A stretch of DNA of 64,000 nt from assembly GCA_029907255.1 (NCBI GenBank), contig JARYMF010000008.1, forward strand, positions 62,001 to 126,000, read 5' to 3'. This document shows positions 1 through 64,000 of the stretch, one piece after another. Under the pieces are notes generated by a model. It was not told the DNA's origin. It saw only the letters and a list, made by a program, of their open reading frames with translations, and ran no database searches. Within the stretch, counting starts at the first letter, position 1. Every line of letters begins with the position of its first letter. A program made the translations under genes and the position numbers. Source of the stretch: Armatimonadota bacterium (GTDB lineage: Bacteria; Armatimonadota; UBA5829; DTJY01).

Positions 1-1
1 A

Positions 2-1918
2 TATCCCATCGGCGGCTCCACTATAATGGGCACAATGGACCCAAGGATTTCAGACTCCGAAGTTCCTGCTGGAGCGCTACACCCCAGGATAATTGTTACG
101 GAGTCAATACGTGGGACAGCATACTATTGCAATCCTATGGGCATTCCAATGATGCATCCTGTATATCGTATACATCCTGGCTATCCAAAGTGCTTTGCAT
201 TGGGTCATACAGTTGGCATAATTCCTGAAGAATATGCTCTCAAACTTGATCCCATTCCTGGCGACAAAGTAGTTCTGTTCGGTGGGCGGACGGGTCGCGA
301 TGGCATTCATGGGGCAACAGCAAGCTCGGCAGAAATGACTGGCGAAACGATACATAAGGATGCGGCCGCAGTTCAAATAGGCCACCCAATCACCGAACGG
401 AAATTCATGACTGCCGTACCGATTCTCCGCGATGCAGGATGTATTCGCTCGATAACGGATCTTGGGGCGGGCGGCATCTCCTGCGCTGTTGGGGAGATGG
501 GCTCGAAGACCGGCGTTCGCATTGACCTTGCGAAAGTTCCACTCAAAGACGAAAGCCTTGCGCCGTGGGAAATCCTGCTCTCTGAGTCCCAGGAGCGAAT
601 GCTAGCCGCCATCCCCGCCGAGAAGCTAGACGAAGCTCTGAAAATTCTTCAAAGGTACGACGTGGAATATGCCGTAATCGGCGAATTTACAGATACTCAC
701 AGGCTTACTGCATATCATGGTGAGACGCTGGTTGCCGACATTGATATGTCTTTCTTGTGGCGTGAATGTCCGATTGATGAAATCGAGATAGTCAAACCCA
801 AAAGAAATCTAAAACCCATCCAGCGGCCCCAGCCATCCACCCCAAAAGAGTGGAAAGAAGCCGTGGAAAAAGTAATTTCTCACTATCATTGTTGCGACCA
901 ATCTGCAGCCGGCATGCAGTTTGACTCCACCGTTCAAGGACGTACTGTGCTGGGTCCATACGGTGGTTTGAACGGTAGAATGAGGAACGATGCCTGGGTT
1001 GCTGCTCCCATTCGAGGAAAGCCCTGCGGAGTCGTAACTACTGTGGCGTTCAACCCATTCTATCCCGATGTTGATCCCGCGGGGGCGGCAAGGCTTTCAG
1101 TAATAGAAGCCATTGCAAAGGCAGTGGCGGTAGGTGCAGGCTTAGATGATATCGTATTGTGTGACAATTTCTACACGCCGAAGATTCGCCCTGAAGTTGC
1201 ATGGGAACTGAAGGCTATGGTCGAGACTGTCGCTGAGCTCTCGGAGATATTTGGGACGCCTTTTATATCTGGCAAAGATTCGAGTTCTGGCACTTTCAAG
1301 GCGGAGACCGGCGAACTAATTGATGTGCCTTATACTCTTGTAGTCTCAACACTATGCCGAATACCCGACGTCAGGAGCATCGTCACAAAGAATTTCAAGA
1401 CGCCTGGGAATAAACTTGTTATTCTTGGCAAGCTAGACCCAGAGCGACTAGGTGGGTCGGTTTATCTTGATGCGTTTGGTGAGCGAGGAGATAAGCTTTC
1501 CGATTGGGGGAACGAATGGGCGAAGGACCTCGTCATTACCTACCGCCGCCTGCACAAGTTCTATTGGAACGACAACCCAGTAAAATCAGCCTCGGCAATT
1601 GCTGAAGGTGGAGTGCTCTTCCGCCTTTTCGAGGGTGCAATGGGTTCGGGACTCGGCGCTCGTGTAGACCTTTCCAATTTTCCTGCTGGACGGAAAGATG
1701 GAGCACTTTTTAGCGAGGCTGTTGGGGCGATTCTGCTGGAGTTGCCACCGGACGTCGAGCCTATGGATCTTTTTGGAGGTTTGCCGTGGTTCGAGATTGG
1801 CGAGGTTATTGATACCCCTGAACTTGTCATTAATGACTCCCAGGAAACGCTTCTCAAAGTTTCAATAAGTGACCTAGTAAAAATTTGGGAGAAACCTTTC
1901 ACGGAGGTAGTTGGGTAA
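2..1918 (+). CDS. purL: Phosphoribosylformylglycinamidine synthase subunit PurL (5' part missing)
   Basis: This is the C-terminal 638 codons of the synthetase subunit that converts FGAR to FGAM in purine synthesis, using ATP and ammonia. The reading frame is open to the left edge (it reads YPIGGSTIMG before the first ATG at 26), so the true start lies outside the window. Visible family signatures are GGRTGRDGIHGA (about residue 95), ITDLGAGG (about 151-158), the LSESQERM motif (about 193-200) and GKDSSSG in the second AIRS-like half. The stop overlaps the start of purQ (TAATG), so the two subunits are translationally coupled and supply ammonia and synthetase activities to the same complex. 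No purS is visible, although it could lie upstream. Identity is firm. Confidence 0.96.
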   Translation, partial: YPIGGSTIMGTMDPRISDSEVPAGALHPRIIVTESIRGTAYYCNPMGIPMMHPVYRIHPGYPKCFALGHTVGIIPEEYALKLDPIPGDKVVLFGGRTGRDGIHGATASSAEMTGETIHKDAAAVQIGHPITERKFMTAVPILRDAGCIRSITDLGAGGISCAVGEMGSKTGVRIDLAKVPLKDESLAPWEILLSESQERMLAAIPAEKLDEALKILQRYDVEYAVIGEFTDTHRLTAYHGETLVADIDMSFLWRECPIDEIEIVKPKRNLKPIQRPQPSTPKEWKEAVEKVISHYHCCDQSAAGMQFDSTVQGRTVLGPYGGLNGRMRNDAWVAAPIRGKPCGVVTTVAFNPFYPDVDPAGAARLSVIEAIAKAVAVGAGLDDIVLCDNFYTPKIRPEVAWELKAMVETVAELSEIFGTPFISGKDSSSGTFKAETGELIDVPYTLVVSTLCRIPDVRSIVTKNFKTPGNKLVILGKLDPERLGGSVYLDAFGERGDKLSDWGNEWAKDLVITYRRLHKFYWNDNPVKSASAIAEGGVLFRLFEGAMGSGLGARVDLSNFPAGRKDGALFSEAVGAILLELPPDVEPMDLFGGLPWFEIGEVIDTPELVINDSQETLLKVSISDLVKIWEKPFTEVVG

Positions 1919-2685
1919 TGGAAAGAAACGCTCTTAATTTTGGAATTCACACGCCAAACACCTCCGCTGTCGTGGCAGTCCTGTATGGCCCTGGCATTAA
2001 TTGCCACGAAGAAACTGCATTTGCAATCGAGCAAGCGGGCCTTAATGCCAAAATCGTCAACTTTCAGGATATCCTGACAGGCGAGGAGCGCTTGACTAGA
2101 TATCAGGCAATAGTGATTCCCGGCGGCTTTTCATGGGGCGACCACCTTGGTTCAGGGCGCATCTTTGGCTTGCACCTGATCGCATGTGTTGCAGACCAGC
2201 TTCGTGAACTTGTGGAAACAGGTAAGCCGATACTAGGAATTTGCAATGGTTTCCAAATACTTGTCGAAACAGGTCTTCTTCCGGCGGGCACTGTTGGCGA
2301 GCGTCAGGCAGCGCTGCTTCAAAACAAGTCTGCGCGCTTTGAAAGTCGGTGGGTAGAGCTAATAGTTACAGACGATAAAAGCATTTGGACCAAAGGGTTG
2401 CACGGACGCATTCTCCGGATGCCCGTTGCTCATGGCGAGGGCCGCCTTTATTGGGAAAACGATGACATTATCCATCCCGTGGTTTGTTATTCAAAAAACA
2501 ACCAGCCAACCGAAGAGTATCCTTATTGTCCAAGCGGGTCTCCAAAAGGAATTGCTGGAATACGTGACTCGACTGGCTTAATCTTCGGCCTTATGCCTCA
2601 TCCTGAACGTGCTACGCTCCCTTGGCATGGCTCTTCTGATGGCATTGAAATATTCAAGAACCTCGCGCAACATCTGAAGCATTGA
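1918..2685 (+). CDS. purQ: Phosphoribosylformylglycinamidine synthase glutaminase subunit PurQ
   Basis: Class I glutamine amidotransferase that hydrolyses glutamine and passes ammonia to PurL. The nucleophile cysteine lies in GICNGFQ, the oxyanion region in PGGFSWGD, and the His/Glu pair in PHPERA near the C terminus. The chosen ATG at 1918 overlaps the purL stop and has GGAGG 10 bases upstream; an upstream in-frame codon at 1885 would extend into purL and has no ribosome-binding site. The product of about 255 residues is typical of PurQ. Family and function are clear from motifs and context. Confidence 0.96.
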   Translation: MERNALNFGIHTPNTSAVVAVLYGPGINCHEETAFAIEQAGLNAKIVNFQDILTGEERLTRYQAIVIPGGFSWGDHLGSGRIFGLHLIACVADQLRELVETGKPILGICNGFQILVETGLLPAGTVGERQAALLQNKSARFESRWVELIVTDDKSIWTKGLHGRILRMPVAHGEGRLYWENDDIIHPVVCYSKNNQPTEEYPYCPSGSPKGIAGIRDSTGLIFGLMPHPERATLPWHGSSDGIEIFKNLAQHLKH

Positions 2686-2830
2686 ACAAGCTTCACGCAA
2701 GTTTCCTTCAATTTAAGAAAGTTGGCAAAAATTGAAGGAAAATCCCCTGGGTTAGTGTGAATGTACATGGGTACGGAATTCTTATGGACATGTTCGTGAT
2801 TAATTGCAAAGCTCTGGGAGGATGAACAAA

Positions 2831-4111
2831 ATGGAGCAAACACCGGGATTGTCCGAGGGCGAGCAGATTATTGAGGAAACAATCGAGAAATATGTTGCTT
2901 ATGTAAATCCGACATTGGCAAATCTAATGCGATTTGCTGGGTTTGGAGATGTTGAGGCGAGTGCAAAAGGCATTTATGTTACCGATTACTCAGGCAACCG
3001 TTATATTGACTGCTTAGGCGGATACGGCGTTTTCAGTCTTGGCCATCGCCATCCTACAGTTGTGGCGGCGGTGGAAGAGCAACTAAACTCAATGCCATTA
3101 TCCTCTAAGATATTCTTCAACAAACCACTCGCGGATTTGTGTGAGCTGCTGGCAGAGATTACGCCGGGCAGACTGCAGTATAGCTTCATCTGCAATAGTG
3201 GAACAGAAGCAATTGAGGGTGCAATCAAGGCTGCACGAATTTATACAAAACGTTCGGAGTTCATATGCACCCTTGGCGGTTTTCACGGCAAGAGTTTGGG
3301 TTCGCTTAGCGCTACAGGACGCGAGATTTACCGTGAACCTTTCCAGCCACTTGTCCCAGGGTTTATCCATGTTCCATTTGGCGATATCAGCGCAGTGGCA
3401 GAAGTCATTTCAGAAAAGACAGCCGCTGTAATAGTTGAACCAATCCAGGGTGAGGGAGGAATCCACATACCGCCAGAAGATTATTTGCCTGGTTTACGTG
3501 AGCTGTGTACGCAAAATGGTGCCTTACTTATTGTTGATGAAGTGCAAACGGGTTTGGGACGAACTGGGAAGATGTTTGCTGTGGAGCACTGGGGTGTTGA
3601 ACCAGACATCATGACTTTGGCAAAAGCGCTTGGCGGCGGTGTGATGCCAATTGGTGCTTTTATAGGCACTCCCGAAATCTGGGATGCGATGTTTCGTGAG
3701 AACCCTCTTATGCATACTTCAACGTTTGGCGGAAACCCTCTGGCATGCAGAGCGGCTATTGCGGCAATTCACGTTACAAGAGCTGACGACCTTCCAGGGC
3801 GTGCCGCACGACTTGGCGAACGTTTCCTTGGCAAGCTTAGAGAAGTGCAGGCAAAGCATCCTGATGCGCTTGCAGATGTTAGGGGCCTCGGCTTGATGAT
3901 TGGGGCGGAATTTACTCATGAGGATATTGGTGAGCTGGTAATCGGTGGCTTGGCGAGGCGCGGCGTAATTGCAGCATATACACTTAACAACCCGAAAGTA
4001 ATTCGTTTTGAGCCGCCGTTGATTATTGATGAAGATCAACTCGATGTTGTCGCGGAAATATTTGACGAATCAATAGCAGAGGCAACAGAATTGCTGAAGG
4101 GAATTATGTAA
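2831..4111 (+). CDS. Class III (PLP) aminotransferase, putrescine/ornithine type
   Basis: Fold-type I PLP aminotransferase of about 426 residues. It shows the class III signatures CNSGTEAIEGAIKAAR (PLP phosphate region), FHGKSLG, VDEVQTGLGRTGK (Asp to the pyridine nitrogen) and LAKALGGGVMPIGA, with the Schiff-base lysine in LAKA. The best match from memory is to the putrescine/ornithine aminotransferase group, but substrate cannot be read from sequence. The ATG at 2831 is preferred over 2822 because GGGAGG at 2815-2820 then has normal spacing. It stands after purQ with a 145-base gap and is followed by an MFS transporter 26 bases downstream, which may move its substrate or product. Confidence 0.88.
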   Translation: MEQTPGLSEGEQIIEETIEKYVAYVNPTLANLMRFAGFGDVEASAKGIYVTDYSGNRYIDCLGGYGVFSLGHRHPTVVAAVEEQLNSMPLSSKIFFNKPLADLCELLAEITPGRLQYSFICNSGTEAIEGAIKAARIYTKRSEFICTLGGFHGKSLGSLSATGREIYREPFQPLVPGFIHVPFGDISAVAEVISEKTAAVIVEPIQGEGGIHIPPEDYLPGLRELCTQNGALLIVDEVQTGLGRTGKMFAVEHWGVEPDIMTLAKALGGGVMPIGAFIGTPEIWDAMFRENPLMHTSTFGGNPLACRAAIAAIHVTRADDLPGRAARLGERFLGKLREVQAKHPDALADVRGLGLMIGAEFTHEDIGELVIGGLARRGVIAAYTLNNPKVIRFEPPLIIDEDQLDVVAEIFDESIAEATELLKGIM

Positions 4112-4136
4112 AAGCAGTCTTTGGCGGGTGGTTTGA

Positions 4137-5510
4137 GTGGCAAGGCAGGATGATTCTCCGCAGGGCAATGAGACAGGTGATTCGCATAGTAAACTGCCAG
4201 AGCATTTGGTAAAGCGGTCGGTTCGCTTGTCGTATATTCAGTCAATGCTCGGCGCAGTCTACAGCGCCTCTACAGGCGGAATGTTTATAATTGGATATGC
4301 TCTCAAATTGGGCGCCGATAATGTCCAGATTGGTTTGATGAGCACAGTCCCAATGCTGTGTGTTGTCGTACAATTGTTTTCGGCGCTACTGGTCGAGCGT
4401 GGGTTTAGCCGCCGTTTGTTGACAATCAGCGCTTCAATACTCAATGTTGCTGGATGGGCGCTAATAATACTAATTCCCCATATTTTAAAAAATGCTTCTT
4501 CTGACGCAAAGATTGCCGCACTCATTGCTATTATTACTCTCAACACAGCGTTTGCATATATTTCAGGAAATGCTAGGGCGAGCTGGGTGGGTGACATAAT
4601 TCCTGCGCGAACAATGGGCATATTCTTTGGGCGAGTTATGATGTATGCGGGGATTGTTGGAGCGGTTCTGGCTCTAATTGAGGGAACAGTGTTGGACCAC
4701 ATCAAAAGCCGCGGAATAGCTGCTTTCAACTGGCTTTTCCTTTTTGGGATGGTTTTTGGACTGCTAAATGTGTTGCTTTTTGTACCTCAGCCTGACGTTA
4801 GAGTCGAAAGCAAAGGTTCGGAAACGAAATATTTCCGCTTAATCCGCGATACATTTTCGAACCGCAGTTTGATGATGGTTATGCTTTATGGCCTTGTATG
4901 GTCAATGCAGTCCTTAGCTGCGCCGTTCTACGCTACGTACATGCTGCGTGACCTTAAAATGTCTTTTTTGGGTATCGGTGTTTTAACTGGCGTATCCACA
5001 GTAACCGTTCTTCTTTCATCGTCGTTTTGGGGGAAAGTTGTGGATATGTATGGCTCACGGCCAGTGCTTATCGCGTGCACCGCTGCTATCACACCAGCGC
5101 CACTCGTGTGGATATGGTTAACTAGCGCCAAAGCAGTGTACTTTGTAATTCCAGCAATCAACATCTTAGCTGGGTTTACGGCGGCAGGGGTTTCGGTAGC
5201 TCTGAGTGCACTCCTTTACAAAGTTACTCCAAGTTCGGGTAGGGCAATGCAATTTGCTATTTATTCCGTCGTCATTCTGCTATTGGTCTCTCCGATGCCA
5301 ACAATCGGTGGTCATCTCCCTGGCTGGTTGAAGTCGTTAGGGATTAATGCAGACCTAAGATGCACATTCTATACATCGGCGTTGTTTCTTCTTGGTGCGA
5401 CTTTGGTTGCTAGACGTATTCACGAGCCAAATTCAGCCGGTGCGCGCGAAATGGTCCGAAATCTTCCTTCTCACCTTCGCTCCCCAAGCACTTTAGTATC
5501 CATCGAGTAA
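4137..5510 (+). CDS. Major facilitator superfamily transporter
   Basis: Polytopic inner-membrane protein of 457 residues with about 12 hydrophobic segments. The central loop (RVESKGSETKYFRLIRD) separates two six-helix halves, as in MFS carriers. The likely start is GTG at 4137; its upstream GGCGGGTGG is only a moderate ribosome-binding site, so a slightly later start is possible. The gene follows the aminotransferase gene by 26 bases and is probably cotranscribed. The sequence does not show substrate or direction of transport. Single-pass loops such as DMYGSRPVLI resemble the MFS A-motif in the second half. Confidence 0.8.
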   Translation: MARQDDSPQGNETGDSHSKLPEHLVKRSVRLSYIQSMLGAVYSASTGGMFIIGYALKLGADNVQIGLMSTVPMLCVVVQLFSALLVERGFSRRLLTISASILNVAGWALIILIPHILKNASSDAKIAALIAIITLNTAFAYISGNARASWVGDIIPARTMGIFFGRVMMYAGIVGAVLALIEGTVLDHIKSRGIAAFNWLFLFGMVFGLLNVLLFVPQPDVRVESKGSETKYFRLIRDTFSNRSLMMVMLYGLVWSMQSLAAPFYATYMLRDLKMSFLGIGVLTGVSTVTVLLSSSFWGKVVDMYGSRPVLIACTAAITPAPLVWIWLTSAKAVYFVIPAINILAGFTAAGVSVALSALLYKVTPSSGRAMQFAIYSVVILLLVSPMPTIGGHLPGWLKSLGINADLRCTFYTSALFLLGATLVARRIHEPNSAGAREMVRNLPSHLRSPSTLVSIE

Positions 5511-5636
5511 ATCCGAATACCGTCTACGCTTTCTGCGTCATATAGAGGCAGGAACGAATGCTCGAGTAAAATATATGCAAAATTGGTGTAAGATATAGAA
5601 GCATAAGCAATCAAACCTTTATTGGAGGGGATTGTC

Positions 5637-6377
5637 GTGAGGCTTAAGGCTTTTATCTTGATTATTACTATAGTATCCATCTTATTTGTTTTACTGCCTT
5701 GTCTGGCTGTGGATTTTGAGAAAGAGGAAGAGTATTGGAAAGCTGAAGTTGAAAAAGAGAGTAAAGACCAAGCATACGCCATTGAGCAGCTTGCTCGTGT
5801 TCGAGAACGCATGGGGAAGTTCCAACTCGCTATTGACACGTGGGGTTTCCTGAAAAAGATGCATGGTGAGCAAAATGCTTTTAACGAAAGCTCTGCACCG
5901 GATGTTACTTACGCTGAATTAGCTGACTTTAAAATCCAAAGATTAAGAAGAGTCCAAAATCAAATTGCCAATCCACCAACTCCACCTTCCTCCGAAGTTA
6001 GAATGAAACTCATTGACGGCCAGAAAGCGGTTAGGCAATCGCTGACATTGGGAAAGGCTGGCTATATTCACCTCATGGTGCCCGTAGATATGGATGGAGA
6101 TCTTATACCGGAACTGTTCACGGTAATCGGAGAGCGAGAGAAACAAGGAGAACCTGGGCGGATGATTATTCTAGTTCATAAGTGGAACGGTTCGAAGTAT
6201 ATTGAGGCTTTTAGATGGCGCGATATTTTCGACCTTGGAGTCGTCGAAGAACCTGATTTTTGCATTGCAGACTTAGAAGGTTGGGGAATGTATTCAGTAA
6301 TAGTTTCATTCGAACGAGGAGCGGACAACTCAGCTGCAATCCAAAGCAATGGTAAGACGATTATGTGGGCAAATTGA
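5637..6377 (+). CDS. Secreted protein of unknown function with a VCBS/FG-GAP-like stretch
   Basis: A 246-residue protein with a clear signal peptide (hydrophobic run in residues 5-24 ending LLPCLAV). GTG at 5637 is chosen as start because GGAGGGG lies six bases upstream; the TTG at 5622 overlaps that site. Residues about 40-95 are charged and helical and look like a TPR-type helix pair. The segment VDMDGDLIPELF resembles the calcium-binding Asp-rich turn of VCBS/FG-GAP repeats. The C-terminal half is beta-rich. No specific family is recognised. It stands alone between the MFS gene and mutS2. Confidence 0.72.
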   Translation: MRLKAFILIITIVSILFVLLPCLAVDFEKEEEYWKAEVEKESKDQAYAIEQLARVRERMGKFQLAIDTWGFLKKMHGEQNAFNESSAPDVTYAELADFKIQRLRRVQNQIANPPTPPSSEVRMKLIDGQKAVRQSLTLGKAGYIHLMVPVDMDGDLIPELFTVIGEREKQGEPGRMIILVHKWNGSKYIEAFRWRDIFDLGVVEEPDFCIADLEGWGMYSVIVSFERGADNSAAIQSNGKTIMWAN

Positions 6378-6454
6378 TTGCAGGCTTCTTAGCTCTCTTT
6401 AGGCATTCGTCAAAGCTTGTCGTCGCGCGGTGTTTTTGTTAGAATTGAGCGGCA

Positions 6455-8809
6455 ATGGATGCCCACACCCTCAAGGTTCTCGAGTTCAGCGATATAATCT
6501 GTATGCTCCGAGAGCGAACTGCGTGCGCACTCGGGGATGATGTCGCGCGTCAGCTTGAGCCCACTAACGACTTCCTTGCCATCACAGAGGGCCAAAGGGA
6601 AACAACAGAGGCAAAGAGAATCCTTCAAGAAGAAGGTCCGCTTCCTCTTGGCGGTATTCACGATATACGTCCTCATGTAAGTAAGGCGGCAATGGACGGA
6701 GTTCTCGGTCCATCTGACCTACTTGAAGTTGCTGAAACACTTGCGGCTGGCCGCAGACTAAAGGGCTTCATTCAGAAACGCCAAGAGATGTTTCCGAAGC
6801 TAGCCGAGGTTGCGGCAAATATCGGTGTATTCCCTCGAATTGAGCAGGCTGTCGGCGAGTGCATTAGCGAAAGCGGGGAAATACGTGACACTGCTAGCCC
6901 AGACCTTGCCAGAATTCGAAGCAGATTGAAAGCCGTTCATGCTCGCCTCACAGATAGGCTTCATTCGATTATCCACTCAGCCGAATTCCGTACAATGATA
7001 CAAGACCCGGTGATTATACAACGCGGCGACCGGTACTGCATTCCTATCAAAGCCGAGCACCGTCCTCATTTCCCCGGTATTGTTCACGATAGCAGTGCAA
7101 GCGGAGCAACTGTTTTCATGGAACCTGCGTCGGTCGTGGAGATGGGGAATGAGCTAAAGGAGTTGGCGTCAAAAGAGCAGCATGAGATTGAGAGAATTCT
7201 CCGACGGCTATCTGGCATGGTAAAGTCTAGTGCATCAGAGATTACAGTAACACTTGGCGCGTTGGGGAGACTCGATTTTATATCTGCAAAGGCAAAGCTG
7301 AGTTGCGATATGAATGCAACCGAGCCTCTGCTTAACAAAGAAGGTCGCCTTGACATAACGAAGGCGCGCCATCCGCTATTAAAAGGCGAGGTCGTGCCAA
7401 TAGATGTTCGTCTTGGCAAGGATTTTACCGCTCTTCTCATCACAGGTCCAAACACTGGTGGAAAGACGGTTGCGCTTAAGACTATAGGACTACTCACTCT
7501 GATGGCGCAAAGCGGCCTACACATTCCTGCAAATCCCGGTAGCGAATTGGCGGTCTTCGATAAGGTCTTTGCAGATATAGGTGACGAGCAAAGCATTCAG
7601 CAGTCCCTTAGCACGTTCTCGTCGCATATGGGGAACATCGTGAACATTATTCGCAATCTCAGCCAGAATTCACTTGTGTTACTTGATGAGATTGGTGCAG
7701 GAACCGACCCGGCGGAGGGGGCCGCACTTGCAAAGGCAATACTTGATAATCTAATGGAGAAGGGTGTAAGGGTTGTAGCTACCACTCACTACGGCGAACT
7801 TAAAGAATTTGCTTTTGTTCGCAAAGGGATAGAAAATGCGAGTGTTGAGTTCGATATCCAAACTCTTCAGCCTACATATAGACTGATGATTGGTGTTCCT
7901 GGGAGCAGCAATGCTCTAGCAATTGCATCTCGCCTTGGCCTTCCGCCTCAAATTGTCCAGGAAGCACGCGAGATGATTGGCGGCAGGGAATCATCAGAGG
8001 AAATCATTCGCAAGATTGAGCAAACCCACCGTGCTGCTGCGGAGCGTGAGCAAATCGCAGAGCGGATTTCGAGGGACGTTGAGGAGCTGAAAAGGCGCTA
8101 CGAAAAGCGCCTTGAGGAACTTGAAATCCTTCGTCGGGAAATACGCCAACAGCTCGCTGAGGAAATTGACCGACATGTGCGCAAGAAGATTGAAGAATTA
8201 GAGCAGATAATTCAGGATCTAAAGCGCACTGGTAGTCAGCCGAAGAAACTTGATGAAAATAGGAAGAAATTTAAGCAACGGGTAAAGGAAATCCGAGATG
8301 AATTGGAAGAACTGCTTCCGGAAGAAAAGGAAGAGCCAGAGGAGCCATTCGTTCTAAAAGCCGGGGACCAGGTCAGGGTAACTACATTTAATGTTGATGG
8401 CGAGTTGTTAAATGACCCGGGAGAGGGAGAAGCATTGGTCATGGTGGGTAGCATGAAAGTGAGCGTTCCGTTCAGTGCGCTTAGACCAGCTAAGAGCATA
8501 TCAAAGAAAATCGAGGAAGCAACAGGTGCAGTTCAAATCTCAGCAGAGAAGGTTGGCCAAATTTCGCCTGAGCTTAAGCTTATTGCCCAGAGGGTTGAGC
8601 AAGCACTTATAAATCTTGACAAGTATCTTGACGACGCCTATCTAGCTGGCTTGGCGTCGGTTCGAATAATTCATGGCAAAGGAACCGGCGCATTAAGGAA
8701 GGCAGTTTGGGAATTTTTGGCGAATCATCATGCGGTGGAATCATTTCGTCTTGGCGAACAAGATGAAGGCGGTACGGGCGCAACCATAGTCAAACTTCGT
8801 GAAAAGTAG
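6455..8809 (+). CDS. mutS2: Endonuclease MutS2 with altered Smr motif
   Basis: MutS2 protein of 784 residues. In other bacteria it acts in suppression of recombination and rescue of collided ribosomes. The order is: core/lever domain; ABC-type ATPase with Walker A GPNTGGKT (about 331-338) and Walker B LVLLDEIGAGTDP (about 404-416); a long charged coiled coil (about 515-625); a KOW-like segment (about 630-680); and a C-terminal Smr domain with HGKGTGALRKAV (about 740-751). The N-terminal Smr motif, usually LDLR or LDLH, reads LKLIA here (about 706-710), so the nuclease function may be lost. The ATG at 6455 is the first plausible start. Overall identity is certain; nuclease activity is doubtful. 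Confidence 0.95.
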   Translation: MDAHTLKVLEFSDIICMLRERTACALGDDVARQLEPTNDFLAITEGQRETTEAKRILQEEGPLPLGGIHDIRPHVSKAAMDGVLGPSDLLEVAETLAAGRRLKGFIQKRQEMFPKLAEVAANIGVFPRIEQAVGECISESGEIRDTASPDLARIRSRLKAVHARLTDRLHSIIHSAEFRTMIQDPVIIQRGDRYCIPIKAEHRPHFPGIVHDSSASGATVFMEPASVVEMGNELKELASKEQHEIERILRRLSGMVKSSASEITVTLGALGRLDFISAKAKLSCDMNATEPLLNKEGRLDITKARHPLLKGEVVPIDVRLGKDFTALLITGPNTGGKTVALKTIGLLTLMAQSGLHIPANPGSELAVFDKVFADIGDEQSIQQSLSTFSSHMGNIVNIIRNLSQNSLVLLDEIGAGTDPAEGAALAKAILDNLMEKGVRVVATTHYGELKEFAFVRKGIENASVEFDIQTLQPTYRLMIGVPGSSNALAIASRLGLPPQIVQEAREMIGGRESSEEIIRKIEQTHRAAAEREQIAERISRDVEELKRRYEKRLEELEILRREIRQQLAEEIDRHVRKKIEELEQIIQDLKRTGSQPKKLDENRKKFKQRVKEIRDELEELLPEEKEEPEEPFVLKAGDQVRVTTFNVDGELLNDPGEGEALVMVGSMKVSVPFSALRPAKSISKKIEEATGAVQISAEKVGQISPELKLIAQRVEQALINLDKYLDDAYLAGLASVRIIHGKGTGALRKAVWEFLANHHAVESFRLGEQDEGGTGATIVKLREK

Positions 8810-8846
8810 CACTATAAGAAAAAGCTGTGAGAAGGAGTCAATTTGA

Positions 8847-9689
8847 ATGGGAAATTATCCTGAAGATTTAATTCGTAAGTTAAAAAATCAGGCTCGAGAG
8901 ATTCGCAAAGATATCATAGTAATGATAGGCGCAGCACAGTCAGGACACCCGGGTGGCTCACTTTCAGCTGCTGACATAGTAACGGCGCTTTATTTCCATG
9001 TCATGCGCCATGATCCGAAGAATCCACATTGGCCGGACCGCGACCGCTTTGTGCTCAGTAAGGGCCATGCATGCCCAGTGCTCTATGCCGCGCTCGCCGA
9101 AAGCGGCTACTTTCCAAAAGAAGAAATTATCACTTTTCGCAATATCAACAGCCGACTCCAAGGGCATCCCGCTTTGGGTAAGCTGCCGGGAGTAGAATTT
9201 ACCTCTGGTTCGCTTGGCCAGGGACTCTCAGGAGCAAACGGCATGGCGCTAGCTGGAAAACTTGACGGGAAAGACTATCGCGTTTTCTGTATGATTGGCG
9301 ATGGTGAGTCCCAGGAGGGCCAAATATGGGAGGCAGCAATGGCAGCCGCCCATTACAAACTGGACAACCTCACTGCCATTACGGATTTTAATGGCTTGCA
9401 GATAGACGGCTTTAATTGCGAGGTAATGGACGTTAATCCGCTACCTGATAAATGGCGAGCGTTCGGTTGGAATGTAGTTGAGATAGATGGCCACGACTTC
9501 ACGCAGATTTTGGATGCACTCTCCCCTGATACTCGAGTAGATGGCAAGCCTACAATGATTATTGCGCGCACAATCAAAGGCAAAGGCGTAAGCTTTATGG
9601 AGAACGTGTGTGATTGGCATGGCAAAGCCCCAAACGAAGAACAAGTTCGCCAAGCCCTCGCCGAATTGGAGGCTGGAGACGCTGAATAA
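8847..9689 (+). CDS. Transketolase, N-terminal (thiamine-binding) subunit
   Basis: The 280-residue N-terminal half of a two-gene transketolase, acting in the non-oxidative pentose phosphate pathway. Hallmarks are the SGHPGGSLSAADI region, DRFVLSKGHACPVLYAAL, and the thiamine diphosphate motif GDGESQEGQIWEA followed by N (DNLTAITDFNG). The start is set by AGAAGGAGTC upstream of ATG 8847. The partner C-terminal subunit is at 10150, with cdd between them. Split transketolases of this type are common in many bacteria and archaea. The three genes lie close enough to be one operon. Confidence 0.94.
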   Translation: MGNYPEDLIRKLKNQAREIRKDIIVMIGAAQSGHPGGSLSAADIVTALYFHVMRHDPKNPHWPDRDRFVLSKGHACPVLYAALAESGYFPKEEIITFRNINSRLQGHPALGKLPGVEFTSGSLGQGLSGANGMALAGKLDGKDYRVFCMIGDGESQEGQIWEAAMAAAHYKLDNLTAITDFNGLQIDGFNCEVMDVNPLPDKWRAFGWNVVEIDGHDFTQILDALSPDTRVDGKPTMIIARTIKGKGVSFMENVCDWHGKAPNEEQVRQALAELEAGDAE

Positions 9690-9696
9690 TTCAAAC

Positions 9697-10083
9697 ATGC
9701 TTCGTGAAAAGTTGATAGAGGCAGCCAGAGCTGCCATAAACACGGCATATGCACCCTATAGCAAATTTCAAGTCGGAGCCGCAGTCCTAGGTGAAAGCGG
9801 CAGGGTTTATGCCGGTTCTAACGTGGAGAACGCATCGTTTGGGCTCACTATTTGCGCGGAAAGAGTTGCCGTCCTGAAGGCAATTTCCGAAGGCGAAAAG
9901 ACAATTAAAGCAATTGCGGTTGCAAATTCAGCTGGCAGACGGGCTTTCCCATGCGGGGCATGCCGCCAGGTAATCGCCGAATTTGTGCCTGCTGAAGGGG
10001 ATGTGGACGTTTACCTAGTGTCAGATGAAGGAGTTGAGGCTTATACTCTTGCGAATCTCTTGCCACATGCTTTCAAACTATAG
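9697..10083 (+). CDS. cdd: Cytidine deaminase
   Basis: Homotetrameric-type cytidine/deoxycytidine deaminase of 128 residues for pyrimidine salvage. Zinc is bound by Cys in TICAER (with the catalytic Glu) and by two Cys in PCGACRQ. The ribose/base-binding stretch YAPYSKFQVGAAV is intact. The ATG at 9697 begins seven bases after the transketolase N stop and gives the standard N terminus (LREKLIEAARAAINTAY); a longer start at 9610 would overlap the neighbour and is rejected. Its placement between two halves of transketolase is unusual and suggests joint use in nucleoside and pentose salvage. Confidence 0.95.
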   Translation: MLREKLIEAARAAINTAYAPYSKFQVGAAVLGESGRVYAGSNVENASFGLTICAERVAVLKAISEGEKTIKAIAVANSAGRRAFPCGACRQVIAEFVPAEGDVDVYLVSDEGVEAYTLANLLPHAFKL

Positions 10084-10149
10084 TTGCAGTGTTTTTAGTT
10101 CTAAGGTCAACTATTGATTTTAGAGTAATGAAAGAGTAGGGAGAAACAA

Positions 10150-11100
10150 ATGCCTGAAAAAATCGCCACAAGAGATGCATATGGAGAGGCGCTCGTAGAA
10201 TTGGGCAAAAAGAACCCCAATGTTGTTGTTCTTGACGCTGATTTGTCAAAATCTACAAAAACAAATCTTTTTGCCAAGGCTTTTCCCAATCGGCATTTCA
10301 ATATGGGTGTTGCCGAAGCAAATATGATCTCAACCGCGGCTGGCCTTGCAACGTGTGGAAAGATTCCATTTGCAAGTACGTTTGCTGTTTTTGCAAGTGG
10401 GCGTGTTTGGGACCAAGTCAGAATGTCGGTGTGCTACCCCGAACTTAATGTTAAAATCGTCGCCACCCACGGTGGAATCACTGTCGGAGAGGATGGGGCG
10501 TCCCACCAAGCTAATGAGGACATTGCCATCATGCGGGCATTACCAAACATTACGGTTATTGTTCCAGCGGACGCTGTTGAGACAAAAAAGGCTGTAATGG
10601 CAGTCGCTGATTTTGAAGGGCCAGTATATATGAGACTTGGACGGTCTGCCGTGCCGGTGGTGTTTGACGATAGTTATGACTTTCAAATCGGTGAGTCAGT
10701 GGTAGTTCGCCCAGGCGATGATGTTTCAATATTTGCATGTGGTATTATGCTAGCAGAGGCTTTGGAGGCGGCGGAAAGTTTGGCGCTGGAGGGCATCTCT
10801 GCCGAAGTTGTGAACGTTAGCACGATAAAACCCCTTGATACCGAGACCATTCTCGGCTCAGTTCGCAAGACCGAATGCGCTGTGGCTGCTGAAGAGCACA
10901 GCGTCATTGGGGGACTTGGCAGTGCAATTGCTGAGGTATTGATTGATGCCTTCCCAGTTCCCCTTGAGCGTGTTGGCCTCCCAGACACCTTCGGGGAGTC
11001 TGGGAAACCGCATGAACTTTTGGCGAAGTACTGCATGACTTCATCGGACATTGCTTCCTCTGCCAAGCTAGCCATCAAGCACAAGCGGGAGCGTAGGTAG
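10150..11100 (+). CDS. Transketolase, C-terminal subunit
   Basis: The 316-residue partner of the subunit at 8847. It carries the pyrimidine-binding and C-terminal domains: DADLSKSTKT, FNMGVAEANMISTAAGLA (with the conserved Glu that activates thiamine diphosphate), GVTVGEDGASHQ-like sequence (GITVGEDGASHQ) and a C-terminal domain with AAEEHSVIGGLGSAIAE. AGGGAG lies seven bases upstream of the ATG. The stop is immediately followed by the ATG of mtlD, so the genes are cotranscribed. Confidence 0.94.
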   Translation: MPEKIATRDAYGEALVELGKKNPNVVVLDADLSKSTKTNLFAKAFPNRHFNMGVAEANMISTAAGLATCGKIPFASTFAVFASGRVWDQVRMSVCYPELNVKIVATHGGITVGEDGASHQANEDIAIMRALPNITVIVPADAVETKKAVMAVADFEGPVYMRLGRSAVPVVFDDSYDFQIGESVVVRPGDDVSIFACGIMLAEALEAAESLALEGISAEVVNVSTIKPLDTETILGSVRKTECAVAAEEHSVIGGLGSAIAEVLIDAFPVPLERVGLPDTFGESGKPHELLAKYCMTSSDIASSAKLAIKHKRERR

Positions 11101-12297
11101 ATGGCAAAGAAGGCTGTCCAGTTTGGCGCAGGGAACATCGGCAGGGGTTTCACAGGCCAATTATTTACCGAGTCAGGCTATGAGGTAGTATTTGTAGACG
11201 TCGTAGATGAAATCGTTCATCTTATTAACGAACGCGGCTGGTATCCCATCGAAATAGCTAGCGACCATCCAGAGACTGTAATAATCCGCAATGTTCGCGC
11301 AGTTCATGGGAACAATCGAGAGGCTGTTGCTCGTGAAATTTTCGATGCATCAATTGTTTGTACAGCGGTTGGCGTTAATGTCTTGCGCCATGTCGCTCCT
11401 TCAATTGCCAAAGGTATCAAGCTTCGAGCCGATGCCAAAGTTAACGATTCGCTGAATATTATTATCTGCGAGAACCTCCTGCATGCCTCCGACGTCCTAA
11501 GAGGATATATCCTTGAGGAGCTGCCTTCTGCATATGCCGATTATGTACGAGAACACGTGGGGTTTGTGGAGTCGGTAGTTAGCAGAATGGTTCCGGTAAT
11601 GACTGAAGAGCAGCGACAGCGCGACCCTTTGCTTGTTGTTGTGGAGGAATATAAAAAGCTGCCCGTTGACCGCAAAGGTTTTGTCGGCGAAATACCAGCA
11701 ATAGTTGGTTTGCAGCCCTATGACAACTTCGAGGCTTACGTCGAAAGAAAGCTTTTTACCCATAACCTCGGACACGCCGCATCTGCTTACCTGGGCTATT
11801 TGAGAGGATTTGAGTATATCTATCAATCTATGAACGACCCTATCGTTCGGAAAGTCGTTGAAGGCGCGCTTGCGGAAACAGGTGAGGCGTTAATCAAGAG
11901 ACATGGTTTTACGCCTGAGGAGCATAAGGAGCACATTGATGATCTCCTTCGTCGGTTTTCAAATGTCACACTTGGAGACCAGGTGGCACGTGTAGCCCGC
12001 GACCCAATTAGAAAGCTTGGCCCCGACGACCGATTGATTGGCAGTGCCAAGCTCTGCATGGAGTATAAGATTAAACCCGATAATATTTGTCTAGCCACAG
12101 CGGCAGCATTGTTATATGACCATCCTGATGACGAAGCGGCACTAAAGCTCCAGAAAATGATTCAGGAAGAAGGCTTGGATCAAGTCTTTCGTTCTGTTTG
12201 CGCCATTGAACCAAGTTCTGAACTTGCTGGAATGATTCGCGAGTGGCTGGACATCATCAAATCAGGAGAATGGCCGCCCAAAGCAGAGGTTAAATAA
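11101..12297 (+). CDS. mtlD: Mannitol-1-phosphate 5-dehydrogenase
   Basis: NAD-dependent polyol-phosphate dehydrogenase of 398 residues interconverting mannitol 1-phosphate and fructose 6-phosphate. It opens with the family-specific FGAGNIGRGFTGQL dinucleotide fold and contains VNDSLNIIICENLLHAS and FVESVVSRMVP. The active-site Lys region is in the VERKLFTHNLGHAASAYLGY stretch, the strongest signature of MtlD. No mannitol PTS gene is nearby, so mannitol 1-phosphate is either made internally or imported another way. It abuts the transketolase C gene and overlaps the next gene by one base (TAATG). Confidence 0.93.
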   Translation: MAKKAVQFGAGNIGRGFTGQLFTESGYEVVFVDVVDEIVHLINERGWYPIEIASDHPETVIIRNVRAVHGNNREAVAREIFDASIVCTAVGVNVLRHVAPSIAKGIKLRADAKVNDSLNIIICENLLHASDVLRGYILEELPSAYADYVREHVGFVESVVSRMVPVMTEEQRQRDPLLVVVEEYKKLPVDRKGFVGEIPAIVGLQPYDNFEAYVERKLFTHNLGHAASAYLGYLRGFEYIYQSMNDPIVRKVVEGALAETGEALIKRHGFTPEEHKEHIDDLLRRFSNVTLGDQVARVARDPIRKLGPDDRLIGSAKLCMEYKIKPDNICLATAAALLYDHPDDEAALKLQKMIQEEGLDQVFRSVCAIEPSSELAGMIREWLDIIKSGEWPPKAEVK

Positions 12298-13484
12298 TGC
12301 CTGAGGAGTTCAGAGCAATTCGCCCAGATGAATTTGATGAGTGCTTGAATTTATGGGCAACAGTTTTTGAGCGCGTTGGGCGGAATTATTTCCTTCCCTA
12401 CTTCTATGGAGACCCCTGGTTCAAGCTAGAATACACAAGGGTGTGCGTCGTCGATGGGAAACTAGTGAGTGCGGTTCAGATATGTGAGCGATTAGTCAGC
12501 GTCGGAGTCGCAGATATTGTTATGGGTGGAATTGCTAATGTGGCGACACTGCCTGAATATAGAGGAAAAGGGTATAGCTCGCGACTTCTCAAAGATTCTA
12601 TACGCGTAATGAGACGCTGTGGCTTTGACTTCTCATTGTTATTTACGGGCATCCAGCCCTTCTATGAGCGACTTGGCTGGAAATCCATGCCGATGCCTTA
12701 CCTAATGGGCAAGCTAAAGCAGAATATCAAGCCGTTGGAGGTACGTGGCTATGTCGTACGCCAACGTACTGATGATGATTTCCCTGGCATTCAGGCGGTT
12801 TACCAAGCTTACAATAACGCTCGACCGCTAACCGTTAGGCGGCCAACAAATTATTGGAAAGGATATGTTCAGCCTAGGTTTGGGCAGCCGGATAATACGA
12901 TAGTAGCCGAAAGAGGGGGAACAATCATCGGTTATGTGTTTTCTCCATCAGACAAGGATACTTTTAGAATCAGCGAGATAGGCTGCCTTCCAGGACAGGA
13001 GGCATGCTTCGACCTTCTAATCACGTGTGCGGCGGCTAGAGCAAGAGACATGGGTGCTCAAGGTTTATGGTGTAATGTTCCACAAGAACCCCGTATTCTA
13101 AAGGCTCTTCGGAGAGTTTCAGACGATTTACAGGTGCGAGAATATCACAGTGGAATGTATCGGCTAATTGATATTCGTTCGCTAGGGGCGCGACTAATGC
13201 ACGAGTTAAATCTGCGTGTTCGAAACAATATGCTTTCTTCGGGGGCTATTAGCTTGGATACTGAATTTGGTAGCCTTGAGCTTACGGTAAGCGACAGTCA
13301 AGTAAATCTCGGAGCATATGACCCCATGCATGTGCAAATTTCTCAAGAGGACTTGTTTAGCCTGATTTTTGGATTTAAATCGGTGGATGAATTACAAATT
13401 GAAACTACTTTGGAGGCACATAAGATTATTTCAACCCTCTTTCCAAAGCAAAAACCAGTGTTTTGGGGGCCAGATCATTTCTAG
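12297..13484 (+). CDS. Eis-like GNAT N-acetyltransferase with SCP2-type C-terminal domain
   Basis: A 395-residue protein with the Eis-family layout of two GNAT folds plus a sterol-carrier-like C-terminal domain. The first GNAT shows VATLPEYRGKGYSSRLL (acetyl-CoA P-loop, about 85-101) and PFYERLGW. The second lies at about 145-280, and the last 100 residues (ELTVSDSQVNLGAYDPMHV) match the SCP2-like lid. Such enzymes acetylate amines; the substrate is unknown. The start overlaps the mtlD stop, so it is translated from the same message. Confidence 0.85.
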   Translation: MPEEFRAIRPDEFDECLNLWATVFERVGRNYFLPYFYGDPWFKLEYTRVCVVDGKLVSAVQICERLVSVGVADIVMGGIANVATLPEYRGKGYSSRLLKDSIRVMRRCGFDFSLLFTGIQPFYERLGWKSMPMPYLMGKLKQNIKPLEVRGYVVRQRTDDDFPGIQAVYQAYNNARPLTVRRPTNYWKGYVQPRFGQPDNTIVAERGGTIIGYVFSPSDKDTFRISEIGCLPGQEACFDLLITCAAARARDMGAQGLWCNVPQEPRILKALRRVSDDLQVREYHSGMYRLIDIRSLGARLMHELNLRVRNNMLSSGAISLDTEFGSLELTVSDSQVNLGAYDPMHVQISQEDLFSLIFGFKSVDELQIETTLEAHKIISTLFPKQKPVFWGPDHF

Positions 13485-13495
13485 GAGTCAACGCC

Positions 13496-14533
13496 ATGTC
13501 TTATATGCTCGACGAAATCCATGAGCAGCCGGCAATTATCGAAAGGGTTATTGGCTCGGAGCTTAATAACGCCTTTGGCCTTTGCCGCGCAATGAAAGAA
13601 CGAGGCATCAATGCTATTGGCATCGCTTCACGCGGTACATCGGACAATGCGGCTACCCTTGCAAAATATGTGTTCGAAATAGTTAATGGCGTTTTGGTTG
13701 CCTTGATTGCTCCATCAGTTTTTACACTCTATCGCTCAAAGCTCGACCTATCTCGGTATCTTATCCTTGGCATCTCACAGTCTGGTGAGTCAACCGATGT
13801 TGTTGAAGTATTGAGGCAGGCGCGAGAAATGGGTGCACTCACCGCTGGTATAACCAACGCCGAGGGGTCGAGTCTTGCTAATGTTTCAGATTATTGCCTC
13901 CTATGTCGTGCGGGTGAGGAAAAAAGCATAGCAGCAACTAAGACCTACACGTCAACTCTGGCATTAATCTATTTGATATCGAGTGCTTTAGGTGAAAAAC
14001 ATGAAATGCTCGATGGGCTTCGGTCTGCGGCGGTTGCCATGGCATCTGTATTTTCCATAGAAGGGGACATCGCCAAGTGTGTTGAGCGATATAGGTATAT
14101 GTCTGAGTGCATGGTAACAGCGCGTGGATTAAACCAAGCAACGTGCCAGGAAGCTGCCTTGAAGCTTGAGGAGACATGCTACGTCGTGGCTAATCCTTTG
14201 TCCGCAGCAGAGATTATGCACGGCCCAATTGCTGTTATCGAAGAAGGATTTCCGGTGTTCCTTTATGCGCCGCAAGGCAGGGGCTACGATTCGATGTTTG
14301 AGCTATCGGAGAAGCTGGTAGAGAAGAAAGCCGAAATGATTGTTGTTTCCACAGAAGATGAGATTCTCGAAAAGGCAAAAACACCAATCAAGTTGCCAAT
14401 AAGCGTAAATGAGGTTTTTAGTCCGCTTGTTTATATAGTTGCGGGCCAGCTATTTGCGCAGTATCTTTCATTAGCGAAGGGCTATAACCCCGACAACCCA
14501 CGTGGCTTAAGCAAAGTAACGCGGACTATGTAA
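13496..14533 (+). CDS. SIS-domain sugar isomerase/deaminase (GlmS isomerase-like, no glutaminase)
   Basis: A 345-residue protein with two SIS domains, matching the isomerase half of glucosamine-6-phosphate synthase without the N-terminal glutaminase. Phosphosugar motifs are ASRGTSDNAA, GISQSGESTDV and EEKSIAATKTYTS. The C-terminal domain has ELKLEETCY-like sequence (ALKLEETCYVVANPLSAAEIMHGPIA). Proteins of this kind often act as glucosamine-6-phosphate deaminases or fructosamine-type isomerases. ATG at 13496 has AGGAG eight bases before it. It follows the acetyltransferase by 11 bases and closes the transketolase-cdd-mtlD operon, supporting a role in amino-sugar/hexose-phosphate use. Confidence 0.87.
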   Translation: MSYMLDEIHEQPAIIERVIGSELNNAFGLCRAMKERGINAIGIASRGTSDNAATLAKYVFEIVNGVLVALIAPSVFTLYRSKLDLSRYLILGISQSGESTDVVEVLRQAREMGALTAGITNAEGSSLANVSDYCLLCRAGEEKSIAATKTYTSTLALIYLISSALGEKHEMLDGLRSAAVAMASVFSIEGDIAKCVERYRYMSECMVTARGLNQATCQEAALKLEETCYVVANPLSAAEIMHGPIAVIEEGFPVFLYAPQGRGYDSMFELSEKLVEKKAEMIVVSTEDEILEKAKTPIKLPISVNEVFSPLVYIVAGQLFAQYLSLAKGYNPDNPRGLSKVTRTM

Positions 14534-14655
14534 ATCAATGCGTGATATGTAGAGCGAACGCCCAAAATTTAAAACATATAAAAATGTGACATAGCGTCAA
14601 ATAGGTTTCCTTCATTGTGGCTTGACGGAGAAAGAAGTGAAATCGGAGGAGTCAA

Positions 14656-15777
14656 ATGGTAAACAGAGAGCGGCTGGTGAACAAATTTCTGAGCCTTGCA
14701 GCAATCAGTAGCCCAGCAAAGCATGAAAAAGCTCTGGCGGATGTGTTAACCGAAGAGCTGAAGAGTCTCGGCTTTGAGGTTATGCTTGATAAAGCAGGTG
14801 AGAAAGTAGGAGGCAATACCGGCAACGTAATTGCAACAAAGAAAGGTTCGGTTGAAGGCGCTGTGCCAATTATGTTCAGCGCGCACATGGATACCGTTTC
14901 CCCAACTGAAAACTGGGGATATATTATGGATGGTGATACCATCCGCTCGAATGGCAAAACCATTCTTGGAGCTGACGATAAAGCTGGAATTGCCGCAATT
15001 CTTGAGGGCTTGCATGTTGTAAATGAGAGAAAAATCCCTCATGGAGACCTCCAAATAGCGTTCACTATCGGCGAGGAGATTGGCCTTTTGGGCGCGAAGT
15101 ACTTAGACTATAGTGCCATATCCTCAAGATGTGTTTTCGTCTATGACATGGGGAAGCCTGTCGGATGCGTAACGATAGCTGCACCTTCGCACGATAATAT
15201 TCTTGCTAAGGTTTACGGTCGTGCTTCGCATGCCGGGGCTCGGCCTGAAGATGGAATCAACGCTATAGTAGCGGCAAGCAAGGCTATTGCCAATATGCGG
15301 ATAGGGCGCATCGACTTCGAGACTACAGCTAACGTTGGTGTTATTAGCGGTGGAACCGCTCGAAATATCGTGCCAGAATATTGCGAGGTTAAAGCCGAGG
15401 CTCGCAGTCGAAACGAGAAGAAGTTGGATGCACAAGTTCAGCATATGGTTGAGGCATTTCACGAAGCAGCGGCGGAAATGGGTGCAGGAATTGAAATTGA
15501 AATAGACCGCTCTTATCATTCTTACAGGCTTTCGCACGATGACGAAGTGGTAAGGCTCGCGGTTACAGCAGCGCGTAGGGTCGGAATTGAGCCTGAGATG
15601 CATGAAACCGGTGGCGGAAGCGATGCGAATATATTTAACGCTCACGGGTTGCCAGCAACTGTCATAGGGATCGGCTATGACAAAGCCCATAGCGTTGAAG
15701 AATACATCGATATTTCAGATTTTGTAAAGTCCGCTGAGATGACGGTTGCACTTATTGAGGTAGCGGCTGGTGCTTGA
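14656..15777 (+). CDS. M20 family metallopeptidase (PepT-like)
   Basis: A 373-residue dizinc peptidase of the PepT/PepT2 branch. It shows FSAHMDTVSP (first zinc His and catalytic Asp), GADDKAGIAAILEG (bridging Asp), FTIGEEIGLLGA (catalytic Glu and zinc Glu), DMGKPVG and the C-terminal zinc His in AHSVEEYIDI. A dimerisation insert is at about 180-290. A good GGAGGAG ribosome-binding site lies upstream of the ATG. The gene is likely to release amino acids from small peptides in the cytoplasm; the exact peptide preference is not evident. Confidence 0.9.
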   Translation: MVNRERLVNKFLSLAAISSPAKHEKALADVLTEELKSLGFEVMLDKAGEKVGGNTGNVIATKKGSVEGAVPIMFSAHMDTVSPTENWGYIMDGDTIRSNGKTILGADDKAGIAAILEGLHVVNERKIPHGDLQIAFTIGEEIGLLGAKYLDYSAISSRCVFVYDMGKPVGCVTIAAPSHDNILAKVYGRASHAGARPEDGINAIVAASKAIANMRIGRIDFETTANVGVISGGTARNIVPEYCEVKAEARSRNEKKLDAQVQHMVEAFHEAAAEMGAGIEIEIDRSYHSYRLSHDDEVVRLAVTAARRVGIEPEMHETGGGSDANIFNAHGLPATVIGIGYDKAHSVEEYIDISDFVKSAEMTVALIEVAAGA

Positions 15778-15833
15778 TTGCCAAATAATAATGGCACTTT
15801 CTTAAGCCTAACGGAGATTAAAAGTACTAACCC

Positions 15834-16919
15834 ATGCTGAATAGAAGAAAAGCCAGGGTCCTTGAGGTTATTTCTGAGCGCAAGGGAGCAGTTGAGCTTC
15901 TCGTCGAAATTGGCGGCAGGCATGAAAAAGCTATATGCTATCCCGACCTAGTTGGCCGTGTCTTACCGGGCGATGAGGTTCTGGTTAATACCACAGCTGT
16001 AGATTTAAACCTTGGCACAGGCGGATTTCACTTCATTATTTGCAACTTGACCCGTCCTGAGCAAGAAGAGGTAATCTCGCCTGGCAGGGTCATGAAGCTT
16101 CGATATACGCCTCATCAACTTTCTGTAGTCGCTGCCGAGGAGGATGACCCTAATATCCGTGAGCGCATTCTTGCGTTCAAAACTTTGGGAAGAATGCCAG
16201 TTATCTGCTGTGAGCTTCACAGTCAAATTGCACCGGCTGCTGCTGCTTTTAAAGCACAGACGGCTTATAATATGCGTCTTGCCTATGTAATGACAGATGG
16301 CGCCGCTATACCAATTGCGCTGAGTAGGCTGGTGGCGGAATTGAAGGACAAGGGTCTGCTCGATGTTACAATTACCTGTGGGCAAGCGTTTGGAGGCGAC
16401 TTCGAGGCAATTAATATCTTCACGGCATTGATAATAGCCAAGCAAGTGGCTGAGGCTGATGTTGCAATCGTCAGCCAGGGCCCTGGCAATGCGGGCACAA
16501 GTAGCAAATATGGTTTTTCAGGAATCGAGCAGGGAGAGGCAATCAATGCGTGTAATATACTTGGCGGGATAGCAATCGCTGTGCCTCGGGTTAGTTTTGC
16601 CGACACCAGGGAACGCCACCGCGGACTTAGCCACCACACGGCGACCGTTCTCGGTGAAATTGCTCTCACCAAAGCACTTGTGCCACTGCCAGAAATGTCA
16701 CTTGAACGCCTTGCAATCGTCCGCAAGGCAATTGAACCAGCGCTTTCGAAGGTCGGACACGAGCTTCGCATAGTTAACGCCGAGGTAGGTGTTGAGGAAC
16801 TTAAGAGGCTGGGAATCAACGTTAGAACGATGGGTCGGTCGATTGATGAAGATATGGAGTTTTTCCTTGCAGCATCAGCCGCGGGCGTTGTGGCGGCTGA
16901 AATTCTTGGTGAATCATGA
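15834..16919 (+). CDS. DUF3866 family protein
   Basis: A 361-residue cytoplasmic protein of the DUF3866 family, whose function is not established. Recognisable stretches are MRLAYVMTDGAAIPIALSR, TCGQAFGGDFEAINIFTAL, SQGPGNAGTSSKYGFSGIEQGEAIN and RHRGLSHHTATVLGE. The N-terminal about 90 residues form a small beta domain; the remainder has an alternating alpha/beta pattern with conserved His residues near ERHRGLSHHT. The stop overlaps the ATG of the Nudix gene (ATGA), so the two are coupled, a neighbourhood I recall for this family. Confidence 0.85.
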   Translation: MLNRRKARVLEVISERKGAVELLVEIGGRHEKAICYPDLVGRVLPGDEVLVNTTAVDLNLGTGGFHFIICNLTRPEQEEVISPGRVMKLRYTPHQLSVVAAEEDDPNIRERILAFKTLGRMPVICCELHSQIAPAAAAFKAQTAYNMRLAYVMTDGAAIPIALSRLVAELKDKGLLDVTITCGQAFGGDFEAINIFTALIIAKQVAEADVAIVSQGPGNAGTSSKYGFSGIEQGEAINACNILGGIAIAVPRVSFADTRERHRGLSHHTATVLGEIALTKALVPLPEMSLERLAIVRKAIEPALSKVGHELRIVNAEVGVEELKRLGINVRTMGRSIDEDMEFFLAASAAGVVAAEILGES

Positions 16920-17452
16920 ATATAAAAGAGAAAACCATAGAGTCTAAGCGGATCTTCGAGGGTCGAATTGTAAGCCTGCGCGTTGATACGATTGAACTGC
17001 CGAATGGGCGGCGAACGACGCGAGAGGTAGTAGAACACAAGGGTGCCGTGGCGGTTGTTCCAATGCTCGACCACGAAAAGGTTGTGATGGTCAGGCAGTT
17101 TCGGCAGCCTGTCGGGTCGGAGCTACTTGAAATTCCTGCAGGTACGCTTGAGGACGGTGAAGACCCCGCCGATTGCGCCCGCCGAGAATTGGTTGAGGAG
17201 ATTGGATACTATCCTGGGAAGCTGACAGAGATGTTTCACTCTTACCTGTCGCCTGGCTATTCAACCGAAATGCTTCACACTTTTCTTGCAGAGGATTTGC
17301 AGAAAGTTTCGGAGAAAAGGGATTTCGACGAATTTTTAGAAGTTGTTACCATTAATCTCAAAGACGCAGTCGAAATGATTTGCAGAGGTGCTATTTTAGA
17401 TGCCAAAAGTATCTGTGGGCTTTTGTTGGCGTCTAAATTGAAGTTGGGATAG
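16916..17452 (+). CDS. Nudix hydrolase, ADP-ribose pyrophosphatase type
   Basis: A 178-residue Nudix protein. The full Nudix box is present at about residues 77-99, GTLEDGEDPADCARRELVEE followed by IGY, which fits Gx5Ex7REUxEExGU. The N-terminal part (KRIFEGRIVSLRVDTIELPNG) and VVMVRQFRQPVG match the ADP-ribose pyrophosphatase branch. The likely reaction is hydrolysis of ADP-ribose or another nucleotide sugar to AMP and a sugar phosphate. The start overlaps the DUF3866 stop by four bases. Confidence 0.92.
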   Translation: MNIKEKTIESKRIFEGRIVSLRVDTIELPNGRRTTREVVEHKGAVAVVPMLDHEKVVMVRQFRQPVGSELLEIPAGTLEDGEDPADCARRELVEEIGYYPGKLTEMFHSYLSPGYSTEMLHTFLAEDLQKVSEKRDFDEFLEVVTINLKDAVEMICRGAILDAKSICGLLLASKLKLG

Positions 17453-17512
17453 CATTCGATTCTCGAAAAGCTAGATTTTTACAAATAACAAAAACTGTCG
17501 GAGGATTAACAA

Positions 17513-18331
17513 ATGCTTATCATCGGAGAAAGAATTAACACTAGTCGCAAGATTAAAGGAGAGCCAGTTATTGAAAAAGCTGTAAAAGAAAGAGACGCTG
17601 AGTATATAATTGACCTTGCACGCAAGCAAAAAGAAGCAGGCGCAACATACATTGATGTAAATGCAGGCACGCTTACCGAAGGTGAACCTGAGGCGCTGGA
17701 GTGGCTTGTTACAACAATTCAAAATGCACTCGATGTGCCGCTCTCAATTGACAGCCCTAACCTTGAAGCTGTTCAGCGTGCCCTTAAGGTTCACAAGGGT
17801 CAAGCATTCATTAATTCTGTTACTGCGGAGACCGCCCGCCTAGAAAGCACCATACCGCTGATAAAAGAATTCGGCGCAAAAATTGTTGCGCTTTGCATGG
17901 ATGATGCTGGCATACCTCATGATTATGAGGGCCGCATCCGCATTGCAAGTGTATTGATTGAGAAACTTACGAGCGCTGGGATAAAGCCGGAGGATATCTA
18001 TATAGACCCACTTGTATACCCAGTAGCTACGGGTCCGCAATATGGGAAAGCGGTTCTCGACACAATACGCACAGTCAAGGCGGAGCGCCCTGATGTTCAG
18101 ACGATAGCTGGCATCAGCAACGTTTCTCACGGTTTACCTGCGCGAAAATTCCTAAACCAAGCTTTTACGGTGATGTGTCTTGAAGCAGGAATTGACGCTG
18201 CGATAATTGACCCGCTCGATCGCCAACTTATGGCATTAATATATGCATCGGAGGCAATTTTGGGGAAGGACGAGTTCTGCGCCGGATACCTTTCAGCGCA
18301 TCGCGAGGGCAAACTTGAAGAAGCAAAATAA
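17513..18331 (+). CDS. Methyltetrahydrofolate:corrinoid methyltransferase-like pterin-binding protein
   Basis: A 272-residue TIM-barrel pterin-binding enzyme, like AcsE or the MetH folate domain. Signatures are IIGERINTSRK, AGATYIDVNAGT, PLSIDSPNLEAVQRAL, INSVTAE, VALCMDDAGIP, DPLVYPVATG and GISNVSHGLP. The protein would transfer a methyl group between methyl-THF and a corrinoid protein. No corrinoid protein or acs genes are visible in the window, so its partner is encoded elsewhere. GGAGGA lies upstream of the ATG. Confidence 0.9.
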   Translation: MLIIGERINTSRKIKGEPVIEKAVKERDAEYIIDLARKQKEAGATYIDVNAGTLTEGEPEALEWLVTTIQNALDVPLSIDSPNLEAVQRALKVHKGQAFINSVTAETARLESTIPLIKEFGAKIVALCMDDAGIPHDYEGRIRIASVLIEKLTSAGIKPEDIYIDPLVYPVATGPQYGKAVLDTIRTVKAERPDVQTIAGISNVSHGLPARKFLNQAFTVMCLEAGIDAAIIDPLDRQLMALIYASEAILGKDEFCAGYLSAHREGKLEEAK

Positions 18332-18489
18332 TAGCAACCTATGTGGCACTTGTCCTTTAATTTGAGGCGTTGGACGATTGCTAGCGTTATTCGCTTGTGC
18401 AATCAGCGAATTCCTTAATATGAAATCTACGGATTACTTCTTGCAAACAAGTTGCCGAGAAAGAAGCTGTTAGTCCAGGATAAAAAGGC

Positions 18490-18518
18490 TTTACAATTTC
18501 ATGATATTTTTGTATAAT
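18490..18518 (+). promoter_or_regulatory. Sigma-70-type promoter for tRNA-Val
   Basis: TTTACA at 18490-18495, a spacer of exactly 17 bases, and a perfect TATAAT at 18513-18518. It lies 56 bases before the tRNA and is the best promoter match in this gap. The rest of the 240-base region upstream shows nothing else I can name. Confidence 0.8.
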
Positions 18519-18573
18519 GTTACCTTGCTGATTGAACTTATATCGGGCTAACATCAAACAAATTACGTCGAGT

Positions 18574-18648
18574 GGGCGGTTAGTTCAGGGGGAGAACGCC
18601 TCGTTGACACCGAGGAGGTCAGTGGTTCAAGTCCACTATCGCCCACCA
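18574..18648 (+). tRNA. tRNA-Val (anticodon GAC)
   Basis: A complete cloverleaf of 75 nt. The acceptor stem GGGCGGT pairs with ATCGCCC (one G-U); the D stem is GTTC/GAAC; the anticodon stem CCTCG/CGAGG surrounds loop TTGACAC with anticodon GAC at 18606-18608; the T stem AGTGG/CCACT has loop TTCAAGT. The discriminator base is A and the CCA end is encoded (18646-18648). Confidence 0.97.
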
Positions 18649-18671
18649 TTTTTATTTTGTGGTAAGCAAAC

Positions 18672-18929
18672 TTACGACTGAACTATCTTGAATACAATAT
18701 CATGTTCGCGCACGTGGTCTTGAACTTTCAGTCCGATATCCATTCCAGGTTTGGCTTCCTGAATGGTTTCATGTTCTAGCTGCATTGACTCAACCGGTTG
18801 TGTAAGGTCGGTCGTGTGCCCCTTTATGCGGATTATATCTCCTATTTTCAGCCCATCTGCTTCTATATGTACTCCTGCTACGCCAAGCCGTGAAAAGTAA
18901 TGTGTTACGCGGCCAATTCGTATTTCCAT
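18672..18929 (-). CDS. Translation elongation factor-like small protein (EF-Tu domain 2-like)
   Basis: An 85-residue protein made almost entirely of a beta-barrel like domain 2 of translation GTPases (IGRVTHYFSRLGVAGVHIE, GLKIGDIIRIKGHTTDLTQ, VESMQLEHETIQEAKPGMDIGLKV). Small proteins of this kind are annotated as translation elongation factor-like and often sit near U32 peptidases, though none is here. ATG at 18929 is chosen because GGAGG precedes it; the upstream TTG codon at 18944 lies over that site. The gene converges on the tRNA gene. Its role is unknown, possibly RNA modification. Confidence 0.82.
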   Translation of the reverse strand: MEIRIGRVTHYFSRLGVAGVHIEADGLKIGDIIRIKGHTTDLTQPVESMQLEHETIQEAKPGMDIGLKVQDHVREHDIVFKIVQS

Positions 18930-19074
18930 TATGATCGCCTCCAAATTTACTCTTAGCTATATTTTGCGCTTTAATCATGCAAACTGTTGCTTTTATATTC
19001 CCAGTGCGATAAGTTGTTAATCCTTTATTATGAGGCTTGCTATGTGTTTGAATTGGGTAGACCCATTAATGAAT

Positions 19075-19319
19075 ATGAAAGTCATCGTTGCTCCGGATTC
19101 TTTCGAAGGCAATTTAAGCGCACAAAAGGGGTACATGCTGCGTTCCCTCAGGCTGAGTGTATACTTATTCCTCTTGCTGATGGTGGAGAAGGTACCATAG
19201 AGGCGCTTGCAAAGGCAACCGGTGGTAGAGTTGTGGCGACCCAGGCAGTTAAAGGGAGTTTTAGGGATGCAAGTGGGCGAGAACTCGGGTTTATTGCCAG
19301 CTCACCTTCCAAGCACGGC
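19075..19319 (+). pseudogene. Glycerate kinase, N-terminal fragment (disrupted)
   Basis: This begins MKVIVAPDSFEGNLSAQK at 19075, the unmistakable N terminus of type 2 glycerate kinase (GarK/GlxK family). After about 18 codons the frame changes and a few family residues are missing. Homology resumes in another frame as GVHAAFPQAECILIPLADGGEGTIEALAKATGG, up to about residue 75, and then ends in unrelated sequence near 19310. The C-terminal part of the same family reappears 2.8 kb downstream at 22097. The gene is therefore both frameshifted and interrupted and cannot make a working kinase. Confidence 0.82.
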
Positions 19320-19528
19320 TGAGATGAAGCTGCACGATGAGCATGAGGACAAGAGTTCGTATCGCCGTGGAAACACCTCCGTAGCCGTACTGGAGGGAAT
19401 GCGTCTTCAATCCACTGATGAGTTCTACTGCCGACCATCGTATTTCTTCACGGATGTCGGCCAGGGAAATCGGGGTAAAAGAATTTTAGAACTATAATAA
19501 AATGCCAAAAATAAAAAAATTAAAATAC

Positions 19529-19557
19529 TTGCCAGGCTCTTTTTTTTCTGCTAAACT
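19529..19557 (+). promoter_or_regulatory. Candidate promoter of the inserted TPR gene
   Basis: TTGCCA at 19529-19534, a 17-base spacer containing a run of T, and TAAACT at 19552-19557. It is followed about 20 bases later by the structured leader of the TPR gene. The match to consensus is moderate (four of six in each box). Confidence 0.5.
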
Positions 19558-19578
19558 AGCAATATAAATTAGCGCAGT

Positions 19579-19625
19579 GGTTACGCCACGGACGCCTCGC
19601 GTCGCGTAACCCCTCCGCAGAGGGG
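19579..19625 (+). promoter_or_regulatory. Two overlapping hairpins covering the TPR gene ribosome-binding site
   Basis: Hairpin 1 pairs GGTTACGC (19579-19586) with GCGTAACC (19604-19611). Hairpin 2 pairs CCCCTC (19610-19615) with GAGGGG (19620-19625) across a CGCA tetraloop. The arms share bases 19610-19611, so both cannot form completely, and hairpin 2 includes the purine-rich ribosome-binding site for ATG 19636. This could regulate translation; function is inference. Confidence 0.45.
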
Positions 19626-19635
19626 GTGTGAACCT

Positions 19636-20707
19636 ATGATTCAGTTTCGCAAGGTCGTCCACTGCGTGCTCCTAATAGGGAGTGCGTTTGCGGTGCTGGC
19701 AGCGGGTCCCTGTGGCGCGGCGACAGCAGAGGAACTTCTTGCTGCAGGGCATGAGGCGGTAGCCCGTGGGGACCTTGCCGCAGCCAAGAATCTCTTTGGT
19801 CAGTGTATCTCCCAGTACCCGCAGACCCTACAGGCAGCCGAGGCTAGTTGGAAGCTCGGCTTCATCGCCATCAAAGAGGGTGACCTCCCCCTCGCCGAAC
19901 AGCGCTTTTCGTGGGTTGTGGACAATCATCCATCTAGCCCGAGAGCGCCCGACTCTTTACTTCGCCTGGCCTACCTGGCAAAAAAAAGCTGGGCGGGCAG
20001 ACGCTCTGGATTGGTTCCTCCAGGTTACGTTTCGCTACCCGGGTACACCCGAGGCGGAGCTAGCCAGGTTCAGAGTAGCCCGACTTCAGACCGCCACTGG
20101 CGAACTGGACTTGGCATGCGAGAACTTCAAGGCTGTCAAGGAGAATCCTAAGGCTGCTATCGAGGTTAGGGCCGAGGCCGCCGCTTTGGAGGGCATGGCG
20201 CACCTGCAGAAGTGGTACAAAACCAGGGACGAGGCCGAACTGGAGGCGGCAATAACCACTCTGGAAAGTGTGCAGCAGCAGTTTCCGAAGGAGACGAAGG
20301 GCGTCGCCTGGTCGCGATTTAGGCTAGGCCTCTTCTACATCCATGAGGGTCGCAACGTTCAGAACGAACGTTTGCGCAACAACCCGGCCCGAGGTCGGGA
20401 GATCCTGGAAGACGCTATCCGCAACCTGCCCCATAACTACTTCACATGGTGGATGAAGGCAGAGCTGGCTACCGGATACCTACCGGAGAAGCGCTATGCG
20501 GACGTTGTCGCGCAGTGCAAGTCGCTTCTCTCCGAGCAGCCGCCGGCCTCCTGGAAGGCGTACATCATGTACATTCTAGGTGATTGTCAAATCCGGTTGG
20601 GCAGTAAGGACGAAGGAATGGCGACGTTGCGGCAACTCGTCAAAGAGCTTCCCAAGAGTCAATGGGCGGATGTGGCACGTGGAAGACTCAGATCTCTTGC
20701 TGAGTAG
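19636..20707 (+). pseudogene. Secreted TPR protein, frameshifted at an A8 tract
   Basis: The first 118 or so codons encode a signal peptide (about 1-28, ending CGAATA) and TPR/YbgF-like helices (AKNLFGQCISQYPQTLQAAEASWKLGF, AEQRFSWVVDNHPSSPRAPDSLLRLAYLA). At a run of eight A (19980-19987) the frame breaks. The protein continues in the next frame from KKAGRADALDWFLQVTFRYPGTPEAELARF to KSQWADVARGRLRSLAE, stop at 20707. Removing one A restores a single protein of about 357 residues. It may be a true mutation, an assembly error, or slippage at the homopolymer. The repeats suggest a periplasmic scaffold. G+C is visibly higher than in neighbouring genes, as expected for an acquired gene. Confidence 0.7.
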
Positions 20708-20745
20708 AAAGACGGAATATAACCAAGAAAGAGAGGGTAGCGGAA

Positions 20746-21522
20746 ATGAGACTAGCAAGTACAATCCTTGTTGCTATTTTGCTAGGAGGCTTTTTCCCAG
20801 GACATGCCCAGTGTGCACAACTAGACGGGTTCGTCGTGCCTGGCACCTTGGACATTAAAAAGGTACTGTCTAAACCATCCATTTTATTTGCAAGACACGC
20901 CTGCTGGCCCACGGAGGAGACGATTAGAGCCAAGAAGTACGATGGAAACCTGGACGTGGAGGTTGCTGATCTACTCAAAATCCTCCGAAGAGTTCTTCGG
21001 GAAGATTGTATCCCATCGGAGGCGAAAGTCAAACAGAAGCGTATTGGTCTAGTTGACCTATGGAATGATGGAAGCGACTATGTATTGCTTGAATATACGA
21101 CGAAGTCAGGCATTCATATTCGCATTCAGGATGGAAAAGCGCTTTACCTGCTCGTTAGTCCTCCTTCTCGTTTCCATAGGGAGCTTGCCGACGTGGGTGC
21201 ATTTGTGGAGCAAGTGGCTTCGATGGTGTTGAATCTGCCGGTGTTTGAGGGAGAAAGTGCTCCAAAACCTACCAGAAGCGGCATCAGTAGAGATGGGAGC
21301 TCAGCAATTGGGGGGCTCCACTACGGGCCTGACGCGATGTCGGAATGGGACTGGTATTCGTTCATGAGTTGGTGGTCGGACGGCAAGCAAGTTCTGTTTA
21401 AGATTTACAAGCTCGAAAAGGAAGAATACGTGAGGCGAGCCAGTATGGCTCTCGTGCTTCCTTGGGAGCCGGAGTCTCCCAGAAGGTTCGCCTCACGGGT
21501 ACAGGGTGCTGCTGCCAAGTGA
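20746..21522 (+). CDS. Secreted protein of unknown function on the inserted segment
   Basis: A 258-residue protein with a signal peptide (LASTILVAILLGGFFPGHAQCA) and a ribosome-binding site AGAGAGGG upstream. It starts 38 bases after the TPR gene and ends just before a strong terminator, so it is the second gene of the same unit. The mature part mixes alpha and beta; visible patterns include EADLLKILRRVLREDCIP-like (VADLLKILRRVLREDCIP) and a Trp-rich patch SEWDWYSFMSWWSDGK. I do not recognise a family. Confidence 0.6.
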   Translation: MRLASTILVAILLGGFFPGHAQCAQLDGFVVPGTLDIKKVLSKPSILFARHACWPTEETIRAKKYDGNLDVEVADLLKILRRVLREDCIPSEAKVKQKRIGLVDLWNDGSDYVLLEYTTKSGIHIRIQDGKALYLLVSPPSRFHRELADVGAFVEQVASMVLNLPVFEGESAPKPTRSGISRDGSSAIGGLHYGPDAMSEWDWYSFMSWWSDGKQVLFKIYKLEKEEYVRRASMALVLPWEPESPRRFASRVQGAAAK

Positions 21523-21574
21523 GCCTTTCACAGTTTGTGATGCGGCTGATGGGGAGAGCTACTCAGTCATTAAT

Positions 21575-21614
21575 CCGAGCCCGACTTGCGCTCAAGCCGG
21601 GCTCGGACGTTTTC
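21575..21614 (+). terminator. Rho-independent terminator of the inserted two-gene unit
   Basis: CCGAGCCCG (21575-21583) pairs with CGGGCTCGG (21598-21606). The stem continues after one mismatch with CTTG/CAAG around a CGCT loop, and is followed by ACGTTTTCTC. It lies 53 bases after the stop of the secreted-protein gene. Confidence 0.75.
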
Positions 21615-22096
21615 TCTCATACCTTGGCGCCCCGTGTATGCGGACGCTGTGCTCTTTAGGCCCCGTGTGGTTGATACAACAAGGATAGCTTCGGTGCGGT
21701 CCCAGGACGCGCGTCCTTGGTAGAAGCCTTTGCCAGAACAAAGCCAGCTTCCTGCTGCGCCAATGTGGGGTGGATACGGCGACCAGAGAATTACTCTTAG
21801 ACAGCCCTGCCATCGTAGATGGGACCGATAATGGGATTCAGGGTCGACATCACGGCGGTTCTCAGAGGTAACCTTGTTCTACCGTTGACCCAGGAGAAGC
21901 TGCGAGCCCGCATACTCAGCCCAGTCGAACCTCTGCGGTTCGAGGGTAGCTGAGCTGCTCCAGAAGTCCAATCTGGTGATGCTCATCAGCTACGCAAGTT
22001 GCGATACGGCGAAGCGTCAGAAGTCGAGGGCATAGGCATTGTCTTGAGCGGCCATCTGACTGCGATATCGTCCGGCGCTAGCCCTGCCGAGCCCAT
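21615..22096. other. Non-coding stretch at the right end of the inserted segment
   Basis: About 480 bases of higher-G+C DNA without a recognisable gene in any frame. It contains a perfect 14-bp palindrome (AGGACGCGCGTCCT near 21705). No transposase, integrase or terminal repeat is recognised. It ends where glycerate kinase homology resumes. Confidence 0.45.
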
Positions 22097-22457
22097 CGGC
22101 GGTTTTTGGCGCCAAGATTCGTGCTGGGATTGATATTGTCCTTGAGGCAACTCAATTTGCGGAGCGCATAGTAGGAACAGCACTTGTAATAACGGGCGAG
22201 GGTAGAGTTGATGCTCAGGCGCTCCGACGCAAAACAATTGGCGGCGTCTTGGAAATTGCGCGATTAAGAGGTATGGCAGTGATTGTACTGGCTAGCGGAA
22301 TCGAGATCGAGGGATATGAACGTCTAAACCGAGGTGCTGTTGCCCTACTTTCCATTGTCAACGAGTCGATGAATTTGCTTGAAGCACAATCACAAGGGGT
22401 GAGCTTCTTGCCATGGATACTGAGCAGGCAATGGAGTTGTTTTTAGCGGGCTGTTAG
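22097..22457 (+). pseudogene. Glycerate kinase, C-terminal fragment (disrupted)
   Basis: Homology to the C-terminal third of type 2 glycerate kinase starts at GGF/FGAKIRAGIDIVLEA and includes the hallmark TALVITGEGRVDAQALRRKT and MAVIVLASGI. A T5 run at the left boundary and a G4 run near 22399 each shift the frame; after the second the natural end GELLAMDTEQAMELFLAGC is read in another frame, stop at 22457. There is no start codon or ribosome-binding site of its own. With the fragment at 19075 it leaves about half the protein, roughly residues 75-265, missing. Confidence 0.82.
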
Positions 22458-23474
22458 CCTTTCTCTTTCAAATCTTTTTCTTGATTTATCCTCACTTGAA
22501 AGTTGTTTAATCAAACGGGCGCCTGAGTATTTCTCCGCCATTGCACGTGCAGTTTGGGCTATAGACGCACGGAGACTTTGCGGAGCAAGAACCTCCACGT
22601 TGTCGCCAAAACTCAGCACCCAATGCTTGATTTCATCAACGCCCGCAACAGTAACTTCAAAAAGTATCGAACCATCCGGTTCCTTTGTGATTTTCTGATG
22701 TGGGTGGAAACGACAGCCTGATATCCAACGTGTAATCCTTGGACTAAAGCGGAGAATAATCCTTTCCGGTTTCGCATCTGCCTGAAGCTGCCAGCCGTGG
22801 CTTAGGTATTCCTCTAGGTCGAAATTTGCCGGGTATCGAAAATGATCATTGAACACGCGGATTGATCGAATTCTATCTACGCCAAAGGTGCGAATGTCTC
22901 CCCGTAGGTGACAAAACCCTATTAAATACCACGCTCCAAAGCGAAATGTTAGTCCATAAGGATCTACTTTTCGCTTTGTAGTCTCGCCACTATGGGCTGC
23001 GTAGTACATTATCTCAATTGGATTATGGCTTGATATCGCACGGCTGATGGTGTTCAAAACTTCTGAATTGCATTCACGAATTAGATTGACGCCAACCGAG
23101 ATACGCTTCCGCATCTTCTTTATCAAAGACTCCACTTGATCCGAAAGAGTTGTATTGATCTTTCTTAGTGCTGTTTGAATCGCATCTGCCTGCGGCATTC
23201 CAATCTGTTCGCAGGCAAAGTTTCCTGCAAGCACTAATGCTAAGGCTTCGCTTGGGGTAAAACTTGTGGGCAGAAATTTCATTTCCTTCAAGGCAAAATA
23301 GCCGTTTTTCCGCTGGATTGTGCCCCACTGCCGCAGAATACGTATGTCCCGCTCGACTGTAGCCCTTCCAACTCCGAATTCCACCTCCAGCGCCTCAACG
23401 TTCCACTTCCATGGCTCTTTCTCTATTAGCTGAAGGGTTTTTATCAGCCGTGCGAATTGTTCCTCAAGTGTCAT
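22443..23474 (-). CDS. WYL-domain transcriptional regulator
   Basis: A 343-residue regulator with an N-terminal winged helix-turn-helix (WNVEALEVEFGVGRATVERDIRILRQWG, about 23-50), a central WYL domain (about 140-215) containing the motif WYLIGFC and RTFGVDRIRSI, and a C-terminal WCX extension (ERIILRFSPRITRWI, HWVLSFGDNVEVLAP). WYL domains sense ligands, often nucleic acids or nucleotides, in stress and defence regulators. The gene converges on the broken glycerate kinase and has no obvious target next to it. The start is supported by GAGAGGAG upstream (minus strand). Confidence 0.9.
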   Translation of the reverse strand: MTLEEQFARLIKTLQLIEKEPWKWNVEALEVEFGVGRATVERDIRILRQWGTIQRKNGYFALKEMKFLPTSFTPSEALALVLAGNFACEQIGMPQADAIQTALRKINTTLSDQVESLIKKMRKRISVGVNLIRECNSEVLNTISRAISSHNPIEIMYYAAHSGETTKRKVDPYGLTFRFGAWYLIGFCHLRGDIRTFGVDRIRSIRVFNDHFRYPANFDLEEYLSHGWQLQADAKPERIILRFSPRITRWISGCRFHPHQKITKEPDGSILFEVTVAGVDEIKHWVLSFGDNVEVLAPQSLRASIAQTARAMAEKYSGARLIKQLSSEDKSRKRFERERLTAR

Positions 23475-23617
23475 GTTTTTAATCTCCTCTCTGAAGAATA
23501 TAATAACACTAAAGGAGCGAGAAATCCTTTAAGAAAATAAAGGTCTTGTTTCCCTTGCAAGTTGTGGAGCAGTCGTTGCCAGGGATATTGTTTGCAGTTC
23601 TAAATGTTCTTTACTTA

Positions 23618-24601
23618 CTACTTCTTATATCCGTTGGGGTGTGAGGAATGCCAACGCCAAGCAGTTTCTATAATCGCCGATAGCTCAGGATACTTCGGTT
23701 TCCAGCCAAGTTCTTTCTTTATGCGGTCAGAACTTGCGACCAAACGAGCGGGATCGCCTGGTCTCCTTGGAGCTGGTTCCCAAGTAATCTTTCGCCCTGT
23801 AACTTCCTCTGCTGTTCGGATGACTTGCATTACGGAGTGGCCGTTTCCATTACCAAGGTTGTATGCAGTAGTTTGTGCCCCTTCCTCTAGTGCGCGGAGG
23901 GCAAGAATGTGTGCATCAGCGAGATCGGTAACATGAATATAATCCCGAATGCAAGTCCTGTCTGGTGTATCCCAATCTGTTCCGAACACTCTTACCTTAT
24001 CTCGCTTTCCAAGGGCTACCTCGAGGACAATGGGGATTAAATGCTCCTCAGGATTATGGTCCTCGCCAATCTTTCCATCGGGGTCAGCACCAGCGGCGTT
24101 AAAATACCGCAGAGAGATTGACTTAATACCATATGCAACGTCATACCACTTGAGTATCTTTTCGAACATAAGCTTTGACTCGCCATAAGGATTAGTGGGG
24201 TTCTGAGGGTGGTCTTCTTCTATTGGTATGTGTTTTGGCTCACCATAGGTGGCGGCGCTTGAGGAGAATATAAACTTCTTGACGCCGTGTTTTCTCATTG
24301 CGTCAAGAAGGTTTAATCCATTCCCTATGTTATTGCGAAAATACTTATCGGGGTTGGCTACAGAGTCTCCAACTGATGCATAAGCAGCAAAGTGCATAAC
24401 AGCATCAATTGGAAATTCACGGAAGGTTTTGTCGAGTTTTTCCCTATCAGCGAGGTCACCTTTAACGATAATTCCGGCGACTACAGCTTCGGGATGACCA
24501 AGCTCCATATTGTCGAATGTAATTGTCTGATATCCTCTTTCAGTCAAAAGCTTTACTGTATGTGAACCTATGTAACCAGCACCGCCTGTAACGAGTATCA
24601 T
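23618..24601 (-). CDS. galE: UDP-glucose 4-epimerase
   Basis: A 327-residue short-chain dehydrogenase-fold epimerase interconverting UDP-glucose and UDP-galactose. It has the NAD motif VTGGAGYIGSHT at the N terminus, HFAAYASVGDSV, the catalytic SSSAATYGEP with YGESK (Tyr and Lys), RYFNAAGADPDG, and TCIRDYIHVTDLADAH. A GGGAGG site precedes the ATG on the minus strand. It stands alone between the WYL gene and the subtilase. Identity is clear. Confidence 0.95.
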   Translation of the reverse strand: MILVTGGAGYIGSHTVKLLTERGYQTITFDNMELGHPEAVVAGIIVKGDLADREKLDKTFREFPIDAVMHFAAYASVGDSVANPDKYFRNNIGNGLNLLDAMRKHGVKKFIFSSSAATYGEPKHIPIEEDHPQNPTNPYGESKLMFEKILKWYDVAYGIKSISLRYFNAAGADPDGKIGEDHNPEEHLIPIVLEVALGKRDKVRVFGTDWDTPDRTCIRDYIHVTDLADAHILALRALEEGAQTTAYNLGNGNGHSVMQVIRTAEEVTGRKITWEPAPRRPGDPARLVASSDRIKKELGWKPKYPELSAIIETAWRWHSSHPNGYKK

Positions 24602-24726
24602 GAATAACCTCCCGTTAATTTTGGGTTTAAGTTATTAGCGAATCTTAGGCTTATATTTTACGTGCACCATTTCAAGCAAACTGGTGTTCGGTTTGTGCTA
24701 AGCAGACCTAAAAATTAAATAAGAAG

Positions 24727-24757
24727 GCCGCAGCTCAGTGTAGCACTGTGCTGCGGC
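24727..24757 (-). terminator. Terminator hairpin after the subtilase gene
   Basis: GCCGCAGC (24727-24734) pairs with GCTGCGGC (24750-24757), continued past a T-T mismatch by CAGTG/CACTG with a TAG loop. On the minus strand it is followed by a T-rich stretch, so it ends transcription of the protease gene before galE. Confidence 0.7.
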
Positions 24758-24796
24758 AAATGTCAATTGCATAGCCCCTTTCTTTTGGGGTTTGCA

Positions 24797-26536
24797 TTAA
24801 TGAGGAGTAGAGGTTACTGTGAGCGTATACTTTGTCTTGCCTGACTCCGCAGAGACCTTGAAATTGTATTCACCTGCAGGAAGCCCGGTAACGCAAAGTG
24901 TTGCAGGGGATGTACTGGAGGTAGATGATGCGATTAAGACATTTTGCGCATCATAAAGTTGGAGTTTGAGACTGGCTGTGCTACTCCAGGAAAGGCTTGC
25001 CTTTATGTCTGTTGTTGAGTTTGTTGTCCACAAATGCAATTTGGATACTTTCGTAGATACCGAGCCAGAGAATACAACAATTGAGGACAGGTTGTTGCTA
25101 ACATTCACATTAATTGTGTGGCTGGTGGCATTGCCTGCTATGTCATACGCTTTTGCTCCAATGGTATGCAAACCGTTTGCTATGCTTGTTGTGTCCCAAT
25201 TCCAAGTAAATGGTCCCCATGTAACCGCTTTTGAAACTCCGTCGACAAAAAACTCTACTTTGGCTACGCCAGAATTGTCGACGGCATTAGCGCTAACTAT
25301 GACTGTACCTGAGATTGTAGAGCCTGCGGCTGGCGATATTATGGCAACAGTCGGGGGTGATGTATCTTGTAAAGGAGCTGTAACTGTGGATAGTGAATTA
25401 TAAGCATTAATCCGACCCCAGCCGGATTTTTCATCCCAGCCAACTGTTCCTAAATCTTCTGCCCCCGATTTTAGTAGCTCATAGACTTGAGCACAGTTGA
25501 AAGTGGGGTTGGCAGATATTATGAGTGCGGCAACTCCTGCAACATGCGGTGCAGAACCTGATGTCCCGCCAAATCCGCCGTAACCACCGCCTCTAAGAGT
25601 GGTATATGCATTGCATGGCGATACGAAGTCGAGCGCTGAGCCATAATTTGAGAAGCTGGCAACCTGGTCATATTGGTCAGTCGCGCCTACTGCTACGGCG
25701 TTTGAGCATGCAGCAGGATAATAAACAGTATTTGTGCCATTATTCCCGCTGCTTGCTATGACCAGACAGCCGCGCTTATATGCATAATCAACAGCGCTCT
25801 GAAGCGTACTGCTTGGTGATGCTCCTGCAATGCTTATGTTGATAACGCGCGCACCGTAGTCCGTCGCGTAAGTAATGCCAGATGCTATATTTGAGTACGA
25901 GGCATAACCAGTTGCATCTGCAACCTTAATTGCCATAATCTTACACGCCCATGTAATGCCTGCTACGCCAATCCCATTATTTGCGCACGCACCAATAATG
26001 CCCGCCACTGCAGTTCCATGGCCATTGTCGTCCATGGCATCGGAATCTCGGTTTACAAAGTCATATCCATTTATTATTTTGCCTTCCAGGTCTGGGTGCT
26101 TGTAATCAACGCCCGTATCGAGAACGGCAACTATTACCGAGCTTTCTCCGACGTTCATCTCCCAGGCTGCTGGTGCCTTAATTTTGAAAAGGGTCCACTG
26201 ATTTGTTGTAAAATAAGGATCGTTTGGGTTAAGCGATGTCGCCTGAGCTAGGTAGTTGGGCTCTGCATACTCCACAAACCTGTTAGTTTTATACTTTGCT
26301 GCGTGGTTGATTTCTCTCCCCTTTGGCGATGAGACTATCTGTATGCCGAGTTTGGGGATACTTCCGCGCATTACCGATCCATTTTGGCGATGAATGCTTG
26401 CTATTTCCGATGAAGGAGTTCCTGGTTTAAACTTGACGAGAATTTCTCCTGGAACAATAGGCTGTGAGGTGCAAAAACCTGCACTAATAAGCATAGGCAA
26501 GAGGAGTAGTATAAGCGTTATCCCTATGAATCTCAT
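24797..26536 (-). CDS. Secreted subtilisin-like serine protease (S8) with Ig-like domain
   Basis: A 579-residue exported protease. A signal peptide (about 1-24) is followed by an I9-like propeptide (PGEILVKFKPGTPSSEIASI to FVEYAEPNY, about 28-95). The catalytic domain (about 110-400) contains Asp in VAVLDTGVDYKHPDLEG, His in NGHGTAVAGIIGA, the oxyanion Asn in ASSGNNGT and Ser in GTSGSAPHVAGVAALI. Residues about 400-490 form a Big/Ig-like domain (PPTVAIISPAAGSTISGTVIVSANAVDNSGVAKVEF), and the last 90 residues form a P-proprotein-like beta domain. The triad is complete. It is likely to degrade proteins outside the cell or process surface proteins. Confidence 0.93.
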   Translation of the reverse strand: MRFIGITLILLLLPMLISAGFCTSQPIVPGEILVKFKPGTPSSEIASIHRQNGSVMRGSIPKLGIQIVSSPKGREINHAAKYKTNRFVEYAEPNYLAQATSLNPNDPYFTTNQWTLFKIKAPAAWEMNVGESSVIVAVLDTGVDYKHPDLEGKIINGYDFVNRDSDAMDDNGHGTAVAGIIGACANNGIGVAGITWACKIMAIKVADATGYASYSNIASGITYATDYGARVINISIAGASPSSTLQSAVDYAYKRGCLVIASSGNNGTNTVYYPAACSNAVAVGATDQYDQVASFSNYGSALDFVSPCNAYTTLRGGGYGGFGGTSGSAPHVAGVAALIISANPTFNCAQVYELLKSGAEDLGTVGWDEKSGWGRINAYNSLSTVTAPLQDTSPPTVAIISPAAGSTISGTVIVSANAVDNSGVAKVEFFVDGVSKAVTWGPFTWNWDTTSIANGLHTIGAKAYDIAGNATSHTINVNVSNNLSSIVVFSGSVSTKVSKLHLWTTNSTTDIKASLSWSSTASLKLQLYDAQNVLIASSTSSTSPATLCVTGLPAGEYNFKVSAESGKTKYTLTVTSTPH

Positions 26537-27125
26537 TGATTACCTCCTGGTTTTCAAGAGTTTTGAAATTTCTAAGCATGACAACGTTGTACAGAAATGT
26601 AGTGGCCTGCCTCACCTGCTGTCACGCGAGAGACAGGCCACCAGAACTTAGGATTGTCTAGCTTGCGACTGGATGGCTTGGCCGCTGAACCAGACTTTCC
26701 TAAGAAGATGCGCAAAAACTATGAAATCCCCATGTGTCCTGTCCCATATGATAGTGCAACAGACCAGCCCAATCTCGCATTACCGTCAAGATTTCTATTC
26801 CCTAATAGCGGCCAATGATTTCCTAGGGAGTGTACCAGATTTGTCTTCAAGATAGGTGCCTTATGGCGATAAACTGGTATTTTTTACAAGTAGCGGTTGT
26901 TCGGCAGGTTGAACGTTTTTAGAAATAATGGGTCAAATTGAGGATGAACTAAACGCATATACTCCCTTTTAGATGAAATATTATTTCGTCTTTTTAAAAT
27001 ATTGATGTCTATGACATGTCATACACTACTTCGAAGCGGCCCTATACATTGGCTAAAGTATTTTTCGCAAGCATTCAGGAGGAGGAATTTTGTCAAGCAA
27101 TTGCAAAAAAAATTTTTAAAAATAC

Positions 27126-27154
27126 TTGACAAAGTTCGCCTTTCCGATTAGCAT
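27126..27154 (+). promoter_or_regulatory. Candidate sigma-70 promoter
   Basis: Perfect TTGACA at 27126-27131, a 17-base spacer, and TAGCAT at 27149-27154. It would give a leader of about 550 bases before the GHL10 gene at 27715. Confidence 0.5.
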
Positions 27155-27387
27155 TTAGGTAGAGGGACCCTATAAAACCGTATGCTTCCTATGCAAACGG
27201 CTGTCTATGACAGCTTGGACATGCCAGACATAGTATGATGGTTGGTATGTATTCGCGCAGTAGAAGCAAAGTTCACTCTCATCATTTTTGCAATCTGGGG
27301 CATTTTAGAAAGGCAACCGTAACAAACAGCAGCTACCAAAAGTATTTCTTGATTCCACCAGAAAGTAACGAATGATGGTCAACGCTC

Positions 27388-27415
27388 TTTATGTGAAAAC
27401 GTTTACTATTATACT
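27388..27415 (+). promoter_or_regulatory. Candidate promoter overlapped by a LacI-type operator
   Basis: TATACT at 27410-27415 (five of six to the -10 consensus) with a weak -35-like TTTATG at 27388-27393. Between them lies TGAAAACGTTTACT (27394-27407), close to the LacI/CcpA-family operator pattern with a central CG. An operator inside the spacer would block RNA polymerase. No LacI-family gene is in the window. Confidence 0.45.
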
Positions 27416-27464
27416 CGAATAAAAGCCCCATATCGGCAGTCTTTTATTTGAAAGGAGACGAACT

Positions 27465-27470
27465 ATGTAA
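27465..27470 (+). promoter_or_regulatory. Start-stop mini-ORF (ATG TAA) with a strong ribosome-binding site
   Basis: AAAGGAG (27451-27457) is followed seven bases later by ATG directly joined to TAA. It lies 250 bases before the GHL10 start. Similar mini-ORFs precede the genes at 34663 and 47088. Translation has not been shown. Confidence 0.4.
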
Positions 27471-27642
27471 TACGCACAGCATGACATCCTGAATGCCTTC
27501 CTAGGTGGATGCAGCCTTAGGTATGACATGCCAAGCACTATTTGAAAACGGCCACCCCCCGTTGGTGCAATAATTCATAATTCATAAAGCTTTCTTAAAT
27601 CAAAATAGTTGCCGTCGAAGGAGGTGCTTGGCGAGGTTATCA

Positions 27643-27696
27643 ATGCAAAACAAATCATCAAAGTCAGTTACCGAAGGTTTGCATGCCAAACGCTAG
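27643..27696 (+). CDS. Possible 17-codon leader peptide
   Basis: ATG at 27643 with GCGAGG six bases upstream opens 17 codons (MQNKSSKSVTEGLHAKR) ending TAG, 18 bases before the GHL10 start. A second strong site, AAGGAGG at 27618-27624, lies further upstream in the same frame (TTG at 27628). It fits the recurring pattern of extra ribosome-binding sites in this cluster but could be chance. Confidence 0.3.
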   Translation: MQNKSSKSVTEGLHAKR

Positions 27697-27714
27697 GAAG
27701 GGAGATTTTCAGAG

Positions 27715-30525
27715 ATGTCACGGATTTCACTAATCCTTCTCACAGTGTTTGTGTTAGCAGCACTGTGGGCACCCCAAGCGGTGCTGTCTGCTGAGCACCG
27801 CGCCTTTTGGGTAGATGCATGGGGCTCAGGTTTCGAAAGCCCGTCGGTTACAACGGCGATGCTCGACTATGTCGATGCATGCAACTGCAACGCCGTCATA
27901 GTCGAGATGCGAAAACGTGGTGATGCCTATTACACGTCTTCTTACGAACCGACGGGGTGGAACGTAACCCCAGACCCAGGATATGATTGTCTTGCTGATA
28001 TAGTTCCGAAAGCCCATGCCCGTGGGCTCGAAGTACATGCGTGGGTTGTAGTCAACCGCGTTTGGACTTTCACAACCCCACCTCCGGAGACGACTCCACC
28101 ACACGTATACAACGCTCACCCCGAGTGGTTCTCTCTAACCGACACAGGCGAAATGTATGATTCCAGCAACGGAAGTTGGCTGGATCCCGGCCACCCTGAA
28201 GTCGAAAATTACCATAAGAACGTGTTTATGGAAATCATCACCAACTACGATATTGATGGTTTTTGCCTTGATTACATCCGCTATGCTGGTTCGAACTGGG
28301 GTTATAACCCCACCGCTGTAGCACGTTATAACGCCGAATACGGCCTCTCGGGCAACCCTCCAGCCAACGATTCTCAGTGGTCGGATTGGCGGCGAGACCA
28401 AGTAACTAATATGGTGAAGAGGATATATCTTGAGGCGAAAGCAGTTAAGCCGAACATCAAGATAGGCGCCGCAATTTGGAATAGTTCGACCACAGGCCGA
28501 AACACTTATTTCCAGGACTGGGATCTCTGGATGCAAAACCATTGGCTGGACTATGGCGCTCCAATGGCTTATTCCTCTAGCAATACGACGTTCAACTCCT
28601 GGGTGGATACATACTATAACCAGCAATATGGCCACCATCTGTATGTAATCCAGGGCTCATATATTAACACAATTAGCAACTCAATGACCCAGATAAGTTA
28701 TGTACAAAACAAACCAATGCCAGGAGTCCACTTGTACTGCTACCGCGTTACAAATAGCGGCACCGTTGATAGAGAAGCGTTCAAGAGTGCTCTGCTTGCC
28801 GGTCCATTTGCTACTTATCAGGATCCTCCAACTATGAGCTGGATTAGCAGTCCAACTTATGGCATGCTAAAAGGCTTCGTTAAAAACAGCAGTGGCGAAG
28901 TCGTTTACCCGGCTACTGTCACAATTCAAGGCAAGAGCACAAAAAATAGCGGCACAGGCTTCTACGGCTTCGTAGACCTTACTCCGGGAACGTACACGGC
29001 AACTGCAAGTGCCCCGGGTTATACTAATGGCTCAGGCCAGGTCACCATTACAGCGGGCCAGGTTGCCACGCTAGATATAACCCTCGGCTCAGATACCGCA
29101 CCGCCCATAATTTCCAACGTACGTACCTCGGATGTTCGAGCAACAATCGCCAAGATTCTATGGGATACAGACGAAGTTGCTACCAGCCAAGTGGAATATG
29201 GGCCTACCTCAACTTATGGATATCAAACGAGCGAGGATATGACTCTCGTCACTTCTCATACCGTACAACTTACCGGCCTAGTGCCCAGCACTTTGTATCA
29301 TTACCGAGTGAAGTCGAAGGATGCTGCAAACAACCAGGCAGTATCTGGTGACTATACGTTCGTGACAGCCTCTTCCGAAGTTGTAGATGATATTATCATT
29401 GACAATCCGCAATGTGAGTTGTATGGCTCTTGGTCTACAGGCACTTCTTCAACTGACAAATATGGAACGAACTACTACTACTGCACGACCGCCACTAGCG
29501 AAACCAAATGGGCAAAATGGCGGCCGAACATTCTCGTCGCTGGCAATTATGATGTGTACTGCTGGTATCCCCAGGGGAGTAACCGCTCGACGAGGGCGCC
29601 ATATACCGTGTATTGGAACGGCGGATCACAGTTGATTGAAGTTAATCAGCAGATTAACGGCGGCCAATGGAATCTGCTGGTCACCTCTAAGCCGCATGTA
29701 ATTGGGACAACGCAATATACCAAACTCGGGAACGGCACGGGTGAAACGTCGCTTAACGTGATGGCGGATGCTGTTAAGTACGTATTTGCAGCTGGTGCTG
29801 ATACTCAGCCACCAAGTGTGCCAACGAATCTTGCGGGTAATGCGGTTTCGCCCACCAGAGTCGACCTATCTTGGACAGCTTCCACTGATAACGTAGGAGT
29901 AGCTGGTTACAAAGTGTATCGCAATGGCAGCCAGATTGGCTCCATTACTGCGACTAGCTATTCGGATACGACCTGCACGGCTGGCACTACCTACACATAT
30001 ACAGTGAGTGCCTACGACGAAGCGCAAAACGAATCAGCACAGAGCAGTCCTGCGGTCGTTTCTACACCCGCAATTCAAAATCGAAATTACGCGCCTTCGT
30101 CGATAACCTTGACAAGAGGCACAGTAGCATCTGGCTCGGTGAGCAACTTGGCAACGAACGATGCTTCTTACTTGGTAATCAACTCACAAAGAGTCAGCAA
30201 TAAGTATTATACGGACTGGTACAGCAATGTCTTTATCTCTGAGGTTCCAAGCCATGTAAGCAAGCTAACCATCACTTATGATGGCAAGTTATCAAGCTCA
30301 CAGACGCAAAGCTTGCATCTGTGGAACTGGTCTACCTCTTCATGGACGCAAATCGACAGCAGAACTGTCGGTACTAGTGATGTTACGATTAATTGGAGCA
30401 CCACTTCTCCTTCTAATTATATCTCGTCAAGTGGTGAAATAAGGCTGCGGCAGTATGTCGGCGGTGTTAAGTCTAGCTTTTCATGCTCGGCCGATTTTGT
30501 CCAATTTGGAATTGAGTCCTGGTAG
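27715..30525 (+). CDS. Secreted GHL10-family glycosidase with FN3 and golvesin-like domains
   Basis: A 936-residue exported protein. Layout: signal peptide 1-26; GHL10 TIM barrel about 27-365 (HRAFWVDAWGSGF, PGYDCLADIVPKAHARGLEVHAWVVV, DGFCLDYIRYAG near 181-192, IGAAIWNSS); carboxypeptidase-regulatory-like beta domain about 380-460; purple-acid-phosphatase/FN3-like domain about 462-555; golvesin-like domain about 560-690; FN3 about 697-785; and an unrecognised C-terminal beta domain about 790-936. GHL10 proteins such as DigH cut peptidoglycan glycans lacking stem peptides, so a similar wall or polysaccharide substrate is likely. GGAAGGGAG precedes the ATG. It is paralogous to the genes at 34663 and 36530 and leads the secreted cluster. 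Confidence 0.88.
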   Translation: MSRISLILLTVFVLAALWAPQAVLSAEHRAFWVDAWGSGFESPSVTTAMLDYVDACNCNAVIVEMRKRGDAYYTSSYEPTGWNVTPDPGYDCLADIVPKAHARGLEVHAWVVVNRVWTFTTPPPETTPPHVYNAHPEWFSLTDTGEMYDSSNGSWLDPGHPEVENYHKNVFMEIITNYDIDGFCLDYIRYAGSNWGYNPTAVARYNAEYGLSGNPPANDSQWSDWRRDQVTNMVKRIYLEAKAVKPNIKIGAAIWNSSTTGRNTYFQDWDLWMQNHWLDYGAPMAYSSSNTTFNSWVDTYYNQQYGHHLYVIQGSYINTISNSMTQISYVQNKPMPGVHLYCYRVTNSGTVDREAFKSALLAGPFATYQDPPTMSWISSPTYGMLKGFVKNSSGEVVYPATVTIQGKSTKNSGTGFYGFVDLTPGTYTATASAPGYTNGSGQVTITAGQVATLDITLGSDTAPPIISNVRTSDVRATIAKILWDTDEVATSQVEYGPTSTYGYQTSEDMTLVTSHTVQLTGLVPSTLYHYRVKSKDAANNQAVSGDYTFVTASSEVVDDIIIDNPQCELYGSWSTGTSSTDKYGTNYYYCTTATSETKWAKWRPNILVAGNYDVYCWYPQGSNRSTRAPYTVYWNGGSQLIEVNQQINGGQWNLLVTSKPHVIGTTQYTKLGNGTGETSLNVMADAVKYVFAAGADTQPPSVPTNLAGNAVSPTRVDLSWTASTDNVGVAGYKVYRNGSQIGSITATSYSDTTCTAGTTYTYTVSAYDEAQNESAQSSPAVVSTPAIQNRNYAPSSITLTRGTVASGSVSNLATNDASYLVINSQRVSNKYYTDWYSNVFISEVPSHVSKLTITYDGKLSSSQTQSLHLWNWSTSSWTQIDSRTVGTSDVTINWSTTSPSNYISSSGEIRLRQYVGGVKSSFSCSADFVQFGIESW

Positions 30526-30531
30526 TAATTC

Positions 30532-30559
30532 GTGGGGTGGGTTACAAAGCCCACCCCAC
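30532..30559 (+). terminator. Perfect hairpin after the first GHL10 gene
   Basis: GTGGGGTGGG pairs fully with CCCACCCCAC around an eight-base loop, 7 bases after the stop codon. The following bases (TTAGACATTCT) are only weakly T-rich, so termination may be incomplete. Confidence 0.55.
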
Positions 30560-30786
30560 TTAGACATTCTAAGCTACCAAAGCGGAGAGGTGTTGCATAA
30601 AAACAAGGTTGTTGGTGAGTTAATTCTTCAGCCCGGCCAGTGATTGCTGGCTAATCAGAGACAAAATTCGCTGGGCTGGTGAATGCTTAGTTTAAGCTAG
30701 TCTGACAGTAAATAATCCAAAGGAAACTGAAAATTCGGTATCGGTCTATTTTATAGGAAGTTGTAGTAAGGAAGGTTGTCTAGCAG

Positions 30787-32925
30787 TTGCGTTTAGTAGT
30801 ATTTATACTCATCTTAAGTGCAGCAGTTGTTTGTGCTCTGCAAGGCTTTGTAATTGGCGCAGAAAGGGCAGAAGACGAAGGGAAAACCGCTTTTTATGAG
30901 CGGGTTTTGAAAGACGACCCCGGAAACGTAGAGGCTAACGTTTACTTCGCAGATAAAGCCTACCAAGCAGGCAAATTCGCTGATGCCATTGGGTACTACC
31001 AGACAGCCCTTGCCACTGAGCCCAACAATACCCAGCTAATAATTAAAGCCGCCAAAGCCTACGCATTGGCAAAACAGTCCAATGAAGCAGAGGCTATGTA
31101 CAACAGGGCGCTTTCGGTTGACCCGAAATGTGTTGATGCTCACTACGGCCTTGGTTTGTTGTGTGAGGCAAGGGGGCAATTTAAGGAGGCCGCAGAGCAT
31201 TTTGCAGTTGTATTTACAGCCCAACCAGACAACGCCGATATCAGATCGCGGTTGGCATATGCGTGGCTTAATATGGGACGCTATGAGGAGGCAGCAAATC
31301 TTTTTGAAAAGATTGCGGAGAACAACCCATCAGACCCGGTTCCTGTTAAGACACTTGTGCAGATTTACTTAGAAATGAAAAATGGTCCGAAAGCTGAGGC
31401 GGCTTTAAAGAAATATGCGGCTGACAATCCAGGAGATTTGTATGCTACGGAGCTCTTGGCACAGTTCTACGAGGAACGCGGTCGTTTGGATGAAGCTTTG
31501 GAGGCGTTTAGGGGATTTGTGCGGCAGAATCCTGGCAACAGGGATGGCGAGAATGCAATTGGCAACTTCTATCATAGACACAGGCAATTTGACAAAGCAG
31601 CCAAAGTATATGAGCAATTGGTAAAGGAGGACCCAAAAGACGAACGCGCGTGGACCAACCTTGTGAATACATATAGGGACTTGGGCCAGATTGAAAAAGC
31701 ACTTCAGGAAGCCGATAGGTGGATAGCTAGCGATCCAAACACTGCGGCTCCATATCGTCTAAAAGCAGCTATTTATAGGGAGCAAAAGCGGTTCAAGGAT
31801 GCGTTGCGGGCGCACGAAAGGAGCAAAGGGGCAGAACAGGGTAGCGTAGATCCTTATTTAGCAATTGCGGAAATCTATTGGAAAGACCTTGGTCAGCTAG
31901 ATAACGCTCTTCGAGAGTTAAAAGATGCAGCGAGGTTCTTTCCAATGGACCCCGTTGTGAAAAGGATGATGGTCGAGATTTACGAAGAGAAAAAGGATTA
32001 TGCCGCGGCGGTTGACATATTGCGCAGCATGGAAATGCTTGACCCAGACAATGTTCAGATTGGGCTGAACATATCGCGGCTTTTGTTGCTAGCTGGAAAG
32101 CCACAGGATGCTATTGCCGAATGCCAGAAACTTCTCGAGAAGGACAAGGAAAATCTGGGAATCTATGTGCGCCTTGCCGAAGCTTATGAGCAATTGGGGC
32201 AATTGGATGAAGCTATCAAAATCTACCAGAATTCTCCCCAAAAGAACTTAGAAGCTCAAGCCTGGGCAACAAGTCGCATATCTGCTGTTAAGGCAAAACA
32301 GGGCAAACTGGACGAGGCTATTGCTGGTTACAAATGGGTACTTGAGAGGTTTCCAGACGCCGATAAGCTGTACTCGGAGATTGTGAATTTGGAAATGCAG
32401 CGTGGCAGTATTGGTGAGGCAGTTAAATATCTCACCGAGCGGTTGAACAGTGGCTTGGAGCGGGAGGCCGCTGTTGAAGCGCTCATTGGCGCCTATGAGC
32501 TCCAAGGGTTGAAGCCTTCGGAAATAGCCGCAAAAGTACGCAAAGTCCAAGAGCAGTGTCCCAAAAACAAAACTGTTGCCTTTGAGCTTGTGGATTACTG
32601 TGAGCGAAATAAGCTTGAAGAGCTTTTAATCCAATCGTTGGAAGCTCTCCTTGAGGCCGACCCTGAGGCAATAGAGCAAAGATGTAAGTTAGCTCAGCTC
32701 TATGCCGCCTCTGGCCAAAACGCTCTGGCAATTCAGCATTTGCAGAAGGTTGTTGGCAAATCCGGGCACGACGCTGAAAACTATTACTTGCTAGGACAGC
32801 TTTTGGAGAAAGTTGGCAAGACGTCAGAGGCGATAGAGGCTTACACCAACGCTTGTGCTTTTGAAAACAAAGAAGCAGAGAAAGCACTTGAAAGGCTTAA
32901 AGCCAAAAATAACGCTGCTAAATAA
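30787..32925 (+). CDS. Large secreted tetratricopeptide-repeat protein
   Basis: A 712-residue protein with a signal peptide (about 1-26, VFILILSAAVVCALQGFVIGA) followed by tandem TPR units across essentially the whole length (for example ADAIGYYQTALATEPNN, SNEAEAMYNRALSVDPKC, EEAANLFEKIAENNPSD, DKAAKVYEQLVKEDPKD, DEAIAGYKWVLERFPD, SEAIEAYTNA). The start is TTG at 30787 behind AAGGAAGG; spacing is a little long. TPR solenoids scaffold protein complexes, so it may organise the surrounding exported enzymes in the periplasm or on the cell surface. No catalytic domain is visible. Confidence 0.85.
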   Translation: MRLVVFILILSAAVVCALQGFVIGAERAEDEGKTAFYERVLKDDPGNVEANVYFADKAYQAGKFADAIGYYQTALATEPNNTQLIIKAAKAYALAKQSNEAEAMYNRALSVDPKCVDAHYGLGLLCEARGQFKEAAEHFAVVFTAQPDNADIRSRLAYAWLNMGRYEEAANLFEKIAENNPSDPVPVKTLVQIYLEMKNGPKAEAALKKYAADNPGDLYATELLAQFYEERGRLDEALEAFRGFVRQNPGNRDGENAIGNFYHRHRQFDKAAKVYEQLVKEDPKDERAWTNLVNTYRDLGQIEKALQEADRWIASDPNTAAPYRLKAAIYREQKRFKDALRAHERSKGAEQGSVDPYLAIAEIYWKDLGQLDNALRELKDAARFFPMDPVVKRMMVEIYEEKKDYAAAVDILRSMEMLDPDNVQIGLNISRLLLLAGKPQDAIAECQKLLEKDKENLGIYVRLAEAYEQLGQLDEAIKIYQNSPQKNLEAQAWATSRISAVKAKQGKLDEAIAGYKWVLERFPDADKLYSEIVNLEMQRGSIGEAVKYLTERLNSGLEREAAVEALIGAYELQGLKPSEIAAKVRKVQEQCPKNKTVAFELVDYCERNKLEELLIQSLEALLEADPEAIEQRCKLAQLYAASGQNALAIQHLQKVVGKSGHDAENYYLLGQLLEKVGKTSEAIEAYTNACAFENKEAEKALERLKAKNNAAK

Positions 32926-32953
32926 AAAGATCTTTGAAAAGAATACAAGTTTA

Positions 32954-33099
32954 CCTATCATCGGATAGCGATGATAGGGTGGGCCTAGCAGGGGCTTGGT
33001 GGCCGTCCCTGCTGGGCACCATAAGGGTGCTAGGCCTGGCTTTGGATGCGGGCCAGGCTTGTGCCTTGGAGCCGACTTGTTTTGAAGCCGGCTCCAAGG
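32954..33099 (+). ncRNA. Structured 5' leader with consecutive strong hairpins
   Basis: Four elements follow each other. CCTATCATCG/CGATGATAGG (32954-32978) comes first. Next is a three-way junction closed by GGCCTA/TAGGCC (32982-33036), with inner stems GCAGGG/CCCTGC and GCACC/GGTGC. Then CCTGGC/GCCAGG (33035-33057, sharing bases with the junction), and CCTTGGAGCCG/CGGCTCCAAGG (33064-33099). The G+C content is far above the flanks. They lie between the TPR gene and the amidase-like gene, 40 bases before an extra strong ribosome-binding site. No known riboswitch class was recognised. Confidence 0.5.
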
Positions 33100-33152
33100 T
33101 ACCCCTGCAGCAAATAGCCGGAAACTGGCACCTGGAAGAAGGAGGTGATGAA

Positions 33153-33173
33153 TTGGTATTCGATTGCTCATAG
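33153..33173 (+). promoter_or_regulatory. Extra ribosome-binding site and mini-ORF upstream of the amidase-like gene
   Basis: AAGGAGGTGAT (33139-33149), almost the perfect complement of the 16S tail, is followed seven bases later by TTG GTA TTC GAT TGC TCA TAG. An overlapping ATG at 33148 would give 17 codons but lies too close to the site. The true gene start with its own GAGGAGG is 47 bases further on. Confidence 0.35.
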
Positions 33174-33219
33174 GCCACTTATTCACGAATGTGATACATA
33201 AGTTGAGGAGGAAAAATAA

Positions 33220-34284
33220 GTGAAGAGATTCAGCATTGTTTTATTGGTGTTGGCAGTGGCTCTTATAGCCGCTCCTACCTATGCGCTGAAAGTCTACTCA
33301 AATCCGAGTATCCAGACTAACAACGTGAGCCCTGACGGGACCTACAACGAAGGCTACTCAATGCAGAGCGTGTCGGACCTGTTCTGCGCGAAGTGCGCGA
33401 ATCGTGGCTTCTCAACAAGAGACAGCGACTGGCTGAGCCTTTCTGCTGCGTGCAGTGATGCAGATGCTTGGAACCCAAACTGCTTCATATCCGAGCATAC
33501 CAATGCGGCTGGCAGTGGAGGTTGGGATTCCAACCATGGCACGATGGGTTTGTATTACTGCAACAGTAGCTGCCAGTATGATGCTATTGACCGCAGCCTC
33601 TGCATTAAGTGCGTCGACAACTGCATTGCACAGTTTGCCACCGCCGGCCGAGGTGCCAAGTGGGGGGCAGGTTACTATGGCGACTACTGCTTCTACGGAA
33701 CGTATAACCTGTATGTGCTTTCTCATACGCCCGACATGAACTCGGTGTTGATTGAGGGTCTGTTCCACACCAATTACGAAGACTGCCAGTTGCTGAAGAC
33801 ATCGAACGGCAGAAATCTTTATGCAGAGGGTCTTTACGTTGGTGTGTGCCAGCAGTATGGTTATGACCCGTATCCTTCGCCAGACATCATTATAGACAAC
33901 ACAGATGCTGGCTTTTCATGCTCGGCAAACTGGGCCACCGGCACTATGGCCACCGACAAGTATGGCACCAATTACCGCTATAGAAGCACCGCTGCCACCA
34001 GCGACCCTGCCACCTGGACTCCGAACATTCCGACTGCAGGCAGCTGGACTATTTACGCATGGTGGACAGCTGGCACCAATAGGTCGCCGAACTCAGCCTA
34101 CCAGGTGTACTACAGTGGTGGAAGCACCAATGTCTACGTGAACCAGCAGACTAACGGAGGCAAGTGGAACGTGCTAACCACGCAGAATCTAGGCACAGGC
34201 ACAGGTTATCCGGTAAAGAAGTCCTGCTGGGCAACCACTGGCTATGTGGTAATTGCTGATGCCATAAAGTGGCATAAGAACTAA
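33220..34284 (+). CDS. Secreted divergent Amidase_3-like protein with golvesin-like domain
   Basis: A 354-residue exported protein with a signal peptide (1-23). Residues about 24-215 resemble N-acetylmuramoyl-L-alanine amidase (Amidase_3): CFISEHTNAAG matches the second zinc His region, and VLIEGLFHTNYEDCQLL the catalytic Glu strand. The first zinc His, normally in PGHGG, is absent: the region reads NPSIQTNNVSPDG. The domain is rich in Cys (CAKCANR, CNSSC, CIKCVDNC). Residues about 220-354 are a golvesin-like module (IIDNTDAGFSCSANWATGT to VVIADAIKWHKN). It may be inactive or use another metal ligand. The start is GTG at 33220 behind GAGGAGG. Confidence 0.75.
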   Translation: MKRFSIVLLVLAVALIAAPTYALKVYSNPSIQTNNVSPDGTYNEGYSMQSVSDLFCAKCANRGFSTRDSDWLSLSAACSDADAWNPNCFISEHTNAAGSGGWDSNHGTMGLYYCNSSCQYDAIDRSLCIKCVDNCIAQFATAGRGAKWGAGYYGDYCFYGTYNLYVLSHTPDMNSVLIEGLFHTNYEDCQLLKTSNGRNLYAEGLYVGVCQQYGYDPYPSPDIIIDNTDAGFSCSANWATGTMATDKYGTNYRYRSTAATSDPATWTPNIPTAGSWTIYAWWTAGTNRSPNSAYQVYYSGGSTNVYVNQQTNGGKWNVLTTQNLGTGTGYPVKKSCWATTGYVVIADAIKWHKN

Positions 34285-34352
34285 GCGTTAACGCTAAGGC
34301 GGGGGAATCCTCGCCTTGCTGGGAGTTGGCAGTTCGGCTTACTAGCCGGTTG

Positions 34353-34414
34353 CCGTCCTTGGCCCATGCGTTAGTAAAACAAAACATTTGGTTTAGCGCG
34401 TGGGCCAAGGACGG
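34353..34414 (+). other. 18-bp hairpin in the leader of the second GHL10 gene
   Basis: CCGTCCTTGGCCCATGCG (34353-34370) pairs with the segment 34397-34414 over all 18 positions, with a single G-U pair. Just upstream CGGCT/AGCCG forms a second small hairpin (34335-34347). There is no T-tract. The 378-base gap 34285-34662 otherwise holds the AAGGCG/CGCCTT hairpin after the stop and a mini-ORF at 34559. Confidence 0.6.
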
Positions 34415-34558
34415 GAGCATTTGCCAGACAAAACTCTTATTAAGAAAAATGTTAATTGTTCAAAACCCGGCCGCTCTACTAGGACCGTGCTCTTTGGGAC
34501 TAGGACGAAGGCGGCGGTTGGCCACCGAAGACCTATCGGCAATAAAAGGAGGTGGGAA

Positions 34559-34567
34559 ATGCATTAG
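34559..34567 (+). promoter_or_regulatory. Two-codon mini-ORF (ATG CAT TAG) with a strong ribosome-binding site
   Basis: AAAAGGAGGTG (34544-34554) places GGAGG six bases before ATG CAT TAG. It is 96 bases before the TTG start of the GHL10 gene, which has its own AAAGGAG. Confidence 0.4.
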
Positions 34568-34662
34568 GGCGTTTGGTTTTAAATAACCCGTCCTAAACGG
34601 GTCTAAAAGGGCAAAAAGGGTTTTGCCTGAATCAATTTTAGAAATTGAAAGGAGAAGATATT

Positions 34663-36456
34663 TTGAGGAAAACAGCGTTATTAATGTTAACCCTAATTGT
34701 TCTTTTTGCGGTGGCATCTCAAATACCAACAGATGCTGCAAAGTTTCGAGCATTTTGGGTAGATGCGTGGGGTTCAGGCTTCGAGAACCCAACAGCGACA
34801 ACGAATATGATAAATTACGTTGACGCATGTAACTGCAATGCGGTTATTCCGGAGGTAAGAAAGCGTTGTGATGCATACTATACTTCCAGCTACGAGCCTA
34901 CCGGTACAAGTGTTACGCCTCAAGCTGGTTATGACTGCTTGGCAGATATCGTGACCAAGGCGCATAACGCGGGGCTCGAGGTTCATGCTTGGGTGGTAGT
35001 CTACAGGGCGTGGACCAGCACTACTCCTCCGCCAACGACCGATCCGAACCACGTTTTTAACACCCACCCAGAATGGTTCTCCCTTACCTATTCGGGGTCC
35101 AAATTCGATGCAGAAAATAACAGCTTCCTAGATCCAGGCCATCCAAGTGTTGAGGACTACAACTGGAGCGTCTTCAGGGAAATAATCAACAACTACAATA
35201 TTGATGGCTTTGTTTTAGACTACATCCGCTATGCTGGAACGACCTGGGGTTACAATCCGACGGCTGTTGCTCGCTTCAATGCCGAGTATGGAAGGACGGG
35301 CACGCCCTCTACGTCGGATACCACATGGTGCAATTGGCGATGCGACCAGGTAACAAACATGGTAAAGAGGGTCTACCTGGAGGCTAAAGCACTTAAGCCC
35401 TCCATAAAAATTGGTGCGGCTGTTTGGAACTCTTCGACCACAGGAAAAAATAGCTACTTCCAGGATTGGGATTTGTGGATGAGCAACCACTGGTTGGATT
35501 ATGCCAGCCCAATGGCTTATACATCAAGCAACACAACCTTCAACTCGTGGGTGAACACCTATTACAACCAGCAATATGGTCGGCACATCTACGTTGCACA
35601 GGGGTCGTATCTTAACACAATAAGCAACTCAATGACCCAGATTAACTATGTCCAGAATAAGCCTATGCCTGGTGTAGAGTGTTACAGCTATCGAGTAACG
35701 AACAGCGGCACTGTTGATAGGGAAGGCTTCAAGAGCGCGTTGCTTTCAGGGCCGTTTGCAACCTATGAGTCAGTTCCAACGATGTCGTGGATTAGCAGCC
35801 CGACCTATGGCATGCTAAAGGGTAAGGTGAAGGATTCGGGTGGCAATCCCATCTATCCCGCAACTGTTACTATTCAAGGTAAGAGCACTAAGAATAGCGG
35901 CACGGGCTTCTATGGCTTCGTTGATTTGTCAACTGGAACTTACACAGTTACCGCTAGTGCAACAGGATACAACACCGCCAGTGCGAATGTAACTATCGTC
36001 GCCGGCCAGGTAAAGACCGTTGACTTTACGCTAACTCCTAGTGGAGGTGGCACGGAGATCATTATTGATAACTCAGACGGTGGTTTCTCTTGTTCTAGCA
36101 ATTGGTCGACTGGTACGTCTGCCACGGACAAGTATGGGACGAATTATCGCTATAGGAGCACTGCGGCGACGAGTGATCCTGCAACTTGGACTCCCAATAT
36201 TCCTAGCTCTGGTACTTGGGCAGTGTACGCATGGTGGAGTCAGGGAACAAATAGGTCTTCGAGTGCACCCTATATTGTTTACTACAGCGGCGGTAGCACC
36301 ACCGTCTACAAAAACCAACAGTCGAGCGGTGGTCAATGGAACCTTTTGACCACTAAGACTTTTGGTACCGGAACAGGCTATCCGACTCAATTGTCTTGTT
36401 GGACCACCACGGGTTATGTGGTTATTGCAGATGCCGTGAAGTGGGTTAAGCAGTAA
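34663..36456 (+). CDS. Secreted GHL10-family glycosidase with golvesin-like domain
   Basis: About 597 residues. TTG at 34663 is taken as start because AAAGGAG (34648-34654) lies eight bases upstream. Layout: signal peptide 1-25; GHL10 barrel about 26-365 (FRAFWVDAWGSGF, LEVHAWVVV, DGFVLDYIRYAG near 181-192, IGAAVWNSS); carboxypeptidase-regulatory-like domain about 378-455; golvesin-like domain about 463-597. It is the shortest of the three paralogues and lacks their FN3 parts. The same substrate class as the other two, probably glycan strands, is inferred. A long hairpin separates it from the next paralogue. Confidence 0.88.
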   Translation: MRKTALLMLTLIVLFAVASQIPTDAAKFRAFWVDAWGSGFENPTATTNMINYVDACNCNAVIPEVRKRCDAYYTSSYEPTGTSVTPQAGYDCLADIVTKAHNAGLEVHAWVVVYRAWTSTTPPPTTDPNHVFNTHPEWFSLTYSGSKFDAENNSFLDPGHPSVEDYNWSVFREIINNYNIDGFVLDYIRYAGTTWGYNPTAVARFNAEYGRTGTPSTSDTTWCNWRCDQVTNMVKRVYLEAKALKPSIKIGAAVWNSSTTGKNSYFQDWDLWMSNHWLDYASPMAYTSSNTTFNSWVNTYYNQQYGRHIYVAQGSYLNTISNSMTQINYVQNKPMPGVECYSYRVTNSGTVDREGFKSALLSGPFATYESVPTMSWISSPTYGMLKGKVKDSGGNPIYPATVTIQGKSTKNSGTGFYGFVDLSTGTYTVTASATGYNTASANVTIVAGQVKTVDFTLTPSGGGTEIIIDNSDGGFSCSSNWSTGTSATDKYGTNYRYRSTAATSDPATWTPNIPSSGTWAVYAWWSQGTNRSSSAPYIVYYSGGSTTVYKNQQSSGGQWNLLTTKTFGTGTGYPTQLSCWTTTGYVVIADAVKWVKQ

Positions 36457-36470
36457 GAAACACTCTAATT

Positions 36471-36502
36471 GCTAGAGGAGCCTATGGATAGGCTCCTCTA
36501 GC
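36471..36502 (+). repeat. 15-bp perfect inverted repeat between GHL10 genes
   Basis: GCTAGAGGAGCCTAT (36471-36485) and its exact complement (36488-36502) are separated by GG only, giving a nearly uninterrupted cruciform or RNA hairpin, 14 bases after the previous stop and 28 bases before the next start. It lacks a T-tract. Confidence 0.7.
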
Positions 36503-36529
36503 AGGCAGTTAAGAGAGAAGGTGATGGAG

Positions 36530-39304
36530 ATGAAAGGATGCTCAAACGTAGTTTTAAAAACATCTATACTCTTTTTATTTGCTATTCTGCTCTTTAATCC
36601 GGGGCAGGGTTTTGCAGCAGAACATCGTGCTTTCTGGGTCGATGCTTGGGGTTCTGGATTCGAGAATCCAACCGCCACCACGGCAATGATCAATTACGTT
36701 GATGCTTGTAATTGTAATGTCGTTCTAGTAGAAGTGCGAAAGCGTGCAGATGCATATTATACATCGTCTTATGAGCCGATTGGTTGGAGCATTACACCTC
36801 AAGCTGGCTACGACCCCCTGGCAGATATAGTTACGAAGGGACATGATGCAGGTTTAGAAGTGCATGCTTGGGTAGTGGTCAACAGAGCGTGGACAAGCAC
36901 TACACCGCCGCCTTCAACTACCCCACAGCATATTTTCAATGCGCATCCTGAATGGTTCTCGCTGACCGATTCAGGTTCGATGTTCCAGGAAGACGGCTGT
37001 AGTTGGACCGACCCAGGTCATCCAGAGGTCGAGAATCATTACAGCAATGTGTTTAAGGAAATTGTACAGAATTACAATATAGATGGCATATGCCTTGACT
37101 ATATTCGATACGCTGGCACTAACTGGGGCTACAACCCTACCGCGGTTGCTAGGTACAATGCCGAATATGGACTGCAGGGAAATCCGTCTCCAAATGACAC
37201 CCAATGGTCCAACTGGCGGCGTGACCAGGTAACAAACATTGTCAAGAGAACCTATCTGGAGGCTAAGGCAATTAGGCCTAGCATTAAGGTAGGTGCAGCA
37301 GTATGGAGCACTGCCTCAACCGCAAATACATATTATTTCCAGAACTGGGACCTTTGGATGTCAAGCCATTTCCTCGATTATGCGGCTCCTATGAATTACT
37401 TGACGGATAATAACCAGTTCAACGCCGAAAATCAGGACAATATCACACGGCAGTACGGACGGCATGTTTATATTGCTCAAGGTTCATACCTTAATACTAT
37501 TAGCAACTCTATGACCCAGATAAGTTCGGTCCAGAGTATGGGCTTCCCGGGCGTGCAGTGCTACTGCTACCGTGTGACAAATAGTGGCACTGTTGATAGG
37601 GAAGGCTTCAAGAACGCGTTGCTTTCAGGACCGTTCTCGACTTACCAAAGTGTCCCGACAATGTCGTGGATTAGCAGTCCGACTAAGGGGATGCTCAAAG
37701 GTTTTGTAAAGAATTCAAGCGGTGTTCCTGTTTATCCTGCAACTGTTACCGTCCTTGGGGCAAACGTGTCCACGAAGAATAGCGGGGCAGGTTTTTATGG
37801 GTTTGTTGACCTTGACCCGGGTACCTATACGGTTGTTGCGAGCAGCCCAGGCTACACAAACGGCCAAGGTCAGGTAACCATCACTGCTGGACAGGTATCG
37901 ACATTAGACCTCACGCTTGGTGTAGATTCAGCGCCGCCGATAATCTCGAACGTTCGCACAAATGACGTTCGTGCAACAATTGCGCAGGTGCTTTGGGACA
38001 CCGATGAAGCTTCTACCAGCCAGGTAGAGTATGGGCCAACCTCCACATATGGTTATCAAACGACCGAGAACATGACCCTAGTTACATCGCATATTGTACA
38101 ACTGACTGGGCTAACGCCGAGCACGACTTATCACTACAGGGTCAAGTCCAAAGATGGTGCTAACAACCAGGCGGTTTCAGGAGATTACACATTTGCTACC
38201 GCTGCGTCTGAGGTTGTTGATGATATCATTGTAGATAACCCGGCTTGTGAGTTATACGGCTCATGGTATACGGGCACCTCGGCGACCGACAAGTATGGCT
38301 CTGACTATTACTACTGCAGCACGGCGACCAGTGAAACAAGATGGGCTAAGTGGACACCTAATGTGTTGGTGCGTGGAACTTACAACACCTATGTGTGGTA
38401 CTCCCAAGGCACTAACCGGTCTACGATGGCTCCATACACCGTCTACTATTATGGTGGTTCTCAGTCGGTGAGCGTTAATCAACAGACTAACGGCGGTACG
38501 TGGAATCTAATTTCGAGCAACAAGAGATTCGACCCAGGCACCGCTCAGTATGTGAAACTAGGCAATGGCACAAGTGAAAGCTCTCGGGTGGTCATCGCCG
38601 ATGCGGTTAAGTTCGTCTACACAGGTGCGATAGATGTTCAGCCGCCTAGTGCTCCGACTAATCTAAATGCTGTGTCGGCATCAACAAGCCAGATTGACCT
38701 GAGTTGGACAGCATCAACGGATAATGTTGGGGTAACCGGTTACAAGATTTACCGCAATGGTTCGTACTTAACTTCTGTAACCGGAACAAGCTACTCCAAC
38801 ACGGGTTTGTCGGCAGGTACGTCTTATACCTATTATGTGAAGGCTTATGACGCTGCCGGCAACGAGTCGGCCGCTAGCAATAGTGACACGGCTACCACAT
38901 GGATTATCTTGGATAATCCATCGGCTACCTATACTGGCACATGGACGACCGGAACATCGTCAACCGATAAGTATGGGTCTGACTATCGATATGCTTCTAC
39001 TGCTTCAAGCGAAACCGCTACTGCGAAATGGACTCCAACCGTCAATTCAGCGGGTAGCTATAATGTCTATGTCTGGTATCCGCAAGGTAGCAACCGTTCA
39101 ACCAAGGCACCGTACACGGTTTACTATAGTGGCGGAAACGTGACAATTCAGGTAAACCAGACTACCAACGGCGGCAAGTGGAATCTGATAACTACAAAGA
39201 GCTTCGCAACTGGTACAACAGGCTATGTAAAGCTAGGCAATGGAACCGGAGAAAGCTCAAAGGTTGTCATGGCTGACGCTGTCCGTTGGACTAAGGTTGA
39301 ATAA
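36530..39304 (+). CDS. Secreted GHL10-family glycosidase with two golvesin-like domains
   Basis: About 924 residues. ATG 36530 gives the best spacing to GAGAGAAGG; GTG 36521 and ATG 36524 are alternatives. Layout: signal peptide about 1-28; GHL10 barrel about 29-370 (HRAFWVDAWGSGF, DGICLDYIRYAG, VGAAVWSTAS); carboxypeptidase-regulatory-like about 380-465; PAP/FN3-like about 467-560; golvesin-like about 563-695; FN3 about 700-780; second golvesin-like about 783-924 (IILDNPSATYTGTWTTGTSS). Compared with the copy at 27715 the C-terminal unknown domain is replaced by a second golvesin module. A clear paralogue of the two neighbours. Confidence 0.88.
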   Translation: MKGCSNVVLKTSILFLFAILLFNPGQGFAAEHRAFWVDAWGSGFENPTATTAMINYVDACNCNVVLVEVRKRADAYYTSSYEPIGWSITPQAGYDPLADIVTKGHDAGLEVHAWVVVNRAWTSTTPPPSTTPQHIFNAHPEWFSLTDSGSMFQEDGCSWTDPGHPEVENHYSNVFKEIVQNYNIDGICLDYIRYAGTNWGYNPTAVARYNAEYGLQGNPSPNDTQWSNWRRDQVTNIVKRTYLEAKAIRPSIKVGAAVWSTASTANTYYFQNWDLWMSSHFLDYAAPMNYLTDNNQFNAENQDNITRQYGRHVYIAQGSYLNTISNSMTQISSVQSMGFPGVQCYCYRVTNSGTVDREGFKNALLSGPFSTYQSVPTMSWISSPTKGMLKGFVKNSSGVPVYPATVTVLGANVSTKNSGAGFYGFVDLDPGTYTVVASSPGYTNGQGQVTITAGQVSTLDLTLGVDSAPPIISNVRTNDVRATIAQVLWDTDEASTSQVEYGPTSTYGYQTTENMTLVTSHIVQLTGLTPSTTYHYRVKSKDGANNQAVSGDYTFATAASEVVDDIIVDNPACELYGSWYTGTSATDKYGSDYYYCSTATSETRWAKWTPNVLVRGTYNTYVWYSQGTNRSTMAPYTVYYYGGSQSVSVNQQTNGGTWNLISSNKRFDPGTAQYVKLGNGTSESSRVVIADAVKFVYTGAIDVQPPSAPTNLNAVSASTSQIDLSWTASTDNVGVTGYKIYRNGSYLTSVTGTSYSNTGLSAGTSYTYYVKAYDAAGNESAASNSDTATTWIILDNPSATYTGTWTTGTSSTDKYGSDYRYASTASSETATAKWTPTVNSAGSYNVYVWYPQGSNRSTKAPYTVYYSGGNVTIQVNQTTNGGKWNLITTKSFATGTTGYVKLGNGTGESSKVVMADAVRWTKVE

Positions 39305-39329
39305 ACGCCGAGTACTCGGCACGGCGCGA

Positions 39330-39367
39330 GGGGCAGATCGCATGCCCCACTCCATGCGATCTGCCCC
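39330..39367 (+). repeat. 15-bp perfect inverted repeat after the third GHL10 gene
   Basis: GGGGCAGATCGCATG (39330-39344) pairs exactly with 39353-39367 around an eight-base loop. A 12-bp palindrome CCGAGTACTCGG lies just upstream. No T-tract follows; a ribosome-binding site begins seven bases later. Confidence 0.7.
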
Positions 39368-39386
39368 GGGAATAAGGAGGACAAGT

Positions 39387-41276
39387 ATGTATAGGAACAA
39401 GTCCTTGAAAGTTGTTTTTTCGCTGTGGTTGATGGCGGCATTTGTTTGCTTGTGTGGTAATGCTGGATTGGGAGCTGATGCTAATAAACTTTTTGGAATT
39501 CATTGGTGGGGACATACCCAAGGAATAGGTGTAGATACTGCTCCAAGGAGCCTGTTGGATGTGCCGACGTATTCAGCTTGGGATACAGAGACCGTTCTCA
39601 CTCACAGCGATTACTGGTGGGGACCTTCGTATTTCGCTGATCTTTATTCTACCCTCTATGGGTGGAACGTGAGCTTAATTACAAGGGTTGATTATACCTG
39701 GAATGATACCATTCCTGCGCCAAGCGACCCTAATTATTCTAGCTGGCCGTTGGTAGTTGTAAATAACGTGGTTAATGTGCTTAAAAACCAGTGCCATATC
39801 TGGATAGTAGGTAATGAACCGAATATCCTGTGTGCAGAGGGAAGCTTGTGGCCTGATAGGAAGATTCAGCCAGCGCAGTATGCCCAGGTATACCGCAGTG
39901 TTCGGAATGCGATACACCAGAGCGCAAGCGTTGGTCCTCCTGGACAGCATATAGTTTTGCTCGCGGGACCCAGCTATGGTCCTGTGGAGGGCGTGCGGTG
40001 GATGGCGGGCAAGGATTATCTTGCCCAAACTCTCGACAATCTCTCCCCAAACGAAGTGGATGGGTTTGCTCTTCATGCTTATGGTTGGACCCTATCGGAG
40101 TTTCAAGACCAATATCGCACCCAAATTCGAATCATTGACCAAAAAGGCTTTGGCAACAAACCCATTTGGATTACGGAATTTGGGCGGTATACCATCGATG
40201 ACAACGATGAGCAGAACAGCGCCCAATTTGTTAGAGATGCATTTGCGGACGTAAACGCATGGAACCAGACGCCAGGTAATCGAGATATAATCGGCATGAC
40301 ATGGTTTGTTTACGATTGCAATCAGCAGGCTAGTGGTGGTTGGAACAATTGGGCAATTGAGTATTGGAAGGACCATGGTTTCCCTAGTGGAGATTCGCGC
40401 GACCTATTCACTGCTTTTCAGCAGGCGGTCGACCAGCGGTATGCTGCGGGTACCTGGGGAAATCTTGAGTTTATCGTAGATAATCCATCCGCTACTTTCA
40501 CCGGTACATGGTATACGGGAACATTGGCCACTGATAAATATGGTTCGGATTACCGGTATGCAACCACAGCGCCGAGTGAAACGGCAACTGCAATTTGGCG
40601 GCCAAACATCACTATGGCGGGCAACTATGATGTCTACGCATGGCATTCTCAGGGCAGTAATAGGTCTGCTGCGGTACCGCATACCGTGTATTGGAACGGC
40701 GGCTCCCAAACAGTGAACATTAACCAAACAACCAATGGCGGACGCTGGAACGTTTTGGTGAGCTCCAAGCCATTCGCCACAGGGACAAATGGCTATGTGA
40801 AAGTTGGCAATGGCACAGGCGAGTCGAGCAAAGTCGTTATGGCCGACGCAATGCGATTTATGTGCCTTCAGCCCGTAGACCTCATAGTTGATAACTCAGA
40901 TGCCGGATTTAGTGCGTCAGCCAACTGGAGCACTGGAACGATAGCGAAGGACAAATATGGTCCAAACTATAGATTTAGGCAAACGCAAGCTACGAGTGAC
41001 CCAGCGACTTGGACGTTCAGCCTGCCAGTGTCTGGAAGATATGAGGTGTATGCTTGGTGGTCGGCAGGCACTAATAGGTCGGCTACTGCGCCTTACATTG
41101 TGTACTACAGCGGTGGCTCGCAGACTGTGGTTAAGAATCAGCAAACAAATGGCGGCACGTGGAACAGCTTGGGTGCTTGGGAGTTCGCTAGCGGGAGCAA
41201 TCAGGTGAAGCTTTCCTGCTGGACTACAACAGGCTACGTTGTTATTGGAGATGCTGTACGAATGGTTCTGCGCTGA
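39387..41276 (+). CDS. Secreted clan-A glycoside hydrolase-like protein (GH39/GH5-like) with two golvesin-like domains
   Basis: A 629-residue exported protein. ATG 39387 follows AAGGAGG; an upstream extension lies within the preceding gene. A signal peptide (about 1-32) leads a TIM barrel of about 340 residues. This has the clan-A pair: WIVGNEPN with the likely acid/base Glu (about 145) and WITEFGRYT with the likely nucleophile Glu (about 264), plus DGFALHAYGW and MTWFVYDCNQ. Two golvesin-like modules follow (about 367-490 FIVDNPSATFTGTWYTGT and about 495-629 LIVDNSDAGFSASANWSTGT). The substrate is unknown; sharing modules with GHL10 and amidase neighbours points to the same polymer. Confidence 0.83.
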   Translation: MYRNKSLKVVFSLWLMAAFVCLCGNAGLGADANKLFGIHWWGHTQGIGVDTAPRSLLDVPTYSAWDTETVLTHSDYWWGPSYFADLYSTLYGWNVSLITRVDYTWNDTIPAPSDPNYSSWPLVVVNNVVNVLKNQCHIWIVGNEPNILCAEGSLWPDRKIQPAQYAQVYRSVRNAIHQSASVGPPGQHIVLLAGPSYGPVEGVRWMAGKDYLAQTLDNLSPNEVDGFALHAYGWTLSEFQDQYRTQIRIIDQKGFGNKPIWITEFGRYTIDDNDEQNSAQFVRDAFADVNAWNQTPGNRDIIGMTWFVYDCNQQASGGWNNWAIEYWKDHGFPSGDSRDLFTAFQQAVDQRYAAGTWGNLEFIVDNPSATFTGTWYTGTLATDKYGSDYRYATTAPSETATAIWRPNITMAGNYDVYAWHSQGSNRSAAVPHTVYWNGGSQTVNINQTTNGGRWNVLVSSKPFATGTNGYVKVGNGTGESSKVVMADAMRFMCLQPVDLIVDNSDAGFSASANWSTGTIAKDKYGPNYRFRQTQATSDPATWTFSLPVSGRYEVYAWWSAGTNRSATAPYIVYYSGGSQTVVKNQQTNGGTWNSLGAWEFASGSNQVKLSCWTTTGYVVIGDAVRMVLR

Positions 41277-41393
41277 GCAGCTTATTTTTCAAGCAGTTTG
41301 AAAGCGGAGGTAATTAGGTTTCAAATCTGGCGAAGCCTTTGAAATAAATTGAAATATCATGCACTCGGCTAACAGCCGGAAGGAGAGGAGGTG

Positions 41394-41429
41394 GTGTTTA
41401 GAGAAGAAGGGATATTAATTGTAAAGTAA
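41394..41429 (+). promoter_or_regulatory. Extra ribosome-binding site with a possible 11-codon mini-ORF
   Basis: GGAGAGGAGG (41382-41391) precedes GTG at 41394, which opens MFREEGILIVK and a TAA. A small hairpin CGGCT-AAC-AGCCG lies just upstream (about 41365-41377). The amidase start at 41472 has its own AGAAGGAGG. This is the least clean case of the repeated leader pattern. Confidence 0.28.
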
Positions 41430-41471
41430 ACGTAATTTCAACAAAAAGAAATTAGAAGGAGGATTTGAGAA

Positions 41472-42491
41472 ATGAGGACACTTTGCATCATTTGTTTCGC
41501 TCTGCTTTGCTCGTCGGTGGCATTTGCCGGCGTTGCTGGGCAGAAAATCTGCATTGACCCGGGCCATGGCGGCTCGGACCCAGGTGCTGTAGGATTCGGG
41601 CTAGAGGAAGAGGATGTCAATCTTGATATTGGCCTCAGGGCTCGGAATCTATTCCAGCTTGACGGCGCTACGGTCATTATGACCCGAACGTCAGACGTAT
41701 ATGTGTCGCTGCAGGGCCGCTGCGACATCGCCAACAACAATGGTGCGAACAGGTTCATTTCCACCCATTGCAATGCTGCCAGTGATAGTAGCGCAAATGG
41801 CACAGAGACTTTCTGCTGTGCAGGATGTAGCGCCACGTCATATGATCTCCGGAATAAGGTTAATCCGGAGTTGGTTTCCCATATGCAGACCGTCAACAGA
41901 GGTGTGAAGACTGCCGACTTCTATGTGCTTGTAAATACCAATATGCCGGCAATCCTGGGCGAGGTGGCCTTCATAACCAACGCCGCAGACAATGCTAAGC
42001 TTGCGAGCGGAACATGGCGACAGGAAGCCGCACGGGCATACCTGCATGGCACGCAGAGCCACTATGGCGAAGTGCCGCACGACCCAGTGAGCGATATTAT
42101 AATTGACAATAGCTCCGGCTCGTTCTCCTGTTCAGCCAATTGGGCTACCGGCACAAGCGCCGCAGACAAGTATGGAAGCGACTATCGCTGGAGAAGCACA
42201 GCTGCGACCAGCGATCCAGCTACTTGGACGCCTAACATACCTGTAGCAGGCAGCTGGACGGTTTATGCATGGTGGACAGCTGGCACCAACAGGTCGCCAA
42301 ACTCGGCTTATCAGATAAACACGACGAGTGGCGCCGTCAATGTTTACGTAAACCAGCAGACCAACGGCGGCCAGTGGAACTCGCTCGGCTCGTTTGACCT
42401 CGGAACAGGCGGTTATTGGGTCAAGAAGTCTTGCTGGGCATCCACCGGCTATGTTGTTATAGCAGACGCCATTAAGTGGCATAAGAACTAG
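41472..42491 (+). CDS. Secreted N-acetylmuramoyl-L-alanine amidase (Amidase_3) with golvesin-like domain
   Basis: A 339-residue exported zinc amidase that would cut the bond between MurNAc and the stem peptide. Signal peptide 1-19. Zinc ligands are His in IDPGHGGSDPGA (about 29-40), Glu in LEEEDVNLDI and His in ISTHCNAAS; the catalytic Glu is in ILGEVAFITN. An unusual CCAGC motif sits in the loop ETFCCAGCSATSYD. The golvesin-like domain spans about 205-339. The catalytic domain closely matches the gene at 47088 and the module matches the amidase-like gene at 33220. AGAAGGAGG precedes the ATG. Confidence 0.92.
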   Translation: MRTLCIICFALLCSSVAFAGVAGQKICIDPGHGGSDPGAVGFGLEEEDVNLDIGLRARNLFQLDGATVIMTRTSDVYVSLQGRCDIANNNGANRFISTHCNAASDSSANGTETFCCAGCSATSYDLRNKVNPELVSHMQTVNRGVKTADFYVLVNTNMPAILGEVAFITNAADNAKLASGTWRQEAARAYLHGTQSHYGEVPHDPVSDIIIDNSSGSFSCSANWATGTSAADKYGSDYRWRSTAATSDPATWTPNIPVAGSWTVYAWWTAGTNRSPNSAYQINTTSGAVNVYVNQQTNGGQWNSLGSFDLGTGGYWVKKSCWASTGYVVIADAIKWHKN

Positions 42492-42509
42492 TCTAGTTTG
42501 ACCGGGCCT

Positions 42510-42539
42510 TGTGGGGGCAGGCTTTGTCTTGCCCCCACA
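42510..42539 (+). terminator. Hairpin after the amidase gene
   Basis: TGTGGGGGCA pairs exactly with TGCCCCCACA across a ten-base loop, 18 bases after the stop. It is followed by TAAAAGAC, not by a T-tract, so termination efficiency is uncertain. Confidence 0.5.
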
Positions 42540-42674
42540 TAAAAGACATAACCTAATCTGCATGGCTACTCTGTCTGGAGCGGAATAGGGCATGTTACAA
42601 AATCGGTTAGGGCGGAAAGAATCGGCAAAATGACGAAAGTTTATATGCCGCCAATCAAAAAGCGGGAGATTTGC

Positions 42675-43748
42675 ATGAAATATTTACGGTTATTTTTGAT
42701 AGTAAGTTGTTTGACTTATGTTTTCATTATGCCCTCATGTGCTCAAAGGGTAGAGCTTCTCAAAGAAGAGGGTGGTGCTGTCGAGAATCCGCCTGAGAGC
42801 CTCCAGCTTGAATACAAGTTCAAAGTAGGTGATGTTCGAAAGTATGACATCAACATTGATGGCGAAGGCATGATGAGGCTGCCAGGCCAAGACGAACAAT
42901 CGAAGCTGGAAGCTCGAACAACAATGAGAGCCGTTCAACATGTGATTGCTCAACTCCCTTCAGATGGGGGCTGGCGTATTGAGTGGGATACAATTAAAGC
43001 CACACTGCTCATACCAGAGTTCGGCGAGATATTTATGACTGTTCCACATATCGAATATGAGGCGGATAAATATGGTAAGGTTAAAAAGCTAAAGGGCCTT
43101 GACGAACTTGCCGTTTGCCCTGGACTGCCTCAGCAGAAAACCTTAGGCAATGTTCTTAACCAACTGCCTTTTGGAGGATTTCCTCGGAAGGAAGTAAAGC
43201 CCGATGAAACTTGGGAAGACTTGTATGAGATTCAGATTCCAGGTCAGCAAGCTACTAGGATAAAGGTAAAATCAAGGCTTATGGGCTTTGAGAGAATTCG
43301 AAACTTCGATTGTGCCAAAATTGAAACCACCTACGAAGCACCATTCACTCTAGATTTGAGCAAGCTTCGAAAATCTGATAGGGCTGCAAAAACTTCGGAA
43401 ATAAAAGACAAGTCTGAAGAAAAATTAACCAACGAATCTGAGAATAAACAGCCAGAAAAGCCGCAGATTATTTCTGGAACGGAGACAGGCAGTGTCTGGA
43501 CCTACTTTGCATATAAAGAGGGCTTCACAGTTCAAGTTTATGCACAAGTAGACTTGCATGCAGACATCCAAGATGACGAAGAATCAACCGCAGTTAAACC
43601 CATTGACAGCAGAGCAATTGTGCCAGTAGGGGATGAATCTCCAGATACCCACAAAATAGAGCACGATGTAGACTTGAGATACTTGACGGTATGCTTGCTT
43701 GTGCCTGAAGACGATAAAGAGGAGGAGCAAACAAAAAATGAGAAGTGA
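42675..43748 (+). CDS. Secreted DUF6263-like protein, copy 1
   Basis: A 357-residue exported protein. ATG 42675 is chosen since GGGAG precedes it; an earlier ATG at 42630 would put 15 hydrophilic residues before the signal sequence. The signal runs MKYLRLFLIVSCLTYVFIMPSCAQ. The mature part has LEYKFKVGDVRKYDINIDGEGMM, FMTVPHIEYEADKYGKVKKLKGL, LLIPEFGE and a charged Lys/Glu-rich stretch (about 238-265). It resembles the DUF6263 type of secreted beta-proteins, but I hold that loosely. It overlaps the propeller gene by 11 bases. The gene at 44946 is its paralogue. Confidence 0.72.
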   Translation: MKYLRLFLIVSCLTYVFIMPSCAQRVELLKEEGGAVENPPESLQLEYKFKVGDVRKYDINIDGEGMMRLPGQDEQSKLEARTTMRAVQHVIAQLPSDGGWRIEWDTIKATLLIPEFGEIFMTVPHIEYEADKYGKVKKLKGLDELAVCPGLPQQKTLGNVLNQLPFGGFPRKEVKPDETWEDLYEIQIPGQQATRIKVKSRLMGFERIRNFDCAKIETTYEAPFTLDLSKLRKSDRAAKTSEIKDKSEEKLTNESENKQPEKPQIISGTETGSVWTYFAYKEGFTVQVYAQVDLHADIQDDEESTAVKPIDSRAIVPVGDESPDTHKIEHDVDLRYLTVCLLVPEDDKEEEQTKNEK

Positions 43749-44802
43749 GCCTGTCTATAAGCGCAATTTAATTTTACCAATTTTATGTTTGTTTGTTTTC
43801 ATGGCTGTGCCGGTTTTTGCATTTCAGCTGGGTGAGGGTGTTGCTCTTCCGGTGCCGGTTCCAGGCTTGTTCAACGTGCCAAAGTGGGCGCCAGATGGAA
43901 GCGGCTTAGCATTCACAGGCGAACGCTATACTGGTTTATATTACACAGACCTGGCTGGCAACGTCTCGGTGATATCTGATGCGAAGCTTGCGGGATGGCG
44001 CTATCAATGGTCTCCCGATGGCCAAAGCTTGATATATAGGATTCGTAGCGAAGATGGGATGGGTTTAGCACTAATGCAGGCGAAAAGAGGAGAGGCTGGT
44101 TCAAAGCAGCTCACTCCTTTTCTGAACGATTTGTTTCCACCAAGATGTGGAAAGGATGGGATAACCTATAGGTCGGGCGACGAGCTCATCACAATAGACG
44201 AGGAAGGCAACGTAATCTCAGTCCACAGTTTGTCCCAGGGACGAGGTGTTATGTCACGGGTTATGAGCGTGGCGGCAAATCTTATGCTTGGCAGAATCAC
44301 GGGGGCGACTTTCACTAGTTTTGCTTGTGCGCTTTCCAGCGAGGCGGCAGACGGCAAACCAGGAAGCGGTGTCTATGTGGATTCTGAGAGCCAGATATGG
44401 ATTGTTGATGAAAATGGTAACCGTCGAAAGCTTATCGACGTCGAAGGCGAACCAGGGTACTGTCCTCCGACTGAGTCACCGCAAGGAGACAAATATTGTG
44501 TAGAGGGATATAGTGGCAACCTTTATGTAGTTGATCCAAGGGGAGGCACCCCAGTTAATTTAGGAGAAGGGCATAACCCATCGTGGTCGCCGGATGGCAG
44601 ATATGTAATTTTTGAGGTAACAACGGATGATGGGCATATAATTACTTCATCGGACCTTTGGATTGCTAGCATAGACGGTAGCCAAAGATTTCAGCTTACT
44701 AGTACGCCTGGCATCGAGGCGGACCCATCTTGGTCGCCCGACGGTAAGTATATTGCTTATATTTTGGACGGCAAGATTTATATTGCTCCAATTGAACCCT
44801 AA
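43738..44802 (+). CDS. Secreted PD40/TolB-like beta-propeller protein, copy 1
   Basis: A 354-residue exported protein with a signal peptide (about 8-30) and repeated propeller blades carrying the PD40 motif SWSPDGRYVIFEVTTDDG, WSPDGQSLIYRIRS, WAPDGSGLAFTGERY and SWSPDGKYIAYILDGK. ATG 43738 has GAGGAGGAG upstream and overlaps the preceding gene, so the two are coupled. Such propellers usually mediate protein-protein contacts in the periplasm, as TolB does. There is no TolB N-terminal domain. The copy at 45938 has the same length and motif order. Confidence 0.82.
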   Translation: MRSEPVYKRNLILPILCLFVFMAVPVFAFQLGEGVALPVPVPGLFNVPKWAPDGSGLAFTGERYTGLYYTDLAGNVSVISDAKLAGWRYQWSPDGQSLIYRIRSEDGMGLALMQAKRGEAGSKQLTPFLNDLFPPRCGKDGITYRSGDELITIDEEGNVISVHSLSQGRGVMSRVMSVAANLMLGRITGATFTSFACALSSEAADGKPGSGVYVDSESQIWIVDENGNRRKLIDVEGEPGYCPPTESPQGDKYCVEGYSGNLYVVDPRGGTPVNLGEGHNPSWSPDGRYVIFEVTTDDGHIITSSDLWIASIDGSQRFQLTSTPGIEADPSWSPDGKYIAYILDGKIYIAPIEP

Positions 44803-44945
44803 GGCAAGCAGTAGTGCTAAAAGGGTTAGGCTTCAATTGCTGGGAGGCAATTAGCTTGGATGCGAACCCAAAACACATGGACGTGTTAAAAATATAAGTT
44901 TATAAGTTACACGTATAACTTAAGCTGAGAGGAGGGATATAAAAG

Positions 44946-45941
44946 GTGAAAAGAGCTATCGCAATTTTTTGCACATTGTTACTTTGCCTCCTTTCGGCTG
45001 CATTGCTTCCAATCAGAGCCGAAGACACTGGTGCAAAAAATGAAAAGATAGAAAAGGTGGAGAATCCACCGGCTAGCGTCAACCTTGAGTACAAATTCAA
45101 GGTAGGCGAGATGCGCAGATACAACATGACGATAGACGCCTCGGGTGTTTTTGCGTTGCCGAAGGGGACGAATGAGACGGAGTTTGAAACGCACACTTGG
45201 CTGACTGTTATACAACATGCAACGGCTTACCTTCCAAAAGAAGATGTTTGGAAGCTTGAATTGGATGTTCTCAGTGCAACCCTTTCAATTCCTAACTTTG
45301 GCGAAACTTTGATGACCTTCCCGCCACTCGACCTAGAAGTAGATAAATATGGGCAAGTTCGAAAAATTAAGGGCATCGAAGAGCTGAAAACCAGCGGCTT
45401 GCCAAAGGATAGAACTATAGAAAATATCCTAAGCCAGCTGAAGTTTCTTGGTTTACCACAAAAAGAACTTCACGTCGGGGATACTTGGGAACAGGAATAC
45501 CCTATTGAGGCGCTTGACCAGTCGGTAACAGTGAAGACGGTCTCAAAGTTGGTTGGTTTTGAACGGGTTGATGGGGTAGATTGCGCAAAAATTGAGAGCA
45601 CATTTGAAGTGCCATTCAAGTTTGAGATGAAGAAGAGTGAAAATTCTGAAGCCAAAAGTTCTTCTACAAAAGAGGCGCCAAAGAGATTTCTTGTTGGCAC
45701 TGAAAAAGGGGAGCATGTGACCCATTTTGCGTATGAGGAAGGCAAAGTAATGCGCGCGCAAGCTACTATAACACTTATCGCCGATATTAAATCTGAAGGT
45801 AACGAGTCGGATAAGAACAATTCCACATCTGCCCTAAATAACGAAGGTTCCGCCGACGAGCGGCATGACCTCAACATCAAATATGTATTGGTTTCCAAAT
45901 TTGATCCTGAGCTTCCCATAAACTTGGAGGAAAAAGAATGA
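44946..45941 (+). CDS. Secreted DUF6263-like protein, copy 2
   Basis: A 331-residue exported protein paralogous to the gene at 42675. Shared blocks include ENPPASVNLEYKFKVGEMRRY, LSIPNFGETLMTFPPL, EVDKYGQVRKIKGIEEL and DLNIKYVLVSKF. It begins with GTG at 44946 behind GAGGAGGG, with signal KRAIAIFCTLLLCLLSAALLPIRA. Its stop overlaps the start of the next propeller gene (ATGA). The function of the family is unknown to me; constant pairing with the propeller suggests a physical partnership. Confidence 0.72.
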   Translation: MKRAIAIFCTLLLCLLSAALLPIRAEDTGAKNEKIEKVENPPASVNLEYKFKVGEMRRYNMTIDASGVFALPKGTNETEFETHTWLTVIQHATAYLPKEDVWKLELDVLSATLSIPNFGETLMTFPPLDLEVDKYGQVRKIKGIEELKTSGLPKDRTIENILSQLKFLGLPQKELHVGDTWEQEYPIEALDQSVTVKTVSKLVGFERVDGVDCAKIESTFEVPFKFEMKKSENSEAKSSSTKEAPKRFLVGTEKGEHVTHFAYEEGKVMRAQATITLIADIKSEGNESDKNNSTSALNNEGSADERHDLNIKYVLVSKFDPELPINLEEKE

Positions 45942-46981
45942 GAGCAATGCATGCAGTTTTAATGCTTGGTCTGGCGATTTGCTTGGTTGTATTACCTGCT
46001 AGCGCTTTTCAGCTTGGTACTGGAGTTGCACTTCCCCTGCAAGGTCAGTTTGTCAGCCCTGTTTGGTCGCCAACCGGCGAAGGTCTTGCTTTGGCCGGAG
46101 ACAGGTTTCAAGGGCTTTACTATACTGATTTGATGGGCAATCTAAAGGTAATCTCCGATGCATCGCTTTCGGGATGGAAATTCTCCTGGTCGCCTGATGG
46201 CCAGGCGCTTGCGTATAGAATGCGGCAGGGTGATGACGATGTAGCAATGGCTGCTATGGTAGCTGGCATGGATGGGAAAGTTCAGCAGGTTTCTCCTTGG
46301 GAAAACGATTTACTACCGCCGAAGTGGGGCAAGGATGGCTTAACATATCGCTCAGGTGACGAACTTGTTACGGTTGATAAGGATGGAAATGTTAAGAGCA
46401 CGTACAGCCTTACGCAAGGTCGGGGGTTGTTATCGAAAATCGTAAACATCTTTGGCACATTCATGCTTATGGATGTAACAGGGGCTACTTTCGCTGCTTA
46501 TGGGTCCCTTTTAAGCGTGGAGCAGGCGGAAGTAAAGCCTCCAGTGGGAGTGTATGTTGATTCTGACAACCAGCTTTGGGCTATTGATGAAAACGGCAAT
46601 CGCAAGAAGTTACTCGAGGGTGAGGATGAAGCAGGCTTCAACACGCCGGTGGAGTCGCCCGATGGGGATAAGTACGCGGTTGAAGGTTTTGGTGGCAAGA
46701 TATACGTTGTTGATAAGAAGGGCGGATTGCCAGTTGACCTAGGTCCGGGAAGTAATCCCTCATGGTCGCCGGATGGAAGATACTTAATTTATGAAGTTAC
46801 ATCTGACGATGGCCATTCCATTCTTTCATCCGACCTGTGGGTTTCAAGCGTTGATGGACTTGAGCGATATCAGCTCACTAACACGCCCGGGATTGAATCG
46901 TGGCCAAGCTGGTCGCCAGATGGAAAGTACATCGCCTATGTAGTTGACGGCGTTGTATATATTGCTCCAATCCAACCCTAA
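45938..46981 (+). CDS. Secreted PD40/TolB-like beta-propeller protein, copy 2
   Basis: A 347-residue exported propeller, paralogue of the gene at 43738. The signal peptide is at about 1-23 (LMLGLAICLVVLPASA), followed by FQLGTGVALPLQGQ, VWSPTGEGLALAGDRFQGLYYTDL, SWSPDGQALAYRMRQ, SWSPDGRYLIYEVTSDDG and SWSPDGKYIAYVVDGVVYIAP. TTGGAGG lies 10 bases upstream of the ATG. It completes the second copy of the two-gene cassette. Confidence 0.83.
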   Translation: MRAMHAVLMLGLAICLVVLPASAFQLGTGVALPLQGQFVSPVWSPTGEGLALAGDRFQGLYYTDLMGNLKVISDASLSGWKFSWSPDGQALAYRMRQGDDDVAMAAMVAGMDGKVQQVSPWENDLLPPKWGKDGLTYRSGDELVTVDKDGNVKSTYSLTQGRGLLSKIVNIFGTFMLMDVTGATFAAYGSLLSVEQAEVKPPVGVYVDSDNQLWAIDENGNRKKLLEGEDEAGFNTPVESPDGDKYAVEGFGGKIYVVDKKGGLPVDLGPGSNPSWSPDGRYLIYEVTSDDGHSILSSDLWVSSVDGLERYQLTNTPGIESWPSWSPDGKYIAYVVDGVVYIAPIQP

Positions 46982-47016
46982 GGGGTTTGGAGCTATGTAC
47001 GCAAAGGAGGTGGTCT

Positions 47017-47025
47017 ATGAGTTAA
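47017..47025 (+). promoter_or_regulatory. Two-codon mini-ORF (ATG AGT TAA) with a strong ribosome-binding site
   Basis: AAAGGAGG (47003-47010) sits six bases before ATG AGT TAA. The amidase start at 47088 follows 62 bases later with its own AAAGGAGG. It is the cleanest example of the mini-ORF leader pattern in the cluster. Confidence 0.42.
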
Positions 47026-47087
47026 AAGAACGTATGTAGGGCACACTGCACCTATTTTACGGAAAACTGGAAAGGAGGAATTTGTAA

Positions 47088-47717
47088 ATGAGAAAGATGC
47101 TAACTGTAATTTGCATGCTGTCGCTGGTGATTTGTCTTGCTTCCGGCGTCAGCGCCCACCTTACGGGCAAGAAAATCTGCATTGACCCGGGTCATGGTGG
47201 CTCGGACCCAGGCGCAGTAAGTGGCGGTTATGAAGAGGAAGACATCAACCTTGCAATTGGTAACAGGATGAATGTCCGCTTCATTAATGATGCGGCTTCA
47301 ACAAAAATGACAAGGACAAGCGATGTCTACGTTTCCCTCTCAAGCAGGTGCTCGATAGCCAACACATGGGGAGCAAATAGGTTCGAAAGCACCCACTGCA
47401 ATGCTTTCAGCGACAGCTCGGCTAACGGCACGGAGACCTACTGCTGCCCTGGTTGCAGCACCTATTCCTATGACCTGCGTAACAAGGTTAACCCTGAACT
47501 CGTTTCCCATATGGGAACGGTAAATAGGGGTGTAAAGACAGCTTCGTTCACAGTGCTGACCGGGACAACGATGCCTGCAATTCTGGGCGAGGTTGCGTTC
47601 ATAACCAACACCGCCGACCGCAACAAACTCATAAGCTCGACATATCAGGATTATGCAGGCATTGCTTACCTGCATGGAACGCAGAGCCACTATGGCGTAA
47701 CCCCGCACACCCATTAA
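47088..47717 (+). CDS. Secreted N-acetylmuramoyl-L-alanine amidase (Amidase_3), catalytic domain only
   Basis: A 209-residue exported amidase with signal peptide (about 1-24) and a complete catalytic domain: IDPGHGGSDPGAV, YEEEDINLAIG, ESTHCNAFSD and ILGEVAFITN supply the two zinc His, zinc Glu and catalytic Glu. The loop carries CCPGC, as in the amidase at 41472. It ends after HGTQSHYG and lacks any golvesin-like module, so it may be a diffusible form of the same activity. AAAGGAGGA precedes the ATG. A strong terminator follows. Confidence 0.92.
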   Translation: MRKMLTVICMLSLVICLASGVSAHLTGKKICIDPGHGGSDPGAVSGGYEEEDINLAIGNRMNVRFINDAASTKMTRTSDVYVSLSSRCSIANTWGANRFESTHCNAFSDSSANGTETYCCPGCSTYSYDLRNKVNPELVSHMGTVNRGVKTASFTVLTGTTMPAILGEVAFITNTADRNKLISSTYQDYAGIAYLHGTQSHYGVTPHTH

Positions 47718-47738
47718 TCTAAATCTCTAGGGCTTTTG

Positions 47739-47773
47739 GTGGGCGGAGGCCTCGGCCTCCGCCCACTTTTTAT
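47739..47773 (+). terminator. Strong intrinsic terminator closing the secreted-enzyme cluster
   Basis: GTGGGCGGAGGCC (47739-47751) pairs perfectly with GGCCTCCGCCCAC (47754-47766), followed by a T5ATT tract. It is the only hairpin in the cluster with a classical T-tract. Confidence 0.88.
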
Positions 47774-47846
47774 TGCAGGAATTGGCTTTGCTTTCTCTGA
47801 AATACCCTATTGGCAAGAATTTGTGAGATTTTAGGAGGGTTAGCCA

Positions 47847-48935
47847 ATGATTGGTCTGACAAGTCTAGCTTCCTTGCCAAGGCTGCGTGATTATACAAGC
47901 CACCGCATATCAAGTTGGGATACAACTGGTGGAAATGCCGACATGTGGCGCATTGACGCTGGGGAGAAGAGAATTCTAGCCGAAATCGAGGGACCAGCGT
48001 GCATTAAGCACATATGGATGACATTGGGCATCAAACAAGAAGATTACGTTCGCCGGATAGTGCTGCGCATGTATTGGGATGACTGCCCAGAGCCGAGCGT
48101 TGAGTGCCCAATTGGTGACTTTTTTGGTATGGGACATGGGATGCGCAAGAACTTTGTTACCCTCCCACTTCAAATGAGTCCCCAGAATGGAAAGGGATTC
48201 AATTCTTGGTGGCCAATGCCGTTTAAGAAAAAGGGAATAATTGAGGTTGAGAATCAATCGCCAGAAACATACAGTCATTATTTTTACATTGACTACGAAA
48301 AATACCCATCGGAGGAAGCGGTCGAAGGTCTTGCATATTTTCATGTTCAGTGGCGGCGGGAGGCTGATACACATGGTTGGGCGTTCGAGGAGGGTTTGAG
48401 GCGCGAGGATTATGCGGAGACTCCTCGAATGAAGCATCCGAGTGCTGAGGGTAACTATGTCATTTGCGACGTCGAAGGCGATGGCATCTACTGCGGCGCC
48501 CATCTCGATATTGACTGCTTTCAAAGAAATCCCAACGATTGGTATGGCGAGGGAGACGATATGGTCTTCATCGATGGCGAAAAATGGCCGCCATCGCTTC
48601 ATGGAACAGGCACGGAAGATTGGTTTAACTGCGCATATTGCCCAACCCAGGAGTATAATGCGCCATATCATGGGATTATCCTCTATAGTGGAAATGAGAA
48701 TTGGCGCTGGAAAGGGAAGAACACAGTTTATCGTTATTACATAGAAGACCCCATCCGATTTAGGAAGAGCATTTTGGTGACGATTGAGCATGGACATGCA
48801 AACAAGTTAAGCAATGACTATTCGAGCACTGCGTACTACTATCTAACTAAACCCAAGCGTGGCGGGCCTGAGCTTCCGCCGGTAGAAGACCGCCTTCCGA
48901 GGCCCAATGAGCCTGTGTATGAAGGCAAGCGATAG
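47847..48935 (+). CDS. DUF2961/GH172-family glycoside hydrolase
   Basis: A 362-residue protein without signal peptide. Family signatures are RISSWDTTGGNADMWRIDAGEK, GPACIKHIWMT, LRMYWDDCPEPSVECPIGDFFGMGHG, and HGTGTEDWFNCAYC, where the conserved Glu lies in the catalytic region. Characterised DUF2961 proteins (GH172) cleave alpha-D-fructofuranosides or D-arabinofuranosides and assemble as oligomers; the substrate here is unknown. The missing signal peptide suggests cytoplasmic action on an imported oligosaccharide. The start is supported by TAGGAGGG. Confidence 0.9.
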   Translation: MIGLTSLASLPRLRDYTSHRISSWDTTGGNADMWRIDAGEKRILAEIEGPACIKHIWMTLGIKQEDYVRRIVLRMYWDDCPEPSVECPIGDFFGMGHGMRKNFVTLPLQMSPQNGKGFNSWWPMPFKKKGIIEVENQSPETYSHYFYIDYEKYPSEEAVEGLAYFHVQWRREADTHGWAFEEGLRREDYAETPRMKHPSAEGNYVICDVEGDGIYCGAHLDIDCFQRNPNDWYGEGDDMVFIDGEKWPPSLHGTGTEDWFNCAYCPTQEYNAPYHGIILYSGNENWRWKGKNTVYRYYIEDPIRFRKSILVTIEHGHANKLSNDYSSTAYYYLTKPKRGGPELPPVEDRLPRPNEPVYEGKR

Positions 48936-49163
48936 TTGAATTGAGTAGGTGAATTTCTAGCTAAAAGTGCTGGGGCCTTGCGAAAGTGTCCGCGTAGACG
49001 CAATAATTACATATGCAAGGCCTCTCCCTCCCCATTTGCAGCATAAATACCGCTTTACAGCTTTTTCCGTGTTTGAAAGTTGAATGTATTGGGTATTTTG
49101 GGTTTTGTATATTTGCTTGCACTTAGTGCTGTAATGCGTTCTCATGGGAAGGGGCCAGAAAAC

Positions 49164-50213
49164 ATGCGGATTGGTGTATTGCTTGTGATTTTGGCAGTAA
49201 TTAGTATGCCAGCGGTGTGCGAGATAGGACAAATCTATGCAAATGGTTTTTTACCGGCAGTGCCAATTCCTCCAGACAATCCGCAGACGGATGCAAAGAT
49301 TAGGCTTGGGGCTCAATTATATTTCGACGCAAGGCTCTCGTCGGATGGGACAATTAGCTGTGCGAGCTGCCACCGTCCGGACAAGGCTTGGGCGGATACT
49401 ACTCCTGTTTCTGAGGGAGTGGCACATCAGAAGGGGATGCGAAATTCACCCTCAATTATAAACACAGCGTATGTTATCCCTCAATTTTGGGATGGGCGAG
49501 CATTGCATCTGGAAAAACAGGCCGTCGGGCCTGTTCAAAATCCAATCGAAATGGATCTTACCAAAGAAGAGATTGAGTTCCGGCTGAACCACATACCAGG
49601 TTATGTAACTCAATTTGAGGAAGTGTTTGGTGCCAAACCAACAATTGACTTGTTAGCAAAAGCCATTGCTTCGTTTGAGCGCACGATTGTCACAGGTGAG
49701 TCGCCATATGACAAGTACCTCGCCGGTGACAAATCGGCAATGAGCAAGTCTGCAATCCGAGGTATGGAGCTGTTTAATGGCAAGGGACATTGCAATGTTT
49801 GTCACAGCGGCCCAGCTTTCAGTGATTCACGTTTCCACAACCTTGGGGTCGGTTATGTAAACGGAAAGTTTAAGGATGTAGGTAGATACGGCGTCACAAA
49901 CGATCCAAAGGATATGGGTGCGTTCCTTACGCCGAAGCTTAGGGCTGTTGCACTCACACCTCCCTATATGCACGACGGTTCGGAACCGACCCTGGAGGCT
50001 GTGATTGAGCTTTACAATAAGGGCGGAATACCGAATCCAAATCTCGACCCGGCAATGGTGCCGCTCGGTCTAACAGTGCAAGAGAAGGAAGATTTGATTG
50101 AGTTTATGAAAGCGCTTACTGGGCCTTACCCCGTAATGGAACAGCCTGCGCTACCAAATCCAAATATTACTGCACAGCAACTTAGGGAAATGTGGAAAGG
50201 GGCTACTAAATGA
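49164..50213 (+). CDS. Diheme cytochrome c peroxidase (MauG/CcpA family)
   Basis: A 349-residue periplasmic protein with signal peptide (about 1-22, MRIGVLLVILAVISMPAVCE) and two c-type haem sites, CASCH (about 70) and CNVCH (about 210). It also has the family sequences AQLYFDARLSSDGTISC, FWDGRALHLEKQA, GRYGVTNDPKDMGAFLTPKLRAVALTPPYMHDGS (with the axial Met) and a C-terminal LTGPYP. It would reduce hydrogen peroxide or oxidise a partner. ATG 49164 has GGAAGGGG upstream and gives a normal signal; an upstream ATG at 49080 adds an improbable segment. The stop overlaps the next gene. Confidence 0.92.
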   Translation: MRIGVLLVILAVISMPAVCEIGQIYANGFLPAVPIPPDNPQTDAKIRLGAQLYFDARLSSDGTISCASCHRPDKAWADTTPVSEGVAHQKGMRNSPSIINTAYVIPQFWDGRALHLEKQAVGPVQNPIEMDLTKEEIEFRLNHIPGYVTQFEEVFGAKPTIDLLAKAIASFERTIVTGESPYDKYLAGDKSAMSKSAIRGMELFNGKGHCNVCHSGPAFSDSRFHNLGVGYVNGKFKDVGRYGVTNDPKDMGAFLTPKLRAVALTPPYMHDGSEPTLEAVIELYNKGGIPNPNLDPAMVPLGLTVQEKEDLIEFMKALTGPYPVMEQPALPNPNITAQQLREMWKGATK

Positions 50214-51430
50214 GCAGTCGGCGATGTTGGACAATAACAACAATTTTGGCGTTCCTCATATTAATTGCTATGACTCCCTCTTTTGGCATCCCTGCTTTCG
50301 CCCGCAAATATGGTTTCAATTGCGAGATGTGCCATGTTTCATGGCCCGCACTAAACGATTTTGGACAAAAGTTTCGATGGAATGGTTATAACATACCAGG
50401 GCAGGAGAACTTGGAGAAAACTTTATGGGAGTTGGGAGGACCACCAATTGCTTTTAGGACGATGGCTGGCTATACAATAGATTCATTCTCACCAAACGGG
50501 GCTGGAGACGAAGTCAATCAGTTTCAAATAAACGGACTCGATGTTTTGGGAGGCGGTGTTCTCGGCTTTAGGAAAGGTTTTTTCGTTGCGTATTTGCCGC
50601 GGATTGAGCCCACTAACGGTGTGGAAGCCCAGGATGCAGAAGTAGAACAGGCAAACGTGGTCTTCAGTTATCTGCGTTCTACGTGGCTAAATGTCAGAGT
50701 CGGTCGTTTTGAAACGGCAGTTTTGCCATTTTCTGTGCTTCGGTCAATTACTATTTCTCCATATGAGATATATGAGTTTGATGGTGGCTTGGGCTCGGCC
50801 AATCGGTTTTCATTGGCAAGTACAACAGATGGAATTGAGATAGTAGGCTATGGTAAGAAGCCGTGGCAGTATGCCTTTGGTTGGGTCAACGGCTCACGTA
50901 CCAATCTAAATGACCAATCGCCTGCAGATGTGTACATCAGGGGTGCGTACATTTTGGGTCCTGGCATGGGTCAGAGTTCAGGCCAACGGTTTGGGGCGAT
51001 TGCCTATTTTGGAAAAGCAAGGCCTACGGATAATGCTAACTTGACAGATAAAAGAGAAAGTTTTAGTCGCGTGGGCTTCGATGCGAACCTAAACAAAGGG
51101 CAGTGGAATGTATTATTTCAATATCTTCAAGGGCGAGACGGTTCCGCCTTTAACTTGGTGGGAACTGGAGACTACAAATTCTCAGGCGGTTTCCTCCAAC
51201 TAAATCACTATCAGATGGGTTCTGCGCATTTTCTCCGTTATGATTGGGTAAACACTCCATCGTCGGATAACCATGACATAAGCCGCATAACTATCGGTAT
51301 GAGGCAGCATATTGAGCATGATTTGATGCTCCAGCTTGAATACTCCCACCGAAAAGTAGATAATGGAGGAGGTGCCGGTTTGGATGTAACTGAAAACTTT
51401 GCTGCTGCTCGTTTGGATTGGGCGTTTTGA
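50210..51430 (+). CDS. Outer-membrane beta-barrel-like protein with a c-type haem motif
   Basis: A 406-residue exported protein. After a signal peptide (about 1-27, ending FGIPAFA) there is a single haem-binding motif in FNCEMCHVSWPAL. From about residue 70 to the end, alternating amphipathic beta-strands, aromatic girdles and a C-terminal Phe (ARLDWAF) indicate a barrel. The ATG overlaps the peroxidase stop (ATGA), so the two are coupled. It may carry electrons through or at the outer membrane to the peroxidase. I do not know a named family with certainty. Confidence 0.75.
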   Translation: MSSRRCWTITTILAFLILIAMTPSFGIPAFARKYGFNCEMCHVSWPALNDFGQKFRWNGYNIPGQENLEKTLWELGGPPIAFRTMAGYTIDSFSPNGAGDEVNQFQINGLDVLGGGVLGFRKGFFVAYLPRIEPTNGVEAQDAEVEQANVVFSYLRSTWLNVRVGRFETAVLPFSVLRSITISPYEIYEFDGGLGSANRFSLASTTDGIEIVGYGKKPWQYAFGWVNGSRTNLNDQSPADVYIRGAYILGPGMGQSSGQRFGAIAYFGKARPTDNANLTDKRESFSRVGFDANLNKGQWNVLFQYLQGRDGSAFNLVGTGDYKFSGGFLQLNHYQMGSAHFLRYDWVNTPSSDNHDISRITIGMRQHIEHDLMLQLEYSHRKVDNGGGAGLDVTENFAAARLDWAF

Positions 51431-51470
51431 GAATAGAAGCAAATACTTGTTAAACCTAGCCTTGAGTCAT

Positions 51471-52523
51471 TTAAACCGGCTGAAGGCTATTGAGTATATC
51501 GCTAATGCTCACATCAGCACCGGCAACAACGGTATCGGCGGCGCCATAGTAAATGCTTAAGGTGTCGCCCCTTGCTAGTGCTCCACATGTGAAAACCACG
51601 TTTGGCATGAAGCCTTGTGTTTCATAGGGCGCCTCCGGACGCATGATGGGCTCGACGCTTTTTGCAAGAATCTTATACGGCTTGTCAAGATCTAGGAGGA
51701 GTGCTCCAAGGCAATAATAATGGTTTTCGGTTGCCGCATGATATATTTCTAGCCAACCGTGCTCTGTTCGAATGGGTATGGCTCCACCGCCGACGCGTCC
51801 GCTGTCCCAGCTGCCGCGCTGCACGCCAAGAAGGAAGCGATGGTCTCCCCAATGGAGAAGATCGTGTGAGTGCGCAAGCCAAATATTTGGTGTGCCGATA
51901 TATCGCGGCACAGGTCTGTGAAGCGCAACATACTTGCCGCCAATTTTTTCTGGAAAGATACAGACGTCTAAATTCTCAGGGCAGAATATTATGCCTTTCT
52001 TTTCGAAATGTTCGAAGTCTTGAGTTACCGCCAAGCTTGTGCATATCCCTGTTGGAGAGACACTTTTATAGGCAATGTAGTATAAACCATCAATTTCTGT
52101 AATTCTTGGGTCTTCTACACCGTAAACTTCTGAAGGCCGATCTGGAAAAATTGCAGGCTTGGCATCCACAGTAAAGCGCTTGCCATCTTTGCTTCTTGCG
52201 ATGCGAAGGTGCGATATAGTTGTTAAAAACACTTGCTCTGAGCTGCGTATGACCCGGGGGTCCGAGAAGTCATATTTCGAATCGTTGCGGTTAAACTCGA
52301 GAATCTCGATGCATGTGTTTTCGTCCTTGCATTTCAAAATTGGCACGCGGACGGTATTTTCGTCTCCAACTGCACGCTCGGCGACTCTCAGCAAAAGTAT
52401 TATCTCATCTTTATACTCCGCCACGCCCGCGTTGAATACGCATACAACTTCGAAATCAGACCTCGATGGAGGCACGTCTTCAGGTGTGATTAATGGGTTT
52501 TCTGTATAACGCACAATATTCAT
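51471..52523 (-). CDS. GH130-family beta-mannoside/mannooligosaccharide phosphorylase-like protein
   Basis: A 350-residue five-bladed propeller enzyme. GH130 features are ENPLITPEDVPPS, VFNAGVAEYKDEIILLLRVAER, YDFSDPRVI, GVEDPRITEIDGLYYIAYKS (catalytic Asp region), IWLAHSHDLLHWGDH, GGGAIPIRTEHGWLEIYH and PNVVFTCGAL. The family phosphorolyses beta-mannosides to mannose 1-phosphate or hydrolyses them; the subtype cannot be assigned. There is no signal peptide, so it acts in the cytoplasm. No strong ribosome-binding site is visible before the ATG at 52523. Confidence 0.9.
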   Translation of the reverse strand: MNIVRYTENPLITPEDVPPSRSDFEVVCVFNAGVAEYKDEIILLLRVAERAVGDENTVRVPILKCKDENTCIEILEFNRNDSKYDFSDPRVIRSSEQVFLTTISHLRIARSKDGKRFTVDAKPAIFPDRPSEVYGVEDPRITEIDGLYYIAYKSVSPTGICTSLAVTQDFEHFEKKGIIFCPENLDVCIFPEKIGGKYVALHRPVPRYIGTPNIWLAHSHDLLHWGDHRFLLGVQRGSWDSGRVGGGAIPIRTEHGWLEIYHAATENHYYCLGALLLDLDKPYKILAKSVEPIMRPEAPYETQGFMPNVVFTCGALARGDTLSIYYGAADTVVAGADVSISDILNSLQPV

Positions 52524-52612
52524 TGCAGTTGCAACATAGCCCTTAGGAATAGTGAACGAATGGGATTATACCATGATTTGAAGGATTCATACAGAGGGTA
52601 TTCGCGAGAATG

Positions 52613-53239
52613 TTACGTGCGTGAATTTTCTGCCATTAATTGTTCGCGCCCAATTAGCGAAGGAATCTTTCTTGTCGTTGGCAGGAGCACTTTGCCAATA
52701 ATCTTTTCCGTCTCAACAGGACCGAAGTATCGGCTGTCAAGTGAAAGCCCCTGAGCATCTCCGACAACATAGACGCATCCCTGCGGTACACGCACTTTCT
52801 TGAATTTTGCCACATTTGGAAGCTTGCCATAAAGTTCTTGAAGCTGGTACAGCTCCGAAGCTGGAATCACATACCTGGTATGCAACGGACTTTTATCCTT
52901 GGGGTATTCAAGGAGCCATAATGTTTCGCCTGGGCTACCAACTACGCGCTTGATGCACATTTCCCCGTTCCATTCGAAGACAACTACGTCGCCTTTTGCA
53001 GGCGGGTAATGCTTATAGGAACGTATTTCCATAAGAAATGGATGGTTAGGCTTGAGTGACGGCGTCATCGAGTCGCCAACAACAATACCAAACCGGTAAG
53101 GCGACATGCGCCATCCAATTGCTACCAATCCGAGCATGGCAACTACTGTGATTAGCCGGATGTTTCCCGTTCTGTTGTTTTCATATGCCAGGCGATAGCT
53201 TGATGACCGCAAGACGTCTGGTTTGTACTCACAGGCCAT
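52613..53239 (-). CDS. lepB: Signal peptidase I
   Basis: A 208-residue S26 membrane protease that removes signal peptides. One N-terminal transmembrane helix (about 27-43, IRLITVVAMLGLVAIGW) is followed by box B with the catalytic Ser (VVGDSMTPSL), box D with the catalytic Lys (CIKRVVGSPGE) and box E-like VYVVGDAQGLSLDSRYFGPV. The usual GDNR..SxDSR reads GDAQGLSLDSR. GAGGTG lies upstream on the minus strand. It serves the many exported proteins of this organism. Confidence 0.93.
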   Translation of the reverse strand: MACEYKPDVLRSSSYRLAYENNRTGNIRLITVVAMLGLVAIGWRMSPYRFGIVVGDSMTPSLKPNHPFLMEIRSYKHYPPAKGDVVVFEWNGEMCIKRVVGSPGETLWLLEYPKDKSPLHTRYVIPASELYQLQELYGKLPNVAKFKKVRVPQGCVYVVGDAQGLSLDSRYFGPVETEKIIGKVLLPTTRKIPSLIGREQLMAENSRT

Positions 53240-53350
53240 GATTTCACCTCTGCGCCTGGGGGTTCGCGTTATGTATCTTCATGAACCTTAGACGATTAAG
53301 GAAGTCTTACGGTTTCATCATTCCATAAAAAAATTACAATTTTCTAAACA

Positions 53351-53379
53351 TTGACACCGATGAGCAGCGCTGGTATAGT
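53351..53379 (+). promoter_or_regulatory. Sigma-70-type promoter for the M20 deacylase gene
   Basis: Perfect TTGACA at 53351-53356, a 17-base spacer and TATAGT at 53374-53379 (five of six). It lies 53 bases before the ATG at 53432, in the gap between divergent genes. Confidence 0.8.
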
Positions 53380-53431
53380 TTTCAAGGTGGTGACCCACTA
53401 AGCGCCATCGTTTTGAGGAAGAACTAGCCTT

Positions 53432-54661
53432 ATGGATGCGAAAATATCCTCTTTAATTGACCAATGGTCGAATAATGCAACAAACCTTCTTGCCAATCTC
53501 ATTTCCTTCCGAAGTACAGTTGGCAATGAGGGCGAGGTTCAGAGGTTCCTTGCTGATTATATTTGCGAACTTGGTTTCGAGCCCCGCCTTGTCCCAATAC
53601 ATCCAGGCATTGAGATGGACCCCGATTATACGCTCGTGCCAAATCACAAGGGTTACGAAGGCCGCGCAAATCTCGTTTTCACACTTCCCGGCAAAGGCAA
53701 GGGGAAAAGTATTATCTTAAACACTCATGTGGACGTGGTCCCTGGGCCGGACGAGCTTTTTAAACCACGAATTGAGAATGGCGTTATTTATGGACGCGGC
53801 GCTGTTGACGCAAAGGGCCACGTAGCTACAATCATTCAGGCACTAGTAGCTCTAAGAGATGCCGGTGTAAGGCTTAGCGGCGATGTGATGGTCCAGTTTG
53901 TAATCGAGGAAGAGGCAGGTGGCAATGGCGCACTTTCGGTAATTCTTGACGGCATGAGGGCTGATGGCGTGGTCGTAATGGAATCAACCGACTTCGGCGT
54001 AAGGCCAGCTGGACGCGGAGCAGTATGGTTCAAGCTTGCAATCGAAGGCAGATCCACTCATATGGGACGTTGGCGCGACGGCGTAAATGCGATTGAGAAA
54101 ATGATGGATGCGATTCGCGTGCTCCAAAAATACGAACAAAAGCTTGTGGCTGAATCCGGGGGCGATCCTTTGTTTCCCGATACAGCGGCAAATGTCAAAG
54201 TAAATATCGGCACAATCCAGGGTGGCGAGTGGCCTTCTATGGTGGCAGGCAATTGTGTGATAGAAGGCGGTGTCGGTTTCCTGCCTAATAAACGATTAGC
54301 AGATATCAAGGCGGAGGTCAAAGCTGCGCTCGAAGCAGGCGTTGATGATTGGACTCGCAACCACTATACCCTTGAGTTCACGCGCCTTCATAACGAGGCT
54401 TACCGCATGCCACCAGACCACCCGCTGGCGCAGGAGCTTTACCAATCAGCAATTTCATTGGGCGCAAAGTCCGATATTACAGGAATGACGGCATCGTGCG
54501 ATGCGCGCCTTTTCTGGCATAGAGGTGGTATGCCCACGGTTGTATTCGGCCCAGGAAAATTTCCTTACGCTCATGCGCTCGACGAACAAATCTCAATAGA
54601 TGACATAGCGCTTGGTGCGAAAATTCTGGCAGATTTTCTTATTCGATGGTGCGGAACTTAG
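53432..54661 (+). CDS. M20 family deacylase/peptidase (ArgE/DapE-like)
   Basis: A 409-residue dizinc amidohydrolase. Motifs: LNTHVDVVPGPDE (zinc His, catalytic Asp), YGRGAVDAKGHVATIIQAL (bridging Asp), FVIEEEAGGNGAL (catalytic Glu and zinc Glu), ESTDFGVRPAGRG and a final zinc His in PYAHALDEQISID. A lid/dimer domain lies at about 200-330 (RSTHMGRWRDGVNAIEKMM). The group hydrolyses N-acyl amino acids; acetylornithine or succinyl-diaminopimelate specificity cannot be assigned. The promoter is directly upstream. Confidence 0.88.
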   Translation: MDAKISSLIDQWSNNATNLLANLISFRSTVGNEGEVQRFLADYICELGFEPRLVPIHPGIEMDPDYTLVPNHKGYEGRANLVFTLPGKGKGKSIILNTHVDVVPGPDELFKPRIENGVIYGRGAVDAKGHVATIIQALVALRDAGVRLSGDVMVQFVIEEEAGGNGALSVILDGMRADGVVVMESTDFGVRPAGRGAVWFKLAIEGRSTHMGRWRDGVNAIEKMMDAIRVLQKYEQKLVAESGGDPLFPDTAANVKVNIGTIQGGEWPSMVAGNCVIEGGVGFLPNKRLADIKAEVKAALEAGVDDWTRNHYTLEFTRLHNEAYRMPPDHPLAQELYQSAISLGAKSDITGMTASCDARLFWHRGGMPTVVFGPGKFPYAHALDEQISIDDIALGAKILADFLIRWCGT

Positions 54662-54829
54662 AGAAATACGATTGCCTTATAGTTTGGTATACATACGCTT
54701 TGGTATCTTGAGCATCGGAGTAGAACTTGGGTTTTGCAAGTAAGAACGGATACGCTAGTGGTTCGGAAATTTCAAGAGCCTCTGCGGTAGAATGGGGTTC
54801 AGAAACTTTTTGTTCTTTTGGAGGTTAGC

Positions 54830-55900
54830 ATGGCAGTAAAGATTGCAGTAGTGGGGGCAGGAAAGTTTGGCGAGGTCCATTTAAAAATCTTTAAACAGCT
54901 GGAAATGGATGGCGTCGCTGAGCTGAAGGGTTTTTCCACTATCAAGCAGGAGGAGATTGACCGTAACGAGCCAATCTATGGAGTCAAAGGCTATCTCGAT
55001 TATAAAGAGATGCTAGAGAAGGAGGACCTTGACGCAATTACTGTGGTGACTCCCGACTTCCTTCATCGCGAAATTACCGTGTACGCCGCGAATTGCGGCA
55101 AGCACGTTCTATGTGAAAAGCCGCTCGACGTCACAGTTGAGGGCTGTAACGAAATGATTGAAGCGGCAAGGAAGAACAACGTAATTCTGCAGGTGGATTT
55201 TCATAAGCGATATGATCCCGACCATATGGCGGTCGAGGCGGGTGTTCGTGCGGGGAAGCTGGGGGACATCCTATATGGCCATTGCTATATGGAAGACCGA
55301 ATTGAGGTGCCAGTTGATTGGTTCCCACATTGGGCGCCACATGGTTCACCGCTTTGGTTTCTAGGCAGTCACTTTATAGACCTGATGAGGTGGATTATAA
55401 AGTCTGATGGTGAATCTGTTTGGGCAAAAGGTAGCAAGAAAAAGCTCCTTGGCGAGTTTGGCATAGATATGTATGATTCGGTGAGTGCACTTGTGGCATT
55501 CAAGAATGGCGCAGCTGTTTCGTTTGATGTGTCTTGGATACTTCCTCGAAAATTTGAGGCAATTGTGAATCAAGGCATGAGAATAGTTGGCACGAAAGGT
55601 GTGTGGGAGGTTGACAGCCAGGACCGCGGCGACAGGTCATGCTTCGAAGACGAAGGTATGCGCACCTGGAACAACAACTTCATGCGTGAGGAAATAGACA
55701 AGCAGGGGCGAATAATATATCGAGGCTATGGAGTTGAGAGTATCGCCGATTTTGTTTATAACGTGCAGTTTTTGAAAAATGGTGGCGCCCTTGAACAACT
55801 AGCTGGGAAGTATCCTTCAGGTGAAGATGGTCGCGAAGTAACCCGCATATGTGCGGGAATTGCAAAAAGCTTGGAGACCGGCGAGGTCGTCAAGTTGTAA
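54830..55900 (+). CDS. Gfo/Idh/MocA family NAD(P)-dependent oxidoreductase
   Basis: A 356-residue dehydrogenase with an N-terminal Rossmann fold (IAVVGAGKFGEVHL, about 4-17), AITVVTPDFLHREITVYAA, the catalytic-lysine motif HVLCEKPLDVT and the C-terminal alpha/beta domain beginning VDFHKRYDPDHM. ATG 54830 has GGAGG five bases upstream. The family oxidises sugars or inositols; the substrate is unknown. It lies 24 bases before an aminotransferase gene, suggesting a ketosugar/aminosugar step: oxidation followed by amination. Confidence 0.9.
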   Translation: MAVKIAVVGAGKFGEVHLKIFKQLEMDGVAELKGFSTIKQEEIDRNEPIYGVKGYLDYKEMLEKEDLDAITVVTPDFLHREITVYAANCGKHVLCEKPLDVTVEGCNEMIEAARKNNVILQVDFHKRYDPDHMAVEAGVRAGKLGDILYGHCYMEDRIEVPVDWFPHWAPHGSPLWFLGSHFIDLMRWIIKSDGESVWAKGSKKKLLGEFGIDMYDSVSALVAFKNGAAVSFDVSWILPRKFEAIVNQGMRIVGTKGVWEVDSQDRGDRSCFEDEGMRTWNNNFMREEIDKQGRIIYRGYGVESIADFVYNVQFLKNGGALEQLAGKYPSGEDGREVTRICAGIAKSLETGEVVKL

Positions 55901-55924
55901 AGGTAAGTACGAGGAGAGTTATCA

Positions 55925-57241
55925 ATGGAAGTACCATGCATTAAGACAGAACTACCAGGCCCAAAAGCCTCAAAATTTATTGAAATGTCAAGAAAGTACG
56001 AGCCACATTCGATGTCGGATCAAGTGCCTGCTGTGTGGCGAAGTGCTAAAGGCGCCGTTGTAGAGGATGTGGATGGCAACCTGTTCATTGATTTTACATC
56101 CGGCGTGCTTGTCACTAATGTGGGCCATTGCCATCCGAATCATGTCCAGGCAATCCAAGAGCAAGCTGCCGAATTGATGAACTCGTATGATTTTGTGAAC
56201 CCTTGGCGGGCTCAGTTGGCTGCAAAGTTAGTGGAGATTACATCTCCGAATTTAGATAAAGCGTTCATCCTATCAACTGGCGCAGAGGCTACGGAAGCCG
56301 CAATCAAGGTCGCAAGAAGATACACAGGCAAATATGAGATCATCGCGTTCCATGGCGCATTCCATGGGCGAACATACATGGCGATGAGCGTTGGAGGAAA
56401 GCAGGGCGTAAAGCGGCACTTTGGACCAATGGTTCCCGGCATTCTGCATGCGCCGTTCTGTTATTGCTACCGATGTGTCTTCGAGCAAACATATCCAAAG
56501 TGCAATTATACGTGCCTGCGCTATCTCGACCACTTGCTGGAAACTGAGAGCACAGGTTCTGTGGCAGCGTTAATTACAGAATCCTATCAAGGCGGTGCGG
56601 GCTCGATTATCCCGCCGGGTGACTACATGCAGAGGCTAAAGAAGTGGTGCGAAGAACGTGATATTCTCTTCATATTAGATGAGGTTCAATCATCGTTTGG
56701 ACGCACAGGGAAGATGTTTGCCTATGAGCATTGGGGTATTGAGCCTAACCTCTTATGTCTAGGCAAGGGCATTGGAAGCGGAGTGCCAATTTCGGCGCTG
56801 GTCGGTGAATCTCGGATACTCGATGTTTTGGAACCAGGAAGCATGTCGAGCACCAACGGCGGAAATCCTTTATGTTCGAGGGCTGCTTTGACGGCGATTC
56901 AGATTATAGAAGAAGAAGGACTTGCGGAGAGAGCGGCAGATCTTGGACAAAAGATGCTCAATCGCCTAAATGAAATGAAGGAAAAATATGAAATGGTAGG
57001 CGACGTCCGAGGAATGGGTTTAGCTGTCGGCGTTGAGGTAGTAAAGGACAAAGTGAGCAAAGCTCCAGATGCCGAGATGACTCGCCGAATCACCCAGGAA
57101 GCATTCAAGCGGGGGTTAATCCTAATAGCCCCGATTGGTTTCTATGGCAACGTCATTCGCATCGCTCCACCGCTTGTCATACCTGAAGACTTGATGATGA
57201 AAGGGTTGGATATTTTAGAAGCGGCTATAAGCAGCATTTAA
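55925..57241 (+). CDS. Class III aminotransferase (4-aminobutyrate aminotransferase-like)
   Basis: A 438-residue PLP enzyme with STGAEATEAAIKVARRYTGK, AFHGAFHGRTYMAMS, LDEVQSSFGRTGKMFAYEH and LCLGKGIGSGVPISALV (Schiff-base Lys in GKGI). The layout is that of GABA/beta-alanine aminotransferases. An insert with CYCYRCVFEQTYPKCNYTC (four Cys, about 178-200) is unusual and could bind a metal. It directly follows the Gfo/Idh/MocA gene, with a GAGGAG site, and is probably cotranscribed with it and the URO-D-family gene downstream. Confidence 0.89.
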   Translation: MEVPCIKTELPGPKASKFIEMSRKYEPHSMSDQVPAVWRSAKGAVVEDVDGNLFIDFTSGVLVTNVGHCHPNHVQAIQEQAAELMNSYDFVNPWRAQLAAKLVEITSPNLDKAFILSTGAEATEAAIKVARRYTGKYEIIAFHGAFHGRTYMAMSVGGKQGVKRHFGPMVPGILHAPFCYCYRCVFEQTYPKCNYTCLRYLDHLLETESTGSVAALITESYQGGAGSIIPPGDYMQRLKKWCEERDILFILDEVQSSFGRTGKMFAYEHWGIEPNLLCLGKGIGSGVPISALVGESRILDVLEPGSMSSTNGGNPLCSRAALTAIQIIEEEGLAERAADLGQKMLNRLNEMKEKYEMVGDVRGMGLAVGVEVVKDKVSKAPDAEMTRRITQEAFKRGLILIAPIGFYGNVIRIAPPLVIPEDLMMKGLDILEAAISSI

Positions 57242-57324
57242 AATGCTAGTTTTGGAATGGGCGAATAAGGAATTCTTATCCACTTCAATCCCTAATTCGC
57301 CCATTCAAAATTTGAGAGGTGCCC

Positions 57325-58386
57325 ATGCCTGTACCCAATTTGCAAAAACGACTGGAAAAGTTGGACTCGCTGATAGATATTAATCATATCAGGCAGTCAG
57401 AGCGGTTGCTTGAGGATACATTCTCATACAAGGCGGTTGACAGGCTGCCGATACTGAATCCAGATTATGTCCCGGGCTGGGAGACATATCCATATTCCGA
57501 GGCGTTTTATGATATGGAGAAGATGCTCATAAATGAGCTCGCTGGTGTATGGCAAGGTGCAAACCTCAGGGATGATAGAATGTATACCATTCGTGCGAAC
57601 TATGGTGTCGGAACAGTTGCTTCATTATTCGGTTGCAAAATATCCCTTACGATGAACAATATGCCTTGGTGCGAGCCTCTTTCTGAGACGGAATTAATGA
57701 AAGCGCTTGATAGGGGTGTTCCTGACCTTTCATCAGGTCTCGGAACAAGGGTTTTTGAGACTGAGCAGTTCTATCTGGACACTCTTTCTCAATACCCAAA
57801 CTTGAGCAAAGCGGTGCATGTGTTTATCTGCGATACACAAGGGCCGTTTGATACCGCACATCTCATCATGGGGCACCGAATTTATACCGAGATATATGAT
57901 AACCCAGATTTGGTTCACCGCTTGCTTGATGTCGTTACCGAAACTTATATTGCTTTTACAAAGGCTCAAAAAGAAATAATTGGCGAGTGCAATGACTGGA
58001 GTTACCACTCGCAAATGAAAGTAAGAGGCGGCATACGAATATGTGAGGATGCTCCGACGAACATTTCGTCGTCCGCATACCTGGAGTTCTGCCGGCCTTA
58101 CAACGAGCGCTGTCTTGCAGAGTTTAACGGTGGCTGGATTCATTACTGTGGAAAGGGCTATCAGATATTCCCGCATGTGATTTCCACCCCAGGTCTTTGT
58201 GGCGTGAACTTTGGCAATCCAGAGGTTCAAGACCTGCAGTATATTTATTCGGAAGCCAGCAAAAGGGGAATTGGCATTATAAGCTGGAGTGGGCGATTTA
58301 CATCAGAGGATGAAAAAGTCATCAAGACAGGTATTAGCCTTGTCAAAAGTGCTGAGCGTAGGTCGCCTGAGGCAGCACTTTACTAG
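57325..58386 (+). CDS. Uroporphyrinogen decarboxylase-family (URO-D/MtaA-like) protein
   Basis: A 353-residue TIM-barrel protein of the URO-D superfamily, which includes methylcobamide:CoM methyltransferases and many uncharacterised members. Visible stretches are VDRLPILNPDYVPGWETYPYSEAF, HVFICDTQGPFDTAHLIMG, DNPDLVHRLLDVVTETYIAF and HYCGKGYQIFPHVISTPGLCGVNFGNPE, with His-Cys (HYCGK) in the place of the methyltransferase zinc site. The family residues needed for haem synthesis are not evident. ATG 57325 follows GAGAGG; GTG 57319 overlaps it. A strong terminator ends the unit. Confidence 0.8.
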   Translation: MPVPNLQKRLEKLDSLIDINHIRQSERLLEDTFSYKAVDRLPILNPDYVPGWETYPYSEAFYDMEKMLINELAGVWQGANLRDDRMYTIRANYGVGTVASLFGCKISLTMNNMPWCEPLSETELMKALDRGVPDLSSGLGTRVFETEQFYLDTLSQYPNLSKAVHVFICDTQGPFDTAHLIMGHRIYTEIYDNPDLVHRLLDVVTETYIAFTKAQKEIIGECNDWSYHSQMKVRGGIRICEDAPTNISSSAYLEFCRPYNERCLAEFNGGWIHYCGKGYQIFPHVISTPGLCGVNFGNPEVQDLQYIYSEASKRGIGIISWSGRFTSEDEKVIKTGISLVKSAERRSPEAALY

Positions 58387-58575
58387 TAATAATTTTAAAC
58401 CTCGTTTTTTGTTTTAGCGCCTAAAAACGGTTAATTCATTAAGACCGCGCGAATCCTTTGTAAGCCATTAGCTATTGGCATACAGCTTCTTTGTCGGATT
58501 GGCACAGTTCTTGCATCATGTTTTTATGTACTCTACTCCTTCCAAACCTCACAGCAGTAGAGGCAGCTGCTGTGC

Positions 58576-58620
58576 ATGTGCCCGTCCCACAACTACAAGA
58601 CGGGCACATTAATTTTTTTA
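58576..58620 (+). terminator. Strong intrinsic terminator after the URO-D-family gene
   Basis: ATGTGCCCGTC (58576-58586) pairs perfectly with GACGGGCACAT (58599-58609), followed by TAATTTTTTTA. A smaller CAGCAG/CTGCTG hairpin lies just upstream. Confidence 0.9.
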
Positions 58621-58623
58621 TGA

Positions 58624-58647
58624 AAAAATGAAAACGTTTTCATTTTT
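58624..58647. promoter_or_regulatory. 24-bp perfect palindrome, LacI-family operator-like
   Basis: Centred on CG at 58635-58636 with half-site AAAATGAAAAC, identical on both strands over 24 bases. The core TGAAAACGTTTTCA fits LacI/GalR-family operators. It sits directly after one terminator and 140 bases before another, with no recognised gene between. No LacI-type regulator is in the window. Confidence 0.7.
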
Positions 58648-58786
58648 GGGAACTTCCTTTCTATTTCTTTCGTCTTAAATAGTGAAGACGATTACTAACG
58701 GCAGGTGATTGCAGCGCTATAATCATACCTCCTTCATCCCAATGCATTGCCGGTTCTCTTGCCGGCATGTAGCCATCCCTCATGAG
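58648..58786. other. Region between operator and terminator, no gene recognised
   Basis: Part of the 508-base gap 58387-58894. It contains a TATAAT at 58718-58723 without a good -35 and a small hairpin GCCGG/CCGGC near 58749-58766. Open frames here are short and unconvincing. A short RNA ending at the 58787 terminator is possible. Confidence 0.35.
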
Positions 58787-58819
58787 AAAGCCCACTGGAA
58801 GTTCAGTGGGCTTTTTTTT
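58787..58819 (+). terminator. Strong intrinsic terminator
   Basis: AGCCCACTG pairs with CAGTGGGCT around GAAGTT, followed by T8 on the plus strand. The minus strand has TTTCTC after the stem, so it can also end the ABC-transporter operon coming from the right. Confidence 0.88.
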
Positions 58820-58894
58820 GGCTGGTTTGGGCGGGAGACTGTAATTTATGAGGTTTTTCGGAATTTGGCTTGTCTATTTATTTTGAGGAAACAA

Positions 58895-59758
58895 TTATCC
58901 CTTCAACGCACCCGCGGTGAGGCCTTCGGTAATTTGACGCTGGAAGAAGAGATATACAATGAGTGTGGGGATCATTACGATTACTAAACCCGCAAAGAGC
59001 ACCCCCCAATTTGTCTCATAGTGTTCAACCATCAGGAGATTGGCAATTCCAAGAGGCAGAGTTCGGAGTTCGTTGCTGCTTATAATGACAAGTGCTAGCG
59101 GATATTCATTCCAAATGCCAAAGAAATTAAAGATTCCAGCCGTAATCAGCCCTGGTTTGGCAAGGGGAAGCATAATCCGCCAGAAGACCGAAAAATGCGA
59201 GCATCCGTCTATTAGGCCGGCTTCTGCAAGTTCGTAAGGCAGCGTTTTAAAGAAACCAGTAAGGACGAATATGGTGAAGGATAACGAGAAAGCAACATAA
59301 GCGGTTATTAATCCAAAATAATTGTCGAGCATATTTAACCGGCTAAGTAGGAGGTAGAGCGGAACAATGCCGAGAAACACAGGAAACATCATTCCGCTAA
59401 TAAAGGCAGTATGTACTATCTCTCGCCCTCGAAAGACAAAGCGGGCAAGGGCATAGGCCGCTATCGAACCAATAAGCAGGATAAAAAACATAGAAATTGA
59501 GGTGACGATTACGCTATTAAAGAAACACCGCCCAATCTCGGCTCTTTGCCAAGCATCAATAAAGTTTTGCCACTGGGGTTTTAGAGTTGGTAGCCAAGGA
59601 TTTGTAAAAATTTCATAAGAAGTCTTCAGCGAAACAGAGATAAGCCAAATCATTGGGTAGACAACGATAATGGCATATGCAATAAGAATCACCTCAACAG
59701 GTATCAGAATCAGAATCTTTTTTAGCTTATTCTGACTCCCACCACGCTTAATTCCCAT
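58895..59758 (-). CDS. Sugar ABC transporter permease (MalG type)
   Basis: A 287-residue inner-membrane permease with six hydrophobic segments and the EAA loop in YELAEAGLIDGCSHFSVFWRIMLPLAKPGL (about 180-210). The N terminus (VIVVYPMIWLISVSLKTSYEIF) is typical of carbohydrate CUT1 MalG-like subunits. The ATG is two bases after the stop of the partner permease, so the genes form one operon. It is the last gene of that operon. Confidence 0.93.
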   Translation of the reverse strand: MGIKRGGSQNKLKKILILIPVEVILIAYAIIVVYPMIWLISVSLKTSYEIFTNPWLPTLKPQWQNFIDAWQRAEIGRCFFNSVIVTSISMFFILLIGSIAAYALARFVFRGREIVHTAFISGMMFPVFLGIVPLYLLLSRLNMLDNYFGLITAYVAFSLSFTIFVLTGFFKTLPYELAEAGLIDGCSHFSVFWRIMLPLAKPGLITAGIFNFFGIWNEYPLALVIISSNELRTLPLGIANLLMVEHYETNWGVLFAGLVIVMIPTLIVYLFFQRQITEGLTAGALKG

Positions 59759-59759
59759 T

Positions 59760-60650
59760 CTAAAACTCCACTGCCTCTCGCTTCATTAGGCGAAGTGATA
59801 TGAGTGCGAAACCGAGTATCAACAAGAAAGCTACAACACCCAAAGCTGTAGCATATCCATAATTACTTTCAGTAAATGCTAACCGATAAAGATAAGTCAA
59901 CATCGTTTCGGTGTGGTAATTCGGGCCACACTGACCACATGTGATAACGTAGACTAATCCAAAGATATTTAGTGTATGTATGACAAGGTAAATAACCCCT
60001 AGCTTTAAGATTTCCCAGAGCAGTGGTATTGTGACGTGGCGAAATGACTGCCAGTGGGTTGCACCGTCTATTGCAGCTGCCTCATAAAAAGACGTAGGTA
60101 TGCTTTGCATTCCAGCCAGGAAGAGCACGATATAAAAGCCAAGACTGTACCAAATGCTTACTACGACTACCGCAGGCAGTGCAGTTGAGGGTTCGCCTAA
60201 CCATCCGGTTGCATATCTTTCGAGGCCGATTGCTTTTAGGAAGCTGTTGAGGAGTCCAAACTGCATATTATAGACGAACGACCACAGGACGGCTACTGCA
60301 ACGACCGAGATCATGTTTGGAAAGAGGTACACGGCTCGGTACATACTTGCGCCCCATACCTTGCGGCTCAGGGCATAGGAGACGAATAGCCCCACAATTA
60401 AAACTACGGGGAGCGATATGCCCAAAAATACTAGGTTGTGGCTGAGCGCCTTCCAGAAAATTGGATCTTCCAGAAGGAGGGTGCGGAAATTCTGCAGCCC
60501 AACGAACTCTTTGTTTGTCGAGAGCCCTCGCCAGCGGAAAAGCGCAATATAGAATGCCTGCGCCATGGGAAAGAGAAAGAAAATGGCATATAGGATTACA
60601 GCTGGCGCCAGAAAAGCTATAATCGTTAGTTGTTGGTCTCGCTTGCGCAT
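59760..60650 (-). CDS. Sugar ABC transporter permease (MalF/UgpA type)
   Basis: A 296-residue inner-membrane permease with six transmembrane segments and the EAA loop SFYEAAAIDGATHWQSFRHVTIPLL (about 202-226). Its start overlaps the stop of the binding-protein gene (TGATG), so ATG 60650 is preferred over the TTG one codon upstream. It forms the channel with the MalG-type partner. Confidence 0.93.
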   Translation of the reverse strand: MRKRDQQLTIIAFLAPAVILYAIFFLFPMAQAFYIALFRWRGLSTNKEFVGLQNFRTLLLEDPIFWKALSHNLVFLGISLPVVLIVGLFVSYALSRKVWGASMYRAVYLFPNMISVVAVAVLWSFVYNMQFGLLNSFLKAIGLERYATGWLGEPSTALPAVVVVSIWYSLGFYIVLFLAGMQSIPTSFYEAAAIDGATHWQSFRHVTIPLLWEILKLGVIYLVIHTLNIFGLVYVITCGQCGPNYHTETMLTYLYRLAFTESNYGYATALGVVAFLLILGFALISLRLMKREAVEF

Positions 60651-61966
60651 CAAATTTTATGTTTTGGTATCGATTTGTCTTTCCGTACCTTTTCGGCTGC
60701 TGCTTCCATGGCATCCACGCATTGTTTTGGCGTCATTTCGCCGCTAAGGAGTGCACCCATCGCGCTCTCGGTGGCCGCCTTCATTGATGGGTACCATTGC
60801 TCAAAGTCCATGTCCCACGTTGCCTTAGCCTCGCGCATGCATTTTGCAGCCGACACAAGATCAGGAGGCAATTTAACCTGCTCAGCGGCCCCTTTGATGG
60901 ACATTAGCGTGTTCTTTTGAACGATGAACTTCTTTGCCATATCTATTGAGCTCATAAATTTGAAGAAGTCAGCTGCAATGTCGTGATGCTTGCCTTCCTT
61001 CGGAATTATCCAGCTTTCTGGTCCCGCAGAGACAATAGAGGGATCCCCTTTGCCTCCCTTTACAACCGGCGGGTTGATGAAGTCCATTTTGAAACCAGGG
61101 GGGATTTGGTTCTTCATTTCCGAACCTAACCATGTGCCGCAAGGAATCATAGCGGCTCGACCGAGGATGAATTCCATTTGCGCTTCTGTGTGGCTCATTC
61201 CCATTGCGCCTTTTTGGAAGTAACCTCTGTCGCGAAGCTCCGCTATCATTTCGGCGGCTTTGAGGAATGCTGGGCTGTTCCACGCTCCAGGCTTTAGGTT
61301 TTGTGCGTCTTTGTAAGCTTGAAGTCCGCCGATGCTAATTGCCCACGGAATAAGGAAGCCTCTAAGTGTGTAGGCTTGATATTTGCCTTGATAAGTAAGA
61401 GGCGCAATTCCTGCTTTCTTTATCTTTTCGCAGAGAACAAGTAGTTCATCGTATGTCTTGGGCGGAGTCCAACCATGTTTCTTAAACATGTTGACGTTAT
61501 ACCACCAACCGGTGATATTTAAGTTATAGGGAATGATATAATAATGCCCGTTGTACTTTCCTTTTTCAAGTAAGTCAGGGTAAAATGTGTCCTTCCACTT
61601 GACGTTCTGGCCGTATGCCTTCGTTTCCAAATACTTGTCCATTTCCAGGACTTTGCCTTCTGCCACGAGACCCCATACGTCCATTCCCCAGCCGGGCCAT
61701 GTTAGGTCGGGTGGGTTGCCCTTTACAAACCTTGGCCGAAGTTGTTCCCAAATTCTCGGGTTACCCCACACCTTAATTTTTACATTTGGATGAAGTTTTT
61801 CGTATTCGCGAGCGGCATACTCAAAAAAGTCGAGCCCAAAGCCACCTTGAAATGAAGCAACTTCGATTACAATCTTGCCTTCCTCTTTGGCTTGTTTTTT
61901 GCCGCAGCCCCCAATCACAAGGGAAATTAAAACCACAAATGCTAGGATGTAAAGCGTTCTCCTCAT
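60650..61966 (-). CDS. Sugar ABC transporter solute-binding lipoprotein
   Basis: A 438-residue family 1 extracellular solute-binding protein. The N terminus MRRTLYILAFVVLISLVIGGCGKK ends in a lipobox (IGGC), so it is a lipoprotein. The mature part shows YEKLHPNVKIKVWG, FVKGNPPDLTWPGWGMD and KHHDIAADFFKFMSS, typical of CUT1 sugar binders. ATG 61966 has AAAGGA nine bases upstream; an upstream in-frame codon adds an unlikely extension. No ATPase gene follows the permeases, so the importer must use one encoded elsewhere, as MsmK-type systems do. Confidence 0.92.
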   Translation of the reverse strand: MRRTLYILAFVVLISLVIGGCGKKQAKEEGKIVIEVASFQGGFGLDFFEYAAREYEKLHPNVKIKVWGNPRIWEQLRPRFVKGNPPDLTWPGWGMDVWGLVAEGKVLEMDKYLETKAYGQNVKWKDTFYPDLLEKGKYNGHYYIIPYNLNITGWWYNVNMFKKHGWTPPKTYDELLVLCEKIKKAGIAPLTYQGKYQAYTLRGFLIPWAISIGGLQAYKDAQNLKPGAWNSPAFLKAAEMIAELRDRGYFQKGAMGMSHTEAQMEFILGRAAMIPCGTWLGSEMKNQIPPGFKMDFINPPVVKGGKGDPSIVSAGPESWIIPKEGKHHDIAADFFKFMSSIDMAKKFIVQKNTLMSIKGAAEQVKLPPDLVSAAKCMREAKATWDMDFEQWYPSMKAATESAMGALLSGEMTPKQCVDAMEAAAEKVRKDKSIPKHKI

Positions 61967-62011
61967 GTGAGCCTGTCCTTTCGATAAAAGTCCCAATTAT
62001 TAACAAAATTA

Positions 62012-62039
62012 AGCATAACTTGTAATTTTAGTATTTCAA
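62012..62039 (-). promoter_or_regulatory. Candidate promoter of the sugar ABC operon
   Basis: On the minus strand, TTGAAA (complement of 62034-62039), a 16-base spacer and TATGCT (complement of 62012-62017). It lies about 46 bases before the lipoprotein start. The match is moderate. Confidence 0.45.
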
Positions 62040-62133
62040 GTGTTGAGCTTTGCCAACCATAGTAGCATTTCGTCGAGGTAGGTGGAAAATCCTGCACGAG
62101 GCATTTGTGTTTGGCTTAAGTACCACAGTTCAA

Positions 62134-62820
62134 TTAATCTTCAACGTCATCAATTTCCTGGTTGCTAAACGGGTTTTGTTCGCTAGGTTCACGATATCCT
62201 GTTGGCGTTTCAATATAGTTTCCATAGCCGATGCCGAACGGAACATAGCTGCTGGGGTAGCCCCCGTAAATGCCAGGACCGCCCATGTAAATGCCGGTGA
62301 AACCGCCCCCAAAGTAGCCGTGTCTGCTTGGATAACCTCCGCCAAACCAATTCCGTGGACGCATCGTTTCCACTCCGAGGATGTTGGCGATATCCAAGCA
62401 ATCAACAAATTGTATGGGAATTTTCACAACCCGAGTTTTAGGCTTGGATTGTTCCTGCTCTTTAACCCACGGTTCCTGTTGAGCATATATTTGAGTTTCT
62501 TGTTTCTTCGGACAAATAATATAAACCCCATTTTCGATGCGATGGGTGCAGCCTGCGGAGCGGAGGACGGCGTTTAGCGCTTGGTCGAAGGGAGTGTCCT
62601 TGATTGAGCAGGTAACTAGTCCATTGGTTCCGCTTTCAAGAACGTATCCTCGGTTTGTCCCTCTGAAAAGCACTTCTATTGCTGATTTTATAGGCGTGTC
62701 TCGGAATTGAACCGTTACGAGCGGTTCTTCGGAATCGGTGGCTTGTATTTTCTCCGCCGAGACCGTGCATGCTTGCAGAATTATAAAAACTATTGAAATT
62801 ATTAATATTTTTCGTAACAT
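62134..62820 (-). CDS. Secreted STN/secretin N-domain-like protein
   Basis: A 228-residue exported protein. After a signal peptide (about 1-22, IISIVFIILQACTVSA) residues about 33-100 form an STN-like domain (VTVQFRDTPIKSAIEVLFRGTNRGYVLESG, VTCSIKDTPFDQALNAVLRSAGCTHRIENGVYII), as in PilQ, GspD and TonB receptors. A partial second domain (RVVKIPIQFVDCLDIANILG) begins the next secretin N module. It then ends in a Gly/Tyr-rich tail (about 157-215) with no secretin channel. Either a stand-alone pilotin-like or adaptor protein, or a truncated secretin. Confidence 0.75.
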   Translation of the reverse strand: MLRKILIISIVFIILQACTVSAEKIQATDSEEPLVTVQFRDTPIKSAIEVLFRGTNRGYVLESGTNGLVTCSIKDTPFDQALNAVLRSAGCTHRIENGVYIICPKKQETQIYAQQEPWVKEQEQSKPKTRVVKIPIQFVDCLDIANILGVETMRPRNWFGGGYPSRHGYFGGGFTGIYMGGPGIYGGYPSSYVPFGIGYGNYIETPTGYREPSEQNPFSNQEIDDVED

Positions 62821-62929
62821 TCTCTTGCCTTTTCTAAAGGCAGTGAAGTCTAGGTGATTTTTTAAAAAATTAACGTTACCACAATAAGGGTATTCTACTC
62901 TTTGCGACGGTTTACCTTTTTATGGGTTC

Positions 62930-64000
62930 TCAATATGCTTGATTGTACAGTTCCATCCAAAGGGCTTTCTTTAGAGCCTTATGGGCATCTGAGGTAACAT
63001 CCGCAATTGACTTGCCTGAAAGCTCAGCATCCTCTGCCGAAGGGTGAATTATCACTTTGCCTTTGATAGTCACGTACTGCCCTCCGCCTTCGAGTTTGAT
63101 GTCATGCAATCCAGCGCCAGCTAGAAGAGCAGTCTCAATCTTTGCCGCTATCTCCTCAGCTCTAGTGATTGCCTTCTTGCCACCAGAGTCGGCGGTTCGG
63201 ATTACAAGAACATCACCAATACTCACATCGGCTGCTTGAATGCCGTTTACTTCGGTTGGTTTGACTTGAACTCTTAAGTAGCTTGTAACGAGACGACGAT
63301 TAATCTTAATTCCGCGAGCCTCAAGCTCGGAAGTAATCTCTCGTGCACGCAGATATGCAGGTGGGTGGGTGGCAAATATGCCCCAATTTATTGATGGCTT
63401 TCTTCCTTCGTCGCGAGCAAGCCGTTCCATGAACGTAAGCATGCCAGTAGGATTGAACTTTGTGGCTGTTAGGTAGGCAACAGCAGTGCGGTCTGCATCA
63501 AGCTCTGCTTTTTGACCATAGCCGCTCATTTTTGCAGTGTTAATAAGGTTAGCAATCATTACTGTATCGCTGATGTCCATCCCTGCTGCCTTGCCTGCTA
63601 GAATGGCAGCCATCATTCCTAGCATTGCCTTTTGCTGGGCTTTATTCAATTGCAAAGCATGGTGATGCGCAACATGGGCAATCTCGTGGGCAATGACAGC
63701 AGCAAGCTCATCATCTGACTGGACATAATCCAGCAGTCCTTTGTTTATATATACGAAGCCGCCTGGCAGCGCGAATGCGTTTACATCTTTGTCATCTATT
63801 ATCTTGAAGGAGTATTGGAAGTTTGCCGGAGCGCTACTTCCATAGCTTGGCTTTATTTGGAACTGGCAAGCTACTTTGGCTATTGCCATGCCGATATCTT
63901 GAACGCGCTTTACCAAGGTTTCGTCGGTAATAAACTTTGATTCCTTTTCGACCTGCGCTGCTGCTTCCTTGCCAATCTTGATTTCTTCTTCGATATCAAT
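62930..64000 (-). CDS. M48-family metalloprotease (5' end outside window)
   Basis: The reading frame is open to the right edge (its first visible codons read IDIEEEIKIGKEAAAQVEKESKF), so the N terminus, probably with a signal peptide, is missing. It contains the zinc motif AVIAHEIAHVAHHH, the third-ligand region QKAELDADRTAVAYL and FATHPPAYLRAREI, as in periplasmic BepA/LoiP-type M48 proteases. The C-terminal about 120 residues hold a BON-like or ligand domain (VSIGDVLVIRTADSGGKKAITRAEEIA). Such enzymes degrade misfolded outer-membrane proteins. 357 codons are visible. Confidence 0.9.
   Translation of the reverse strand: MDIEEEIKIGKEAAAQVEKESKFITDETLVKRVQDIGMAIAKVACQFQIKPSYGSSAPANFQYSFKIIDDKDVNAFALPGGFVYINKGLLDYVQSDDELAAVIAHEIAHVAHHHALQLNKAQQKAMLGMMAAILAGKAAGMDISDTVMIANLINTAKMSGYGQKAELDADRTAVAYLTATKFNPTGMLTFMERLARDEGRKPSINWGIFATHPPAYLRAREITSELEARGIKINRRLVTSYLRVQVKPTEVNGIQAADVSIGDVLVIRTADSGGKKAITRAEEIAAKIETALLAGAGLHDIKLEGGGQYVTIKGKVIIHPSAEDAELSGKSIADVTSDAHKALKKALWMELYNQAY

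Follow-up and report, generated by a model that had tools for sequence, protein, structure and literature searches.

The best-studied GHL10 proteins, DigH of E. coli and Cwp19 of Clostridioides difficile, cut peptidoglycan (PMC12288456, PMC6016235), and for DogH, a GHL10 protein of Deinococcus, cleavage of starch and cellobiose has been reported (PMC9967864). The active-site motif of DigH reads DGVQFDDYFY, and the second Asp of DDYFY is Asp196 in Cwp19, a catalytic residue that was proposed from the structure but is not proven (PMC5765458). SPOR domains read the free lactyl carboxylate via Arg and Gln (PMC6895207). For golvesin-type modules, no link to peptidoglycan was found in the literature searched, and related Bacteroides lectins bind N-glycans (PMC9166713).

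The window analysed here is a 64,000-nucleotide stretch of DNA from an Armatimonadota bacterium. In line with the original prediction, open reading frames and Pfam searches place three GHL10 proteins, three Amidase_3 proteins, one glycosyl-hydrolase-core protein and eight Golvesin_C modules in one plus-strand run (27715-47717), and a signal-peptide-like segment lies at the start of all 12 genes. The first gene encodes G1 (27715..30525), a secreted protein that contains a GHL10 domain (27781-28767), CarboxypepD_reg and PAP_N-like/fn3 regions, a golvesin module (29386-29784), a further fn3 domain and a GH114_assoc-like C-terminus. It is followed by an exported TPR protein (30787..32925) and by A1 (33220..34284), in which a variant Amidase_3 domain (~33415-33849) precedes a golvesin module (33880-34278). 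G2 (34645..36456) combines GHL10 (34732-35715), CarboxypepD_reg and one module (36052-36450), and G3 (36521..39304) combines GHL10 (36608-37594) with two modules (38219-38620 and 38897-39295). The next protein, H (39387..41276), carries two modules (40467-40865 and 40878-41270); it had been labelled GH39/GH5-like, which is only roughly right, Pfam assigning the 39240/39387 ORF to Glyco_hydro_cc (E 3e-9), and a PDB search with its catalytic part gave no match. A2 (41472..42491) joins a canonical Amidase_3 domain (41547-42050) to a module (42090-42485), and the run ends with A3 (47088..47717), a canonical Amidase_3 (47175-47678) that lacks the module, leaving two module-bearing amidases as predicted. 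Between A2 and A3 lie two tandem pairs of genes with overlapping ends (42630-46981): the exported DUF6263-like D1 (42630..43748) with the exported PD40/TolB-like beta-propeller PD1 (43738..44802), and the second copies D2 (44946..45941) and PD2 (45938..46981), which overlap by 4 bases. Both pairs, which belong to the conserved cluster, and the TPR protein had been overlooked by the original prediction. The sole Rfam match is a tRNA.

The domain assignments are well supported. The three GHL10 (PF02638) proteins show profile matches with E-values of 6e-44 (ORF 27715), 1e-39 (34645) and 1.5e-37 (36521), together with a TIM-barrel fold, and the Amidase_3 matches reach 1e-11 (33220, a partial match to profile positions 47-173), 1e-51 (41472) and 3e-45 (47088). 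All eight Golvesin_C (PF25275) modules score above the curated cut-off, with E < 1e-27 for each carrier protein and the best stretches covering ~130 of 132 profile positions. We consider it probable that the run encodes secreted accessory peptidoglycan-degrading enzymes that share a wall-glycan-binding carbohydrate-binding module (CBM). Under such a scheme, amidases A1-A3 would cut stem peptides from MurNAc, the GHL10 enzymes G1-G3, perhaps together with H, would cut the wall glycan, the repeated golvesin-type module would hold the enzymes on that glycan, and the exported DUF6263-like and TolB-like propeller proteins would act as conserved partners. Three parts of this scheme are inferred from the comparisons below: the identity of the glycan as peptidoglycan, its binding by the module and the successive action of the enzymes.

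The catalytic domains were inspected for active-site residues. A2 and A3 retain the zinc ligands His/Glu/His and the catalytic Glu of Amidase_3 (DPGHGG, Glu, THCNA and GEVAF). A1 does not keep all three zinc ligands: SIQTNN stands in place of DPGHGG, with the later His and Glu retained. Despite the loss of this first zinc-ligand motif, selection on A1 is strongly purifying (dN/dS 0.041), and the protein may be a non-catalytic binder or a user of other metal ligands. The GHL10 fold of G2 is predicted at pLDDT 91, and its nearest solved structure is Cwp19 (TM 0.81), followed by PgaB. The run GHL10s share this fold but differ from Cwp19 in active-site type, because the second Asp of DDYFY is not conserved and Tyr or Arg occupies its position. 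All three, like nearly all other GHL10s of the genome, read DGxxxD[YRF][IV]R or close variants (DYIRY/DRIRY); DDYFY is found in none of this genome's GHL10 copies, and the analogy to DigH on which the original prediction drew is thus not supported. Module-linked GHL10s of other genomes are likewise not of the DDYFY type, and DDYFYP copies occur in other Armatimonadota. No biochemistry of GHL10s with the active site seen in the run was found in the literature searched.

The fold of the A2 golvesin module is predicted at pLDDT 97.8. The closest solved structure is the xanthan lyase 6F2P; CBM35 and CBM6 modules come next, together with MiXBM, which, judging by its name, is presumably a xanthan-binding module; weak profile similarity is observed to CBM35s solved with uronic acids. 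The predicted structure thus has a CBM35-like fold and not the SPOR (RNP) fold. These structural neighbours, together with the N-glycan-binding Bacteroides lectins, show that the module belongs to a glycan-binding family of mixed ligands. A golvesin module also occurs on a lyase of Haloarcula, an archaeon that has no peptidoglycan, and therefore peptidoglycan is not the sole ligand of the family.

In several phyla, golvesin modules ride on at least six unrelated kinds of enzyme, namely Amidase_2, Amidase_3, M23, GH25, S13 and GHL10 proteins, and they are also found on heparinase-, pectate-lyase- and FAD-oxidoreductase-type proteins. Since peptidoglycan is the common substrate of Amidase_2, Amidase_3, M23, GH25 and S13, the most economical reading is that this branch of the module family binds the wall, and fusion to and neighbourhood with module-bearing amidases tie the GHL10s to the same role. 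The competing view is that the enzymes act on a capsule, a matrix or an environmental acidic polysaccharide and that the amidases merely share a general glycan-binding module. The closest solved module comes from a xanthan lyase, heparinase-, pectate-lyase- and GH-type proteins are among the carriers, and DogH, for which action on starch is reported, is a GHL10 protein, all of which fit this view; nevertheless, we regard it as unlikely, given that the module is repeatedly linked to several unrelated families specific to peptidoglycan, that one protein fuses Amidase_2 with GHL10 and that amidase catalytic residues are intact. In a tree of modules, changes between wall-enzyme and other carriers number 31, against 70 when shuffled, and those between amidase and GHL10 carriers 14, against 45; carriers thus cluster by partner, indicating that modules mostly travel with their own enzyme. 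Within the run, the G2 module is closest to that of A1.

The same carriers bear on the proposal that the module is a SPOR analogue, which recognises denuded strands, so that the amidases would make its ligand and thereby recruit the GHL10 enzymes to cut. Consistent with this proposal, CBM35 complexes, whose fold the module resembles, have been solved with uronic-acid ligands, Arg274 and Gln295/296 of A2 show higher conservation on amidase and GHL10 modules than on others, and amidase and GHL10 genes are paired. However, the xanthan lyase module has these Arg/Gln positions too, and the run GHL10s are not DigH-type. Moreover, M23 and S13 peptidases need stem peptides, and the presence of the module on them argues against a strict or obligatory specificity for denuded strands. 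We therefore consider a SPOR-like reader rather unlikely and favour a module that would bind wall glycan more generally.

Profile searches of the whole 3.23 Mb genome give 23 GHL10 matches, 28 golvesin modules, nine Amidase_3 and one SPOR, so the concentration in the run is far beyond chance; AnmK is present. Of the 19 golvesin proteins, six carry GHL10, four Amidase_3, one both GHL10 and Amidase_2, and eight something else. The protein with both (L008:4655-11755, G000:C6) is a single 2366-aa chain that unites Amidase_2 and GHL10 and bears four golvesin modules; the congener has a 2385-aa counterpart. The only SPOR protein (L019:8700-12256) is one gene away from a GHL10-TPR protein that lacks a golvesin module. 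Three further proteins (L010:6176-9202, L013:5610-8582 and L013:8873-12541) combine a Germane domain with a variant Amidase_3 that has a large insertion and lacks DPGHGG, two of the three with golvesin modules. On the minus strand of L016 (6811-9487), a GHL10 ORF precedes a golvesin ORF that overlaps it in a different frame, possibly owing to a frameshift in the gene or the assembly.

The cluster is conserved. In the congener G123 it is intact, with unchanged order and proteins 95-99% identical, and every cluster gene has a dN/dS of 0.02-0.15 (0.058 for G1 and 0.052 for G3); the TPR protein is kept there, and none was found adjoining the cassette elsewhere. Of the downstream genes tested in G123, DUF2961 is retained, and MauG and OM genes are absent. 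A same-family genome (G005, L137) has a compact form with GHL10-golvesin, Amidase_3-golvesin, Amidase_3, DUF6263-like and PD40 genes, including a G1 ortholog (L137:9290-12466) that is 74% identical. Another family (G107/L035) keeps Amidase_3-golvesin, DUF6263-like and PD40, and a Sumerlaeota genome (L046) PD40 and Amidase_3-golvesin.

The search for co-occurrence of GHL10, Amidase_3 and the golvesin module shows that the combination recurs in other genomes. A contig scan of 78 loci, seeded with an amidase-borne module and hence biased upward in its amidase fraction, gave 100 golvesin proteins, 56 with an amidase, 21 with GHL10 and 23 others, the last including M23 (2), GH25 (1), S13 (1), Astacin (2) and M28 (1). 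Five amidase-golvesin proteins of Myxococcota and Gemmatimonadota (L071, L083, L089, L092 and L097) have a conserved N-terminal SLT-like domain; it was not counted, its E-values (0.002-0.02) falling short of the Pfam cut-off and its best PDB match having an E of 0.37. A less biased, even sample of 121 Armatimonadota gave 93 golvesin proteins, of which 28 carry GHL10, 15 an amidase and 50 something else; among 40 of these others scanned are pectate-lyase-like proteins (12), FAD oxidoreductases (9), PQQ (4), GHL15 (3) and heparinase (2). As for gene order, Amidase_2-golvesin is followed by golvesin-GHL10 at six Planctomycetota loci, Amidase_2-, Astacin- and GHL10-golvesin genes are neighbours in Gemmatimonadota, and GHL10 adjoins Amidase_2- or Amidase_3-golvesin in Armatimonadota. 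An amidase adjoins GHL10-golvesin genes in 8/49 cases versus 2/71 (p 0.014), and module-bearing amidases show no significant excess of GHL10 neighbours over other carriers of the module (p 0.19). Across the class, the numbers of modules and of GHL10s correlate with a rho of 0.89 in 15 genomes, which are not independent in phylogeny; outside the class the correlation is weak (0.23). Collectively, the neighbouring genes, the one-protein fusion and the M23, GH25 and S13 carriers bear out the predicted role of a shared module in joining amidases and glycosidases, most likely on peptidoglycan.

The DUF6263-like/propeller pairs are kept next to amidases with the golvesin module in other families, and PD40 propellers flank Amidase_2-, M23- or GHL10-golvesin genes in Myxococcota, Gemmatimonadota, Verrucomicrobiota and Sumerlaeota. 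Of 115 amidase or GHL10 genes that bear the module, 8 are flanked by a TolB-like propeller, where a hand estimate based on the 4 propellers found across 1117 kb of background would predict ~1. Such neighbours, and the discovery of DigH through tol-pal mutants (PMC12288456), would fit a set that serves the cell's own division, with a role in daughter-cell separation like that of DigH and AmiA-C in E. coli. PD1 and PD2, however, score 66 and 61 bits against a TolB (TIGR02800) equivalog cut-off of 343, and by sequence are propellers that only resemble TolB. The Amidase_3 copies of this genome whose size is that found in nearly all genomes of the phylum are encoded elsewhere and lack the module, and the only SPOR protein is likewise encoded elsewhere; the module is absent in 68/121 sampled Armatimonadota, and the run proteins are multi-copy, long, multidomain and secreted. 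Septal use of the run is therefore unlikely and a division system improbable; a role in handling dead or foreign walls, as in scavenging or predation, or in general turnover is likelier.

If the modules bind the wall, they would constitute a new kind of wall-targeting module for little-studied phyla, and would help annotate many proteins that currently go by "xanthan lyase-like" or "golvesin". The run also points to a large class of GHL10s that lack the DigH/Cwp19 motif and whose chemistry is directly testable. A bolder reading, which we hold doubtful, is that one golvesin CBM branch is an unrecognised peptidoglycan-binding, non-SPOR reader of denuded strands that recognises the amidase-freed MurNAc lactyl carboxylate and, in many phyla, links amidases with a second class of GHL10 whose active site differs, with TolB-like propellers as dedicated partners.

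A comparison with known systems shows that the run resembles E. coli DigH, AmiA/B/C and the SPOR proteins in its pairing of amidases with the GHL10 fold and in the proposed strip-then-cut order; however, its GHL10s have DYIRY where DigH has DDYFY, its proteins are multidomain and multi-copy, and a golvesin CBM takes the place of the SPOR domain. Cwp19 (5OQ2), the closest structure, likewise unites a GHL10 TIM barrel and a wall-binding module on one secreted protein, yet identity is 22% and its wall-binding module consists of CWB2 repeats rather than golvesin. The C-terminal domain of the Paenibacillus xanthan lyase belongs to the same module family (33% identity, TM 0.89, NQQxNGGxW motif), but the enzyme that carries it is a polysaccharide lyase with xanthan as its substrate. 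CBM35/CBM6 modules such as the CsxA CBM35 (2VZR) share the predicted fold and, at low identity, a weak profile similarity over residues 35-115. Lastly, the Bacteroides lectins Cbeg4 and Cbeg5 (IPR033803 CBM) are of the same domain group and have been shown to bind glycans, but they recognise N-glycan Gal-GlcNAc-Man motifs and carry no attached enzyme.
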